From Mesostigma viride (Eukaryota; Streptophyta; Mesostigmatophyceae; Mesostigmatales; Mesostigmataceae): 64,000 nucleotides of DNA. The notes beneath the pieces are model-generated. The model was not told where the DNA came from. It saw only the letters and a list, made by a program, of their open reading frames with translations, and ran no database searches. The DNA is taken from NCBI GenBank assembly GCA_009746045.1, contig RPFO01001541.1, positions 37,281 to 101,280 of the forward strand. The letters run 5' to 3'. The position numbers and the translations under genes are program-made. Positions 1 to 64,000 of this stretch are shown here, in pieces (the first letter of the stretch is position 1; each line of letters begins with the position of its first letter).

Positions 1-3000
1 TTGCGTGCATGGTGTATGTCCATGTGTGGGCAGTTGCCCCTTGCGTGCGCGGTGTATGTACATGTTTTTGCACTCGCCCCTTGCGTGCATGGTGTATGTA
101 TGTGTGTGTGCAGCCGCCCCTTGCGTGCGCGGTGGATGTACGTGTGTGTGCAGCCACCCCTTTCGTGCGCGGTGTATGTACATGTGAGTGCCGTCGCCCC
201 AAGCGTGCATTTTGTGTGTAAGTGTGTGTGCAGCAGCCCCTTGCGTGCGCGGTGTATGTACGTGTGTGTGCAGCCGCCCCGTGGTTGCGCGGTGGATGTA
301 CATGTGAGTGGAGTTGCCCCTTGCGTGCGCGGTGTATGTACGTGTGTGTGCAGCCGCCCCTTGCGTGCGCGGTGTAGGTACATGTGTGTGCAGCCGGTCC
401 TTGCGTGCGCGGTGTATGTACGTGTGTGTGCAGCCGGCCCTTGCGTGCATGGTGTGTGTACGTGTGTGTGCAGCCGGCCCTTGCGTGCGCGGTGTAGGTA
501 CGTATGTGTGCAGTCGCCCCTTGGGTGCGCGGTGTAGGTACGTGTGTGTGCAGCCGCCCCTTGCGTGCGCGGTGTATGTACGTGTGTGTGCAGCCGCCCC
601 TTGCGTGCATGGTGTGTGTACGTGTGTGTGCACTCGCCCCTTGCGTGCGCGGTGGATGTACATGTGTGTGCAGCCGCCCCTTGCGTGCATGGTGTATGTC
701 CATGTGTGGGCAGTTGCCCCTTGCGTGCGCGGCGTATGTACATGTTTTTGCACTCGCCCCTTGCGTGCATGGTGTATGTATGTGTGTGTGCAGCCGCCCC
801 TTGCGTGCGCGGTGGATGTACGTGTGTGTGCAGCCACCCCTTTCGTGCGCGGTGTATGTACATGTGAGTGCCGTCGCCCCAAGCGTGCATTTTGTGTGTA
901 AGTGTGTGTGCAGCAGCCCCTTGCGTGTGCGGTGTATGTACGTGTGTGTGCAGCCGTCCCTTGCGTGCGCGGTGTATGTACGTGTGTGTGCAGCCGCCCC
1001 TTGCGTGCATGGTGAGTGTAAGTGTGTGTGCAGCCGCCCCTTGCGTGCGCGGTGTAGGTACGTATGTGTGCAGCCGCCCCTTGCGTGCGCGGTGTATGTA
1101 CGTGTGTGTGCAGCCGCCCCAAGCGTGCGCGGTGTGTGTACATGTGAGTGCAGCTGCCCCAAGCGTGCGCGGTGTGTGTACATGTGTGTGCAGTTGCCCC
1201 TTGCGTGCGCGGTGGATGTACGTGTGTGTGCATGCCGGCAATTGCGTGCATGGTGTGTGTACGTGTGTGTGCAGCCGCCCCTTGCGTGCGCGGTGTGTGT
1301 ACATGTGAGTGCCGTCGCCCCAAGCGTGCATTTTGTGTGTAAGTGTGTGTGCAGCCGCCCCTTGCGTGCGCGGTGTAGGTACGTGTGTGTGCAGCCGCCC
1401 CAAGCGTGCGCGGTGTATGTACGTGTGTGTGCAGCCGCCCCAAGCGTGCGCGGTGTGTGTACATGTGAGTGCAGCTGCCCCAAGCGTGCGCGGTGTGTGT
1501 ACATGTGTGTGCAGTTGCCCCTTGCGTGCGCGGTGGATGTACGTGTGTGTGCATGCCGGCAATTGCGTGCATGGTGTGTGTACGTGTGTGTGCAGCCGCC
1601 CCTTGCGTGCGCGGTGTGTGTACGTGTGTGTGCACTCGCCCCTTGCGTGCGCGGTGGATGTACATGTGTGTGCAGCCGCCCCTTGCGTGCATGGTGTATG
1701 TCCATGTGTGGGCAGTTGCCCCTTGCGTGCGCGGTGTATGTACATGTTTTTGCACTCGCCCCTTGCGTGCATGGTGTATGTATGTGTGTGTGCAGCCGCC
1801 CCTTGCGTGCGCGGTGGATGTACGTGTGTGTGCAGCCACCCCTTTCGTGCGCGGTGTATGTACATGTGAGTGCCGTCGCCCCAAGCGTGCATTTTGTGTG
1901 TAAGTGTGTGTGCAGCAGCCCCTTGCGTGCGCGGTGTATGTACGTGTGTGTGCAGCCGCCCCGTGGTTGCGCGGTGGATGTACATGTGAGTGGAGCCGGT
2001 CCTTGCGTGCGCGGTGTATGTACGTGTGTGTGCAGCCGCCCCTTGCGTGCGCGGTGTAGGTACGTATGTGTGCAGCCGCCCCTTGCGTGCGCGGTGTATG
2101 TACGTGTGTGTGCAGCCGCCCCAAGCGTGCGCGGTGTGTGTACATGTGAGTGCAGCTGCCCCAAGCGTGCGCGGTGTGTGTACATGTGTGTGCAGTTGCC
2201 CCTTGCGTGCGCGGTGGATGTACGTGTGTGTGCATGCCGGCAATTGCGTGCATGGTGTGTGTACGTGTGTGTGCAGCCGCCCCTTGCGTGCGCGGTGTGT
2301 GTACGTGTGTGTGCACTCGCCCCTTGCGTGCGCGGTGGATGTACATGTGTGTGCAGCCGCCCCTTGCGTGCATGGTGTATGTCCATGTGTGTGCAGTTGC
2401 CCCTTGCGTGCGCGGCGTATGTACATGTTTTTGCACTCGCCCCTTGCGTGCATGGTGTATGTATGTGTGTGTGCAGCCGCCCCTTGCGTGCGCGGTGGAT
2501 GTACGTGTGTGTGCAGCCACCCCTTTCGTGCGCGGTGTATGTACATGTGAGTGCCGTCGCCCCACGCGTGCATTTTGTGTGTAAGTGTGTGTGCAGCAGC
2601 CCCTTGCGTGCGCGGTGTATGTACGTGTGTGTGCAGCCGCCCCGTGGTTGCGCGGTGGATGTACATGTGAGTGGAGCCGGTCCTTGCGTGCGCGGTGTAT
2701 GTACGTGTGTGTGCAGCCGCCCCTTGCGTGCGCGGTGTAGGTACGTATGTGTGCAGCCGCCCCTTGCGTGCGCGGTGTATGTACGTGTGTGTGCAGCCGC
2801 CCCAAGCGTGCGCGGTGTGTGTACATGTGAGTGCAGCTGCCCCAAGCGTGCGCGGTGTGTGTACATGTGTGTGCAGTTGCCCCTTGCGTGCGCGGTGGAT
2901 GTACGTGTGTGTGCATGCCGGCAATTGCGTGCATGGTGTGTGTACGTGTGTGTGCAGCCGCCCCTTGCGTGCGCGGTGTGTGTACATGTGAGTGCCGTCG

Positions 3001-6000
3001 CCCCAAGCGTGCATTTTGTGTGTAAGTGTGTGTGCAGCCGCCCCTTGCGTGCGCGGTGTAGGTACGTGTGTGTGCAGCCGCCCCAAGCGTGCGCGGTGTG
3101 TGTACGTGTGTGTGCAGCCGCCCCAAGCGTGCGCGGTGTGTGTACATGTGAGTGCAGCTGCCCCAAGCGTGCGCGGTGTGTGTACATGTGTGTGCAGTTG
3201 CCCCTTGCGTGCGCGGTGGATGTACGTGTGTGTGCATGCCGGCAATTGCGTGCATGGTGTGTGTACGTGTGTGTGCAGCCGCCCCTTGCGTGCGCGGTGT
3301 GTGTACGTGTGTGTGCAGCCGCCCCTTGCGTGCGCGGTGTATGTACGTGTGTGTGCAGTTGCCCCTTGCGTGCGCGGTGGATGTACGTGTGTGTGCAGCC
3401 GGCCCTTGCGTGCGCGGTGTGTGTACATGTGAGTGCAGCTGCCCCAAGCGTGCGCGGTGTGTGTACATGTGTGTGCAGTTGCCCCTTGCGTGCGCGGTGG
3501 ATGTACGTGTGTGTGCAGCCGCCCCTTGCGTGCGCGGTGTAGGTACGTGTGTGTGCAGCCGCCCCAAGCGTGCGCGGTGTGTGTACGTGTGTGTGCACTC
3601 GCCCCTTGCGTGCGCGGTGGATGTACATGTGTGTGCAGCCGCCCCTTGCGTGCATGGTGTATGTCCATGTGTGGGCAGTTGCCCCTTGCGTGCGCGGTGT
3701 ATGTACATGTTTTTGCACTCGCCCCTTGCGTGCATGGTGTATGTATGTGTGTGTGCAGCCGCCCCTTGCGTGCGCGGTGGATGTACGTGTGTGTGCAGCC
3801 ACCCCTTTCGTGCGCGGTGTATGTACATGTGAGTGCCGTCGCCCCAAGCGTGCATTTTGTGTGTAAGTGTGTGTGCAGCAGCCCCTTGCGTGCGCGGTGT
3901 ATGTACGTGTGTGTGCAGCCGCCCCGTGGTTGCGCGGTGGATGTACATGTGAGTGGAGCCGGTCCTTGCGTGCGCGGTGTATGTACGTGTGTGTGCAGCC
4001 GCCCCTTGCGTGCGTGGTGTGTGTACATGTAAGTGCAGCCGCCCCTTGCGTGCGCGGTGTATGTACGTGTGTGTGCAGCCGCCCCAAGCGTGCGCGGTGT
4101 GTGTACATGTGAGTGCAGCTGCCCCAAGCGTGCGCGGTGTGTGTACATGTGTGTGCAGTTGCCCCTTGCGTGCGCGGTGGATGTACGTGTGTGTGCATGC
4201 CGGCAATTGCGTGCATGGTGTGTGTACGTGTGTGTGCAGCCGCCCCTTGCGTGCGCGGTGTGTGTACGTGTGTGTGCACTCGCCCCTTGCGTGCGCGGTG
4301 GATGTACATGTGTGTGCAGCCGCCCCTTGCGTGCATGGTGTATGTCCATGTGTGGGCAGTTGCCCCTTGCGTGCGCGGCGTATGTACATGTTTTTGCACT
4401 CGCCCCTTGCGTGCATGGTGTATGTATGTGTGTGTGCAGCCGCCCCTTGCGTGCGCGGTGGATGTACGTGTGTGTGCAGCCACCCCTTTCGTGCGCGGTG
4501 TATGTACATGTGAGTGCCGTCGCCCCAAGCGTGCATTTTGTGTGTAAGTGTGTGTGCAGCAGCCCCTTGCGTGTGCGGTGTATGTACGTGTGTGTGCAGC
4601 CGTCCCTTGCGTGCGCGGTGTATGTACGTGTGTGTGCAGCCGCCCCTTGCGTGCATGGTGAGTGTAAGTGTGTGTGCAGCCGCCCCTTGCGTGCGCGGTG
4701 TAGGTACGTATGTGTGCAGCCGCCCCTTGCGTGCGCGGTGTATGTACGTGTGTGTGCAGCCGCCCCAAGCGTGCGCGGTGTGTGTACATGTGAGTGCAGC
4801 TGCCCCAAGCGTGCGCGGTGTGTGTACATGTGTGTGCAGTTGCCCCTTGCGTGCGCGGTGGATGTACGTGTGTGTGCATGCCGGCAATTGCGTGCATGGT
4901 GTGTGTACGTGTGTGTGCAGCCGCCCCTTGCGTGCGCGGTGTGTGTACATGTGAGTGCCGTCGCCCCAAGCGTGCATTTTGTGTGTAAGTGTGTGTGCAG
5001 CCGCCCCTTGCGTGCGCGGTGTAGGTACGTGTGTGTGCAGCCGCCCCAAGCGTGCGCGGTGTATGTACGTGTGTGTGCAGCCGCCCCAAGCGTGCGCGGT
5101 GTGTGTACATGTGAGTGCAGCTGCCCCAAGCGTGCGCGGTGTGTGTACATGTGTGTGCAGTTGCCCCTTGCGTGCGCGGTGGATGTACGTGTGTGTGCAT
5201 GCCGGCAATTGCGTGCATGGTGTGTGTACGTGTGTGTGCAGCCGCCCCTTGCGTGCGCGGTGTGTGTACGTGTGTGTGCACTCGCCCCTTGCGTGCGCGG
5301 TGGATGTACATGTGTGTGCAGCCGCCCCTTGCGTGCATGGTGTATGTCCATGTGTGGGCAGTTGCCCCTTGCGTGCGCGGTGTATGTACATGTTTTTGCA
5401 CTCGCCCCTTGCGTGCATGGTGTATGTATGTGTGTGTGCAGCCGCCCCTTGCGTGCGCGGTGGATGTACGTGTGTGTGCAGCCACCCCTTTCGTGCGCGG
5501 TGTATGTACATGTGAGTGCCGTCGCCCCAAGCGTGCATTTTGTGTGTAAGTGTGTGTGCAGCAGCCCCTTGCGTGCGCGGTGTATGTACGTGTGTGTGCA
5601 GCCGCCCCGTGGTTGCGCGGTGGATGTACATGTGAGTGGAGCCGGTCCTTGCGTGCGCGGTGTATGTACGTGTGTGTGCAGCCGCCCCTTGCGTGCGCGG
5701 TGTAGGTACGTATGTGTGCAGCCGCCCCTTGCGTGCGCGGTGTATGTACGTGTGTGTGCAGCCGCCCCAAGCGTGCGCGGTGTGTGTACATGTGAGTGCA
5801 GCTGCCCCAAGCGTGCGCGGTGTGTGTACATGTGTGTGCAGTTGCCCCTTGCGTGCGCGGTGGATGTACGTGTGTGTGCATGCCGGCAATTGCGTGCATG
5901 GTGTGTGTACGTGTGTGTGCAGCCGCTTCTTGCGTGCGCGGTGTGTGTACATGTGAGTGCCGTCGCCCCAAGCGTGCATTTTGTGTGTAAGTGTGTGTGC

Positions 6001-9000
6001 AGCCGCCCCTTGCGTGCGCGGTGTAGGTACGTGTGTGTGCAGCCGCCCCAAGCGTGCGCGGTGTGTGTACGTGTGTGTGCAGCCGCCCCAAGCGTGCGCG
6101 GTGTGTGTACATGTGAGTGCAGCTGCCCCAAGCGTGCGCGGTGTGTGTACATGTGTGTGCAGTTGCCCCTTGCGTGCGCGGTGGATGTACGTGTGTGTGC
6201 ATGCCGGCAATTGCGTGCATGGTGTGTGTACGTGTGTGTGCAGCCGCCCCTTGCGTGCGCGGTGTGTGTACGTGTGTGTGCAGCCGCCCCTTGCGTGCGC
6301 GGTGTATGTACGTGTGTGTGCAGCCGCCCCTTGCGTGCGCGGTGTAGGTACGTGTGTGTGCAGCCGCCCCAAGCGTGCGCGGTGTATGTATGTGTGTGTG
6401 CAGCCGCCCCTTGCGTGCGCGGTGGATGTACGTGTGTGTGCAGCCACCCCTTTCGTGCGCGGTGTATGTACATGTGAGTGCCGTCGCCCCAAGCGTGCAT
6501 TTTGTGTGTAAGTGTGTGTGCAGCAGCCCCTTGCGTGCGCGGTGTATGTACGTGTGTGTGCAGCCGCCCCGTTGTTGCGCGGTGGATGTACATGTGAGTG
6601 GAGCCGGTCCTTGCGTGCGCGGTGTATGTACGTGTGTGTGCAGCCGCCCCTTGCGTGCGTGGTGGTGTACGTGTGTGTGCAGCCGCCCCTTGCGTGCGCG
6701 GTGTATGTACGTGTGTGTGCAGCCGTCCCTTGCGTGCGCGGTGTGTGTACGTGTGTGTGCAGCCGCCCCTTGCGTGCATGGTGAGTGTAAGTGTGTGTGC
6801 AGCAGCCCCTTGCGTGCGCAGTGTATGTACGTGTGTGTGCAGCCGCCCCTTGCGTGCGCGGTGTGTGTACTGTGTGTGCATGCCGGCCCTTGCGTGCATG
6901 GTGTGTGTGCGTGTGTGTGCAGCCGCCCCTTGCATGGGCGGTGTATGTACAATTGAGTGCAGCCGGCCCTTGCGTGCGCGGTGGATGTACATGTGTGGGC
7001 AGTTGCCCCTTGCGTGCGCGGTGTATGTACATGTGTTTGCACTCGCCCCTTGCGTGCGCGGTGGATGTACATGTGTGTGCAGCCGAACCTTGCGTGCATG
7101 GTGTGTGTACCTGTGCGTGAAGTCGCTCCTTGCGTGCATGGTGTGTGTACGTGTGTGTGCAGCCGCCCCTTGCGTGCATGGTGTGTGTACGTGTGTGTGC
7201 AGTTGCCCCTTGCGTGCGCGGTGTATGTACGTGTGTGTGCAGCCGGCCCTTGCGTGCGCGGTGTGTGTACATGTGAGTGCAGCCGCCCCAAGCGTGTGTA
7301 CATGTGTGTGCAGTTGCCCCTTGCGTGCGCGGTGGATGTACGTGTGTGTGCATGCCGGCAATTGCGTGCATGGTGTGTGTACGTTTGTGTGCAGCCGCCC
7401 CTTGCGTGCGCGGTGTGTGTACGTGTGTGTGAATCCTTGTCCTTGCGTGCATGGTGTATGTACATGTGGGTGCAGCCGCCCCTTGCGTGCGCGGTGTATG
7501 CCAGTGTGTGTGCATGCCGGCCCTTGCGTGCATGGTGTGTGTAAGTGTGTGTGCAGCCGCCCCGAGCGTGTGTACATGTGTGTGCAGTTGCCCCTTGCGT
7601 GCGCAGTGGATGTACGTGTGTGTGCATGCCGGCAATTGCGTGCATGGTGTGTGTACGTGTGTGTGCAGCCGCCCCTTTCGTGCGCGGTGTGTGTACGTGT
7701 GTGTGCACTCGCCCCTTGCGTGCGCGGTGTATGTACGTGTGTGCAGCCGCCCCTTGCGTGCGCGGTGTATGCCAGTGTGTGTGCATGCCGGCCCTTGCGT
7801 GCATGGTGTGTGTAAGTGTGTGTGCAGCCCCTTGCGTGCATGGTGTATGTACGTGTGTGTGCAGCCGCCCCTTGCGTGCGCGGTGTGTGTACGTATGTGT
7901 GCAGCCGCCCCTTGCGTGCGCGGTGTATGTACGTGTGTGTGCAGCCGCCCCTTGCGTGCGCGGTGTATGTACGTGTGTGTGCAGCCGCCCCAAGCGTGCG
8001 CGGTGTGTGTACATGTGAGTGCAGCTGCCCCAAGCGTGCGCGGTGTGTGTACATGTGTGTGCAGTTGCCCCTTGCGTGCGCGGTGGATGTACGTGTGTGT
8101 GCATGCCGGCAATTGCGTGCATGGTGTGTGTACGTGTGTGTGCAGCCGCCCCTTGCGTGCGCGGTGTGTGTACATGTGTGTGCAGCCGCCCCTTGCGTGC
8201 GCGGTGTAGGTACGTGTGTGTGCAGCCGCCCCAAGCGTGCGCGGTGTGTGTACATGTGTGTGCAGTTGCCCCTTGCGTGCGCGGTGGATGTACGTGTGTG
8301 TGCATGCCGGCAATTGCGTGCATGGTGTGTGTACGTGTGTGTGCAGCAGCCCCTTGCGTGCGCGGTGTGTGTACGTGTGTGTGCACTCGCCCCTTGCGTG
8401 CGCGGTGGATGTACATGTGTGTGCAGCCGCCCCTTGCGTGCATGGTGTATGTCCATGTGTGGGCAGTTGCCCCTTGCGTGCGCGGTGTATGTACATGTGT
8501 GTGCACTCGCCCCTTGCGTGCATGGTGCATGTATGTATGTGTGTGTGCAGCCGCCCCTTGCGTGCGCGGTGGATGTACGTGTGTGTGCAGCCACCCTTTC
8601 GTGCGCGGTGTATGTACATGTGAGTGCCGTCGCCCCAAGCGTGCATTTTGTGTGTAAGTGTGTGTGCAGCAGCCCCTTGCGTGCGCGGTGTATGTACGTG
8701 TGTGTGCAGCCGCCCCGTGGTTGCGCGGTGGATGTACATGTGAGTGGAGCCGGTCCTTGCGTGCGCGGTGTATGTACGTGTGTGTGCAGCCGCCCCTTGC
8801 GTGCGTGGTGTGTGTACATGTAAGTGCAGCCGCCCCTTGCGTGCGCGGTGTATGTACGTGTGTGTGCAGCCGTCCCTTGCGTGCGCGGTGTGTGTACGTG
8901 TGTGTGCAGCCGCCCCTCGCGTGCATGGTGAGTGTAAGTGTGTGTGCAGCAGCCCCTTGCGTGCGCAGTGTATGTACGTGTGTGTGCAGCCGCCCCTTGC

Positions 9001-10285
9001 GTGCGCGGTGTGTGTACTGTGTGTGCATGCCGGCCCTTGCGTGCATGGTGTGTGTACGTGTGTGTGCAGCCGCCCCGTGGTTGCGCGGTGTATGTACATG
9101 TGTGTGCAGTTGCCCCTTGCGTGCGCGGTGTATGTACGTGTGTGTGCAGCCGCCCCTTGCGTGCGGTGGATGTACATGTGTTTGCACCGCCCCTTGCGTG
9201 CGCGGTGGATGTACATGTGTGTGCAGCCGAACCTTGCGTGCATGGTGTGTGTACCTGTGCGTGAAGTCGCTCCTTGCGTGCATGGTGTGTGTACGTGTGT
9301 GTGCAGCCGCCCCTTGCGTGCATGGTGTGTACGTGTGTGTGCAGTTGCCCCTTGCGTGCGCGGTGTATGTACGTGTGTGTGCAGCCGGCCCTTGCGTGCG
9401 CGGTGTGTGTACATGTGAGTGCAGCCGGCCCTTGCGTGCGCGGTGGATGTACATGTGTGGGCAGTTGCCCCTTGCGTGCGCGGTGTATGTACATGTGTTT
9501 GCACTCGCCCCTTGCGTGCGCGGTGGATGTACATGTGTGTGCAGCCGAACCTTGCGTGCATGGTGTGTGTACCTGTGCGTGAAGTCGCTCCTTGCGTGCA
9601 TGGTGTGTGTACGTGTGTGTGCAGCCGCCCCTTGCGTGCGCGGTGTAGGTACGTGTGTGTGCAGCCGCCCCTTGCGTGCGCGGTGTATGTACGTGTGTGT
9701 GCAGCCGGCCCTTGCGTGCATGGTGTGTGTACGTGTGTGTGCAGCCGGCCCTTGCGTGCGCGGTGGATGTACATGTGTGTGCAGCCGCCCCTTGCGTGCG
9801 CGGTGTAGGTACGTGTGTGTGCAGGCCCCTTGCGTGCGCGGTGTATGTACGTGTGTGTGCAGCCGCCCGTGGTTGCGCGGTGTATGTACATGTGTGTGCA
9901 GTTGCCCCTTGCGTGCGCGGTGTGTGTACGTGTGTGTGCAGCCGGCCCTTGCGTGCGCGGTGGATGTACATGTGAGTGCAGCCGGCCCTTGCGTGCATGG
10001 TGTGTGTACGTGTGTGTGCAGCCGCCCCTTGCGTGCGGTGTATGTACATGTGAGTGCAGCCGGCCCTTGCGTGCATGGTGTGTGTACGTGTGTGTGCAGC
10101 CGCCCCTTGCGTGCGGTGTATGTACGTGTGTGCGCACTCGCCCCTTGCGTGCGCGGTGTATGTACGTGTGTGTGCAGTTGCCCCTTGCGTGCGCGGTGGA
10201 TGTACGTGTGTGTGCAGCCGCCCCTTGCGTGCGCGGTGTGTGTACGTGTATGTGCAGCCGCCCCTTGCGTGCATGTACATGTGTG
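1..10285 (+). repeat. 40-bp GC-rich minisatellite array
   Basis: About 255 head-to-tail units of 40 bp (occasionally 41 or 39), each with a block like tgtgtgcagccgcccc followed by ttgcgtgcgcggtg and a TGTAC segment. Variants (aagcgtgc, catgccggcaa, ccgtggttgc) recur in a fixed order. Because 40 is not a multiple of 3 and the unit lacks plus-strand stops, all three plus frames stay open for hundreds of codons, giving Cys-rich pseudo-proteins. I see no gene, intron or start context. The array runs off the left edge and ends abruptly at tacatgtgtgaagaaataag. Confidence 0.97.
544..6477 (+). repeat. Higher-order duplication inside the 40-bp array
   Basis: Variant units are arranged in higher-order blocks. 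Segments near 868-1,900 recur essentially identically at 4,514-5,549, a shift of 3,646 bp. Inside each block a 681-bp super-unit (17 units plus one base) repeats at 1,469, 2,150 and 2,831 and again at 5,115 and 5,796. After the last of these the shift between the large copies becomes 2,965 bp (3,646 minus 681), so the two copies differ by one 681-bp unit. This indicates recent unequal exchange. Confidence 0.8.
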
Positions 10286-10299
10286 AAGAAATAAGCAAT

Positions 10300-12190
10300 A
10301 GTGAATGAAATAGTAAAAAGAAAATCATTCCAGCATATGTATGTACAAGTTTTTAGTAGTACACTATGACTATCGTCAAATATAACAATTTTCTATATTT
10401 TCATACACACACGAACAACACACCCACACACACACACACTATGTTTGCACCCAAGACACACACCAACACCTAAAAACAAGACACCAACACACAAGACAGC
10501 CATGCAACACACACCCAACACACACACGCAACACACACATAACACACCTAAGTATAGTTGTTATAACACACAACACACAGGTACATCCCGCCCCCCCACA
10601 CACAACACCAACACATGACAATTAACAGGCCACAACACACACACTGACACACATGCCCCAACACACACACACACATGCCCCAACACACACACACATGCCC
10701 CAACACTGCACACACAACAACACCCAAACACACACCACACACACAAAAGACACCCAACACACATACCGAAAACACGCACACACAACACCTACTAAAAACA
10801 AGACACCAACACACAAGACACCCAACACACACCCAACACACACACACACACACAATGTTTGCACCGGTCGGCCCACGACACCCACACCCAACACACACAT
10901 AACACACCTAAGTAACACACAACACACACGTACATCCCCCCCCCCACACACACAACACCAACACATGACAATTAACATGCCACAACACACACACATGCCC
11001 CAACACACACACACACATGCCCCAACACTGCACACACAACAACACCCAAACACATACCACACACACACAAGACACCCAACACACATACCGAAAACACGCA
11101 CACACAACACCTACCAAAAACACCAAACACACAAGACACCCAACACACACCCAACACACACACACACACAATGTTTGCACCCACGACACACACACCAACA
11201 CCTAAAAATAAGACACCAACACACAACACACGTACACGTACATCCCCCCCCCCACAACACCAACAATAACATGCAAACAACACACACACAACACACCTAA
11301 GTCACACACACAACACACACGTACTTTCCCCCCCCCACACCCAACACCAACACACAAGACACTTTGCACACACCCTACACACACCCACACCCTTTATGAA
11401 CACATGTACACCCAACACACACACGCAACACACACCTAGGTCGATCACACACAACACACACAAAACACACCTAAGTCACACACAACACACACGTACACCC
11501 CCCCACACAAACCCAATACCAACACACAAGACACTTGGCCCCCCCCCCACCCACCCACACACCCACACCCACACCCACACCACACATCCAACACACACAA
11601 CACACACACTACACACTTAAGTCACACACAACACACACATAACACACCTAAGTCACACACAACACACACGTCCATCCCCCCCCACACTCAACACCAATAC
11701 ATGACAATTAACATGCACACAACACACACACGCACACGCCCCAACACACACACACACACAACATACATACACAGAGCACACACACACGCCTCAACACACA
11801 TACCGAACACACACACACAAGACACCCAACACACATACCGAACACACACACACACACACACACTATGTTTGCACCCGACATACACACACCCAACACCTAC
11901 TAAAAACAAGAAACCAACACACAAGACACCCTACACACACAACACACACACACACACAACACATATCCAACACAAACAACACACACACCTAAGTCACACA
12001 CACAACACACCTACTAAGTCACACACACAACACACATGTACCTCCCCCCCCCCACACCCAACATCAACACACAAGACACTTTGCACACACCCTACACGCC
12101 CCCGCACCTTCATGAATGCACCCAACACACACACACAACACACACGCCCCAACACACATACCCAACATTCACACAACACACCCAACATAT
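10300..12190. repeat. CA-rich low-complexity tract with long degenerate repeats
   Basis: The stretch is almost only A and C on the plus strand (acacac, caacacac, cccaacac) with recurring longer words. ATGTTTGCACC occurs at about 10,441, 10,856, 11,170 and 11,866; cacctaagt recurs throughout; runs of 7-10 C are common. It is a decayed tandem repeat of a few hundred bases. Val/Cys-rich minus-strand ORFs and Thr/His-rich plus-strand ORFs are composition artefacts. Confidence 0.9.
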
Positions 12191-12204
12191 AAGGGTAAAT
12201 ATGG

Positions 12205-12236
12205 TTTAGGAGTGTAGGGGTTTAGGGTTTAAGGCC
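12205..12236 (+). other. Short TTTAGGG-like motif
   Basis: The words ggtttaggag, ggggtttagggttt contain about two units of the plant/green-algal telomere heptamer TTTAGGG at the border between the CA-rich tract and gene sequence. It is too short to be more than a relic or chance. Confidence 0.3.
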
Positions 12237-12382
12237 TACCATACACCCGTATGTAAAAATGCAACAACACGCCAAGTCATCCGCCACCATGCAAAAATAT
12301 ATAAACACAACTGGTCATCCTCAACAAGAATGCCCATTTTAGTACCCAATCCGCACTTGGCACTTGTCCAGTTTCGTAAGTC

Positions 12383-12396
12383 CAACGGCCGTTGGC
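12383..12396. repeat. CCAACGGCCGTTGG palindrome with outer TTTC/GAAA arms
   Basis: A single 14-bp perfect palindrome with TTTC about six bases to the left and GAAA about six bases to the right. It is one of the clearest examples of the extended form and lies just past the last recognised exon of the transposase-like gene. Confidence 0.85.
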
Positions 12397-12554
12397 TTTG
12401 AGAAATTAAGATATGCGACATGCGCCATGCAGCCAAGCTAAAGTATAGGCTGATTGCCCTGTATGTAACATTAGTAAGGTGAACGACCGTCGACAAAAAA
12501 ACACATGCGACATACAAACACCAATTTTACACAGTAATGTTTGGAATGACGTAC

Positions 12555-13222
12555 CGTAATTTCGGCGTCCACCTTCTTCGCAATTGTGAACCAGCCCTGT
12601 CGCGTGTTGTCCGGATGTCCTTCCCACTTGCCCTTCGTGACCTTTGCGACGCTCAGGTAGCACACGATTGCAGTTAAGGGTTCTCGGTCGTCTGGGTTCC
12701 AGAAGAAGCGTCGGGCGTCCGATCCGGAGGAGGAGCACCTCTCGAAGTATTTTACGTACATTACCCAGTTGCCTTTCTTAAAAACCTCGCCCCCCCCCCT
12801 GTATGTTTGTTTAAACACTCATCCTTGTCGAGTTGGTGGGCGACTCGAACAACTTTCGCCAACCAGTACGGGTGGTCGGGCACATGGTCCTTGTGCCCCC
12901 TCTCAGATGCGACTGCGACGGCCTCCCCCTCCTGCAAACCACGCCCCAACTCGTTTCTTGCCGTTTGAACGTGGTTCAGGCGGGTTCCCGGATATCGCGT
13001 GGGGTTCCGCGACTTACTCGCCTGGAGTTTTACAGTCCACGACGAGCTGCTCCAATCGTTTGGGCATGTCGTCCACTTGCCCTCTCGGCACTCCGCACAA
13101 CTGAAGCATGAAAAACGCCTGAGCTTTACCACCTCGACCCGCTCGCCCTTTTTGTCCAGTCGCCACTGGTGTGCCGTGGAGATATCTCGGATCGGGCCTC
13201 GCTCCTTACCGGACGTGAGAAT
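12555..13222 (-). CDS. Transposase-like gene, 3' exon (Cys cluster and chromo/BAH-like tail), frame broken at a C run
   Basis: This is the third recognised exon of the minus-strand gene, also represented by the entries at 13,525-14,280 and 15,076-16,242. The acceptor is ttgcag at 13,228-13,223 and the donor is attacg|gtacgt at 12,555. Joining to the previous exon keeps phase 0. The first half has a Cys-rich patch (RFSCFSCAEC followed by WTTC). It is followed by a segment suggestive of a chromatin-reader or Tudor-like fold (GEAVAVASER, YWLAKVVRV, GNWVMYVKYFE, RRFFWNP). The frame changes at ten C on the plus strand (12,790-12,799), where one extra G on the coding strand would restore continuity. 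A later exon may exist below 12,540 but I could not place it. The association with the DDE core is by splice phase and family resemblance recalled from uncharacterised metazoan proteins. Function is inferred. Confidence 0.5.
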
Positions 13223-13524
13223 CTGCAATTGTAAATCCATGAAACAACATCACAGCACATTTCCCAACTCCAACGGCCGTTGGCACTCAACAATTATAAG
13301 ATTTCCCAACTCCAACGGCCGTTGGCCCTTGGAAACTTTATATAAGTACATTTCTCAACTCCAACGGCCGTTGGCACTCAACAATTATACGATTTTCCAG
13401 CTCCAACGGCCGTTGGCCTTATGAAACTTCAAACTGCATCAAGGAAGCTGTCCTCTGTAAAGTGTAACCAGAGACAAATTATAGAACTGCACTTGACCAC
13501 CAGAAAGCAACTGTCTTTACTTAC
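13223..13524 (-). repeat. Intron carrying four palindromes
   Basis: The intron between exons 2 and 3 of the minus-strand gene runs from donor gtaagt at 13,524 to acceptor ttgcag at 13,223. It contains four CCAACGGCCGTTGG palindromes (near 13,269, 13,312, 13,362 and 13,402) spaced about 40-50 bp apart. Each is preceded by cc(a)aact or cagct and most are followed by a GAAA-like word. The spacing resembles an early tandem array. Confidence 0.75.
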
Positions 13525-14280
13525 GTTATCGAGAAGAAATGCCCGTCGAACCACGTCCGATTGTGCCGATGGTCGACTCGAGTCTTTGCCGGTTCTCCAA
13601 TCCCGGTTCAGGTAGGCCACCAGTGCCTCCACCGTATTCAGGTTCCGATTGTCCTCCTGCATCTGCGCTCTTTTGAGGATGCTTTTGACCGTCCCCCCCT
13701 CCCCGTCCGACTCCCCCTTCCCATGTCCTGCACACGAGTAGTTCCACTCCAATGATTCCAAGTCGGGGTCGGCCTCGAGCAGGTCCGCAGCCATCGCCAA
13801 CACATACCGGGATTGGAACTGCTCCTTACAGTTGTCGGACCAACTGATCCAGTTCCTCACCTCCACCCCCTCCTCCCTCAGCACGTTAAGGGTATTCTTC
13901 ATCACGAACTCCAGGGTCTGGGCATTCCTCGGTACGTCCTTCCCCATGTAATCGTGCTTCACCCTTTTGATTTCCAGCGATACGGGATCACGGTACATCA
14001 CGATCACCGGCATCAGGACGTAACTACTTGGGTACCAGTACTGCGCCTGCAACTGTTTCTGCAGGTGGTCCGAATAGTTCTCCGAGTAGTCCATCAGGAC
14101 CACCACCGTTCCCAGCGGCATCACGTCAATGCACTCCTTGTAAGCGTGGTGCTGCCAGGCCCATGTATGGACGTGAATGGCGAATTCCGGGAAGCGCGCC
14201 GTAATGAGTTCATGGAGCTCCGAGAGGGTTGACTTGATGAGTTTTTGCTGCAGGTTCATTTGCGGCGCCACATCCTCCTC
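13525..14280 (-). CDS. Transposase-like gene, central exon with DDE/RNase H-like core
   Basis: An exon of 252 codons with acceptor tgttgcag|gag at 14,281/14,280 and donor gataac|gtaagt at 13,525/13,524. It splices in phase 0 to both neighbours. Three acidic motifs appear in order: VLMDYSENYS (Asp about residue 64), WSDNCKEQF (Asp about 149) and GHGKGESDGEGG (Asp about 192, with flanking Glu). This order and spacing resemble an RNase H-fold DDE transposase family common as uncharacterised proteins in metazoans and protists (their VDFAENY, SDG..QFKN and HGKG..DG.GG motifs); I recall the pattern and have not searched it. The protein may be an active transposase, a domesticated derivative or a decaying copy. 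No terminal inverted repeats were identified. Confidence 0.55.
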
Positions 14281-15075
14281 CTGCAACACAACACACCCGC
14301 GCACCATGGATTGACCGAAGAATGGAAGTCAGCAGCTGGGAATTTCCCAACGCCAACGGCCGTTGGAAGTATGAAAGTCTACATATATATATTCAACGAT
14401 GCAAATATACATGCCCGCGCACCATGGATTGACCGAAGAATGGAAGTCAGCAGCTGGGAATTTCCCAACGCCAACGGCCGTTGGAAGTATGAAAGTCTAC
14501 ATATATATATTCAGAGGGGGGTGGCCGGCATCTGCTTATTGACGTTTCGGTGGCGCGGCCCTTGGCTCTTAGCCACGTGGCTGGGGCCTCCCTCACGGCA
14601 GGTTACACGGCGGACCGGGCGGAGCGGGCCAAGCTCCTGGCCTACGGCGACGTCGGGCACCATCGTGTGGTGCCCTTTGTCCTGGAGGAGTTTGGGGCCA
14701 TGGGGCCCCTGACCTCCGCCTTCTTCAAGGAGTGTTGCCGGCTCCGGGAGGACCGGCTGGACCTAGAGGGCCAGCGGGCCCCATGGTCGGCGCGGACCTG
14801 GACGTCATATTGGCGTCAGCGCTTGTCGGTGGCGCTGACTCGGGCCATGGCTGACATCATGCTCCGCCGTACGCGGGCTGATTTTGCGGTGCAGCAGGGC
14901 TATTAGGTTCCTCCCGTTAGGCGTTTCCATTGGTCTTATCGTAGTATAGAGCTTTGACATGGCTCTGTATATAGGTTTATAGCTGGGCGTTTGCTTTGGT
15001 TTGAGTGATTTCACTCTGCTGTAAGTAATTATATTTTTAATATATATATTCAACGATGCAAATATACATGCTTAC
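14281..15075 (-). other. Intron with 118-bp tandem duplication and a nested LINE insertion
   Basis: Intron between exons 1 and 2 of the minus-strand gene (donor acg|gtaagc at 15,076/15,075). It contains a 118-bp segment duplicated in tandem (14,296-14,413 and from 14,414). Each copy holds one palindrome. The second copy is split by a 5'-truncated LINE end at 14,514-15,039. Removing that insertion leaves an intron of about 255 bp. Confidence 0.75.
14514..15039 (+). mobile_element. 5'-truncated non-LTR retrotransposon 3' end (copy A)
   Basis: The sequence begins inside the endonuclease-like segment of a LINE ORF (GRHLLIDVSVARP), continues to a stop at 14,904-14,906, and has a 3' UTR ending in taattatatttttaa. 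It is flanked by a 13-bp target duplication, atatatatattca, at 14,501-14,513 and 15,040-15,052. A homologous, longer copy lies on the minus strand at 58,656-59,479. 5' truncation plus a target duplication is the signature of target-primed reverse transcription. It sits in an intron antisense to the host gene, so splicing need not be affected. Confidence 0.88.
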
Positions 15076-16242
15076 CGTCCCACGGGGCGCTGTGCCCTCC
15101 TTTATGAAGTCGAACCACGTGTACTTCTTTGTCCACCCCTTCATCTGGTCCGTCACGATGAACTCGGAAATCCCACACTCGTTGCACGTCCCTTCCAAGC
15201 AGTTCATTGGGACGTTAACGAACGGGCCGCCCGTCCTCCCCCCTCCTTGCCCCCCCTCCCCCCTCTCAGCCCTGTGGCAGGTGAAACGTCGAACGAAATC
15301 ATGGGCATTGTCAGGCACGGAAGGGATACCCTCCCTCTCCTCGATCTCCAGCGTGCTCTTCAACTCCTTGACGCCTTTGGCGAAGGCAGAGAGCAGAGAC
15401 TCGAAGACGACGTGCTTTTCGCATGCGCACAAGTCCCGGTCCTTCCACACGCCCTTTACGCACTTGGGCATGAACTCCACGAACTTCGTGTACCCCACCT
15501 TGTACCTTGTCCCGTCCGCAGTCGTCACGATACCTCCCTTGTACGGCGACGCGTCAGAACAGAACCGCTTGTAAATCGTTTCAAGCGAGTCCAAATAGTA
15601 CCTTCCGCCCTGGGAGGAAATGAGGATCCTGGCGTTTCCCTTCCTTTCGAACTCATTGACCACGTCCTTATGGTTGGGAGACGCCCTCGTGTTTAGGTCT
15701 GACAACCAGTAACTCCCGACGATGTCTTTGACCTCCTCCGGAAACTTGTCCGACCGTAAAGCACGAGGGGGCGCCTTCAGGGCGGGAAGGTCGCCCCCCA
15801 TCCTCATTCCCCTTGCGGTCTGGATATCCTTGGGCGTGACGTGAAGCAGCCGCGCGAGAGTGCAATGCCCTTGATTGTTCATGCCGTCCTTTCCCAAGCA
15901 CATTGACAGCACAGCGCACTTCGCGTTCCTGTGCTCATCCGACTTGCCCAATTCCTGGAAACCTTGCACGATATTAGCGACAACCTCCTGAGCGAAGGAC
16001 TCCGACGCCTTTCTTTTCAGCGCAGGGCGGTACTGTTTCCCCATAACCTTCACAACCGCACCTGGCAGCCGCTCAAGCGCCCTCAAGCCTACTGCAGTTT
16101 TCGTGTTTTCAGTCTTGTGATTGTTGTCCTTCAGCAAGTATTCCATTGCGCTGGCCATGTCGAGGGCAAGTTGGTTGCCCTTGATCTCGACGTACTTGAG
16201 ACTTAGGTCTTTGTTGTGCGCTTCACCTGCATCCGCGCGCAT
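15076..16242 (-). CDS. Transposase-like gene, 5' exon
   Basis: An open exon of about 389 codons ending at donor gggacg|gtaagc (15,076/15,075). The 5' limit is uncertain. An ATG opens the frame at 16,242, but gcggatgcag|gtgaag just inside looks like an acceptor, so upstream exons may exist beyond the 62-bp array. Visible features are a basic N-terminal half with KRKASESFAQEV, a CACEKH motif, and a Cys cluster CLEGTCNEC near the C-terminal end. A Cys cluster before the first catalytic Asp is also what I recall of the metazoan relatives. Exon 2 follows in phase 0. The protein would be a nuclear DNA-binding or transposase-like factor by inference only. Confidence 0.55.
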
Positions 16243-16312
16243 ACAGAATCCAGACGAAGTTTTGACTTTTTATCAAATTATTGCTTTCCAACAATTACCC
16301 AATTTGTAGGTC

Positions 16313-16868
16313 CCAACGGCCGTTGGACCCCTGAAAGTACGCCTGAAACACGCCAACACATGCATTTTCGACACCCAACGGCCGTTGGACCCCCGAAAGT
16401 GGGCCTGAAACACGCCAACACATGCATTTTCGACACCCAACGGCCGTTGGACCCCAGAAAGCGGGCCGAAAACACGCCAACACATGCATTTTCGACACCC
16501 AACGGCCGTTGGACCCCTGAAAGTGGGCCTGAAACACGCCAACACATGCATTTTCGACACCCAACGGCCGTTGGACCCCTGAAAGCGGGCCGAAAACACG
16601 CCAACACATGCATTTTCTACACCCAACGGCCGTTGGACCCCTGAAAGTGGGCCTGAAACACGCCCTTTACATGCATTTTCGACACCCAACGGCCGTTGGA
16701 CCCCTGAAAGCGGGCCGAAAACACGCCAACACATGCATTTTCGACGTCCAACGGCCGTTGGGCCCCTGAAAGCGGGCCGGAAACACGCTAACGCATGCAT
16801 TTTAGACACCCAACGGCCGTTGGACCCCTGAAAGCGGGCCGAAAACTCGCCAACACCTGCATTTTTTA
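16313..16868. repeat. 62-bp palindrome satellite array
   Basis: Nine tandem units of 62 bp (one 63 bp), each with CCAACGGCCGTTGG followed by a segment like acccctgaaagcgggcc and acgccaacacatgcattttcg. Cores start at about 16,313, 16,375, 16,437, 16,499, 16,561, 16,623, 16,686, 16,748 and 16,810. A degenerate core (TTAACGACCGTTGGAA) lies beyond the end near 16,915. The array lies upstream of, or in a 5' intron of, the transposase-like gene. ORFs here are repeat translations. Confidence 0.95.
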
Positions 16869-16869
16869 C

Positions 16870-18110
16870 ACGCCAGGATGTGAATTTCCGAATCCCAACG
16901 CACTTTTTATAACCTTAACGACCGTTGGAACCCAGAAATTCGACTGAAATGTTTCCATAACACACGTAACAACAAATTTGGTGGTCAACAACCCCGTAAA
17001 TCCGTAACCCTGCACGCACCTCTTGCCGCCATAGCTCTTGTTCGCAGCAGGTGGGCCCTGAAGACGCCTTTTGGTCTTGCACCTGTTGGTTACAATTGCA
17101 TGGCATACCAGCAATATATTGCACATAGCATTGTATTTCACACAATTATTATATTCATGCCACAAATAATAATAATAATTGTATTAAACAGAGGGGGGCA
17201 GGTTGCATATTCGTTTCATTGCAGTCTAATATCAACATATTAAAAATTTCCATGCCCATAAACATTTTTGATATAGCTATTAGGTTGCTAATTATATTAA
17301 ATCTTACCAGCCGTGTAGTGGTTTGCGGATTGCTTTATAGGCTTGCCACACCAACCCAAAAAAAAATGTTACGACGGGAGTTGAACCCGGGCCTACTAGA
17401 CGTGTTCACGAGGTACTACGAGGATCAGCCAAGAATCTGTCCCGTACCGGTGTGGTTCACCAGTTCCGCACACTAGCATGGTCTCCGCGTCGCGCTCGTT
17501 CATTAAATTTCGGAGAAATTTTGCCTGCTTATATACGTTTTTGAAGCCCCTCGGCGTCGCGCCGTGAAAAGCTTCCTCCGCCAGGCGTCCAATCAGGTAG
17601 CAGGAATGTGAAAAAATGGGCTCGAGCTGTGTGCAGCGCCGCGTCCATGTGGCGCCACACGGCGTCAGGAGTCGGCGTGGCGCCATATATGGCGCTGCGA
17701 ATTCCCTACCGTGTGGTCTGCAGCGCCACGTCACAGTTGCGACTGCAAGTATTTTTCAGCGCGGCGCCGTCCCGGCGCCGCGCCATATCGTTTGGCGCGT
17801 AAATTTTTTTACCGCGCGCGGCGTCTTTTAGGCGCCGCGCCATTCCATTTGCGCGTCGGCATACCAGCACCAGGGAATTTGAATTGCAGGTGCTGCGTTG
17901 GCGCTTTCCAGCCCTCCTGGAAGACCGACACCGTGGATGCACCTTGCACCCGAGCATCAACGGCGGGTATTCGCGACATCGGCCGAAAGTGACAACGATA
18001 TTAGCAACCCGACAGCCATATTCGACTGAGCAAAGCGATTGTCGACACAGAGTGAAGAAAGAGGTGAGCAATGGCTGATGTACATGGATGCTTTTGACAG
18101 ATAGTGGTTT
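16870..18110. other. No clear gene; possible small minus-strand exon, a tRNA-like box and GGCGCC-rich stretch
   Basis: Minus-strand gtaaccaacag|gtgcaagacc (about 17,093) and gcaagag|gtgcgt (about 17,028) could bound a short exon of the transposase-like gene; this is unproven. 17,374-17,394 contains a tRNA B-box-like word. 17,620-17,860 is rich in GGCGCC/GCGCC palindromic words of unknown meaning. No open frame is convincing. Confidence 0.3.
17366..17470 (-). other. tRNA-like or SINE-like Pol III promoter fragment
   Basis: On the minus strand TTGGCTGATCC (A-box-like) is followed after about 35 bases by GGGTTCAACTCCC (B-box-like), then CGTAACA and a run of nine T that could terminate Pol III. 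A cloverleaf with a proper acceptor stem could not be drawn, so this is not called a tRNA gene. A related arrangement is present in the fold-back at 29,470-29,665. Confidence 0.35.
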
Positions 18111-19675
18111 TATGCATGCCAGCACCCCCATTCTTGGTTAATAACAGTGTCCACAAGCAGCTCGTTGACGGGCTAGAAGAATCAGAAATTGTAGCTGTGA
18201 TTCTGAACGTCGCGTTTGCTTTAATTGTGTAGCCCGTCAACTGATTCGCTTGCTTATGGTGTATGCCCTGCATTGTGCCTTTAATTGTGTGCAGCATCCT
18301 TGCGTGCGCCCCTGTAAAAACCAAGGAAAAAGAAAAAAAGGTACGAATGGCAGCCCCACTCGTGCATTTGTTGGAATCAATGCATTATTGAAGCAGGCTG
18401 TCGTGCATGTTTTCTTTTCTGGGTTCCCTTATAGCTGCGTTGCTGGGTTGCTGGGTTTTCTTGCCATGGCAGCGCCGTATGATCGTTTTTTCCGGCCTGC
18501 AATGTAGTCGACATCTTTCCCCCGGCTGCCATTCTTGGTTAATAATGTTGATATTTATGCATGCCAGCACCCCCATTCTTGGTTAATAACGTCAACGTCC
18601 TTGCTGCTTCCTTTGGTGCTTTATCTGCCTTGGTGTCGTGCCTCCATTTGGTGGCCGGTGGTCACGGGATGCACAAACGGGAACGCTATCAGTTTTCGTC
18701 CACCCGCCGCCGCTGCCCCCAGGCCGGCCCCTGTAAAAACCAAGGAAAAAGAAAAAAAGGTACGAATGGCAGCCCCGCTTATTCATTTGTTGGAATCAAT
18801 GCATTATTGAAGCAGGCTGTCGTGCATGTTTTCTTTTCTGGGTTCCCTTATAGCTGCGTTGCTGGGTTGCTGGGTTTTCTTGCCATGGCAGCGCCGTATG
18901 ATCGTTTTTCTCCGGCTTGCAAATTGCAATGTATGGAGATTCGATTTTCATCTATTCCCCACGTGTACGGCTTGCCAATTCTTGGTTAATAATGTTGATA
19001 TTTATGCATGCCAGCACCCCCATTCTTGGTTAATAACGTCAACGTCCTTGCTGCTTCCTTTGGTGCTTTATCTGCCTTGGTGTCGTGCCTCCATTTGGTG
19101 GCCGGTGGTCACGGGATGCACAAACGGGAACGCTATCAGTTTTCGTCCACCCGCCGCCGCTGCCCCCAGGCCGGCCCCCTGTAAAAACCAAGGAAAAAGA
19201 AAAAAAGGTACGAATGGCAGCCCCGCTTATTCATTTGTTGGAATCAATGCATTATTGAAGCAGGCTGTCGTGCATGTTTTCTTTTCTGGGTTCCCTTATA
19301 GCTGCGTTGCTGGGTTGCTGGGTTTTCTTGCCATGGCAGCGCCGTATGATCGTTTTTTCCGGCCTGCAATGTAGTCGACATCTTTCCCCCGGCTGCCATT
19401 CTTGGTTAATAATGTTGATATTTATGCATGCCAGCACCCCCATTCTTGGTTAATAACGTCAACGTCCTTGCTGCTTCCTTTGGTGCTTGATCTGCCTTGG
19501 TGTCGTGCCTCCATTTGGTGGCCGGTGGTCACGGGATGCACAAACGGGAACGCTATCAGTTTTCGTCCACCCGCCGCCGCTGCCCCCAGGCCGGCCCCCT
19601 GTAAAAACCAAGGAAAAAGAAAAAAAGGTACGAATGGCAGCCCCACTTATTCATTTATTGGAATCAATGCATTAT

Positions 19676-20075
19676 TGGCATGGATGGGTGTAGTGGGGTG
19701 CTTGCATGCCTGGATGGGTGTCATGGGGTGCTGGCATGCATGGATGGGTGTCATGGGGTGCTGGCATGCATGGATGGGTGTCATGGGGTGCTGGCATGCA
19801 TGGATGGGTGTAGTGGGGTGCTGGCATGCATGGATGGGTGTCATGGGGTGCTGGCATGCATGGATGGGTGTCATGGGGTGCTGGCATGCGTGGATGGGTG
19901 TAGTGGGGTGCTGGCATGCATGGATGGGTGAAGTGGGGTGCTGGCATGCGTGGATGGGTGTAGTGGGGTGCTGGCATGCATGGATGGGTGAAGTGGGGTG
20001 CTGGCATGCGTGGATGGGTGTAGTGGGGTGCTGGCATGCGTGGATGGGTGTCATGGGGTGCTGGCATGCATGGAT
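19676..20075 (+). repeat. 30-bp minisatellite, first block
   Basis: About 13 units of tggatgggtgtcatggggtg followed by ctggcatgca. Variation is mostly at tcat/tagt/aagt and gca/gcg. It is embedded between two copies of the longer repeat unit. Confidence 0.95.
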
Positions 20076-20304
20076 GGTTAATAACGTCAACGTCCTTGCT
20101 GCTTCCTTTGGTGCTTGATCTGCCTTGGTGTCGTGCCTCCGTTTGGTGGCCGGTGGTCACGGGATGCACAAACGGGAACGCTATCAGTTTTCGTCCACCC
20201 GCCGCCGCTGCCCCCAGGCCGGCCCCCTGTAAAAACCAAGGAAAAAGAAAAAAAGGTACGAATGGCAGCCCCACTTATTCATTTGTTGGAATCAATGCAT
20301 TATT

Positions 20305-21185
20305 GGCATGGATGGGTGTAGTGGGGTGCTTGCATGCCTGGATGGGTGTCATGGGGTGCTGGCATGCATGGATGGGTGTCATGGGGTGCTGGCATGCGTG
20401 GATGGGTGTCATGGGGTGCTGGCATGCATGGATGGGTGTAGTGGGCTGCTGGCATGCATGGATGGGTGAAGTGGGGTGCTGGCATGCGTGGATGGGTGTC
20501 ATGGGGTGCTGGCATGCATGGATGGGTGTCATGGGGTGCTGGCATGCGTGGATGGGTGTCATGGGGTGCTGGCATGCATGGATGGGTGTCATGGGGTGCT
20601 GGCATGCATGGGTGGGTGTAGTGGGGTGCTGGCAAGCGTGGATGGGTGTAGTGGGGTGCTGGCAAGCATGGATGGGTGTCATGGGGTGCTGGCATGCATG
20701 GATGGGTGTCATGGGGTGCTGGCATGCATGGATGGGTGTCATGGGGTGCTGGCATGCATGGATGGGTGTCATGGGGTGCTGGCATGCATGGATGGGTGTA
20801 GTGGGGTGCTGGCATGCATGGATGGGTGTAATGGGGCGCTGGCATGCATGGATGGGTGTCATGGGGCGCTGGCATGCATGGATGGGTGTAGTGGGGTGCT
20901 GGCATGCGTGGATGGGTGTCATGGGGTGCTGGCATGCATGGATGGGTGTGATGGGGTGCTGGCATGCATGGGTGGGTGTAGTGGGGTGCTGGCAAGCGTG
21001 GATGGGTGTCATGGGGTGCTGGCATGCATGGATGGGTGTGATGGGGTGCTGGCATGCATGGATGGGTGTGATGGGGTGCTGGCATGCATGGATGGGTGAA
21101 GTGGGGTGCTGGCATGCGTGGATGGGTGTAGTGGGGTGCTGGCATGCGTGGATGGGTGTCATGGGGTGCTGGCATGCATGGATGG
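20305..21185 (+). repeat. 30-bp minisatellite, second block
   Basis: About 29 units of the same 30-bp repeat with the same variants, again bounded on both sides by the longer unit. Together with the first block it implies that the longer unit was duplicated with the minisatellite inside, followed by independent expansion. Confidence 0.95.
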
Positions 21186-21373
21186 TTAATAACGTCAACG
21201 TCCTTGCTGCTTCCTTTGGTGCTTGATCTGCCTTGGTGTCGTGCCTCCGTTTGGTGGCCGGTGGTCACGGGATGCACAAACGGGAACGCTATCAGTTTTC
21301 GTCCCCCGCCGCCGCTGCCCCAGGCCGGCCCCCTGTTTCCAAGAAAAAAAGAAAAAAAGGTACGAATGGCAGC

Positions 21374-24300
21374 CCCCCCCCTAGGTATTTATGCATGCCA
21401 GCACCCCCCCTAGGTATTTATGCATGCCAGCCCCCCCCCTAGGTATTTATGCATGCCAGCACCCCCCCTAGGTATTTATGCATGCCAGCACCCCCATTCT
21501 TGGTTAATAACGTCAACGTCCTTGCTGCTTCCTTTGGTGCTTGATCTGCCTTGGTGTCGTGCCTCCGTTTGGTGGCCGGTGGTCACGGGATGCACAAACG
21601 GGAACGCTATCAGTTTTCGTCCACCCGCCGCCGCTGCCCCAGGCCGGCCCCCATTAAAAAATAAAAACAGAAAAAAAGGTACGAATGGCAGCTGAACCCC
21701 TAGGTATTTATGCATGCCAGCACCCCCCCTAGGTATTTATGCATGCCAGCACCCCCCCTAGGTATTTATTCATGCCAGCATCCCCCCTCGGTATTTATGC
21801 ATGCCAGCACCCCCCTAGGTATTTATGCATGCCAGCACCCCCCCTAGGTATTTATGCATGCCAGCACCCCCCACATGTATTTATGCATGCCAGCCCCCCC
21901 CTAGGTATTTATGCATGCCAGCACCCCCCTAGGTATTTATGCATGCCAGCACCCCCCTAGGTATTTATGCATGCCAGCACCCCCCTAGGTATTTATGCAT
22001 GCCAGCACCCCCACATGTATTTATGCATGCCAGCACCCCCCCTAGGTATTTATGCATGCCAGCACCCCCATTCTTGGTTAATAACGTCAACGTCCTTGCT
22101 GCTTCCTTTGGTGCTTGATCTGCCTTGGTGTCGTGCCTCCGTTTGGTGGCCGGTGGTCACGGGATGCACAAACGGGAACGCTATCAGTTTTCGTCCACCC
22201 GCCGCCGCTGCCCCAGGCCGGCCCCCATTAAAAAATAAAAACAGAAAAAAAGGTACGAATGGCAGCTGAACCCCTAGGTATTTATGCATGCCAGCACCCC
22301 CCCTAGGTATTTATGCATGCCAGCACCCCCCTAGGTATTTATGCATGCCAGCACCCCACCCGACGTATTTATGCTTGCCAGCACCCCCCCTAGGTATTTA
22401 TGCATGCCAGCACCCCCCCTAGGTATTTATGCATGCCAGCACCCCCCTAGGTATTTATGCATGCCAGCACCCCCCCTAGGTATTTATGCATGCCAGCATC
22501 CCCCCGACGTATTTATGCATGCCAGCCCCCCCCTAGGTATTTATGCATGCCAGCACCCCCCTAGGTATTTATGCATGCCAGCACCCCCCCTAGGTATTTA
22601 TGCATGCCAGCCCCCCCCTAGGTATTTATGCATGCCAGCCCCCCCCTAGGTATTTATGCATGCCAGCACCCCCCTAGGTATTTATGCATGCCAGCACCCC
22701 CCCTCGGTATTTATGCATGCCTGCACCCCCCCTAGGTATTTATGCATGCCAGCACCCCCCCTCGGTATTTATGCATGCCAGCACCCCCCCTCGGTATTTA
22801 TGCATGCCAGCCCCCCCCCTAGGTATTTATGCATGCCAGCACCCCCCTAGGTATTTATGCATGCCAGCACCCCCCCTAGGTATTTATGCATGCCAGCCCC
22901 CCCCTAGGTATTTATGCATGCCAGCACCCCCCCTAGGTATTTATGCATGCCAGCACCCCCCCTAGGTATTTATGCTTGCCAGCACCCCCCCTCGGTATTT
23001 ATGCATGCCAGCACCCCCCCTAGGTATTTATGCATGCCAGCACCCCCCCTAGGTATTTATGCATGCCAGCACCCCCCCTCGGTATTTATGCATGCCAGCA
23101 CCCCCTCTAGGTATTTATGCATGCCAGCACCCCCCCTAGGTATTTATGCATGCCAGCACCCCCCTAGGTATTTATGCATGCCAGCACCCCCCCTAGGTAT
23201 TTATGCATGCCAGCACCCCCCCTAGGTATTTATGCATGCCAGCACCCCCCCTAGGTATTTATGCATGCCAGCACCCCCCCTAGGTATTTATGCATGCCAG
23301 CACCCCCCTAGGTATTTATGCATGCCAGCACCCCCCCTAGGTATTTATGCATGCCAGCACCCCCCCTAGGTATTTATGCATGCCAGCACCCCCCCTAGGT
23401 ATTTATTCATGCCAGCATCCCCCCTCGGTATTTATGCATGCCAGCACCCCCCTCGGTATTTATGCATGCCAGCACCCCCCCTAGGTATTTATGCATGCCA
23501 GCACCCCCCACATGTATTTATGCATGCCAGCACCCCCCCTAGGTATTTATGCATGCCAGCACCCCCCCTCGGTATTTATGCATGCCAGCACCCCCTCTAG
23601 GTATTTATGCATGCCAGCACCCCCCCTAGGTATTTATGCATGCCAGCACCCCCCCTAGGTATTTATGCATGCCAGCACCCCCCCTAGGTATTTATGCATG
23701 CCAGCACCCCCCTAGGTATTTATGCATGCCAGCACCCCCCCGACGTATTTATGCTTGCCAGCACCCCCCTAGGTATTTATGCATGCCAGCCCCCCTTCTA
23801 GGTATTTATGCATGCCAGCACCCCCCCGACGTATTTATGCATGCCAGCACCCCCCCTAGGTATTTATGCATGCCAGCACCCCCCTAGGTATTTATGCATG
23901 CCAGCACCCCCCCTAGGTATTTATGCATGCCAGCACCCCCACATGTATTTATGCATGCCAGCACCCCCCCTAGGTATTTATGCATGCCAGCACCCCCCCT
24001 CGGTATTTATGCATGCCAGCACCCCTCTAGGTATTTATGCATGCCAGCACCCCCCCGACGTATTTATGCATGCCAGCACCCCCCTAGGTATTTATGCATG
24101 CCAGCACCCCCCCTAGGTATTTATGCATGCCAGCACCCCCCTAGGTATTTATGCATGCCAGCACCCCCCCTAGGTATTTATGCATGCCAGCACCCCCCTA
24201 GGTATTTATGCATGCCAGCACCCCCCCTAGGTATTTATGCATGCCAGCACCCCCCCTAGGTATTTATGCATGCCAGCACCCCCCCTAGGTATTTATGCAT

Positions 24301-25104
24301 GCCAGCACCCCCCTAGGTATTTATGCATGCCAGCCCCCCCCTAGGTATTTATGCATGCCAGCACCCCACCCGACGTATTTATGCTTGCCAGCACCCCCCC
24401 TAGGTATTTATGCATGCCAGCACCCCCCCTAGGTATTTATGCATGCCAGCACCCCCCTAGGTATTTATGCATGCCAGCACCCCCCATAGGTATTTATGCA
24501 TGCCAGCACCCCCCTAGGTATTTATGCATGCCAGCACCCCCCATAGGTATTTATGCATGCCAGCACCCCCCATAGGTATTTATGCATGCCAGCACCCCCC
24601 TAGGTATTTATGCATGCCAGCACCCCCCCTAGGTATTTATGCATGCCAGCACCCCCTTCTAGGTATTTATGCATGCCAGCACCCCCCTAGGTATTTATGC
24701 ATGCCAGCACCCCCCCTAGGTATTTATGCATGCCAGCACCCCCCTAGGTATTTATGCATGCCAGCACCCCCCCCTAGGTATTTATGCTTGCCAGCACCCC
24801 CCCTCGGTATTTATGCATGCCAGCACCCCCTCTAGGTATTTATGCATGCCAGCACCCCCCCTAGGTATTTATGCATGCCAGCACCCCCCTAGGTATTTAT
24901 GCATGCCAGCACCCCCCCTAGGTATTTATGCATGCCAGCACCCCACCCGACGTATTTATGCTTGCCAGCACCCCCCCTAGGTATTTATGCATGCCAGCAC
25001 CCCCCCTAGGTATTTATGCATGCCAGCACCCCACCCGACGTATTTATGCTTGCCAGCACCCCCCCTAGGTATTTATGCATGCCAGCACCCCCCCTAGGTA
25101 TTTA
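21374..25104 (+). repeat. 26-28-bp minisatellite (taggtatttatgcatgccag + caccccccc)
   Basis: More than 120 units. Length varies through the C run (5-8 C), with variants tcggtatt, gacgtatt, acatgtatt and ataggtatt. It is interrupted by two copies of the longer repeat at about 21,497-21,695 and 22,072-22,270. The inner word atgcatgccagcacccc is the reverse complement of ggggtgctggcatgcat in the neighbouring 30-bp minisatellite and also occurs singly at the junctions of the long repeat (18,113 and 18,557). Confidence 0.95.
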
Positions 25105-25871
25105 TCCTTCCCTCCTTCCCTCCTTCCCTCCTTCCCTCCTTCCCTCCTTCCCTCCTTCCCTCCTTCCCTCCTTCCCTCCTTCCCTCCTTCCCTCCTTCCC
25201 TCCTTCCCTCCTTCCCTCCTTCCCTCCTTCCTCCTTCCTCCTTCCTCCTTCCCTCCTTCCCTCCTTCCCTCCTTCCCTCCTTCCCTCTCCTTTCCCTCTC
25301 CTTTCCCTCCTTCCCTCCTTCCCTCCTTCCTCCTTCCCTCCTTCCCTCCTTCCCTCCTTCCCTCCTTCCCTCCTTCCCTCCTTCCCTCCTTCCCTCCTTC
25401 CCTCCTTCCCTCCTTCCCTCCTTCCCTCCTTCCCTCCTTCCCTCCTTCCCTCCTTCCCTCCTTCCCTCCTTCCCTCCTTCCCTCCTTCCCTCCTTCCCTC
25501 CTTCCCTCCTTCCCTCCTTCCCTCCTTCCCTCCTTCCCTCCTTCCCTCCTTCCCTCCTTCCCTCCTTCCCTCCTTCCCTCCTTCCCTCCTCCTTTCCCTA
25601 CTCCTTTCCCTCCTTCCCTCCTTCCCTCCTTCCTCCTTCCCTTCTTCCCTCCTTCCCTCCTTCCCTCCTTCCCTCCTCCTTTCCCTACTCCTTTCCCTCC
25701 TTCCCTCCTTCCCTCCTTCCTCCTTCCCTTCTTCCCTCCTTCCCTCCTTCCCTCCTTCCCTCCCTCCCTCCCTCCCTCCCTCCCTCCCTCCCTCCCTACT
25801 TCCCTCCTTCCCTCCTTCCCTACCTCCCTCCTTCCCTCCTTCCCTCCCTCCCTCCCTCCCTCCCTCCCTCC
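25105..25871. repeat. Homopyrimidine TCCC/TTCCC tract
   Basis: About 770 bp of uninterrupted C/T (ccttccctcctt, later ccctccct), a homopurine-homopyrimidine block with mirror symmetry that could adopt triplex DNA. It directly abuts the minisatellite on its left and ends at cccacctgctggg. Pro/Ser and Arg/Glu/Gly ORFs across it are artefacts. Confidence 0.97.
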
Positions 25872-25956
25872 CACCTGCTGGGCAACTTGGATTTAATTCT
25901 GTCACCCGGCACAATTTTCTCACACGCATGTAGTGGTATTCTTATTAATCTCATGC

Positions 25957-26341
25957 CAACGGCCGTTGGACCTGAAAAACTAAATGTGGAAAATATGTAA
26001 TCCTTGTAATTCTGATTGCAACGTTTTTGCGCATTCCTTGCAGATTCCACGTCGCCACACAAGATTCGCGTCTGTCAACCACCTGCAAGGTACTTGTTTT
26101 ATTATTATGCGTTTTTTGGGCAGTCGCTCCCTCTTCTGATTTTCTTGATGCCAACGGCCGTTGGACTTGCAAAATCAGTTTCCATCATTGCTGTTGTGAT
26201 TTACGTGATGCCAACGGCCGTTGGACCTCCAAAAAAAAGTTCCAATTTTTTTTGCGTTATTGATTATACGCCAGTTTTATCAGCCGTTGCATTACGACGT
26301 TTTTATCTTAACTTCATTGCTGTAATGCCAACGGCCGTTGG
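25957..26341. repeat. Cluster of four palindromes upstream of a gene series
   Basis: CCAACGGCCGTTGG occurs near 25,957, 26,152, 26,211 and 26,329, each preceded by atg (GATGCCAACGG or AATGCCAACGG) and followed about six bases later by an A run (ctgaaaaa, cttgcaaaa, cctccaaaa, cgttgtaaaa). They lie 100-500 bp upstream of the first ATG of the plus-strand gene series. Confidence 0.85.
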
Positions 26342-26449
26342 CGTTGTAAAATAAAATTGTACTCCGGCTGATGAATTAATCCGCCCCTGAAGTTACTAGG
26401 TTTACTTACATTGGTTGTGCCAGTTGTGCTTCACGTGCAGTTTTTTTCA

Positions 26450-26704
26450 ATGGAGAAAGACAAGGACGTTTCGGTGTCGAACCAGGAGAGAGAGGCAGTT
26501 GAACGGGGGGCCAAAAAACTGCCAGCCGAAGTTGTTAGAGCGATTGAGAAATTTTGGGATTCAATTCCAGCCATGGTTGTGATGAAAAAAGATGATGTAC
26601 AAGCTGAAGTGGACGAAATGCCGGCCTTAATTTCCGACGATGAAGGGGATGGTGTCAACTTTATTCAACCGGGAAACAAACGTAAACTGAAACGCAAAAA
26701 GTAG
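26450..26704 (+). CDS. Small acidic/basic protein, unknown (84 aa)
   Basis: ATG at 26,450 follows an acceptor-like cacgtgcag by about ten bases. The 84-residue product is highly charged. It has an N-terminal Lys/Asp/Glu stretch (MEKDKDVSVSNQEREAVE), a middle acidic segment (ISDDEGDG) and a basic C-terminal tail (NKRKLKRKK) that could be a nuclear localisation signal. No domain is recognised. It precedes the MYND gene on the same strand by 180 bp. The context of a start near GCAG and an upstream palindrome matches neighbouring genes, supporting it as real, but size and composition leave doubt. Confidence 0.5.
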   Translation: MEKDKDVSVSNQEREAVERGAKKLPAEVVRAIEKFWDSIPAMVVMKKDDVQAEVDEMPALISDDEGDGVNFIQPGNKRKLKRKK

Positions 26705-26884
26705 TGCGACCTAAGATGTTTTTAAATGTATATGCCAATTTAATGAAATCATTTTCTGAGGTTGTGAAGGACCTGACTGTTTTAAAAATGAATGATTACA
26801 ATAAATTAGGCAAACACACTAATGGGAAAACGCGTTTTTTTGGCCGCGATGTAAATCTTTTTGTTCGTTTTTTCCCTGAAAAAG

Positions 26885-27661
26885 ATGGCCGAGATCGCGA
26901 ATGAGTCCGAGATCGTGAATGAAGTCTACGGAAGCGTCCTTCAAAACGTTTACAAACAAGTTCGCTTTCTGTCGCGTGGCATATTCGAGGAAGTTCGTGT
27001 CGCGCAGGAGAAGACAGGCCGCCACTTGGCCGTTTTATTGGCGTTTGATTCGTTCAGCCAAATGGAGAGGGTTATGTACGCCCAGCTAGCTGATATGAAC
27101 TTCTGTATTCAAGAGGGTTTTTTCGTACCACAGATGGATCTAAGAGCGCCAATAGACCCAACGAGGGAGTTCCGCCTTTTGGTGTCGTTCATTACAAAGG
27201 GGCCAAAGATAGAGTTGGGGGAAGAGGAAGGGGCTCAGCTTGGGTGCACCTACAAGCGCGCATTTTACCCGAATGTTACGTCTTCCCTGCGCGTGAGGGC
27301 TGATGCGTGTGTAGGGGCAGAAGTACCCCTCAACATGAACTTTTTCTTGCTCTCTGACCCGATCGTGAGGGATGGGGATCCCATGCGTGGTATGCGAAAT
27401 TGCTCCAAGGAGGGGTGTGGGTGCGACACAGGCCCTCAGAAGTGGTGTAGAGGATGTAGGGATGCCAGATATTGCAGTGAGGAGTGCCAGCGTGCTGACT
27501 GGAGTAGGCATAAGGATAGATGCGAACGTCTGAGGCAAGCAAGACAGGGGCTGGCAGGGGTGATAAGGGGGGTAAACAGGACGACCATACTGGATGGAAC
27601 TCAGGTCGACTTCTCTGAGGTCGACTTCTCCTTCACCTTCTACTACGGTTCTTCCTCATAG
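26885..27661 (+). CDS. MYND zinc-finger protein (MYND1)
   Basis: A 258-residue protein; the ATG at 26,885 is the first in frame. Residues about 173-213 form a MYND finger: a CSKEGCGC start, then WCRGCRDARYCSEECQ and DWSRHKDRC, giving the expected C-C / C-x2-C / C-x3-C / H-x3-C zinc ligands. MYND fingers usually mediate protein-protein contacts with proline-rich partners. The N-terminal 170 residues contain no domain I recognise. A frame-broken paralogue lies at 33,354-34,143, and alignment of FDSFSQMER and LVSF segments between them supports both. The gene is followed by an F-box gene, an arrangement repeated in mirrored order with the second pair. Confidence 0.85.
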   Translation: MAEIANESEIVNEVYGSVLQNVYKQVRFLSRGIFEEVRVAQEKTGRHLAVLLAFDSFSQMERVMYAQLADMNFCIQEGFFVPQMDLRAPIDPTREFRLLVSFITKGPKIELGEEEGAQLGCTYKRAFYPNVTSSLRVRADACVGAEVPLNMNFFLLSDPIVRDGDPMRGMRNCSKEGCGCDTGPQKWCRGCRDARYCSEECQRADWSRHKDRCERLRQARQGLAGVIRGVNRTTILDGTQVDFSEVDFSFTFYYGSSS

Positions 27662-27737
27662 AAAAACTGGAAATGTAGAGTAATAATTTGCTTTTGAGGA
27701 TAACTGGACGCATTTTGGATTTGAAATTTGTGTATTT

Positions 27738-27880
27738 AGTCCTGATTTGTGTTGTAAAATGGTGTAATGGTGAATTCTCTTTTTACTTTGAAATTGGAAT
27801 AAAATTGACCTGATTTGTGTTGTAAAATGGTGTAATAGTGGATTCTCCTTTCACTTTGAAATTGGAATAAAATTGACTTT
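27738..27880 (+). repeat. Two-copy 70-bp direct repeat in intergenic region
   Basis: The segment cctgatttgtgttgtaaaat through ggaataaaattga is present twice in tandem (starting about 27,741 and 27,811) downstream of MYND1. AATAAA-like words (ggaataaaattga) in each copy could serve as polyadenylation signals; this is inference. Confidence 0.7.
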
Positions 27881-28061
27881 CGTTTTCTCTCATGCGACTG
27901 TAGTGGGTTAAACAACAATTAGTGACCCAACGGCCGTTAGGGATTGGAAACCTCGCCTAACGTTTGCATATTTTCTTTCCGACCAAACCTCATTTTTTTT
28001 AAAGGATGGACGTCGATGTATGTTATGTGCAGAGGGGACAAGTTTGACGTCGGGGCCGATA

Positions 28062-28967
28062 ATGGAAGGGGATATCTCACTGCCGTGGGAAATTTGGACC
28101 GAAGTCGCAGCTTTTATGGAGGCGCCCGACGTAGCCCGCTTTGAAGCAGTTTGTAGAGGGGCTAGGGAAGCGGTGTCGGGGAGGTATGAACCCCAATTCA
28201 GCTTTAAGTTAATTTCTGGGTTCGTGGACGCATTCGGGGATGGTCCTCGTACATTGATAACTGAGTCTCTTTTCCGAGAATTGTATGGCGGGCAAGTAAA
28301 GTGTGCAAGCGCTGATATCACCCCCTACACACTCGTCACAAGGGGAATGTATTTTAAGGTATATTGTGAAGAAGTTGAGGAGGTGTTAGGACGCCAGCCA
28401 GCACCAGAGGGACATGCACGAGTAAGGACGATGGGAGGGTTGTTCAGGTCCGAGCGTGCTGAGAGGAGACGTGTGTTGGAGAGGAATTGGAGGGGGTGGA
28501 CAGCTCGCTTACGCCAATTGGGAAAGGAAATGGATGACTTGTACGATAATTATGAACTATGGGGGTTAAGGAGCATTTTCTGGTTCTGCGATACTCCTTA
28601 TGACCCGGATGAGGACATTTTTTTTCCTCCGGGGAGGAGAGCGCGTAGGGAGGCAGAATGGGTGAAGCTTTTGGAGGGGCTGCCTCTGGAGGGGGGAGGA
28701 ATGGCATGTGCAGTTCTGATCATGGGATTTGATGAGAACGCAGACATGAAGGCCTTATTAGAGAGGAGGTGTAGGGAGGAGGATATGGCAAGCGTTTTGG
28801 TGGAGTTAGCTATGCAGGTCCTCAGCGGAACAATCTTCCCCCCGGATTATCTCAAGTTTTTTGGGGGGAAGAAGGCACGCTTGCTGTATTTGGCCGAGAG
28901 TAGTATGTACAAGTGGAAAGGGGACATGATGTTGTGTTTGGATGAGGATTCTGAAGAGGTTGAATGA
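28062..28967 (+). CDS. F-box protein (F-box1)
   Basis: A 301-residue protein. The F-box is at about residues 6-40: LPWEIWTEVAAFMEAPDVAR followed by FEAVCRGAREAV, with the conserved LP..I, hydrophobic and VCR positions. F-box proteins are substrate receptors of SCF ubiquitin ligases through SKP1 binding. The remaining 260 residues show no WD40, LRR or Kelch repeats; a segment WGLRSIFWFCD has a counterpart in the second F-box gene. The ATG at 28,062 was chosen because gtgcag|agggg, 30 bases upstream, resembles an acceptor; the in-frame ATG at 28,020 is an alternative. A palindrome variant (CCAACGGCCGTTAG) lies near 27,928 upstream. AT-rich sequence follows the stop. Confidence 0.8.
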   Translation: MEGDISLPWEIWTEVAAFMEAPDVARFEAVCRGAREAVSGRYEPQFSFKLISGFVDAFGDGPRTLITESLFRELYGGQVKCASADITPYTLVTRGMYFKVYCEEVEEVLGRQPAPEGHARVRTMGGLFRSERAERRRVLERNWRGWTARLRQLGKEMDDLYDNYELWGLRSIFWFCDTPYDPDEDIFFPPGRRARREAEWVKLLEGLPLEGGGMACAVLIMGFDENADMKALLERRCREEDMASVLVELAMQVLSGTIFPPDYLKFFGGKKARLLYLAESSMYKWKGDMMLCLDEDSEEVE

Positions 28968-28969
28968 TG

Positions 28970-29470
28970 AAACATAAATTTCATTCATAAATTTTGAATT
29001 CTAATATTGAATGAAATTCGCCAATTTTTGATGATGTGTAAAGCTGATGGCTAAATAATTCAATAAAACACAAAGGGGACTTAATGTTGAGGTTGAATGG
29101 TGAAAGATAAATTTCATTAATAAATTTTGAATTCTAATATTGAGTTCTAAAGCTGGGTTTGATCATTTAATTATCTCTAATTCTGTCAACTGTCACATAT
29201 ATATAAATTTGACATGAATTCGGCATTTTTTGGATTCCAACGGCCGTTGGACCTCAAAAAACATTTCTAGTGTGGTTAAAAAGTTGTGGGTATTTTGTTA
29301 AATGGAGTGACCAATGGTTGTGATTTATTTGATGCCAACGGCCGTTGGACCTTGACAAACATTGCTAGTGTAGCGCAACAGTGGTGGATAATTTGTTTAA
29401 TGGAGGGGCCGTCGCATCTGCTTGTGATTTTTTTAAGCTGAACAGTCACCGAAAATGTCGACATTATTTC
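28970..29470. other. AT-rich intergenic DNA with two palindromes
   Basis: A 70-bp AT-rich direct repeat (aaatttcattcataaatttt) follows the F-box1 stop twice. CCAACGGCCGTTGG palindromes are at about 29,238 and 29,335, each followed by acct and an A-rich word, with the downstream words catt(t/g)ctagtgt shared. No gene seen. Confidence 0.7.
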
Positions 29471-29665
29471 TCCACACCCACAAAAAACTCGTTCCGGAAC
29501 TGTTCGAAGCGAATAGCACTGACAGGGTTCGAACCCAGGTCCACATTGATGTTGGGGAGTGAGGTAGGCCAGCCATCATGTTCCGCACACAAATCTGGCT
29601 CGACTCCGATCCCTGGCAGTGCTCTTCGCTTCGATCAGGTCCGGAACGAGTTTTTTGTGGGGTTG
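29470..29665. repeat. Fold-back inverted repeat with tRNA-like box
   Basis: Left arm cccacaaaaaactcgttccg continues to gcactgacaggg. The right arm is its imperfect reverse complement, ccctggcagtgct through cggaacgagttttttgtggg. Arms are about 60 bp around a loop of about 70 bp. The left arm contains GGGTTCGAACCC, which matches the tRNA T-arm/B-box. It resembles a fold-back or MITE-like element or a duplicated SINE head in inverted orientation. No flanking target duplication was recognised. Confidence 0.7.
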
Positions 29666-29939
29666 GGGCAATAAATACTCTTTTACCGGGAAGAGGCGTA
29701 ATGCCAACGGGCGTTGGACCTGAAAAATTGTGTGGTTAAATCAAGTGACAGAATATGAATGTGATTTATTTTACATTTAAAAACATATGTTATTTGGGAG
29801 GACAAGAAAGTTGGTTTTTGAGGTGTGTGTATCTTACGGTTTTGAGATGGAGGAAACCTCTAACAATCCTGATGCTCTCGTGATCGTGTTTTGTTTATGT
29901 GATATCTGTCAAGGCAGCAAGGAGAGGAGTCGCCCGTTG

Positions 29940-32045
29940 CTGAGAAGCTGAGGACAACTGTACTGGAAAGGTATGTGGACAAGGACAACTGTGGGTGTGG
30001 GGGGAACAGCTTGGTGGACACTATTTCTGACTGGTCCGTAAGGCCTCTACCCGAAGGGGGTTGTGAGCCAACGGCCGTTGGAATTGGAAAAACATTATCT
30101 TATGCTTTTTATTCGTTTGATAGGGTGGCAAGCAGCCAGGATGTGTCTTTCATGCAGCTTAGTGGTGGCTATTACCATTTTTCTTCCAAGAAAGGCCTCC
30201 AAAAAATCTAGCTGAGCATAAAGATGGGCTTGACTGGTTCGTAAGGCATCCACCCTTCCCAGAGGGGGGTTGTGAGCCAACGGCCGTTGGAATTGGAAAA
30301 ACATTATCATGTGCATTTCATTCGTTTCATTGGGTGGCAATAAGGCAGGATGTGTCTTTCATGCAGCTTAGTGGTGGCTATTTACCATTTTTCTTCCAAG
30401 AAAGGCCTCCAAAAATATAGCTGAGCATAAAGATGTGGTTGAATGGTTCGTAAGGCATCCACCCTTCCCACAGGGGGGTTGTGAGCCAACGGCCGTTGGA
30501 ATTGGAAAAACATTATCATGTGCATTTGATTCTTTTCATTTGGTGGCAGTAAGGCAGGATGCGTCTTTCATGCAGCTTAGTGAAGGTTATTACCATGTGC
30601 CTTCCAAGAAAGGCCTCCAAAAATCTAGCTGAGCATAAAGATGTGGTTGACTGGTTCGTAAGGCATCCACCCTTCCCACACGGGGGTTGTGAGCCAACGG
30701 CCGTTAGACTTGAAAAAAATTATCATGTGCATTTCATTCGTTTCATTTGGTGGCAATAAGGCAGGATGTGTCTTTCATGCAGCTTAGTGGTGGCTATTTA
30801 CCATTTTTCTTCCAAGAAAGGCCTCTGAAAAATCTAGCTGAGCATAAAGATGGGCTTGACTGGTTCGTAAGGCATCCACCCTTCCCAGAGGGGGGTTGTG
30901 AGCCAACGGCCGTTGGACTTGAAAAACATTATCATGTGCATTTCATTCCTTTGAGTGGGTTGGCAATCAGCCAGGATGTATCTTTCATTCAGCTTAGTGG
31001 TGGCTATTACCATTTTTCTTCCAAGAAAGGCCTCCAAAAATCTAGCTGAGCATAAAGATGTGGTTGACTGGTTCGTAAGGCATCCACCCTTCCCACACGG
31101 GGGTTGTGAGCCAACGGCCGTTAGACTTGAAAAAAATTATCATGTGCATTTCATTCGTTTCATTGGTGGCAATAAGGCAGGATGTGTCTTTCATGCAGCT
31201 TAGTGAAGGTTATTACCATGTGCCTTCCAAGAAAGGCCTCCAAAAATCTAGCTGAGCATAAAGATGTGGTTGACTGGTTCGTAAGGCATCCACCCTTCCC
31301 AGAGGGGGGTTGTGAGCCAACGGCCGTTGGAATTGGAAAAACATTATCATGTGCATTTCATTCGTTTCATTGGGTGGCAATAAGGCAGGATGTGTCTTTC
31401 ATGCAGCTTAGTGATGGCTATTTACCATTTTTCTTCCAAGCAAGGCCTCCAAAAATCTAGCTGAGCATAAAGATGTGGTTGACTGGTTCGTAAGGCCTCC
31501 ACCCTTCCCATAGGGGGGTTGTGAGCCAACGGCCGTTAGACTTGAAAAACATTATCATGTGCATTTCATTCGTTTAATTGGGTGGCAATAAGGCAGGATG
31601 TGTCTTTTATGCAGCTTAGTGGTGGCTATCACCATTTTTCTTCCAAGAAAGGCCTCCAAAAAATCTAGCTGAGCATAAAGATGGGCTTGACTGGTTCGTA
31701 AGGCCTCCACCCTTCCCATAGGCGGGTTGTGAGCCAACGGCCGTTGGAATTGGAAAAACATTATCATGTGCATTTCATTCTTTTCATTTTGTGGCAGTAA
31801 GGCAGGATGTGTCTTTCATGCAGCTTAGTGATGGTTATTACCATTTTTCTTCCAAGAAAGGCCTCCAAAAATGAGCATAAAGATGGGCTTGACTGGTTCG
31901 TAAGGCATCCACCCTTCCCACAGGGGGGTTGTGAGCCAACGGCCGTTAGACTTGAAAAACATTATCATGTGCATTTTATTCTTTTCATGTGGCAGTAAGG
32001 CAGGATGTGTCTTTTAAGCAGCTTAGTGGTGGTTATAACAATTTT
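29940..32045 (+). repeat. 209-bp palindrome satellite array
   Basis: Ten tandem units of about 205-210 bp, each with gactggttcgtaaggc, gggttgtgagCCAACGGCCGTTGG (or GTTAG), cattatcatgtgcatttcatt, atgtgtctttcatgcagctt and aaaggcctccaaaaa. Cores lie near 30,068, 30,277, 30,486, 30,695, 30,905, 31,113, 31,319, 31,527, 31,736 and 31,938. The period is near nucleosome spacing. The array separates F-box1 from F-box2. Short ORFs of 60-100 codons repeat once per unit in all copies and are regarded as repeat translations. Confidence 0.95.
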
Positions 32046-32170
32046 TCTGCCCATTAAGGGCCAGAAAAAGATGAAGATGTGTTTAAAAAAATGTGTATCC
32101 TGTGGCACGAATAATTCGTAGTGAATAGGATGCCTCAAAATACTGTTTTGGCTGGTGTGTATGCAGGCGA

Positions 32171-33129
32171 ATGGGAGTAGGGGAGAGCAAGCAGAAGAGG
32201 CAGACGGAGGACAAGGGCGCCTCCTGCGAGGTTGGAGCTAACAAGAGGACGGAGATGGTGGCTGTGCTTCACCTGATGGATATGCCGCTGGAGGTGGTAA
32301 CGCATGTTGCCAGTTTCCTAGGCTTGATTGATCAGGCACGTTTTGAGTGCGTGAGTCGGAAGGCGCAAGCTGCGGTTGCTGGGCTTGGCTGTCGATGGCG
32401 GGTATTTTGTGTTTCGGTGGCGGACAGAAGAGTGCCACGAGTGCCATTTACGCCGTATTTGTGGTCTACTAGACCATTTCACGCGTATCTAGGGAAGGAG
32501 CAGCTGGCGGAAAGGGGGGGGCGTTCCGAAGGGTCTGTCTGGAGACGTTTGACAGAATGACTGCAGTTCGGGGTTACTGGGAGGATTGGTCCCGTGACTT
32601 TCGAGACGAGAGGTGTATGTGGGAGGTGTATTTTGACGTAAGCGAGCTCGAGAGAGACGAGGACTTAAAACAGCAAGTTGAGGAGAGGGAAAAGGTGGCT
32701 AAGGAGATGGAGATGCTGGCTGCTAATGAGTATATATGGGGATTGAAGAGCATGCTCTACTTTTCGAACGAACGTACCAATCGCGGTTTTCGTGATTGGC
32801 TGACGCCGTCGTACTTGGAGAGTCTTCCTCTGGATGCCGCCGAATTTGGACTGGCGCTGTGGCTGTTGGACAGAGGGGAGACGTCTACTGATGTGACGTC
32901 TGAGGGTTTAAGGCTTCTGGAGGACAGGAATAGAGGGGTTGAGAACCTCGTGGCCGAAATTGTCATACAAAAATTTACACAGAAAGCTAAAGCTAGTGGG
33001 GAATGGGACGAATGGGAAGATGGATCCGAAATCCTTCGCTTTTGCGGGGATGAGAATGAGGTGGAACTTGATTTCTATATCAGGGATTTGGCAAGGGTGG
33101 GGAGTTGGGCCGATTTTGCCCAGAATTGA
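32171..33129 (+). CDS. F-box protein (F-box2), frame broken at a G run
   Basis: ATG at 32,171 (gtatgcag|gcgaATGG). Frame one, to 32,560, has an F-box at residues about 36-70 (MPLEVVTHVASFLGLIDQAR, FECVSRKAQAAV). Frame two, to 33,129, continues similarity to F-box1 (GYWEDWSRDF, WGLKSMLYFSN). The frames meet at eight G (32,514-32,521); one more G would make a single protein near 319 residues, similar to F-box1. This is either a homopolymer miscount, recoding or a young pseudogene; the open downstream frame argues against old decay. It likely served as an SCF substrate adaptor. It is followed by MYND2, so the pair is a duplicate of MYND1/F-box1 with order reversed. Confidence 0.7.
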
Positions 33130-33271
33130 CGAGAAGCCTCTTTTCTTGTCCGATTGGAGGGATACCTATTTCGATTAGGAGTTTTGTGGATGATGTATCA
33201 ATAATTTTAATCTTCAATTTTGCTATATGAGGCCGTCATCAATCGTTGACTTTGGGTGTGATTTTCTTGCG

Positions 33272-33285
33272 CCAACGGCCGTTGG
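33272..33285. repeat. Palindrome 70 bp upstream of MYND2
   Basis: CCAACGGCCGTTGG preceded by gattttcttgcg and followed by gatggagaaa. This is the extended form also used as unit of the 46-bp arrays. Confidence 0.85.
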
Positions 33286-33353
33286 GATGGAGAAATGTCA
33301 AAAGGGGGGTTGAAAATATTACTTACGTATTACGCACGTGCCGCAGGGGAGGG

Positions 33354-34143
33354 ATGGCGGAGACGGGCGAGCTGGAATCTTCGACCCGCGCTGCGATTGC
33401 CTGCGTGGCAGCAAACGTACTTAACCGGGCTCGCGAGATCCACGGATGGGTACGGCAGCACGAGAAGCGCCTGGGTCGCCAGTTTGCGGTTTTGGTCGTG
33501 TATGACTCGTTCGCTCAGTAGGACGACAGATTAAGCTCCAGTTGCTGGACATGTACTTCGCCTTGGCTGGCGGATTCTACAAGCCCACGCCGGCGGATCG
33601 GGTTCCACTCAATCGAGACGTCGAGTTTCGACTTTTGGTGTCGTATGTCGGAAAGGTTGGGTGGGACCAGTGGGAGAAAGACCAGTGGGGGAAATTTCCA
33701 GACGCGAGTGAGGCGCAGCCGAGATTGACCGTATCGGCGAGAGTAGAGGGGGGGGGTTTGAAGGTTTCCATTTTACATTCGGGAATTCCGAGTCCGTGAA
33801 ATTGACGTTTTCACGGATGATCGTTCTCCCGGGGGTGGGAGGGCCGATGCTGGGCTCGCTTCCAAAGTGTTGCTCGAATCAGGCGTGCTCTGTGATGGAG
33901 GGTGTCCACCGCAAGTGCGGGGGTTGTCGAGACGTCCGGTATTGTGCTGCCGAATGCCAGCGTGCGGACTGGGAGGAACACAAGAAGTGGTGTAACAAGT
34001 ATCGTGAGGCGAGAAAGTCTCTCAGCACTATGCACGGCGACGTTACAGACAGCTGGTCTGGTGTCAATTTGGCCGGACTTGTAATTCGGATGGGGGGTGA
34101 AGTGCATTTCAAGTTCAAAGGTGAAATGTTCAAGGTTTTTTGA
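33354..34143 (+). pseudogene. MYND zinc-finger protein (MYND2), broken in two places
   Basis: A paralogue of MYND1 spread over three frames: 33,354-33,521, about 33,524-33,799 and about 33,757-34,143. The first break (cagtagg, 33,517-33,523) and the second, at nine G (33,748-33,756), each correspond to one missing base relative to MYND1. The C-terminal MYND finger is complete: CCSNQAC, CGGCRDVRYCAAECQ, DWEEHKKWC. Upstream is gtgccgcag|gggagggATG and a palindrome. Either assembly indels hide an intact gene or it is a recent pseudogene. The region just after the stop repeats the 3' end of the next gene (atgtccgcgctgggg and the tgcgactgaag end), showing local duplication or conversion. Confidence 0.7.
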
Positions 34144-34149
34144 GGGGAC

Positions 34150-34500
34150 TAAATCGTACCCCAGGGCGATTTGTGAGGCGATGTCCGCGCTGGGGGAACA
34201 GTACCCCTGTTCGACTGCGTGAGGGGAATGGATTCTGCGACTGAAGAAATTTTGGGTGTGATTTTCTTGCGCCAACGGCCGTTGGAACTTGCAAATTAGG
34301 GTTTGATTTTCTTTGCAACCGGAAGTAGGGTGTGGTTTGCCACGTGGCACCATGGATGTAATTAATAAATGCATAATAAAACATTTTTCGTGCGCCAACG
34401 GCCGTTGGAGACTGAAAACTAGTGTGTGATTTGTGCGCGTAATAAATCTTAAAATTCTTGTTGTTTTTTCAAGCCAACGGCCGTTGACGGTGAGAAATGT
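34150..34500 (+). repeat. Intergenic segment duplicated from a neighbouring gene end, with three palindromes
   Basis: 34,160-34,320 closely matches 35,070-35,200: the 3' coding end of the 34,528 gene plus its downstream palindrome. A further block, ggatgtaattaataaatgcataata, with a palindrome matches 35,270-35,340. The block ending in cgttgacggtgagaaatgta before the 34,528 ATG matches that before the 35,447 ATG. Palindromes are near 34,271, 34,395 and 34,473. Confidence 0.8.
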
Positions 34501-34527
34501 ATATCAAACGGTGTCGGTGGGTTGCAG

Positions 34528-35145
34528 ATGACGTTCTACAGGACGGAGGGGGGCGAGTGGATCAACTTGGAAGACAGGCTTCTGGGAGTGGTTAAGAGCG
34601 CGCTCAGGCTTCTGCCGGACATTAAGCTGGATTTTAAGCCCAAGGAGGGTGAAAGGTCTCTTTTGAAACCGGATGTCGCGAAGGCCGCGGCTCTTGTTTT
34701 CAATATCGAGGGTCGGGGACTCCCAAACCCGACCGTAGAGCCATTTGAGGAGGTGCTTGTGAGGTGTGGTGCTATAAGGCCCTATGATCCATCAATACCC
34801 AGCCCAATTTGTTTTCAGTCGATCGATGCTGATGGTAATGAAAGTTGGATACAGATGACGCGGCCATATGATAGGGGAGAAGGGTTTAAGGGTTTAGGGG
34901 AGGTGGGACGGTTCGAATGGGTCATCTTGAAGGACGGCAAGTACTTCAAGCATCACACTGACCTGATCATCGACCGGCTGTTCGTGTCTGCTGGAGATTG
35001 CATGTTCTGGTTGAGGGAATACGTGCATGAGTGGGGACCCGACGGTGTTGACGAGTTTGAGAAAGCGGTTCGTGAGGTGATGTCCGCGCTGGGGCAGGAG
35101 TACAAGTTCGAGTGCGTGACTGACGCGAATCGATTATGCGACTGA
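34528..35145 (+). CDS. Unknown protein, 205 aa
   Basis: The ATG directly follows gttgcag (34,521-34,527), an arrangement shared by three neighbours. The protein has no domain I recognise. Visible are an N-terminal segment FYRTEGGEWINLEDRLLGVV, a Lys/Glu-rich middle and a Trp/Phe-rich second half (FEWVILKDGKYFKHH, MFWLREYVHEWGP). It ends ..RLCD; the next gene ends ..NACD, and both have the stop context tgcgactga or tgcgactag. This suggests related 3' ends. It stands between palindromes on both sides (about 34,473 and 35,169). Likely a lineage-specific gene-family member. Confidence 0.65.
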   Translation: MTFYRTEGGEWINLEDRLLGVVKSALRLLPDIKLDFKPKEGERSLLKPDVAKAAALVFNIEGRGLPNPTVEPFEEVLVRCGAIRPYDPSIPSPICFQSIDADGNESWIQMTRPYDRGEGFKGLGEVGRFEWVILKDGKYFKHHTDLIIDRLFVSAGDCMFWLREYVHEWGPDGVDEFEKAVREVMSALGQEYKFECVTDANRLCD

Positions 35146-35159
35146 AGTGTTGGGTGTGA

Positions 35160-35410
35160 TTTTCTTTGCGCCAACGGCCGTTGGAACCTGCAAATTAGGG
35201 TTTGATTTTCTTTGCGCCAACGGCCGTTGGCAGCTGGAAAGTTGGGTGTGATTCGCCACGTGGCACTATGGATGTAATCAATAAATGCATAATAAAAATT
35301 TTTTTCGTGCATTTTTCGTGCGCCAACGGCCGTTGGAGGCTGGAAAATGGTGTGATTTTCGTGCGAGTAATAAATCATTCTTGTTGTTTCAAGCCAACGG
35401 CCGTTGACGG
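35160..35410. repeat. Four palindromes in short intergenic region
   Basis: CCAACGGCCGTTGG near 35,169, 35,217, 35,323 and a variant ending TTGACGG near 35,395. The first two are 48 bp apart with the same flanks as the 46-bp arrays (gattttctttgcg / aacctgcaaattagggt), so this looks like a nascent array. Confidence 0.85.
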
Positions 35411-35446
35411 TGAGAAATGTGTATCAAACGGTGTTGGTGGTCGCAG

Positions 35447-36229
35447 ATGGCGGTCAAATGCACGGTTGCGTGGTGCCAGGAAGCGAGAGCAGGAGGGGAT
35501 GACTTGTGCGTGCGTCATGTCAGCGTGCGAACGGGAATGGCAGGGAGGGTGAAGGATTTGTTTGCAAAAAAGGGGGGGTGTATCGCCCGGGATTGCCAGC
35601 TTCCATTCGGGACGGATTGCATGCCTTTTTGTGATGGACACGCCAAGTTGTCAGGGGAGTTGCAAGAGGTGATCAAAGGAGGCTTGTTGTTTGTGCATGG
35701 CGAGTCCAGTGCTGGTGAAGGACCTCTTGTCCTGAGTTTTGAGGTGGACAGTGCTGGAAGTCTGGAAAGAATGGCGGTCAGGTCGCGGGAATGGATGTTG
35801 AATCACCCTGACTTTGACTCGTATGCCTACTGCCAAGGTTTCGGGGACGCCGTTTTTACATGGATGCTGTGCTCGGAGGATGACGTGCATGCGATTGTTT
35901 CGCATGACGACTTGGATATCGCAGGCGCCATGGGCGCAGACCTGTTGTTGTATTTCATGATTGGATGGGGTTGCGGATTTTTGGAAGGTGATTGGTGGGT
36001 CCCGCACCTCGCAAGGCTTACTTTTGCGGTCGGCGAATTGCCTGTACCTGTTGAAGTCTCAAAAACTCGTGTGGAGATGGCTGCCGTTCTGGCATCGGGG
36101 GTTAAGCGCCAAGCCCGATTTGCCATGACCGTTGTTGCTGATGCTGAGGGGGAGGAAATTGAAAAGGTCGTGGAAAGGGTCGTCCTGGCCTCTGCTTTGG
36201 TGGAGAGAGCAAGGAATGCATGCGACTAG
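35447..36229 (+). CDS. CCCH-motif protein, 260 aa
   Basis: The ATG immediately follows gtcgcag (35,440-35,446). The N-terminus carries two Cys/His motifs: C5-x4-C10-x10-C21-x2-H24 and, further on, C-x4-C-x11-C-x2-H (CIARDCQLPF then PFCDGH). Equivalent motifs occur in the next genes at 36,840 and 37,638, so the three look like tandem paralogues with a zinc-binding head. The remaining 190 residues contain a hydrophobic Trp-rich part (ADLLLYFMIGWGCGFLEGDW) and a C-terminal helix rich in Val/Glu. A run of seven G (35,571-35,577) lies in frame without a break. Function unknown; zinc binding is inferred from residue spacing. Confidence 0.7.
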   Translation: MAVKCTVAWCQEARAGGDDLCVRHVSVRTGMAGRVKDLFAKKGGCIARDCQLPFGTDCMPFCDGHAKLSGELQEVIKGGLLFVHGESSAGEGPLVLSFEVDSAGSLERMAVRSREWMLNHPDFDSYAYCQGFGDAVFTWMLCSEDDVHAIVSHDDLDIAGAMGADLLLYFMIGWGCGFLEGDWWVPHLARLTFAVGELPVPVEVSKTRVEMAAVLASGVKRQARFAMTVVADAEGEEIEKVVERVVLASALVERARNACD

Positions 36230-36241
36230 GTGTTTTTGGTC

Positions 36242-36255
36242 GCCAACGGCCGTTG
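36242..36255. repeat. Palindrome between 35,447 and 36,301 genes
   Basis: CCAACGGCCGTTGG, 12 bp after the stop of the upstream gene and about 45 bp before the next ATG, followed by acttgcaaaat. Confidence 0.85.
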
Positions 36256-36300
36256 GACTTGCAAAATGTCCTGTGAGCTGAGTCCGTTTCTTAACTTGCC

Positions 36301-36645
36301 ATGGACGTCGGTTGTGCAGGGGCAGGGTGTAGGATGGAGTGCGGAAAAGAAGGAAAGGAAGGGGGGGAGACTACAAAGGAAAACCTGATAGAGATTGTGG
36401 AGGCCGAACTGGAAGACCTGCCCGATCTGGTTCTCGAAGAGGACGGGCAATTGCACGCTGAACGTCTTGATGGCGTGGGCATGATGATGTCGGAGGTTGA
36501 TGGGTATGGTGGAATTGCTAAAGGTGTATTGCGTAAATTGAGGCGTGAGGAGGATGTGGGGACTCCGGCTCATGTTTTGGTCAGTTTTATGAACGACAAT
36601 TGGGGTCGAATGCAACCCACTAAAGATGGGGAGGATGTTGACTAG
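36301..36645 (+). CDS. Small acidic Cys-containing protein, 114 aa
   Basis: ATG at 36,301 (ttgccATGGACG). The N-terminus CAGAGCRMEC has three closely spaced Cys, followed by a strongly acidic body (EIVEAELEDLPDLVLEEDGQ). It shares with the 26,450 product a small size and acidic nature but no clear alignment. It is preceded by a palindrome and followed by AATAAA-like aataaagaag at about 36,679. No domain recognised. Confidence 0.5.
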   Translation: MDVGCAGAGCRMECGKEGKEGGETTKENLIEIVEAELEDLPDLVLEEDGQLHAERLDGVGMMMSEVDGYGGIAKGVLRKLRREEDVGTPAHVLVSFMNDNWGRMQPTKDGEDVD

Positions 36646-36738
36646 AATGTGATTTTAGGATGAATGTAAATTTATTTAATAAAGAAGAATCATTTGGAAA
36701 AAATCGCCTGATGGTGTCAAGTTTTGTGCGTCTAAGGC

Positions 36739-36785
36739 CAACGGCCGTTGGGATGTGTGGAATTTAACAGGGCCAACGGCCGTTG
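36739..36785. repeat. Palindrome pair upstream of the 36,840 gene
   Basis: CCAACGGCCGTTGG at about 36,739 and CCAACGGCCGTTGA at about 36,772, the second about 55 bp upstream of the ATG. Confidence 0.85.
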
Positions 36786-36839
36786 ACCCTGCTGAATGCG
36801 TGCGTTTGCGGGTGGTGTAAAAAATATCGATGTGCACAG

Positions 36840-37313
36840 ATGGACCCCATTCGATGCGAACATCCGGATTGTCAATGGGAAGGAATGCCGACGGACAGCG
36901 AGTGGTTCTGTCCCAAGCATTCTGACGTATGGGGGGCGTTGTTTGCCGAAATCGAGAGCGGGCTGATGACGATTGACCGTCACATCGTGACGAAAAAGTG
37001 GAAGCCTTGGCCCAACAACATGGTTTTGGTCTTGTACTATGTTGACAAGAAGCCTCGATTCATGCTGCGTGATGCAGAGTGGGTGATAGAGGAGGTGGGA
37101 CAGATGCGACCTGGAGAGGGGATAGGCGGAGAGGACAAGCCGCCAAGGCATGTGTGGGCTTACATGGGAGACCATCCCGACTGTCCAACGGCCAAAGTGT
37201 GGCATGATATGGGAAGGGACCTGGCCACGGAGTCCGCGTATGAGTGCGCGCGACTCGTGACAGCGCTCTTGAAGGGGGAGGTGAAAGACCTGATGCGCAA
37301 GGGGGGTTGGTAG
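36840..37313 (+). CDS. CCCH-motif protein, 157 aa
   Basis: The ATG follows gtgcacag directly. It begins MDPIRCEHPDCQWEG and continues to WFCPKH, giving C-x4-C-x12-C-x2-H, the same head motif as the 35,447 and 37,638 products. The middle contains WKPWPNNMVLVLYYVDKK and HVWAYMGDHPDCP. A phrase inside the gene (tccaacggccaaag, 37,187-37,200) is a half-match to the palindrome. Function unknown. The longer open frame from 36,783 adds a non-AUG extension through the palindrome and is not preferred. Confidence 0.7.
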   Translation: MDPIRCEHPDCQWEGMPTDSEWFCPKHSDVWGALFAEIESGLMTIDRHIVTKKWKPWPNNMVLVLYYVDKKPRFMLRDAEWVIEEVGQMRPGEGIGGEDKPPRHVWAYMGDHPDCPTAKVWHDMGRDLATESAYECARLVTALLKGEVKDLMRKGGW

Positions 37314-37625
37314 AGCAGATTAGACAGCAGATTAGACGTGTGTGTGATTTTGATGAGGAGATTGATGAGAAGCCGGCAAAGAGGGGCAGGATGGACAGAA
37401 TTGCTCAGTAAGAAAGAGAGGGAGAAAATATGATTTGATTAATCTGATGCGTGTAATTGAAACTAATTTATTTTGTCTCATAAAACTTCTTTGAACGGAC
37501 CTTCTTTGAACCAACAATTATTGCACAAAAAGACTAGATTGAGAATTGTGTGAGAAAGACGCCAGAGGGGGTTCTGACGGTGCTCATTGCCCCTGTTATA
37601 CAATGGCTGCTGTATGGGACTCATG
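37314..37625. other. Intergenic, no palindrome
   Basis: An AT-rich spacer with a short degenerate stretch. Unlike the other spacers of this gene series, no CCAACGGCCGTTGG is present. Confidence 0.6.
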
Positions 37626-37637
37626 GCAATTGCGCAG

Positions 37638-38424
37638 ATGGCAACGAAATGCAAAATCTGTACGGAGCCCGTAAGGGTCGAGGGACTGTGCGCGGAACAT
37701 TACAAGTTCCTACAAGCGCACGACCTCGAGTACCAACATGCCAAGGATCCATACGGGGGGTGTGGATTTCTTAGATGTGATAGACCACTGGAGGGATTGG
37801 ATGTGTATTGCAAGACACATCTACCTTTTGCCGAGAAGTTGGAGGACGTGTGCGCTCGTGGGATCGCATACGTAGCAAGTTTGCAGATGTTGATGGGGAA
37901 GACCGGAATGACACGCTCGGTCCTCCACTTCACGGCAACGCACACTGGGGAACGGAAAGTTGAGCTGGTGCGCCTCGACAGGCAGCACTCGAGATTTTGG
38001 AGAGGGGGACAGCGCGTACGGGTTTGCTCATGGGCTTAACGTTACCATGGGGGATTCCTTGCAGGGTGTGGCGCGTGAATGCGCGTACACCTTGATGACG
38101 AATAATGGATTTGTGGAAGCACAAAGACTGCACAAGGATATTTTGGAGGCTCTTCTTGCCGCAGAGCCGGTGGGACTGCCGACGCTCCCGAGGCCTGAGG
38201 AGCGGGACCGTTTGATCAGGATGGTGGTGAAGGCGGATATAGATGCAGATGTGGAGGCCGCAAAGGCGAAGGCAGAGGAAGCGCGTCGTGCAAAGGAGGA
38301 ATCGGATCAAGAACTGTTGGAGAAGATGCAGAGCTCCAACAAAATTTTGCATCGTTTGGGGATGGCGGACGTCGGTTATGAATGCGAGTCCGGGAAGGGG
38401 AAGAAACAAAAGAGGAAAAGATAA
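37638..38424 (+). CDS. CCCH-motif protein with C-terminal coiled coil, frame change
   Basis: The ATG follows attgcgcag. The head has two motifs: KCKICTEPVR..GLCAEH (C-x2-C-x9-C-x2-H) and CGFLRCDRPL..VYCKTH (C-x4-C-x10-C-x2-H). The first frame ends at 38,039. The continuation is in the frame covering 37,960-38,424, changing near five G (38,006-38,010); here the sign is opposite to the other G-run breaks. The tail has a heptad-like, Ala/Glu/Lys-rich helix (AAKAKAEEARRAKEESDQEL) and a basic end (GKGKKQKRKR), a possible nuclear signal. Upstream in-frame ATGs exist, but the GCAG-adjacent ATG matches the neighbours. Confidence 0.6.
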
Positions 38425-38663
38425 TAATGGGAATGGTCGCCCACTGTTCTTGTCACAGAAATGCTTTTGTTAATGCTGGCGAACTTGGGACGGTCGTCCG
38501 TATTTCAACATTTCCTTGCCTTTAAAATTGATTGATGGGTAAATAATAATACTGAGCAAGCCTTACATTTTATGTGTCTGTCGTCATACAATTTCGTTAT
38601 TGTTTCAACCCTTGCAACGAGGTTTTTCTTGTCCCATGCATGCAAGTCTCAACCTTGGTGTCA

Positions 38664-39085
38664 TGGAACTGCTTGTCTTTGCATATTACAACCCATTAAT
38701 GCTCGGTTTGCATCATCATGTTCCACCAAGGGAATAAATGAAGTAGCTATTGAAGCTTGCGTTAGAGAAATCCCCAAATAATCGACTTCTTCTGCTTTAC
38801 TACTAAATTCTGGTTTATATCGCACAGGAACATAATTATTTTCAACACTAGAGTAACAAGAAAGTAATAAATATTCTGGGGCGAATTTAAATTGATCTTG
38901 TTGATCTGGAGGTATAAAAATAGGTATTTCACTTTTAATTACTTGATTTTTTTGTAATGTATAAAAAGGACAGGAAAACATATTCATTTACTTTACTATG
39001 CGTAGCTAAAGATCCAATTAAACCGGTATTAGGCCCTTCTGGCGTTTGTATAGGACCATAATGACTAGGTATGTATATCATGTAA
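38664..39085 (-). pseudogene. rpoB: Nuclear insertion of plastid rpoB fragment
   Basis: On the minus strand [20 protein letters not shown] and [11 protein letters not shown] are read first. After a frameshift, [28 protein letters not shown] and [20 protein letters not shown] follow. These are core motifs of the beta subunit of plastid-encoded RNA polymerase. The similarity stops abruptly at both ends and the sequence is locally AT-rich compared with its neighbours. It contains a frameshift near 38,985-38,995 and lacks almost all of the gene, so it is a dead nuclear plastid insert. It shows that the organism has, or had, a plastid. Confidence 0.93.
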
Positions 39086-39229
39086 CGTGCGTGTTTGCAA
39101 GTTGGCCGTTGACACTCTACGACGGAGCCAATTTTCGGAAGAACCTGCCTCATTTATGAATGCATCGACTGTGTGCATAAATTGTGATCATTGAATTGAA
39201 CAAAAAAATTCTCTTATTGCCCCAATCAT

Positions 39230-39590
39230 GGCTATTCTCTTAATGCCCTATCATGGCTATTTGTTTGTGTATGTTTTGCCCATGTTATTACATTAATGGC
39301 ATGATGTTGTGGATTGCTCTATCTATGATGGTTGTTCGTTTGTGTATGCTTTGCCCATGTTGTTACAGTAATGGCATGATGTTGTGGATTGCTAGCTCAA
39401 TCTATGATGGTTGTTCGTTTGTGTATGCTTTGCCCATGTTGTTACAGTAATGGCATAATGTTGTGGATTGCTAGCTCAATCTATGATGGTTGTTCGTTTG
39501 TGTATGCTTTGCCCATGTTGTTACAGTAATGGCATGATTTTCTGGATTGCTCAACCTATGAGGGTTGTTCGTTTGTGTATGTTTTGCGCG
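39230..39590 (+). repeat. About 80-bp tandem repeat
   Basis: Four to five units containing ttgtttgtgtatgctttgcc, catgttgttacagtaatggc and atgttgtggattgct. The last copy diverges before cgcgcag|atcac. Confidence 0.9.
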
Positions 39591-39600
39591 CAGATCACAA

Positions 39601-39806
39601 TGGATTGCACCATCTGCCGCAACAAGCGAAGCCCCCTTACTGGTTCCAAGATCTTATCCTACTCGATGCCAAGCAGGCTGGCGAAGGGTATCCCAGTACG
39701 TACTTTGAAACTTGATGCCGCAAAACAACTACAACTTCGTTTTAACCCTTTAGCCGTTTTGAGTGATATTTACAGCGGACATTACATTTTTGTTGCTACG
39801 GGATGA
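39601..39806 (+). CDS. Possible short exon/ORF with CxxC, 68 aa
   Basis: ATG at 39,601 is preceded by gcgcagatcaca. The product begins MDCTICRNK and has a basic middle and hydrophobic end. The preceding GCAG resembles the start context of the gene series. No homology recognised; the upstream in-frame part is repeat-derived. Could be a spurious ORF. Confidence 0.3.
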
Positions 39807-39809
39807 GAA

Positions 39810-40260
39810 TTGAGCTTTGTAATGCTAGCAGGTGTCACCAACCAAACTGTCCGCTATTTGTAGTGGGCATTTATTGTTAGAGCTTGCAGCTGGGTCCCTG
39901 CTCCTCCACATGCAACCTTGGTGTTCATGAGCCCTTTACTAGCTTCCTTTCTGTCAGGGGGTGCTATATTTGGCACCCATAGGACATTGCAATATGACCA
40001 ATGACATGACCCCCAAGGTGGTGAATATATGTGTGTGCTTGTGTCCTATAATGGACCATAACTAACTATTAGGTTGGTTTGTGGACATTATCATGGAAAG
40101 TGACCATTGCCCGGTTTTTATAGCGGGCAGTTGGACACGGTTTTAAGGGTTGACCTATTAGCTTTGTCAGGTGTGTGTGCTGCACCGCACCGCTTGCTAA
40201 CATATTCGGCGGATTTCTTCTTTGTCGTCTGCGTGTCACAGCGTGCTTGTACGCACAACC
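39810..40260. other. No feature recognised
   Basis: Ordinary mixed-composition DNA between the small ORF and the proline-rich exon. Possible acceptors for that exon are ctttgtcag (about 40,170) and gtgtcacag (about 40,240). Confidence 0.4.
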
Positions 40261-40541
40261 ACCCGCGTTCCCCTCCGCCGGCGCCCCCGCCGCCGGGCTC
40301 TCCGCCGCCACCGGTGTTGCCCCCTCCCGCCGCCGGCCCTTCCGCGCCGTCGGAAGCTGCAGCGGCAGCACAGCAAATGCCCCCTCCCCCCGCACCATCG
40401 TCGGGGCAAGAGGCGCGCGGCGCTCATGCAGCAAAGGCGGCGAAGGAGCGGAGGAAATCGGCGGCTTCTGGGTCATCGGGTTCCGATGCCGCGACGGCAG
40501 CAACTGGAAAAGCAACCCACCAGACACTGCCAGCTGCCCGG
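40241..40541 (+). CDS. Large multi-exon gene, proline-rich exon (first recognised)
   Basis: The frame reads [17 protein letters not shown], then an Ala/Pro-rich part and [20 protein letters not shown], ending TLPAAR at donor cccgg|gtaggt (40,541/40,542). The phase is 0, matching the acceptor at 45,857/45,858 exactly. There is no in-frame ATG at the 5' side, so this is an internal exon or the start lies upstream; the left border given here is an acceptor-like cacag. Low-complexity Pro/Ala/Ser composition suggests a disordered N-terminal region. The exon call rests on the splice phase and codon-like composition. Confidence 0.5.
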
Positions 40542-40577
40542 GTAGGTGTTACGCACAAAGATGTGATTTTCTTGCGC

Positions 40578-43500
40578 CATCCTTGTCCTTGTCCTTGTCC
40601 TTGTCCTTGTCCTTGTCCTTGTCCTTGTCCTTGTCCTTGTCCTTGTCCTTGTCCTTGTCCTTGTCCTTGTCCTTGTCCTTGTCCTTGTCCTTGTCCTTGT
40701 CCAGCCTTGTCCTTGTCCTTGTCCTTGTCCTTGTGCCAGCCTTGTCCTTGTCCTTGTCCTTGTCCTTGTCCTTGTCCTTGTCCTTGTCCTTGTCCTTGTC
40801 CTTGTCCTTGTCCTTGTCCTTGTCCTTGTCCTTGTCCTTGTCCTTGTCCTTGTCCTTGTCCTTGTCCTTGTCCTTGTCCTTGTCCTTGTCCTTGTCCTTG
40901 TCCTTGTCCTTGTCCTTGTCCTTGTCCTTGTCCTTGTCCTTGTCCTTGTCCTTGTCCTTGTCCTTGTCCTTGTCCTTGTCCTTGTCCTTGTCCTTGTCCT
41001 TGTCCTTGTCCTTGTCCTTGTCCTTGTCCTTGTCCTTGTCCTTGTCCTTGTCCTTGTCCTTGTCCTTGTCCTTGTCCTTGTCCTTGTCCTTGTCCTTGTC
41101 CTTGTCCTTGTCCTTGTCCTTGTCCTTGTCCTTGTCCTTGTCCTTGTCCTTGTCCTTGTCCTTGTCCTTGTCCTTGTCCTTGTCCTTGTCCTTGTCCTTG
41201 TCCTTGTCCTTGTCCTTGTCCTTGTCCTTGTCCTTGTCCTTGTCCTTGTCCTTGTCCTTGTCCTTGTCCTTGTCCTTGTCCTTGTCCTTGTCCTTGTCCT
41301 TGTCCTTGTCCTTGTCCTTGTCCTTGTCCTTGTCCTTGTCCTTGTCCTTGTCCTTGTCCTTGTCCTTGTCCTTGTCCTTGTCCTTGTCCTTGTCCTTGTC
41401 CTTGTCCTTGTCCTTGTCCTTGTCCTTGTCCTTGTCCTTGTCCTTGTCCTTGTCCTTGTCCTTGTCCTTGTCCTTGTCCTTGTCCTTGTCCTTGTCCTTG
41501 TCCTTGTCCTTGTCCTTGTCCTTGTCCTTGTCCTTGTCCTTGTCCTTGTCCTTGTCCTTGTCCTTGTCCTTGTCCTTGTCCTTGTCCTTGTCCTTGTCCT
41601 TGTCCTTGTCCTTGTCCTTGTCCTTGTCCTTGTCCTTGTCCTTGTCCTTGTCCTTGTCCTTGTCCTTGTCCTTGTCCTTGTCCTTGTCCTTGTCCTTGTC
41701 CTTGTCCTTGTCCTTGTCCTTGTCCTTGTCCTTGTCCTTGTCCTTGTCCTTGTCCTTGTCCTTGTCCTTGTCCTTGTCCTTGTCCTTGTCCTTGTCCTTG
41801 TCCTTGTCCTTGTCCTTGTCCTTGTCCTTGTCCTTGTCCTTGTCCTTGTCCTTGTCCTTGTCCTTGTCCTTGTCCTTGTCCTTGTCCTTGTCCTTGTCCT
41901 TGTCCTTGTCCTTGTCCTTGTCCTTGTCCTTGTCCTTGTCCTTGTCCTTGTCCTTGTCCTTGTCCTTGTCCTTGTCCTTGTCCTTGTCCTTGTCCTTGTC
42001 CTTGTCCTTGTCCTTGTCCTTGTCCTTGTCCTTGTCCTTGTCCTTGTCCTTGTCCTTGTCCTTGTCCTTGTCCTTGTCCTTGTCCTTGTCCTTGTCCTTG
42101 TCCTTGTCCTTGTCCTTGTCCTTGTCCTTGTCCTTGTCCTTGTCCTTGTCCTTGTCCTTGTCCTTGTCCTTGTCCTTGTCCTTGTCCTTGTCCTTGTCCT
42201 TGTCCTTGTCCTTGTCCTTGTCCTTGTCCTTGTCCTTGTCCTTGTCCTTGTCCTTGTCCTTGTCCTTGTCCTTGTCCTTGTCCTTGTCCTTGTCCTTGTC
42301 CTTGTCCTTGTCCTTGTCCTTGTCCTTGTCCTTGTCCTTGTCCTTGTCCTTGTCCTTGTCCTTGTCCTTGTCCTTGTCCTTGTCCTTGTCCTTGTCCTTG
42401 TCCTTGTCCTTGTCCTTGTCCTTGTCCTTGTCCTTGTCCTTGTCCTTGTCCTTGTCCTTGTCCTTGTCCTTGTCCTTGTCCTTGTCCTTGTCCTTGTCCT
42501 TGTCCTTGTCCTTGTCCTTGTCCTTGTCCTTGTCCTTGTCCTTGTCCTTGTCCTTGTCCTTGTCCTTGTCCTTGTCCTTGTCCTTGTCCTTGTCCTTGTC
42601 CTTGTCCTTGTCCTTGTCCTTGTCCTTGTCCTTGTCCTTGTCCTTGTCCTTGTCCTTGTCCTTGTCCTTGTCCTTGTCCTTGTCCTTGTCCTTGTCCTTG
42701 TCCTTGTCCTTGTCCTTGTCCTTGTCCTTGTCCTTGTCCTTGTCCTTGTCCTTGTCCTTGTCCTTGTCCTTGTCCTTGTCCTTGTCCTTGTCCTTGTCCT
42801 TGTCCTTGTCCTTGTCCTTGTCCTTGTCCTTGTCCTTGTCCTTGTCCTTGTCCTTGTCCTTGTCCTTGTCCTTGTCCTTGTCCTTGTCCTTGTCCTTGTC
42901 CTTGTCCTTGTCCTTGTCCTTGTCCTTGTCCTTGTCCTTGTCCTTGTCCTTGTCCTTGTCCTTGTCCTTGTCCTTGTCCTTGTCCTTGTCCTTGTCCTTG
43001 TCCTTGTCCTTGTCCTTGTCCTTGTCCTTGTCCTTGTCCTTGTCCTTGTCCTTGTCCTTGTCCTTGTCCTTGTCCTTGTCCTTGTCCTTGTCCTTGTCCT
43101 TGTCCTTGTCCTTGTCCTTGTCCTTGTCCTTGTCCTTGTCCTTGTCCTTGTCCTTGTCCTTGTCCTTGTCCTTGTCCTTGTCCTTGTCCTTGTCCTTGTC
43201 CTTGTCCTTGTCCTTGTCCTTGTCCTTGTCCTTGTCCTTGTCCTTGTCCTTGTCCTTGTCCTTGTCCTTGTCCTTGTCCTTGTCCTTGTCCTTGTCCTTG
43301 TCCTTGTCCTTGTCCTTGTCCTTGTCCTTGTCCTTGTCCTTGTCCTTGTCCTTGTCCTTGTCCTTGTCCTTGTCCTTGTCCTTGTCCTTGTCCTTGTCCT
43401 TGTCCTTGTCCTTGTCCTTGTCCTTGTCCTTGTCCTTGTCCTTGTCCTTGTCCTTGTCCTTGTCCTTGTCCTTGTCCTTGTCCTTGTCCTTGTCCTTGTC

Positions 43501-45056
43501 CTTGTCCTTGTCCTTGTCCTTGTCCTTGTCCTTGTCCTTGTCCTTGTCCTTGTCCTTGTCCTTGTCCTTGTCCTTGTCCTTGTCCTTGTCCTTGTCCTTG
43601 TCCTTGTCCTTGTCCTTGTCCTTGTCCTTGTCCTTGTCCTTGTCCTTGTCCTTGTCCTTGTCCTTGTCCTTGTCCTTGTCCTTGTCCTTGTCCTTGTCCT
43701 TGTCCTTGTCCTTGTCCTTGTCCTTGTCCTTGTCCTTGTCCTTGTCCTTGTCCTTGTCCTTGTCCTTGTCCTTGTCCTTGTCCTTGTCCTTGTCCTTGTC
43801 CTTGTCCTTGTCCTTGTCCTTGTCCTTGTCCTTGTCCTTGTCCTTGTCCTTGTCCTTGTCCTTGTCCTTGTCCTTGTCCTTGTCCTTGTCCTTGTCCTTG
43901 TCCTTGTCCTTGTCCTTGTCCTTGTCCTTGTCCTTGTCCTTGTCCTTGTCCTTGTCCTTGTCCTTGTCCTTGTCCTTGTCCTTGTCCTTGTCCTTGTCCT
44001 TGTCCTTGTCCTTGTCCTTGTCCTTGTCCTTGTCCTTGTCCTTGTCCTTGTCCTTGTCCTTGTCCTTGTCCTTGTCCTTGTCCTTGTCCTTGTCCTTGTC
44101 CTTGTCCTTGTCCTTGTCCTTGTCCTTGTCCTTGTCCTTGTCCTTGTCCTTGTCCTTGTCCTTGTCCTTGTCCTTGTCCTTGTCCTTGTCCTTGTCCTTG
44201 TCCTTGTCCTTGTCCTTGTCCTTGTCCTTGTCCTTGTCCTTGTCCTTGTCCTTGTCCTTGTCCTTGTCCTTGTCCTTGTCCTTGTCCTTGTCCTTGTCCT
44301 TGTCCTTGTCCTTGTCCTTGTCCTTGTCCTTGTCCTTGTCCTTGTCCTTGTCCTTGTCCTTGTCCTTGTCCTTGTCCTTGTCCTTGTCCTTGTCCTTGTC
44401 CTTGTCCTTGTCCTTGTCCTTGTCCTTGTCCTTGTCCTTGTCCTTGTCCTTGTCCTTGTCCTTGTCCTTGTCCTTGTCCTTGTCCTTGTCCTTGTCCTTG
44501 TCCTTGTCCTTGTCCTTGTCCTTGTCCTTGTCCTTGTCCTTGTCCTTGTCCTTGTCCTTGTCCTTGTCCTTGTCCTTGTCCTTGTCCTTGTCCTTGTCCT
44601 TGTCCTTGTCCTTGTCCTTGTCCTTGTCCTTGTCCTTGTCCTTGTCCTTGTCCTTGTCCTTGTCCTTGTCCTTGTCCTTGTCCTTGTCCTTGTCCTTGTC
44701 CTTGTCCTTGTCCTTGTCCTTGTCCTTGTCCTTGTCCTTGTCCTTGTCCTTGTCCTTGTCCTTGTCCTTGTCCTTGTCCTTGTCCTTGTCCTTGTCCTTG
44801 TCCTTGTCCTTGTCCTTGTCCTTGTCCTTGTCCTTGTCCTTGTCCTTGTCCTTGTCCTTGTCCTTGTCCTTGTCCTTGTCCTTGTCCTTGTCCTTGTCCT
44901 TGTCCTTGTCCTTGTCCTTGTCCTTGTCCTTGTCCTTGTCCTTGTCCTTGTCCTTGTCCTTGTCCTTGTCCTTGTCCTTGTCCTTGTCCTTGTCCTTGTC
45001 CTTGTCCTTGTCCTTGTCCTTGTCCTTGTCCTTGTCCTTGTCCTTGTCCTTGTCCT
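40578..45056 (+). repeat. 4.5-kb (CCTTGT)n hexanucleotide tract inside an intron
   Basis: About 745 copies of CCTTGT with two small interruptions (ccag near 40,700 and 40,736). It lies within the intron 40,542-45,857. The left flank is gtgattttcttgcgcc and the right flank gattttcttgcgccaacggc, so the tract is inserted precisely at the border of a palindrome repeat unit. All reading frames are open on both strands (Pro-Cys, Leu-Ser, Leu-Val; Gly-Gln and others), which explains ORFs over 1,600 codons. Length in the assembly should be treated as approximate. Confidence 0.97.
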
Positions 45057-45061
45057 TTTCT

Positions 45062-45805
45062 TGCTTGATTTTCTTGCGCCAACGGCCGTTGCAATTTGGA
45101 AATTAGGGTGTTATTTTTTTTTTGCCCAACGGCCGTCGGAACCTTGAAATTAGGGTGTGATTTTCATGCGCCAACGGCCGTTGGAACCCGTAAATTAGGG
45201 TGTGATTTTCATGCGCCAACGGCCGTCGGAACCTTAAAATTAGGGTGTGATTTTCATGCGCCAACGGCCGTTGGAACCTGGAAATTAGGGTGTTATTTTT
45301 CTGTCGCCAACGGCCGTTGGAACCTGGAAATGAAGGTGTCATTTTTCTCGCGCCAACGGCCGTTGGAAACTGGAAATTAGGGTGTGATTTTCATGCGCCA
45401 ACGGCCGTTGGAACCTGGAAAATAGGGTGTGATTTTTCTCGCGCCAACGGCCGTTGGAACCTGGAAAATAGGGTGTCATTTTTCTCGCGCCAACGGCCGT
45501 TGGAACCTGGAAATTAGGGTGTGATTTTTCTGCGCCAACGGCCGTTGGAACCTGGAAATTAGGGTGTGATTTTCATGCGCCAACGGCCGTTGGAACCTGT
45601 AAATTAGGGTGTGATTTTCATGCGCCAACGGCCGTTGGAACCTGGAAATTAGGGTGTTGGCCAACGGCCGTTGGAACCTGGAAATTAGGGTGTGATTTTC
45701 ATGCGCCAACGGCCGTTGGAACCTGGAAATTAGGGTGTGATTTTCATGCGCCAACGGCCGTTGAAACCTGGAAATTAGGGTGTTATTTTTCCGGCGACGG
45801 CCGTT
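45062..45805. repeat. 46-bp palindrome satellite array (intron 1)
   Basis: About 17 units of 45-46 bp: gattttcttgcg or gattttcatgcg, then CCAACGGCCGTTGG, then aacctggaaattagggtgt. A few cores are mutated (GTCGG, TTGCA). The outer TTTTC and GAAA words give each unit an extended inverted repeat. It occupies the 3' end of the intron before the 45,858 exon. Thr-Ala-Val-Gly ORFs are repeat translations. Confidence 0.97.
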
Positions 45806-45857
45806 GGAACATAGTACTGACCTTCCGGCTATCTGTATGTTTTTTGCATGTGATCAG

Positions 45858-47012
45858 GGGCGTCCGTCCAGGCCGAGAACGGAGGAAGAGCGGGAGAAGT
45901 GGGCTTACAAGATTGAACATAACTGTGCGGTGGCGCATCTCACAACATTTTTTGAGGACTGGCGCCAACGAGCACCGGGCACCGACTTATGGTCGGTTAT
46001 TGTGAAGACCTTTGAGAGGAAGGGGCTGCTGACGACACGTGCTGGAAATGCGAAGCCCAGCATTTTGGACTCCTGGGAGCCAGCGCCGTCCTCTCAAGTG
46101 CACGACAAGAATCTAACTGACACCATACAGGCGGCGTTTCATCTGCGGCAGAAGATACGCCTAGTTCCAGACGATGTCGACATCGTGGGGGGGTCCGCGA
46201 TTGCGACTCAAGTACGGGCCCCCACGGAGAACTTGTGCCAACTCCCGGAACTCATGCGGCACCGGACGGTGACGGTGCGGAATTGTAGGGGGCTCGCGCC
46301 GTGGTTCGTGGGGGCCGGCACAAGTCTGACAAAAGCAAAATGTGCCGTGCCGATCTTCCGGTTTGCGTGGCAGGTGCTGGCAGACCGTGATCCAGGTCTC
46401 TACAATTTATGGGTGCAGAGGAGTGAAAAGGTTCCTTACCACATTAAAATACTGACGGGGGACGACAGTGACCGTGCCGTGCAGAGGTTCGGATACTATC
46501 GTTCGCCAACGGCCGAGGAAGCCATGTCCATTCTCCGGACGGACTCCCTGAAGGACATGGCGGCCGCTTGCTCAGACGAGTTGATCACCATGGAGTTGGA
46601 TCCGTCCGAGTGGTCAAATGAATCTGAGCGTGAGGCAGTAGTTGACCTGACGAAATCCGCGCTGGGGAGCTTGAACATCTCGGACCATGCCGGCCTTAAG
46701 GGTAAATTTCGAGACCAGACGCCTTGCGTGTTTGTGCAGTTTGCCGTGCTGGACGGCAACCACTACACACAGATGTTGAAGTCCGTGATTTTCGAGGGCT
46801 CTGACGAGCAAGTGAGTACTGCGATAGCTGGCGAGATTGCGGGTAAACAAAAGGGCAAGTTCGTGGAGACAACCGACGAGGCGTTTGATTTGTGGAGGGG
46901 GTTGGTGAGGGACGCGGAGAAGTTCAAGTACACCAATCTGGACGTGCTCAAGGGCTGGGAGGTGGAGGGGGAAGCACTGATCCCGCCCATGAAGGACATG
47001 CGGACGCAAAAG
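45858..47012 (+). CDS. Large multi-exon gene, main exon (385 codons)
   Basis: Acceptor gtgatcag|ggg at 45,857/45,858; donor caaaag|gtaaat at 47,012/47,013. Both junctions are phase 0. The product begins GRPSRPRTEEEREKWAYK and includes HLTTFFEDWRQRAPGTDLW, FRFAWQVLADRDPGLYNLW and CVFVQFAVLDGNHYTQML. No domain is recognised. It is globular-looking, with mixed composition and no transmembrane segment. The partial palindrome gccaacggccgagg at 46,505-46,518 is in the coding sequence (SPTAEEAM). If introns are ignored the frame would stop at 47,054. The gene may encode a large DNA-interacting or unknown lineage protein. Confidence 0.65.
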
Positions 47013-47059
47013 GTAAATATAACGGATCGGGTGTGGGAACGTTTTAGGCACTAGATGTT

Positions 47060-47535
47060 ATTTTTCTTGCGCCAACGGCCGTTGGAACCTGGAAATTAGG
47101 GTGTGATTTTTCTTGCGCCAACGGCCGTTGGAACCTGGAAATTAGTGTGTGATTTTTCTTGCGCCAACGGCCGTTGGAACCTGGAAATTAGGGTGTCATT
47201 TTTCCTGCGCCAACGGCCGTTGGAACCTGGAAATTTGGTTGATATTTTTCTTGCGCCAACGGCCGTTGGAACCTGGAAATTCGGTCGACATTTTTCTTGC
47301 GCCAACGGCCGTTGGAGCCTGGAAATTAGGGTGTGATTTTTCTTGCGCCAACGGCCGTTGGAACCTGGAAATTAGGGTGTGATTTTTCTTGCGCCAACGG
47401 CCGTTGGAACCTGGAAATTAGGGTGTGATTTTTCTTGCGCCAACGGCCGTTGGAACCTGGAAATTAGGGTGTGATTTTTCTTGCGCCAACGGCCGTTGGA
47501 AACTGGAAATTAGGGTGTGATTTTTGTTCGGGAAC
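47060..47535. repeat. 46-bp palindrome satellite array (intron 2)
   Basis: Ten units of 46 bp: tttttcttgcg, CCAACGGCCGTTGG, aacctggaaattagggtgtga. It fills most of intron 2 (47,013-47,629). Cores are at 47,072, 47,118 and every 46 bp after. It ends at a degenerate unit (gggaacggccgatc). Confidence 0.97.
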
Positions 47536-47629
47536 GGCCGATCTTCCAAAGTGTAAGGACAAAATGTCATGTCGTGTGTTGTATGACCGTTTTTTGTCTC
47601 AAACACTGATTCACATTTCATGCATGCAG

Positions 47630-50039
47630 GGGAGAGAGGCGCATCGGAGGGTTGCCCTGATCGGAGGGGGGCTGAATGCAGAAGACGAGGCCGTTTCCAA
47701 AAAGTCGAGGGGGACGGCGCTGCTGGAAGTGCACAACTATTTCAAGACGCACATGGAGGAATCCTGGGATAAGCCGGAGGTGCCCCTTCAGGACCAGAAA
47801 GAAATATGGAATTTGATTCATGGGGTTTCAAGCAGCACTGAGAAGGCAAGGAAGGACGGGGAGGGGGAGGAGGGTGGTGAGGAGCGGGTTGGAGGGCGAT
47901 TGAACGAGGGTGGTTTGTCCGAATCGGAGAAAACCCAAGTCTACGACTTCATCTCGGCTGTGAAGGATGAAACGGTCGCTCCGAACGACGACAGTAGATG
48001 TGGAATGCCGATTGAGGACAAGGTGGCCAAGGAGCTTGCAGAGTTTCTGGACATCGTGGCAGCGGACAAGCTGGACGGGGAGGGAAGGGTGATGAGGAAG
48101 GGGGGGGGATCAAACAGGAAGGGTGGAGGAGTCTAGCCCGCTTTCGATTCTGGCCGTCTATCATGGCAACCGTGAAGGCCAAACACGTTCCTCCTCAGTG
48201 CTTGTATGACCTGACATACATGGCCAAGATCTTCTGCGAGGTGATTGTCCAGCTTTTCCTGATCTACAACCGCGATTTGGGGAAATACCCCGAACCACGC
48301 CACCTCGGCTGGTTGCCGATGCAGCCTTCGGAAGCCGACAGCGCCCTTGAGAGGGTGGCCGATACGGTCGCTGTAGCTGCCAAGAGACTAAGGGCGGTTA
48401 TCAGGCCAACGGGGAGGGACGATTCCACCTTCCCACTTGCACTGCTGGAGAGGACGAATTTTTGGACGACCCACAAGGAGGAAACGAAATGGTGGGTCCT
48501 GATTGCGCCCGAACCCCCAACCGAACAGGCTGTGGTGCCCCAACCCGTACAGCCTGTGGCGGGGGCTGTGGCGGTGACGGGGGCTGTGCCGGAGGAAGGC
48601 CAAGCCGAACATGCGGAGGCAGAGGACGTCCAGTCGGGTCGCCAAAAAAAGGTGGGGGAGAAGCGGGAACCCCCGCGGAAGTTTGGGTCGGAGGAGCTGG
48701 CATCCGAAATCGAGCAGCAGGGCCCGTGGATTTCTAAGAAAGTTTACGGGTCTGACGGGGACACGACCTGTGAGTTCATGATGAAGACTTTCGCGTGGGA
48801 GAAAAGCGATGGGCCGACACGGTTGGCTCAAGTGGTACTTAATGCAATGGAGGGGTTCGAATTTGTTGTGAAGAGGAAGGGGGGGTGAACCAGCCGGATA
48901 TCAAGAATGGGATATGGCTGCTGAATTTGGAACACCACGCGAAGCTGTGGAATGATGAGGAATTGTTGAAGGGTCGAACGGGTGCGTGGGTGGAGAAAAG
49001 GGACTGGAAGGCGGCGAAGGATTGTGGAGATTTCAATGGTGTGAAGGACGCCTGGTCGTCGTACCTAGGCGATTTTACGGGATTCTTCAACCCACCCGTG
49101 ATCTTCATTGGGTCAAAGGAGCAGGTGGATGGGTTTAAGGTCCTTCTGAAGGTACTTGGGAAGCGGCCTGAGGGGGAGGATATTTCCAATCCCAACGGCC
49201 GTTCGGGCAAGGAAATTGCGGGTGCAGCCCAGAAGCGTCCGCTGGAGACGGCAGGCGCTGGCACCAAAAAGAAACGCCGGAAGCGCGCCGCCTCGGAGAC
49301 CCCCTCGGCCGAAGACGTCTCAATGGGGGATGATGAGGATGTCGGGTCACATGGGGGTGATGATGGGGAGGAGGTTGGTGATGATGGTGCCGGCGATGAT
49401 GAGGGGGGCGGGAATGAGGGTGGTGATAAGGGGGGCGGGTCGGACGGAGAGGGGGGGGTTCGAAGGGCGGAGAGGGGGGCGGGTCGAAGGGCGGAGAGGG
49501 GGGGGGTCGAAGGACGGAGAGGGGGGCGGGTCGAAGGGCGGAGAGGGGGGGGGTCGAAGGGCGGAGAGGGGGGCGGGTCGAAGGACGGAGAGGGGGCGGG
49601 TCGAAGGGCGGAGAGGGGAGGGGGTCGAAGGACGGAGAGGGGGGCGGAGAGAAGGGCGGAGAGGGGAGGGGGTCGAAGGGCGGAGAGGGGGGCGGGTCGA
49701 AGGGCGGAGAGGGGGGCGGGTCAAAGGGTGGAGAGGGGGGCGGGTCAAAGGGCGGAGAGGGGGGCGGGTCCAAGGGCGGAGAGGGGGGGGAGAGAAGGGT
49801 GGAGAGGGGGGCGGGTCAACCGGCGCATCGGGGGAAGGGGGGAAGGGCGGAGAGGGGGGCGGGTCGACCGGCGCATCGGGGGAAGGGGGGAAGGAGGGGG
49901 GGGAGGGGAGGGAGGCTCGAAGGGGAATTCGGGGGCGTCGGGGGGGGGATGTTGGGGCGTGCCGTCGACTACTGCAAAAAGCTCCTTTCGCCTGGCGGGC
50001 ACGTTCGATCAAGAGCAACGGCTAGTCATCTGTCAAAGG
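47630..50039 (+). CDS. Large multi-exon gene, long exon in several frames
   Basis: Acceptor catgcag|ggg (47,629/47,630, phase 0); donor caaagg|gtaagt (50,039/50,040). Open frames follow one another: to 48,136; 48,163-48,888, open back to the preceding G run; and 48,889 onward. The last changes again in the G-rich minisatellite to the frame ending HLSKG. Changes occur at nine G (48,100-48,108), seven G (48,879-48,885) and in 49,440-49,915, all of the sign expected if one G is missing. Visible segments include CLYDLTYMAKIFCEVIVQLF, an Ala/Val/Pro/Glu linker, and a basic KKKRRKRAASE followed by an Asp/Gly-rich acidic stretch. Function unknown. It may be one continuous exon with miscounted G runs, or a degenerating gene. 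Confidence 0.5.
49440..49915 (+). repeat. G-rich minisatellite inside an exon
   Basis: About 18-20 imperfect units like gaagggcggagaggggggcg with ggtc spacers (20-27 bp). It codes for Arg/Gly/Glu-rich repeats in one frame. Runs of 5-8 G vary among units, so frame cannot be tracked reliably through it. Strong G-quadruplex potential. Confidence 0.9.
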
Positions 50040-50158
50040 GTAAGTTAATCTGAGTGAATATGGTCGGTTAAATTATGATGTTTGCATATTCCCAAGTTTG
50101 ATTTGCGATTGTAATGATAACTAATTGCGCCGCTCGTCATTGCTTGTCTCACACACAG

Positions 50159-50975
50159 GTGACGAGTCTGAAGAGGAGCCGCCAAAGGATGACGCGCATG
50201 GCGGCCCACCCAAAGGGTTTGAGGAAGATTCGGAAGAATCGGAAGAATCGGAACCTGAGGAAGCGCCACAAAGACGTGTCACAGTTACCGCAACCCAGCC
50301 CAAGCCACTAGACAAGAAAGTGCCACCACCAAGTTGGCAGCCGTGGATGGAGAATCTGGAAGGTGTGGGGGGGGGAAACGGGTCGTGCCCCGCTCGCCTG
50401 TTGGATGTCCGGTTTCGGTATTGTGCAAGCACGGCGGTGAATTTTGCCAGTATCGGAAGAACCAATCCCAGCGCCTTGATACGTTGTGGAAGCCCACGTG
50501 GGCTGCTGATTCGGTGGCTAAACTCAATGCAGACCCAATGAAGCTGGCACACATGCCTGATTTCCACGTCGACACGTTCCTGGTGCATGGAGTCGTTCGA
50601 AAGGTGGATAAAACGGGCGTGTGGTACGTTAAATTTTGGGCAGAAGGGTGTGACGAAAAGGGAATCTGGATTAATGGGGAGCAGGGGACGATGCCCAACA
50701 TAATTTTCAAGGTACAACAAGACGAGATGCGGAACTGTTTCAAGCCACCTGAGGGAACGTATTTGGAGTGGTGGATGGACAAGGGGTTCCTGGCGACCAG
50801 ATCTTCCCCAGCGACCAGATCTTCCCCACGACTCCAAGAGAAGGGGGGAGACCAAGCCGCAGGGCAGGGCAAACGAAAACCTCAAGGGAAGGCTGGCGCA
50901 GATGTGCGGGAGGGGGGTGTAAAGAAGCCCAGCGGACGGGCACCTGTAAAGAAACGCCTGTTAGTAGGTAGTTAG
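50159..50975 (+). CDS. Large multi-exon gene, 3' exon
   Basis: A 119-bp intron (50,040-50,158, gtaagt...cacacag) precedes it. Joining in phase 1 gives SKG|DESEEEPP. The first frame (acidic, then PEEAPQRRVTVTATQPKPLD) runs to nine G at 50,367-50,375. It then passes to a second frame with EFCQYRKNQSQRLDTLWKPT, VHGVVRKVDKTGVWYVKFWA and a Lys/Arg-rich tail (GKRKPQGKAG...PVKKRLLVGS) ending at 50,975. The VVRKVDKTGVWYVKF part looks like a small beta-barrel (Tudor/agenet/chromo-like), comparable in style to the tail of the minus-strand transposase-like gene. This is a resemblance only. Confidence 0.55.
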
Positions 50976-50979
50976 ATAG

Positions 50980-51660
50980 CTTGATCTGAACTCGTGTACA
51001 TTTGTAAACATCGATCTGTACATCTGTCTCCAGAGCATTCACTTGAATATTCAAAGTTCAAGTGGGAATTACTGGTTGGGTTGTGCACAGGCTTGTGCAC
51101 AATTTTGGCAATAATTATAATTCGTTCTATAAATAGAACTAGCGGGGTCGTGGAGAGGGTTGTGCAATTGTAAATAATCTACAACTTGTCTCACTTGCTT
51201 ACCCTCCGAGTGCATGACACTATGACAAAAACAGCCAATTTTACCCCGACTTGAATAAATTTTAATAAATGTTAATAAATTTTAATAAATTTTAATAAAT
51301 TTAAGCAATCTAGTAATGAAAAGTGCACGCGGAAAGCGCACTAGTGACCAAATTGCATGAAATGGTAATGATTTCATGTGGAAACGCATTCACAATGAGC
51401 ATCAATTGTCATGTATTTGTTGAAATGGCGTCTCCTCAAGTAATAAAATTTGGCATGGGTATTGTAGATTGATTGTGGGCCCCCCCTAATATTAGCATAT
51501 AGGCTCCAGGTAGGAGCAGTTCAATGATGATTCAACATTTTGTACTGCAGTGCTCCGGCTTCAGGCTGGTTGTTGGTGCGATGGTGGTTTGCAACTTGCA
51601 AGAACGTCAATTAAGCGGAAAAGACGATGCCTGACGCCAGACCTCCGGTGTCAGAATCAA
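50980..51660. other. Downstream AT-rich sequence, no gene
   Basis: Contains a short (TTAATAAATT)-type repeat at 51,253-51,302 and otherwise nothing I can identify. No palindromes from here to the right end. Confidence 0.6.
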
Positions 51661-51664
51661 CAAC

Positions 51665-52425
51665 TGTAACAGAATAAAATGGTGGTCTCTGCTCCACTGT
51701 ATGCACAGATCTTTTACCTCCTGTCATTAAAGACAGAACGGACTTATCAAACCCCAAGAGACAGGGGAGATTCCTAGCACTCTCCAGGAATCGTAGAGGG
51801 TGGTCGTTTCCCGTCTAGAGGCCATTCCTACGAGACGGTATACTTACGCGGTAGAGAGCGGTGGTCCCCTTAAATTGGTCGGGCGTCTCTCTGCTTGTTC
51901 ATACAGACACAAGACTTCCTGTCTATCGGATATGGCTGTCCAATAACAGGGCCTGAAGTGAGCATGTTTGGTTACTAGAAATAACTTCACATAATTGGGG
52001 GCCATCCGCCTGATGGCTATGGTGACAAACAGGCTTGCAAAGTTTATGTCTTCACCGACACAGAGGAGTCCAACGCAATCCTACAGGTCTCAGCCAATCA
52101 GAACACAGATGAACCGGTAAGGTTCTCTATATATATACTTTACACCCCTAACTTACGAAAGATACGTACTAACTGACATCAGTCAGATTAATTACACATA
52201 GATTCCAATGTACTGTCCCGTACCGTCCAGGGCCCAACACAAAGGACCATCAAAAGGGCACTCCGCATATAAGTCCCAAAAAGTCAAGTCAGGCCAGGAA
52301 TCATAACACTTTGGCCGTACAAAGCCATTTACACTGAACCCTGAACTACAAGTTCGCGTCCACTTGGATGTAGTAACAGTACATACACACTGTCAGAAAA
52401 TACTGTTACATTCAATACTGTTACA
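51665..52425. mobile_element. Solo LTR with 5-bp target duplication
   Basis: 761 bp starting TGTAACAG and ending CTGTTACA, a perfect 8-bp terminal inverted repeat with canonical TG...CA. It is flanked by acaac on both sides (51,660-51,664 and 52,426-52,430). It contains a TATA-like ctatatatat near 52,122. No internal retrotransposon sequence, primer-binding site or second LTR is adjacent, so it is a solo LTR left by recombination. Superfamily cannot be assigned. The flank is caac-rich, which slightly weakens the duplication. Confidence 0.75.
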
Positions 52426-52430
52426 ACAAC

Positions 52431-54117
52431 AACAACCTGACGCCGCCACGCCGGCCTGAAAGTTGATCCGTCTTCCTAGAATCAACCAATAGTTGGTTAC
52501 AAGTTCTCTGCGTAAGTTGTAAGTACAGCATGGTCAAAGCGGACTCCTGCACTAATAATCAAGCGCCGGACCACGCTAGCGGATCACCAGAGCACCGGAC
52601 CGGCGGAAAGAGTGCATTCCTGAAACTTTTCCTTGGCGCCGCCCTCGAAATTTGACCGGAGTGCACTCCGTCGACAAAATTCTGGCGCCGGACACATTTT
52701 TCCCGTTTTTGGGTGCGATCGCTCCACGTCCCGAGGTGCCGCGCAGGACCGGTGACGGAGTGTGCTGTTTTGCCTGGATGTCCCCCCTCCTGCGGCTTGT
52801 TGACGTTGTGCTCCCCCGGCCACCGCTGCCGCACCCAACTCGTGGACCGCAAACTTAGCTCTAATCAGATCCTTCAGTGCACTTTCCGCTCCCTTGAATT
52901 AAGGACGGCCCCCATGCACTATGCTCTAGGTCATTGTCAGCTATGCCCCACATGCTGGGCACGCTGCCGAAGACCGCGAAGCGTTTTTCAACCAGTTGCT
53001 CGACCTTGATTGAGAGACAGATCCCACGTCAATACATCGTTGCGATCTTGGCCGGTGGATGCCGATGCGACCCTGCCTGCGTGGGTCGCGGGGGCTGCAT
53101 GGCCGCGCCTAACTGATATGTAGTAATGCCAACACCCCAGCCCTCCTTGAGCAACTATTGGCACTGAGGGTGACTTGACAGCTGCCAATACGCCGTTTGC
53201 TAAGCCGCCTGATGCGCTAGTGACCTTTGTGGGCCCTGTGCGCAGCCCAGGCGGCTGGCTCTGACAGTACTCCCCCGCCTGCGGTGTACGTTGTTTGCTT
53301 GGACTACATACATACTTGTGTGCAAGTGCAGGCGTTCTTCCGTAATTGATGCCCGTATGCTGACCACCCCAAGTGTCACATCGGATCACCGCATGGTCAC
53401 CGCAACTACGTCTTCCTGAAGGCCCCGAAGCGCCGCCGCCCCCTCCCACGCCCTGATTGGACCTGCCTACGCCCCGTCCGCAGGCGCCGGGACGGCATTG
53501 AAGGGGTCGTCAGAGAAGGAGAAGCCGTGCGACGCAATCAGGTCCGCCTTCGAGGCTGCGCAACTTTTGATGTACCTGGAGGTTGGATGCCGAATATTAA
53601 CGCGGCCTGGATCTCACGGCACCCTACGCACTGCATGTTCTGATGCGATGATCGATCGATCTTGGAGCCCTCTCAGCCATGCTCCCTGTCAGAGCAACCC
53701 CGCGCCCGCCCAGCCCTGCCATACATGATGTACCTGCGCGATGCCTGGCTGGGTGGTCTCGGCCCGCCCGGCGGGCGCTATACTGCGCAGGCCCGCCGCC
53801 GCGGGGAGCACCTGTACCGGCCGAACCATGAGCGGCTTACTCAAGCATAAACTGCCGCGCGCACACACGGGGCCGGAGGAGGTGGAGACACTAGCTAGCT
53901 TGCCGCCGAGATCAATCCGGCCACACGGCCGGCCGCCAAACAGCATGCACAAGGCGACATCAGCGGTCTCTCGACTGTCTCACCGGATGCCTGGACACGC
54001 AAAGGGCTGACATCCCGGGCACGCGCGGCCCCAGTGGACGCCTTGAGCTTTGGTTCAGCTCCCATGCACGCCGATTTCAGTTTAGGCGAGAGACAAACGT
54101 GCAGCATGCGCGCCTCG
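52431..54117. other. No gene recognised
   Basis: GC-rich, with scattered short ORFs on both strands lacking start context or recognisable motifs. Possibly old transposon debris. Confidence 0.5.
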
Positions 54118-55705
54118 GAGCTCAGATCTTTTGTGTCTGAGCCCCAAATTCGGTCAGACCACTTGCATTCGATGCGCCTTTTTTGATACGCACATGCCAG
54201 TATAATCGGTTACGGCTGAAACGCAGTATTGCCAAAGTTACGCACGTGACAAGCAGCTATGACGACCCCAAAAGCAAAACGGGGTTTGGAAAAGGAGCTT
54301 TCCGGCTCCCAGCCCAACCCACTCGCCATCGTCCTTGCCCAGCCGCCTGGGCTCGCAACATTGCCAGCAAACCCATCGCCAAGCGCCTCGCCCGAGCCCA
54401 AGAAACCCTGCCACGAACACAAATGGCGACATTACCTACCAGATTACGACCGCTTTTCTTTTCAGCACTGGCTGCAGCTTACCACAGAAGAATGCGCCGA
54501 AATAGTGCGTTTCTTAGCACAGGAACGCAAGCTCCATGGGGCCACAGCGCCCATCCCCGCCGACAACCAGGATGCGTTCCATACCAGGCCAGAGCTCCAA
54601 CAACGCCTCGCCATCCTGTGCAGCTTCTACCAGCTACCTATGCACAAAATCGACGCCAAGATCCGCGCCCCAGCCCAGCCTGCGCGGCCGACAGCCACCT
54701 CGGCTTCCTCCCTCTGCAAGGATGACATCCGAGCAGTGCTGGAGGAGCACGTGACCTGGCCGTTGGCCGAGAACTCTGACCTCGCTGAACACGACGCTCA
54801 ACACGGTCGAGGCCCGGGTCTCCAATGTGGAAACCAAGGTCGTCCACAAGCTTCAGCCCCAGTTCACGACGCTGCACACCGCGGCGCAGGCATCTGAGAC
54901 GCACGCTGCACTTGTCTCTCGCCTTAACCAGGTGGAGGGCAAGTGCGGCGTGCTCATGAAGAAGCTTGAAGCCATCACCGCCCACACCGAGGCCCTTGCC
55001 TCACAGGTCCCAAAGATAGCGGAGCAGACGGCCACCATCGCATCCCAGCCACCCCGGCTGGATGCTGGTGACCTCCCGCCCCTCTCCTATGCGGACCTGC
55101 TGCGGACAGCGACCGCCTCCACCACCGACGCCATCGCTACGAAGCTCCAGGAGCTTGAAGACCTTCGCCAGGCTCAACAACGGGAGGCCACCGACCGCGC
55201 CCGCCGCGACTGCCGGGTGGTGCTGCGTCGCTTCCCCCAGAAGCCAGGTGAGACGTCAACCTCCCTTGCCGACGAGCTTAAGGACCAGCTCCTTACCCTC
55301 ATGGGCCTGGTAGGTGAGGTAGAACTGCGTGGGTGCCACCGCCTTCCCCACTCACGGGACAAGGCGGCTCCCCCACCAGTCCTGCTCACCTTCCCCTCCC
55401 GTGAGGACAAGCAGCGGTTCCTCTCTCGTCGCAAGCGGTTGCACGACCTCACCTGGACGCTGGACGACGACCTGACCCCCGCTCAGCAGCAGCAGCGACG
55501 TGACCTGTGGCCTGAATACCTCCGCCACAAGCAAGACCCCCAGAAGCCCAAGGTGTACTGGAGGGGCGGGGACCTGATGATCAACCACAAGATGTGGACG
55601 CCCCCAGCGGGCTAGAATAGCTTGTAGCCCTAGCTTTACTTCAATGGTAGTCCCTGCATGCCGCCATGGCAGCCATGCTTAGAATGTTTGCCTAGTTGTG
55701 CCACC
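54118..55705 (+). mobile_element. L1-like non-LTR element, ORF1 region (copy 1)
   Basis: The boundary is inferred by comparison with the inverted copy at 61,930-63,553. Similarity begins at a short hairpin (ctcagatcttttgtgtctgag) and runs through the ORF to about gcctagttgtgcca after it. No reverse transcriptase follows, so this is an ORF1-only or truncated element. Confidence 0.75.
54259..55615 (+). pseudogene. L1 ORF1p-like protein, frameshifted (copy 1)
   Basis: A starting frame (MTTPKAKRGLEKEL, Pro/Ala-rich) runs to about 54,780. A one-base insertion relative to copy 2 (gagaactctgacctcg versus gagcagctgacatcg) then moves the reading to the frame ending at 55,615. The second part has a coiled-coil heptad region and an RRM-like segment (CRVVLRRFPQKPGE, RGCHRLP, VLLTFPSREDKQRFL). 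It ends with the L1 ORF1p C-terminal-domain pattern (DDLTPAQQQQRRDLWPEYL, INHK). Such proteins are RNA chaperones of LINE ribonucleoprotein particles. The ATG follows agcagct. Confidence 0.8.
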
Positions 55706-55707
55706 TT

Positions 55708-56095
55708 ACCTAGTCACGTGCACCGCTAACGCACGGTACACAACCAGCCATAGCCTTAGCTTAATTAATTAATTAATTAAACTCGTGCTCCCGTTGGGGA
55801 GTCACGGAGCACCGAAGTGCTTTTAATCCCTGTGTGTGCACTACAGGAGAAAGGGCAGAGACCCCCAGTCTCCTTCATGCCAAAGGCATGCCACAGCTGC
55901 AATCGGGCGCGGCTAGCTAAAAGGACAGGCTAACGATCCGGCAAACTGTGGGTGCAATAAGACCCACGTGAGCATATCATAGCAAGGAGCGTGGGCAAGT
56001 AATCTGAACATAGCCAGGGCGTAGCATGGCTGTACTAGGACTAGGCTAAGGCTATGGCTGGTTGTGTACCGTGCGTTGGCGGCACGTGACTAGGT
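55708..56095. mobile_element. 388-bp inverted-repeat element with structured core
   Basis: Terminal arms of about 53 bp (acctagtcacgtg...ccatagccttagc and its imperfect reverse complement) flank a core. The core starts with TTAATTAATTAATTAA and has four successive short hairpins: ctcccgttggggag (55,788), agcaccgaagtgct (55,808), gagac/gtctc (55,858) and atgccaaaggcat (55,877). The core, without the long arms, is also present at 63,604-63,901. No target duplication is obvious. It may be a MITE or a structured RNA-derived element. Confidence 0.65.
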
Positions 56096-56407
56096 GTGTC
56101 ACATCAATCCGGCGCAGCGCCGGGGCGTTCCGCGGTAATTCCCGCGCGAAAGTTGACGAAATTCGGTGCGCGCGTGCAATGTTGACTGAAATTCGGTGTG
56201 CAAGGCTATGGTAGCTGAAAATTTATTGCTCACGGAATACGAAGCCATTGTGTACCGGATTTCGCTTGTTCGAACGGCATTGTCATAGGGAAAAATATTA
56301 TTCACAAAAAAACTCGCGAAACGCTGCTGTATTGGGTGTGAACGAGGACAAGCACGCAGTTGGCGCAGTTTTTGCTCGCCGTCCGACCAGACCCGTGCAT
56401 CTTTAAG

Positions 56408-56622
56408 GTAAGGTCTCGTTTCCCAAACTATAATTGACGGTGGAAGCGAACACGTTCTACCAGTTCCTTACATCATTTTAAAGAAACCCAGCGTAGGATT
56501 TCCCTTAATTTTGCGTTTCCGATTTTTACGCCCCTTCCGCGAAAAAGTGAGAATTATAGGAGCGCTGACAGGGGCAACACTGCATGTCGTGCTTTTAATC
56601 GCTTTTTCGTCTTTTCTTGCAG
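56408..56622 (+). other. Putative intron in 5' UTR of the zinc-ribbon gene
   Basis: tttaag|gtaagg at about 56,407 and cttttcttgcag at 56,622 are good donor and acceptor sequences. The ATG follows the acceptor by four bases, as in other genes of this window. Confidence 0.4.
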
Positions 56623-56626
56623 CTAT

Positions 56627-56794
56627 ATGACTTCGCTTGGGAGCAGCAACATCGCCCGGTGTTTATCCTGCGGGCGGGGCTTGCTGGCCCCGTCCGGAGT
56701 GTGCTCGGGGTGCGGGAAAAACCACAGCTACTGGTTTATAACGTCGACAACCCCCCATTTTCTGGTCATTAACCGGCGTATTCTTGTGGTTTAA
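56627..56794 (+). CDS. Small zinc-ribbon protein, 55 aa
   Basis: ATG at 56,627 after ttgcagctat. It encodes ARCLSCGRGLLAPSG then VCSGCGKNHSYW, a C-x2-C-x10-C-x2-C ribbon, and a short hydrophobic tail ending VINRRILVV at the stop 56,792-56,794. The spacing suits one zinc ion. No family can be named. Short length and lack of neighbours make it provisional, but the upstream splice signals support it. It could also be the last exon of a larger gene. Confidence 0.4.
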   Translation: MTSLGSSNIARCLSCGRGLLAPSGVCSGCGKNHSYWFITSTTPHFLVINRRILVV

Positions 56795-56799
56795 GCTTC

Positions 56800-57105
56800 C
56801 GGCGACGGGCGAAAAGAGCTCTTACCATGACGGCATGCTCTGGGGAGGCGTTCCGAGAAGGACTGGGGCGGGCAGGCAAATTTACACGCGACAGTGCCCG
56901 CACGTCGCCTGCGCACCCCGGCGTACAAGGCAAAGCGCAGTGTTTCCCTCCTGGACGGCCCATCGCTGCCTTTGCCGGGCGGCATGTTGGGGAGGCGGCT
57001 CCTTCTTCCTTTCTTACCGCCCATTTCATAGTTCATACCCCGTGAGTTTCCCAACGGAGGCGTGTTAATGATGAGCGGCTGCATGCATGAATGAACGGGT
57101 GTATG
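56800..57105. other. No gene recognised
   Basis: Mixed-composition sequence leading into the microsatellite. The short ORFs on both strands have no support. Confidence 0.5.
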
Positions 57106-57106
57106 A

Positions 57107-57719
57107 ATGAGGGAGGGAGGGAGGGAGGGAGGGAGGGGGAGGGAGGGAGGGAGGGAGGGAGGGAGGGAGGGAGGAGGGAGGGAGGGAGGGAGGGAGGGAG
57201 GGAGGGAGGGAGGGAGGGAGGGAGGGAGGGAGGGAGGGAGGGAGGGAGGGAGGGAGGGAGGGAGGGAGGGAGGGAGGGAGGGAGGGAGGGAGGGAGGGAG
57301 GGAGGGAGGGAGGGAGGGAGGAGGGAGGGAGGGAGGGAGGAGGGAGGGAGGGAGGGAGGGAGGAGGGAGGGAGGGAGGGAGGGAGGGAGGAGGAGGGAGG
57401 GAGGGAGGGAGGGAGGGAGGGAGGGAGGGAGGGAGGGAGGGAGGGAGGGAGGGAGGGAGGGAGGGAGGGAGGGAGGGAGGGAGGGAGGGAGGGAGGGAGG
57501 AGGGAGGGAGGGAGGGAGGGAGGGAGGGAGGGAGGGAGGGAGGGAGGGAGGGAGGAGGGAGGGAGGGAGGGAGGGAGGGAGGGAGGGAGGGAGGGAGGGA
57601 GGGAGGAGGGAGGGAGGGAGGAGGGAGGGAGGGAGGGAGGAGGAGGGAGGGAGGGAGGGAGGGAGGGAGGGAGGGAGGGAGGGAGGGAGGGAGGGAGGGA
57701 GGGAGGGAGGGAGGGAGGG
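57107..57719. repeat. (GGGA)n microsatellite
   Basis: About 613 bp of GGGA repeats with occasional GGA slips. A homopurine strand with G-quadruplex and triplex potential. ORFs (Arg/Glu/Gly; Pro/Ser on the minus strand) are artefacts. Confidence 0.98.
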
Positions 57720-57727
57720 TATGTATG

Positions 57728-57950
<223 letters not shown>

Positions 57951-58191
57951 ACGTGTATGCATGGGTGGGTGGATACATGTGTATGTGTGTGTGGGTGGGT
58001 GGGTAAGGGATCGACGTGTGTGTGTGTATGTGTGTGTGTGTGTGTGTGTGTGCTTCTCTGCTTAGGCGTTGGAGCACACGCATGCACTGGAGGAAGGGGG
58101 TGATGAAAACCCAGACCAACTGTCGCACCCACCCCTCCACCTTCACCAAGCGTAAGGCCAAGCGTGCCATGGGGTAGGGTAGCGGACGCAA

Positions 58192-58336
58192 GTCACCAAC
58201 GTCAGGGTGCTCACCAGGCTGGTGGATGAGAAGATGGGGGGCAGGCCCCTGTCAGATGCAGAGAAGAAGAAAAGGAAAAGGATGCAGCAGGGCCGTGAGA
58301 ACGTGCCCCCGGGTGTGGCATTAGCCACTATATAGC
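58192..58336 (+). CDS. Possible exon remnant with basic tail
   Basis: The open frame reads VTNVRVLTRLVDEKMGGRPL then SDAEKKKRKRMQQGRENVP and stops at 58,334-58,336. Its codon-like composition contrasts with the repeats around it. The 5' side is closed by a stop in the same frame near 58,178. It may be a 3' exon or a transposon fragment; no homologue recognised. Confidence 0.3.
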
Positions 58337-58499
58337 TAGCTAGCTGGCTAGAGGTGTGTTATTAATGCATTGTACTATAGGCATGTGCCCCCAAGTATGC
58401 CTTCCTGCATTGTAAATATGATGCATAATGTAATGATGTGTTGTTTGGAACCTTCTGTACACCAAGGTGGAATGATTGCCATGAAACCCTTGTAAGAAC

Positions 58500-58655
58500 A
58501 ATAGAAAGCTGCTTTTTCTGTGGTATTTATGCTAGCATCTGTCACCAATTTGTCATCCAACCAGCCTGAAGCTTTGTGGGCAGGCTGCATGGGATGTGTT
58601 TCGAACATGTGCCAAGTTCTAGCTCCAACTGAGTCCACTTGGGTCTTATATATGT
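58500..58655 (+). repeat. 183-bp dispersed repeat, copy 1 (diverged)
   Basis: Shares tatttatgctagcat, gtcaccaatttgtcatccaa, ccagcctga and ctgcatgggatgtgttt with copies at 59,515, 61,389 and 61,573. The LINE end at 58,656 is inserted at its right end. Confidence 0.85.
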
Positions 58656-59479
58656 TAAAAATATAATTACTTACAGCAGAGTGAAATCACTCAAACCAAA
58701 GCAAACGCCCAGCTATAAACCTATATACAGAGCCATGTCAAAGCTCTATACTATGATAAGACCAATGGAAACGCCTAACGGGAGGAACCTAATAGCCCTG
58801 CTGCACCGCAAAATCAGCCCGCGTACGGCGGAGCATGATGTCCGCCATGGCCCGAGTCAGCGCCACCGACAAGCGCTGACGCCAATATGACGTCCAGGTC
58901 CGCGCCGACCATGGGGCCCGCTGGCCCTCCAGGTCCAGCCGGTCCTCCCGGAGCCGGCAACACTCCTTGAAGAAGGCGGAGGTCAGGGGCCCCATGGCCC
59001 CAAACTCCTCCAGGACAAAGGGCACCACACGATGGTGCCCGACGTCGCCGTAGGCCAGGAGCTTGGCCCGCTCCGCCCGGTCCGCCGTGTAACCTGCCGT
59101 GAGGGAGGCCCCAGCCACGTGGCTAAGAGCCAAGGGCCGCGCCACCGAAACGTCAATAAGCAGATGCCGGCCACCCCCCTCAAAGTCCAGCACCACGATG
59201 TCAGGCCGGTGGTTGGGGGAATAGAAGGCAGCGCCATCCGCATCCTCGGACCGGATGTTCGCGTGGGGGAAAACCGACCGAATCATGGCGAGCACCACCG
59301 TCAGGAGGACAGTGTGCAAATACAAATACCAATTCTGATTCTGTTGGCCCCCCATGCAGGCAAGGTAGTGAGTCCCCGTGGGATCCAGCGGCTGCCCACA
59401 GCTACCACAAGGCCGCCCGGCCGGAACAAGAGGCTGCGGGGCAAATAGCTGGTGCCGGAGCGCCACCGAGTAGTGGCTG
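58656..59479 (-). mobile_element. 5'-truncated LINE with endonuclease-like C-terminus (copy B)
   Basis: 824 bp flanked by the 8-bp target duplication atatatgt (58,648-58,655 and 59,480-59,487). The coding remnant (59,466 to 58,789 on the minus strand) has a CCHC motif, CGSCGQPLDPTGTHYLAC, followed by RPDIVVLDFEGGG...LLIDVSV. This resembles the restriction-like endonuclease (PD-(D/E)xK) that follows the RT in some non-LTR clades. The 3' UTR matches copy A at 14.5 kb. The RT domain is missing through truncation. Clade assignment is tentative. Confidence 0.85.
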
Positions 59480-59514
59480 ATATATGTGCAAACCTATGAT
59501 GAAATACTTGGAAA

Positions 59515-59720
59515 ACACTGAAAAACTGCATTTTGGGGGTATTTATGCTAGCATTTGTCACCAATTTGTCATCCAACCAGCCTGAAACTTTGTGGGCATG
59601 CTGCATGGGATGTGTTTAGAACATGTGCAAAGTTCCAGGCCCAACTGAGTTCATTTGGTGTCATTATGTATGCATATGTGTGATAAAACCCTTAACCCCT
59701 AAATGGTCTGAGATCCTGCC
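59515..59720 (+). repeat. 183-bp dispersed repeat, copy 2
   Basis: Nearly identical to the 61.4-kb copies over about 180 bp. It ends in cttaacccctaaatggtct, which also occurs in inverted orientation at 61,370-61,390 (agaccatttaggggttaa). Confidence 0.9.
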
Positions 59721-61388
59721 GATAAATCGGCTGGATCTTCACAATTTTGCAAACCAGATGCCATCCAACCTACCCATATCCAATGGCTGTCCTTGGGGGC
59801 CAAGCATGTCCATGAGTTGCCCTTCGGGTTGGTATATCACAACCTCACATATATGCAGGGTAGGCCTTGTTTAACTGCCGTCAAAGTCAGGGGGGTCAAG
59901 ACGCGCGTTTTCATTTTTGGTAGAATGTGCATTTTGAATTATGTTACAAGACCTAGGCACCTACCACTTCAGGGATGATAAACAATTAGTTGCTGAACAG
60001 TTTGAGCCATTGGGGTCATCATTTGGGTGGGTATACCAGCAGTTACACCCAGTACAGCCCATAGGGGTACCGTTGGTAAAAAGCAACCAAGGGAGTAGGG
60101 GTGGGCATACGACCTCCTAATATGGCCACCAACCATGCCAAACAATACATTTCCCTTCCACAATGATGGGGAAACATAACTGCATCATCACACTGCCCTT
60201 ACATGGCACCTATGTGCAGGTGCCACCTTGTCCATGCACGTAGGTAACGTGGTACGGACACCATACGCAAGGCATGCATTCTAGGAGGCAGCCACCAACA
60301 AACTAGTGGTGTTGAGCCTATTTCAGCCTGCCCTAGCAAGGATAAACTAGGCCTAAGCTGCTATAGCTTGCCAGGTGATGGCCAGCACACCTGGTGGCAC
60401 ATGCTGTCAATGGGAAGCTTTTACTCACCAGTTACGTGCTTGATGATGCCACAGAGACCAGCCAACTGCATCACACTCATGCAATATGTGTATGGGAAAT
60501 GTATAACAAACATATATGGAGGTATTCAAACCCATACAGCCTCTAAAACTTATCACCATCACCCTGTGGCAGGTCAACTGACTGAGGGAAGCATCTAAGA
60601 ATGGTGTTTTAGAAAGGGGCCAGGCCAGGGTCAAGAAAGAGCATGAATAGTGCAAAAAGAATGTGCTACACAAGCTAGAACGTATATATAAATGTCAAAC
60701 ATCGATAGGAAAACGATGCTTAAGCTTTACCAGGCATGGATGGCGTTACCTTGGCCCAGGCGGTGGCCGCAAAATGGCGCATTTCGGCACACCAAAGCTG
60801 TGCAGCATGGTCGCTGGATTCGGCGATTTCTGGCCACCCTTGCACGTTTACGACTACTATGTATCATAAAAAGTAAAAAGAAACCGATATATCCTTTAAA
60901 ATACGCCGGAAAGGTATTGCTGTCAACGTTTCTATCGTCCGGCCTGATCGCAGTTTTTTCCAGCAATAACGCTGCCGACACCAATCAAATGGCATTCCCG
61001 CGAACCAAAAATTGGCCTGTATGATCCTTAGGACGTTTAAAATCAATATCCTAAGTTTGGACAGAAAATTCGAACGCAAACGTAAATGCCATGCGTGGGC
61101 GCAAGCCGCCATGGCCAGGTCGTCGTTTTCCGGAATGCACGTTGTACGTGAAAAAGTACCCTGACCCCTTGTACTTTGACCGGCCAGAACACCTCTATAA
61201 CTTTGTCAAAAGTATGCAAACCCTAGTACCATGCTGTGAAGAATTTTATAAACTTTCGATCTTCTCAGCTAAACTTTTCCTAATTCTCAATAGATTTCGC
61301 GGCATCTGGTCCCCCGAGAAGGGGCCGATGCATCGGCTGGAACTCGATTTTTGGCGGAAAATCGGCAGCAAGACCATTTAGGGGTTAA
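59720..61388. other. No gene supported
   Basis: ORFs at 60,692-61,024 and 61,091-61,381 (plus) read as ordinary-looking protein sequence but have no recognisable motif, no splice or start context, and sit among repeats. They are left unannotated. Confidence 0.4.
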
Positions 61389-61740
61389 AAAACCATGAAA
61401 AACTGCATTTTTTGGGTATTTATGCTAGCATTTGTCACCAATTTGTCATCCAACCAGCCTGAAACTTTGTGGGCATGCTGCATGGGATGTGTTTAGAACA
61501 TGTGCAAAGTTCCAGGCCCAACTGAGTTCATTTGGTGTCATTATGTATGCATATGTGTGATAAAACCCTTAAAAAACCATGAAAAACTGCATTTTTTGGG
61601 TATTTATGCTAGCATTTGTCACCAATTTGTCATCCAACCAGCCTGAAACTTTGTGGGCATGCTGCATGGGATGTGTTTAGAACATGTGCAAAGTTCCAGG
61701 CCCAACTGAGTTCATTTGATGTCATTATATATGCATACAT
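61389..61740 (+). repeat. 183-bp dispersed repeat, tandem copies 3 and 4
   Basis: Two direct copies starting aaaccatgaaaaactgcatt at about 61,389 and 61,573. A third decayed start (tgctagcaaatgtcacca) follows near 61,772. Confidence 0.95.
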
Positions 61741-61929
61741 GCCAGAAAGTGCTGAAAATACGGTATTTTTTGCTAGCAAATGTCACCATGTTACCATGGT
61801 GCCGACTCCCAAAAAATTTTTTGACCACATGGCATCATAAGATATCTGATTAGGTACCTTGGTGCCAAATTTGAGGCCAAACTGACTATTAGCCTATCTT
61901 GAAATAATTACCAGGGAACAAAAACGCGT

Positions 61930-63553
61930 TTTTGGATTGATGTGGTTGGCATAGCTAGGCAACATTCTAGGCATGGCTGCCTTAGCGGCAGTGACGCCAA
62001 TGGTTACAAGCTAGGGCTATTGCTATTCTAGCCCGCTGGGGGCGTCCACATCTTGTGGTTGATCATCAGGTCCCCGCCCCTCCAGTACACCTTGGGCTTC
62101 TGGGGGTCCTGCTTATGGCGGAGGTATTCCGGCCACAGGTCGCGTCGCTGCTGTTGCTGAGCGGGGGTGAGGTCGTCATCCAGCGTCCAGGTGAGGTCGT
62201 GCAACCGCTTGCGGCGAGAGAGGAACCGCTGCTTATCCTCAGGGGAGGAGAAGGTGAGTAGGACTGGTGGGGGAGCCGCCTTGTCCCGTGAGTGGGGAAG
62301 GCGGTGGCACCCACGCAGTTCTACCTCACCTACCAGGCCCATGAGGGTAAGAAGCTGGTTCTTGAGCTCGTCAGCAAGAGAGGTTGACGTCTCACCTGGC
62401 TTCTGGGGGAAGCGACGTAGCACCACTCGGCACTCGCGGCGAGCGCGGTCGGTGACCTCCCGTTGCTGGGCCTGGCGGTGGTCCTCCAGCTCCTGGAGCT
62501 TTGTGGCGATGGCGTCGGTGGTGGAGGCGGTCGCTGACCGCAGCAGGTCCGCGTAGGAGAGCGGCGGGAGGTCGCCAGCATCCTGCCGGGGGGCTGGGAT
62601 GCAATGGTGGCCGTCTGCTCCGCTATCTTGGGGACCTGTGTGGCCAGGGCCTCGGTGTGGGCGGTGATGGCCTCAAGCTTCTTCAGGAGCACGCCACACT
62701 TGCCCTCCACCTGGTTAAGGCGAGAGACAAGTGCCGCATGCGTTTCCGAAGCTTGCGCCGCGGTGTGCAGCGTCGTGAACTGGGGCTGGAGCTTGTGGAC
62801 GACCTTGGTTTCCACGTTGGAGACCCGGGCCTCGACCGTGTTGAGCGTGGTGTTCAGCGATGTCAGCTGCTCGGCCAGCGGCCAGGTCACGTGCTCCTCC
62901 AGCACTGCGCGGATGTCATCCTTGCAGAGGGAGGAAGCCGATGGGGCTGCCGGCTGTGCGGGGGCTGGGGTGCGGAGCGTGCGGGTGATGTCGATGAGGC
63001 GGAGCTGGAAATGGCTGGTCAAGATAGCCAGGCGTTGTTGTGCTTCGTTCATAGCATAGAGCCAGGACATGTCTCCATTGTAGTCAATAGCCGAGCTCTT
63101 CACGAAGAGCTTCCGCTCCTGTTCGAGGAACTGGAGAACCTCAATGCATTCCTGCGGCGACAATTCTTGCCACCCGGTGAGGGAGAATCCTCGGTCGCCG
63201 GGGAGGAACTGTCGCCATTTGCGAGCGTGGCAGGGTTTCTTGGGCTCAGGCGAGGCGCTGGGCGATGGGGCTGCTGGCGGTGGGTTGGCAGGCCCAGACG
63301 GCTGGTTGGCGGGTAAGCCTGGCGGCTGAACAATGGCGAGGGCGAGAGGGTTGGGCTGGGCGCTGGGAAGCTGTGCCAGCTCCTTTTCCAGCCCTCGTTT
63401 TGCTTTGGTAGTCGTCATAGCTGGTCACGTGCGTAACTTTGTCTATACTGCGTGGCAGCCGTAACCGTTTATACTGGCAAGTGCGTCTTAGAAAGGCGCA
63501 TCGAATGCAAGTGGTCTGACCGAATTTGGGGCTCAGACGCAAAAGATCTGAAC
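61930..63553 (-). mobile_element. L1-like non-LTR element, ORF1 region (copy 2, inverted)
   Basis: An inverted homologue of 54,118-55,705, so the two form arms of about 1.6 kb separated by about 6.2 kb. It begins (minus strand) at ttcagatcttttgcgtctgag and ends about 90-100 bp after the ORF stop. Confidence 0.75.
62028..63418 (-). CDS. L1 ORF1p-like protein (copy 2), frame change at a G run
   Basis: The ATG at 63,418 opens MTTTKAKRGLEKEL. This is followed by a Pro/Ala-rich N-terminus, then PLAEQLTSLNTTLNTVEARV and further heptads (coiled coil for trimerisation in L1 proteins), in one frame to about 62,590. Six G on the plus strand (62,588-62,593) mark a shift to the frame covering 62,426-62,028. 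That frame holds the RRM-like part and the C-terminal domain (DDLTPAQQQQRRDLWPEYL). Copy 1 has one more C here, so the shift is one missing base. Apart from that the copy appears intact, and it lacks copy 1's insertion. Nucleic-acid chaperone of a LINE particle by family. Confidence 0.8.
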
Positions 63554-63603
63554 TCCGCCGTCAGCCATACCGCCGTCAGCCATTTTCGTTACTCAATCTC
63601 TGG

Positions 63604-63901
63604 ATAGCCTTAGCTTAGTCCTTGTACAGCCATGCTACGTCCTGGCTTCGATCACATTACTTGCCCACGCTCCTCGTTATGATATGCTCACATGGGTCTT
63701 ATTGCACCCACAGGCTGCCGGATCGTTAGCGTGTACGTCCGTTTAGCTAGCGCGCCCGAATGCAGCTGTGGCATGCCTTAGGCATGAAGGAGACTGGGGG
63801 GCTCTGCCCTTTCTCCTGTTGTGCACACACAGGGATTAAAAGCACTTCGGTGCTCCGTGACTCCCCAACGGGAGCACGAGTTTAATTAATTAATTAATTA
63901 A
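63604..63901 (-). repeat. Structured-core module, second copy
   Basis: On the minus strand it runs from TTAATTAATTAATTAA through the same four hairpins as 55,761-56,060 to ctaaggctat. Hairpins 1 and 2 are identical. Hairpin 4 differs only in its loop (taa versus aaa). It lies immediately 5' of the L1 copy 2 ORF region, whereas the other module lies 3' of copy 1. The long outer arms are absent here. Confidence 0.75.
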
Positions 63902-64000
63902 TGTGCACACGCCAAACAATCGGGGGCTCCTGGACCGCCGCGGCCCCCCCGCTCGACCCTGCTGCCGCTGCACACCCGAGCGCTGCGGCTAGCCGCGGCG
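63902..64000. other. GC-rich right edge
   Basis: About 100 bp of GC-rich sequence, too short to interpret. Confidence 0.5.

Follow-up and report, generated by a model that had tools for sequence, protein, structure and literature searches.

Introduction

Only a few groups of eukaryotes are known to have giant transposons carrying many genes, and rarely do such elements reach well over a hundred copies whose ends can be read. The Starships of fungi are giant transposons of tens to hundreds of kb that carry accessory cargo genes and rely on a captain, a tyrosine recombinase, located at one end. Target duplications consist of TTAA in piggyBac, of 3 bp in CACTA elements (whose ends begin with CACTA), of about 9 bp in Mutator-like elements (MULEs), of 6 bp in Polinton/Maverick elements, which also have a protein-primed PolB, and of 4 bp or 3-4 bp in the Sola and Academ DNA transposons. 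Many transposase-linked TNPA-binding motifs are found in En/Spm, a CACTA element, while baculovirus hr, the EBV family of repeats and plasmid iterons are arrays of dyads in plasmids and in DNA viruses of large size. For Teratorn, a giant piggyBac-herpesvirus fusion of fish, a passage in PMC6431247 gives a length of 41-182 kb, 18-bp terminal inverted repeats (TIRs) and about 90 other genes, and the same source mentions large CACTA elements of 16-20 kb in a red alga.

Here we analyse a 64,000-nucleotide stretch of Mesostigma viride DNA (the window), in which a 14-bp palindrome recurs among unusual genes. We find that these genes make up the inside of a single giant DNA transposon. Since one genome offers the ends and target duplications of a giant element along with its cargo and a recurring dyad, the element's mobility and its control can both be tested.

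Results and discussion

Ends and copies of the element

The element shows three general features of TIR transposons, namely fixed ends with unrelated flanks, terminal inverted repeats and a constant 4-bp duplication (Table 1). All three right ends compared have unrelated flanks, as do all 23 left ends compared (highest pairwise identity 0.45); the left end of the window's own copy was found by pattern, and in L074/L085. The terminal inverted repeats are about 20 bp long and imperfect (GGGRRGGCCCACA..), with 16 of 20 positions identical by eye between right and left in the window copy and 17 of 20 in C1413. We regard the terminal repeat as short and imperfect because the best local alignment of the ends is another 27-bp pair further in. 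A 4-bp target duplication is present at 11 of 13 end pairs (10 of 10 in one set, and C1413), the sequences being TCCT, ACGT, AATC, AGTG, TGGG, GGGT, AATA, CCTG, TGCC, TCAT and GGAT. Neither the window's own copy (left ..GCATT, right TAAT..) nor the C1 end pair, which spans an N gap, has one.

Across the genome we counted 176 left and 187 right ends, and none with the reversed control patterns. The 21 paired copies, obtained from hand-picked ends (40 left from the 100 listed of 176, 47 right from the 100 listed of 187), span 27.6-151.8 kb with a median of 66.8 kb; for 19 of the 40 picked left ends, the picked right ends included no partner at a distance of up to 160 kb. The copy on C1566 was considered as an allele of C1:2.16-5.09 Mb, a stretch that spans N gaps, and most pieces are indeed 98-100% identical, with some array and neighbouring pieces at 89-94%; this was rejected, and the two are separate insertions, because the flanks differ on both sides. 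In the host flank of the window, the ORFs, which we take to be LINE-like, gave two proteins without a Pfam match at E 0.01 and a third matching only DUF3090 (0.094). Several satellites of the window are also part of the giant transposon. No description of this element was found in a literature search whose reach lay outside subscription papers and preprints.

Table 1. Features of the window and of its element copy; positions refer to the window unless C1566 is named.
Feature	Position	Strand	Remarks
Giant transposon copy, part	1..51486	+	Right end common to C1 and C1413; three unrelated flanks
Window's element copy on C1566	C1566: left end 975, right end 88766		Right end = window 51486; window starts at C1566:37281
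Right terminal inverted repeat	51467..51486	-	Reverse complement GGGGGGGCCCACAATCAATC, left end GGGAAGGCCCACACTAAATC
Flanking host DNA, presumed LINE-like ORFs	51487..64000		Sequence departs from two other copies at 51487
Candidate transposase gene	13431..16225	-	Exons about 16225-15075 and 14280-13431; open frames
Optional 63-nt exon of candidate transposase gene	copies 14316-14378 and 14434-14496		Holds palindrome
MYND zinc finger gene	26885..27661	+	PF01753, 32.7 bits (cut-off 22.7)
F-box-like gene	28063..28967	+	PF00646, E 0.0026, 18.1 bits (below cut-off 20.5)
Small ORFs	34528..37313	+	34528-35145, 35447-36229, 36335-36645, 36840-37313; palindromes in between; no Pfam match for first, second and fourth
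Two candidate exons	45858..48136	+	45858-47012, 47630-48136; flank palindrome array; no Pfam match
Palindrome cluster	12382..16823		16 exact: one single, groups 13270-13416 and 14353-14484, 62-bp-unit array 16313-16823
Palindrome cluster	25956..31949		12 exact, 6 one-mismatch; around MYND and F-box-like genes
209-bp-unit array with palindromes	30056-32048		Holds some palindromes of 25956..31949 cluster
Palindrome cluster	33272..36786		8 exact, 3 one-mismatch; between small ORFs
Palindrome cluster	45079..47499		22 exact, 4 one-mismatch; two arrays, 45-46-bp units
Second 45-46-bp-unit array	inside candidate intron 47013-47629		Intron based on GT/AG sites and open frames only
Last one-mismatch palindrome (CCAACGGCCGTTCG)	49192..49205		Within an ORF

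Genes carried by the element

The exon junctions of the candidate transposase gene are spanned by the transcript-derived protein P0001. No Pfam family matches its product at E values up to 10, a homologue search with a piece of it returned one of 641 candidates, and the transposase role is a guess. EukProt lists an identical piece under Prorocentrum lima. The F-box-like gene has 128 or more genomic matches (one of our calculations used 119 of these 128, along with the 100 left ends listed out of 176), and none of 2,250 candidate homologues of its protein passed E 0.01. Palindromes occur in giant viruses, and these, together with the MYND and F-box-like genes, had prompted the idea of a giant virus; it was set aside once the ends were found, and hallmark genes were not seen among the proteins scanned.

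Distribution of the palindrome

The window contains 58 exact copies of the palindrome, against none in any of 100 shuffled sequences (mean 0.00, maximum 0). With 14 one-mismatch variants the total reaches 72 between 12.38 and 49.2 kb, and one further variant has two mismatches. No copy with up to two mismatches lies at 1-12381, 16824-25955, 36787-45078 or 49206-64000. The earlier note, which had described about 70 copies confined to the unusual gene region at 12.4-49 kb and essentially absent from several stretches within and outside it, is thus borne out, the copies being clustered and far above chance, except that the first base is 12382 and not 12383 (the last exact copy ends at 47499); it was also right that this is neither a microsatellite nor CRISPR. 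The arrays near 13.3, 14.3, 16.3, 30.1, 45.1 and 47.1 kb have units of 42, 118, 62, 209, 45 and 46 bp, respectively. Mapped against genes, the palindromes avoid coding sequence and sit in introns and intergenic stretches: ORF bodies hold 3 of the 72, or 2 of 28 non-redundant ones (P 1.7e-6, with a hand-drawn gene list).

In the 440-Mb genome there are 9,685 exact palindromes, far above a chance number, and none of the reversed pattern. This corresponds to 55 per left end (9,685/176), compared with 58 in the window. Among the 50 palindromes listed of the 9,685, all on C1, every one lies inward of an element end, at most 98.9 kb from a left end or 15.4 kb from a right end, and none falls in the first 2.099 Mb of that contig. 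The genome-wide number is explained by copying of the whole element. It had been suggested that the palindrome follows lineage-specific genes and not transposons, an opposition that no longer holds, since a giant transposon, whose ends are mapped, carries those genes as its cargo. Outside this genome, a search of 84,980 prokaryote species genomes for the palindrome followed by N7-AAA gave 25 stretches with one match each, about chance by our own estimate, and viral_contigs held no stretch with two palindromes spaced 10-40 bp. A left-flank pattern search gave one single match. The core 12-mer occurs in papers whose subjects, to judge by their titles, are noroviruses and cytomegalovirus.

Of 29 palindromes examined in four other copies of the element, 28 have the sequence seen in the window, down to the same one-mismatch variants, and the 29th belongs to a unit of the 209-bp array that has been swapped. 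When the window is aligned with C1, three of ten gaps of at least 10 bp hold palindromes, all three being whole array units; array length thus varies between copies by whole units, and presence or absence of a single palindrome was found neither there nor in the four other copies. Nothing suggests that the palindrome jumps alone. That it could be a tiny mobile element which invaded the transposon, as had also been proposed, would agree with the many unrelated contexts that carry it, but its constant places, with only whole array units gained or lost, and the spaced bases shared by its flanks, for which an insertion has no need, make this highly improbable.

Architecture of the dyad

At the core of a longer dyad of 34 bp, TTT-N7-CCAACGGCCGTTGG-N7-AAA, stands the palindrome. 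AAA stands exactly at +8..+10 in 26 of 29 non-redundant contexts and TTT at -10..-8 in 20 of 29, so the dyad is not fully symmetric, AAA being the stronger side; at other offsets AAA or TTT occurs in 0-11 contexts, the largest values belonging to neighbouring offsets. In the five arrays measured, core divergence is 0-2.9% against 5-17% in the adjoining flanks, the core figure being somewhat flattered by our locating array copies through it (up to three mismatches); a perfect core with varying flanks had been noted before. One core substitution in 554 was observed versus 9.1 expected from the surroundings (295/18,007), in a test that mixes in array copies of uncertain alignment. Of the earlier alternative, selection or constant renewal, the second can be dispensed with in explaining how many palindromes the genome has, because the whole element is copied. 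Constraint is still required to account for a core that stays conserved among unrelated palindrome copies within the element.

These figures bear on whether the palindrome is a functionless by-product, caught in local tandem repeats, whose copy number unequal exchange and the transposon have raised. Arrays hold most of the window copies and differ in length by whole units, and element copying accounts for the genome-wide number, all as such a by-product would have it; yet core and spaced AAA/TTT are common to 28-29 unrelated contexts and the core has changed less than its flanks, and we consider this origin unlikely.

Hairpins occur at transcript ends of some giant viruses, and the palindrome might likewise fold in RNA or DNA, acting in transcripts as a terminator, polyadenylation or splicing signal. 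Its positions near gene ends and in introns would suit that role, as would a transcript-derived protein containing its translation, PTAVG. However, the flanks show no covariation in a left/right complementarity test (145 complementary pairs within copies versus 145.4 +- 7.4 with right flanks dealt to other copies), the 14-bp palindrome allows a short stem only, and the A/T tracts keep a fixed distance with no pairing constraint beyond the consensus. We therefore prefer a dyad of protein-binding type and give the hairpin only a slim chance. Equally slim are the prospects of a replication, segregation or synapsis site array working like those of plasmids and large DNA viruses: the dyad architecture speaks for it, as does the occurrence of tandem dyads at several sites of a large mobile DNA, but many single palindromes also lie in introns and between genes, and no replication or partition gene was recognised.

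A proposed function

A regulatory or architectural element, one of the options raised initially, remains the best functional reading. We infer that the dyad is probably, though by no means securely, an operator that binds a protein and is dispersed over a giant transposon, the latter matching no family tested. Scattered some 50-60 times through introns and intergenic stretches of a cut-and-paste-type giant transposon, the 34-bp dyad would be touched at its core and A/T tracts by a putative DNA-binding protein that acts as a dimer and is probably a product of the element; the tracts, about 1.5 helical turns from the dyad centre, would be its contacts. Bound dyads might control cargo genes, as promoter, intron or silencer sites, or tie the long element together. 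Under this proposal dyad abundance in the genome would be a product of element copying, identity among unrelated sites within one element would reflect selection for binding, and local arrays would presumably grow by unequal exchange. A bolder version, which is possible but rather doubtful, sees in a microbial eukaryote a new superfamily of giant cut-and-paste transposons whose own dimeric protein reads some 55 dyads per copy, thousands in all, running the cargo of all copies as a single regulon or linking the copies to one another in the nucleus. Should the dyad be an operator, this would be a rare case of the regulatory wiring of cargo travelling with a transposon and being multiplied thousands-fold in the host genome.

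Comparison with known systems

Teratorn is likewise a gene-rich mobile DNA of giant size bounded by short TIRs, but the 11 target duplications found here are 4 bp long and of mixed sequence, not TTAA, which rejects piggyBac/Teratorn membership, and no herpesvirus gene appeared among the few proteins scanned. Starships share the size of tens to hundreds of kb and the accessory cargo; unlike them, the inverted repeats and 4-bp duplications of our element point to a cut-and-paste-type mechanism. Duplication length alone rejects MULE and Polinton/Maverick membership, and a MULE gene in C1 is flank sequence interrupted by the element. Sola and Academ agree in duplication length, but the present element is far larger and its candidate transposase lacks Pfam similarity. 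Baculovirus hr and the EBV family of repeats are comparable in that dyad sites are both arrayed in tandem and scattered within a large DNA element, although their sequence is unrelated as far as is known, and here dyads also lie in introns and between cargo genes. CACTA membership is rejected by the ends (GGGRRGGCCC) and the 4-bp duplications. Like En/Spm, nevertheless, the element is a DNA transposon with a short motif repeated many times inside it, a motif that in En/Spm is read by an element-coded protein; the motif described here extends over the whole element and not just near its ends.

Results

The region around the palindromes recurs in the genome as a block. For the F-box-like protein, encoded by one of its cargo genes, there are at least 128 genome matches, and the first 78 listed of these are 99-100% identical across the full 312 residues. 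Twenty 1-kb probes were placed along the copy on contig C1413. All but five are collinear with window positions between 12.8 and 51.2 kb, the exceptions being two that fall on N and three where the window has its 40-45 kb satellite. Because the copies are near-identical, a recent spread of the element is suggested.

At the right end, three copies part at one base, window position 51486, into three unrelated flanks, while at the left end two copies begin at a common base (C1:2099112 and C1413:3000186) and the window's own copy begins at C1566:975. Each end carries an imperfect inverted repeat of the other, GGGAAGGCCCACACTAAATC versus GGG(A/G)GGGCCCACAATCAATC; a count by eye gives 16-17 of 20 matching bases, and the best local alignment that the script gave for the two ends lay elsewhere. 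Genome-wide there are 176 left and 187 right ends, against none for the reversed controls. Twenty further left ends keep the exact end in mutually different flanks; the highest pairwise left-flank identity, with the first three included, is 0.45. Allowing a terminal C run of 6 or 7, an identical 4-bp target duplication lies on both sides of all ten copies that were read and have both ends on one contig, and with the C1413 copy the total is 11 of 13 end pairs (Table). No matching duplication was found for the window's own copy or for the C1 pair across N gaps; the C1566 and C1 contigs may join different element copies at long satellites.

From the listed ends, 40 left and 47 right ones were picked by hand. 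Paired in the same orientation over at most 160 kb, they give 21 copies with lengths of 27.6-151.8 kb and a median of 66.8 kb, in which N gaps and nested insertions are counted. No right end in this picked list lies within 160 kb of 19 of the 40 left ends, and solitary ends of this kind suggest that elements were shortened by deletion or that the assembly is broken there. A left end also lies less than 1 kb from the start of several small contigs.

In the window (C1566:37281-101280) the palindrome CCAACGGCCGTTGG occurs as 58 exact copies, where chance predicts none. With up to one mismatch there are 72 palindromes, every one within 12382-49205, and this search confirmed the palindrome-free gaps described in an earlier note. 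The genome-wide search proposed there, covering 440 Mb in 2,243 contigs, gave 9,685 exact palindromes and none of the pattern read backward, or about 55 per left end (9,685/176), in line with the window's 58. The 50 matches listed, of the 9,685, are all on C1. Each of them lies on the inner side of an element end, at most 98.9 kb from a left one or 15.4 kb from a right one, and none falls in the first 2.099 Mb of that contig, which reads N in part between the listed places. From these numbers we infer that the palindrome is confined to the element elsewhere in the genome. No listed palindrome lies near the solitary right end C1:3403059. Of 45 F-box copies that share a contig with a listed left end, 36 have such an end upstream, correctly oriented and no more than 150 kb away, and none has solely a misplaced one. 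In four further element copies 28 of 29 palindromes, one-mismatch variants included, read as in the window, the 29th being a different unit type of a 209-bp array.

Positions of features in the window, and target duplications of element copies
Feature	Position	Details
Long satellite	1-10272	40-bp unit
Long satellite	19678-25105	30/29-bp unit
Long satellite	25105-25871	8-bp unit
Long satellite	40580-45057	6-bp unit
Candidate transposase gene	13431-16225 (-)	
MYND gene	26885-27661 (+)	cargo
F-box-like gene	28063-28967 (+)	cargo
Palindrome array	47056-47540	within candidate intron 47013-47629; GT..AG sites, frame kept
Target duplications, ten copies		TCCT, ACGT, AATC, AGTG, TGGG, GGGT, AATA, CCTG, TGCC, TCAT
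Target duplication, C1413 copy		GGAT

The core varies less than its surroundings. In five arrays its divergence is 0, 2.9, 2.5, 0 and 1.8%, against adjacent-flank values of 9.7, 10.6, 16.5, 5.0 and 13.8%. Four aligned pieces of window and C1 carry 295 substitutions in 18,007 positions, with 1 in the 554 core positions versus 9.1 expected (P 0.001); a fifth piece (2,313 bp) is identical.

Around the core, A stands at +8, +9 and +10 in 24, 27 and 28 of 28 non-redundant window contexts, and T at -10, -9 and -8 in 21, 20 and 19. When left-part loci are included at a 65% cut, 29 contexts are left, with AAA exactly at +8..+10 in 26 and TTT at -10..-8 in 20; 18 contexts have both. At any other offset the counts are 0-11, and overlapping neighbours account for the larger ones. 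The repeated unit is therefore a 34-bp dyad, TTT-N7-core-N7-AAA, its right side somewhat stronger. Were it a hairpin, a left flank should pair better with its own right flank than with those of other copies. Such pairing was not found in the 28 contexts (145 pairs observed versus 145.4 +- 7.4 in 2,000 re-dealings), which speaks for a dyad probably read by a protein, folding of the core itself being compatible with these data.

Judged by a gene list drawn by hand, gene bodies contain 3 of the 72 palindromes, and two of these sit where the candidate transposase gene has its intron and small exon. This gene was chosen as a candidate by its place, its exons and putatively DDE-like residues; it has no Pfam match. 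The transcript-derived protein P0001 (EukProt, filed under Prorocentrum lima) matches it in 99 of 99 residues, bridging two window exons via 21 residues, TFILPTAVGVGKFPAADFHSS. In the window these are encoded by a 63-nt stretch, present twice, that contains the palindrome (translated PTAVG) and forms an optional exon. P0001 is indirect evidence that the element's gene is expressed. Either the window's host is related to the P. lima sample, or that sample is mixed. The host may be that species or a companion in its culture; its genome is small for a dinoflagellate.

The satellites of 1-10 kb and 19.7-25.9 kb are part of the element, since they recur in other copies. In the C1413 copy, the window's 4.5-kb TCCTTG array has been replaced. 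A MULE transposase gene (PF10551, 1.5e-16; L019:5726-8825 = C1:5095726-5098825) starts at the right end of the C1 copy, which therefore appears to be inserted into another transposon. In the C1 copy a tyrosine recombinase (PF00589, 1e-6; L015:176-1021) lies on the stretch that separates the satellites from the MYND gene, and it could be part of a nested element. On contig C1135 (L050:3480-3860) the element folds back as an inverted copy around a stretch shared with window 61764-61944, itself near-palindromic. A splice-acceptor-like CAG lies immediately before, or no more than a few bases from, the ORF starts at window 32172, 33354, 34528, 35447, 36840 and 37640, and might reflect trans-splicing or 5' introns.

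Discussion

The palindromes belong to a high-copy giant element with defined ends, target duplications and cargo, inside which the dyad motif is fixed. The dyad would be a binding site, most likely for an element-encoded protein, and its binding would regulate the cargo or organise the element.

The mixed-sequence 4-bp duplications do not follow the rules of piggyBac, Mutator, Polinton or CACTA, and with Sola and Academ the element agrees solely in duplication length. Giant transposons are known: PMC6431247 gives 41-182 kb and 18-bp TIRs for Teratorn, and 16-20 kb for red alga CACTA elements. Because of such precedents, and because its duplications misfit the four family rules, we class the element as a variant among giant TIR transposons, an already known kind, in which the dispersed dyad is unusual.
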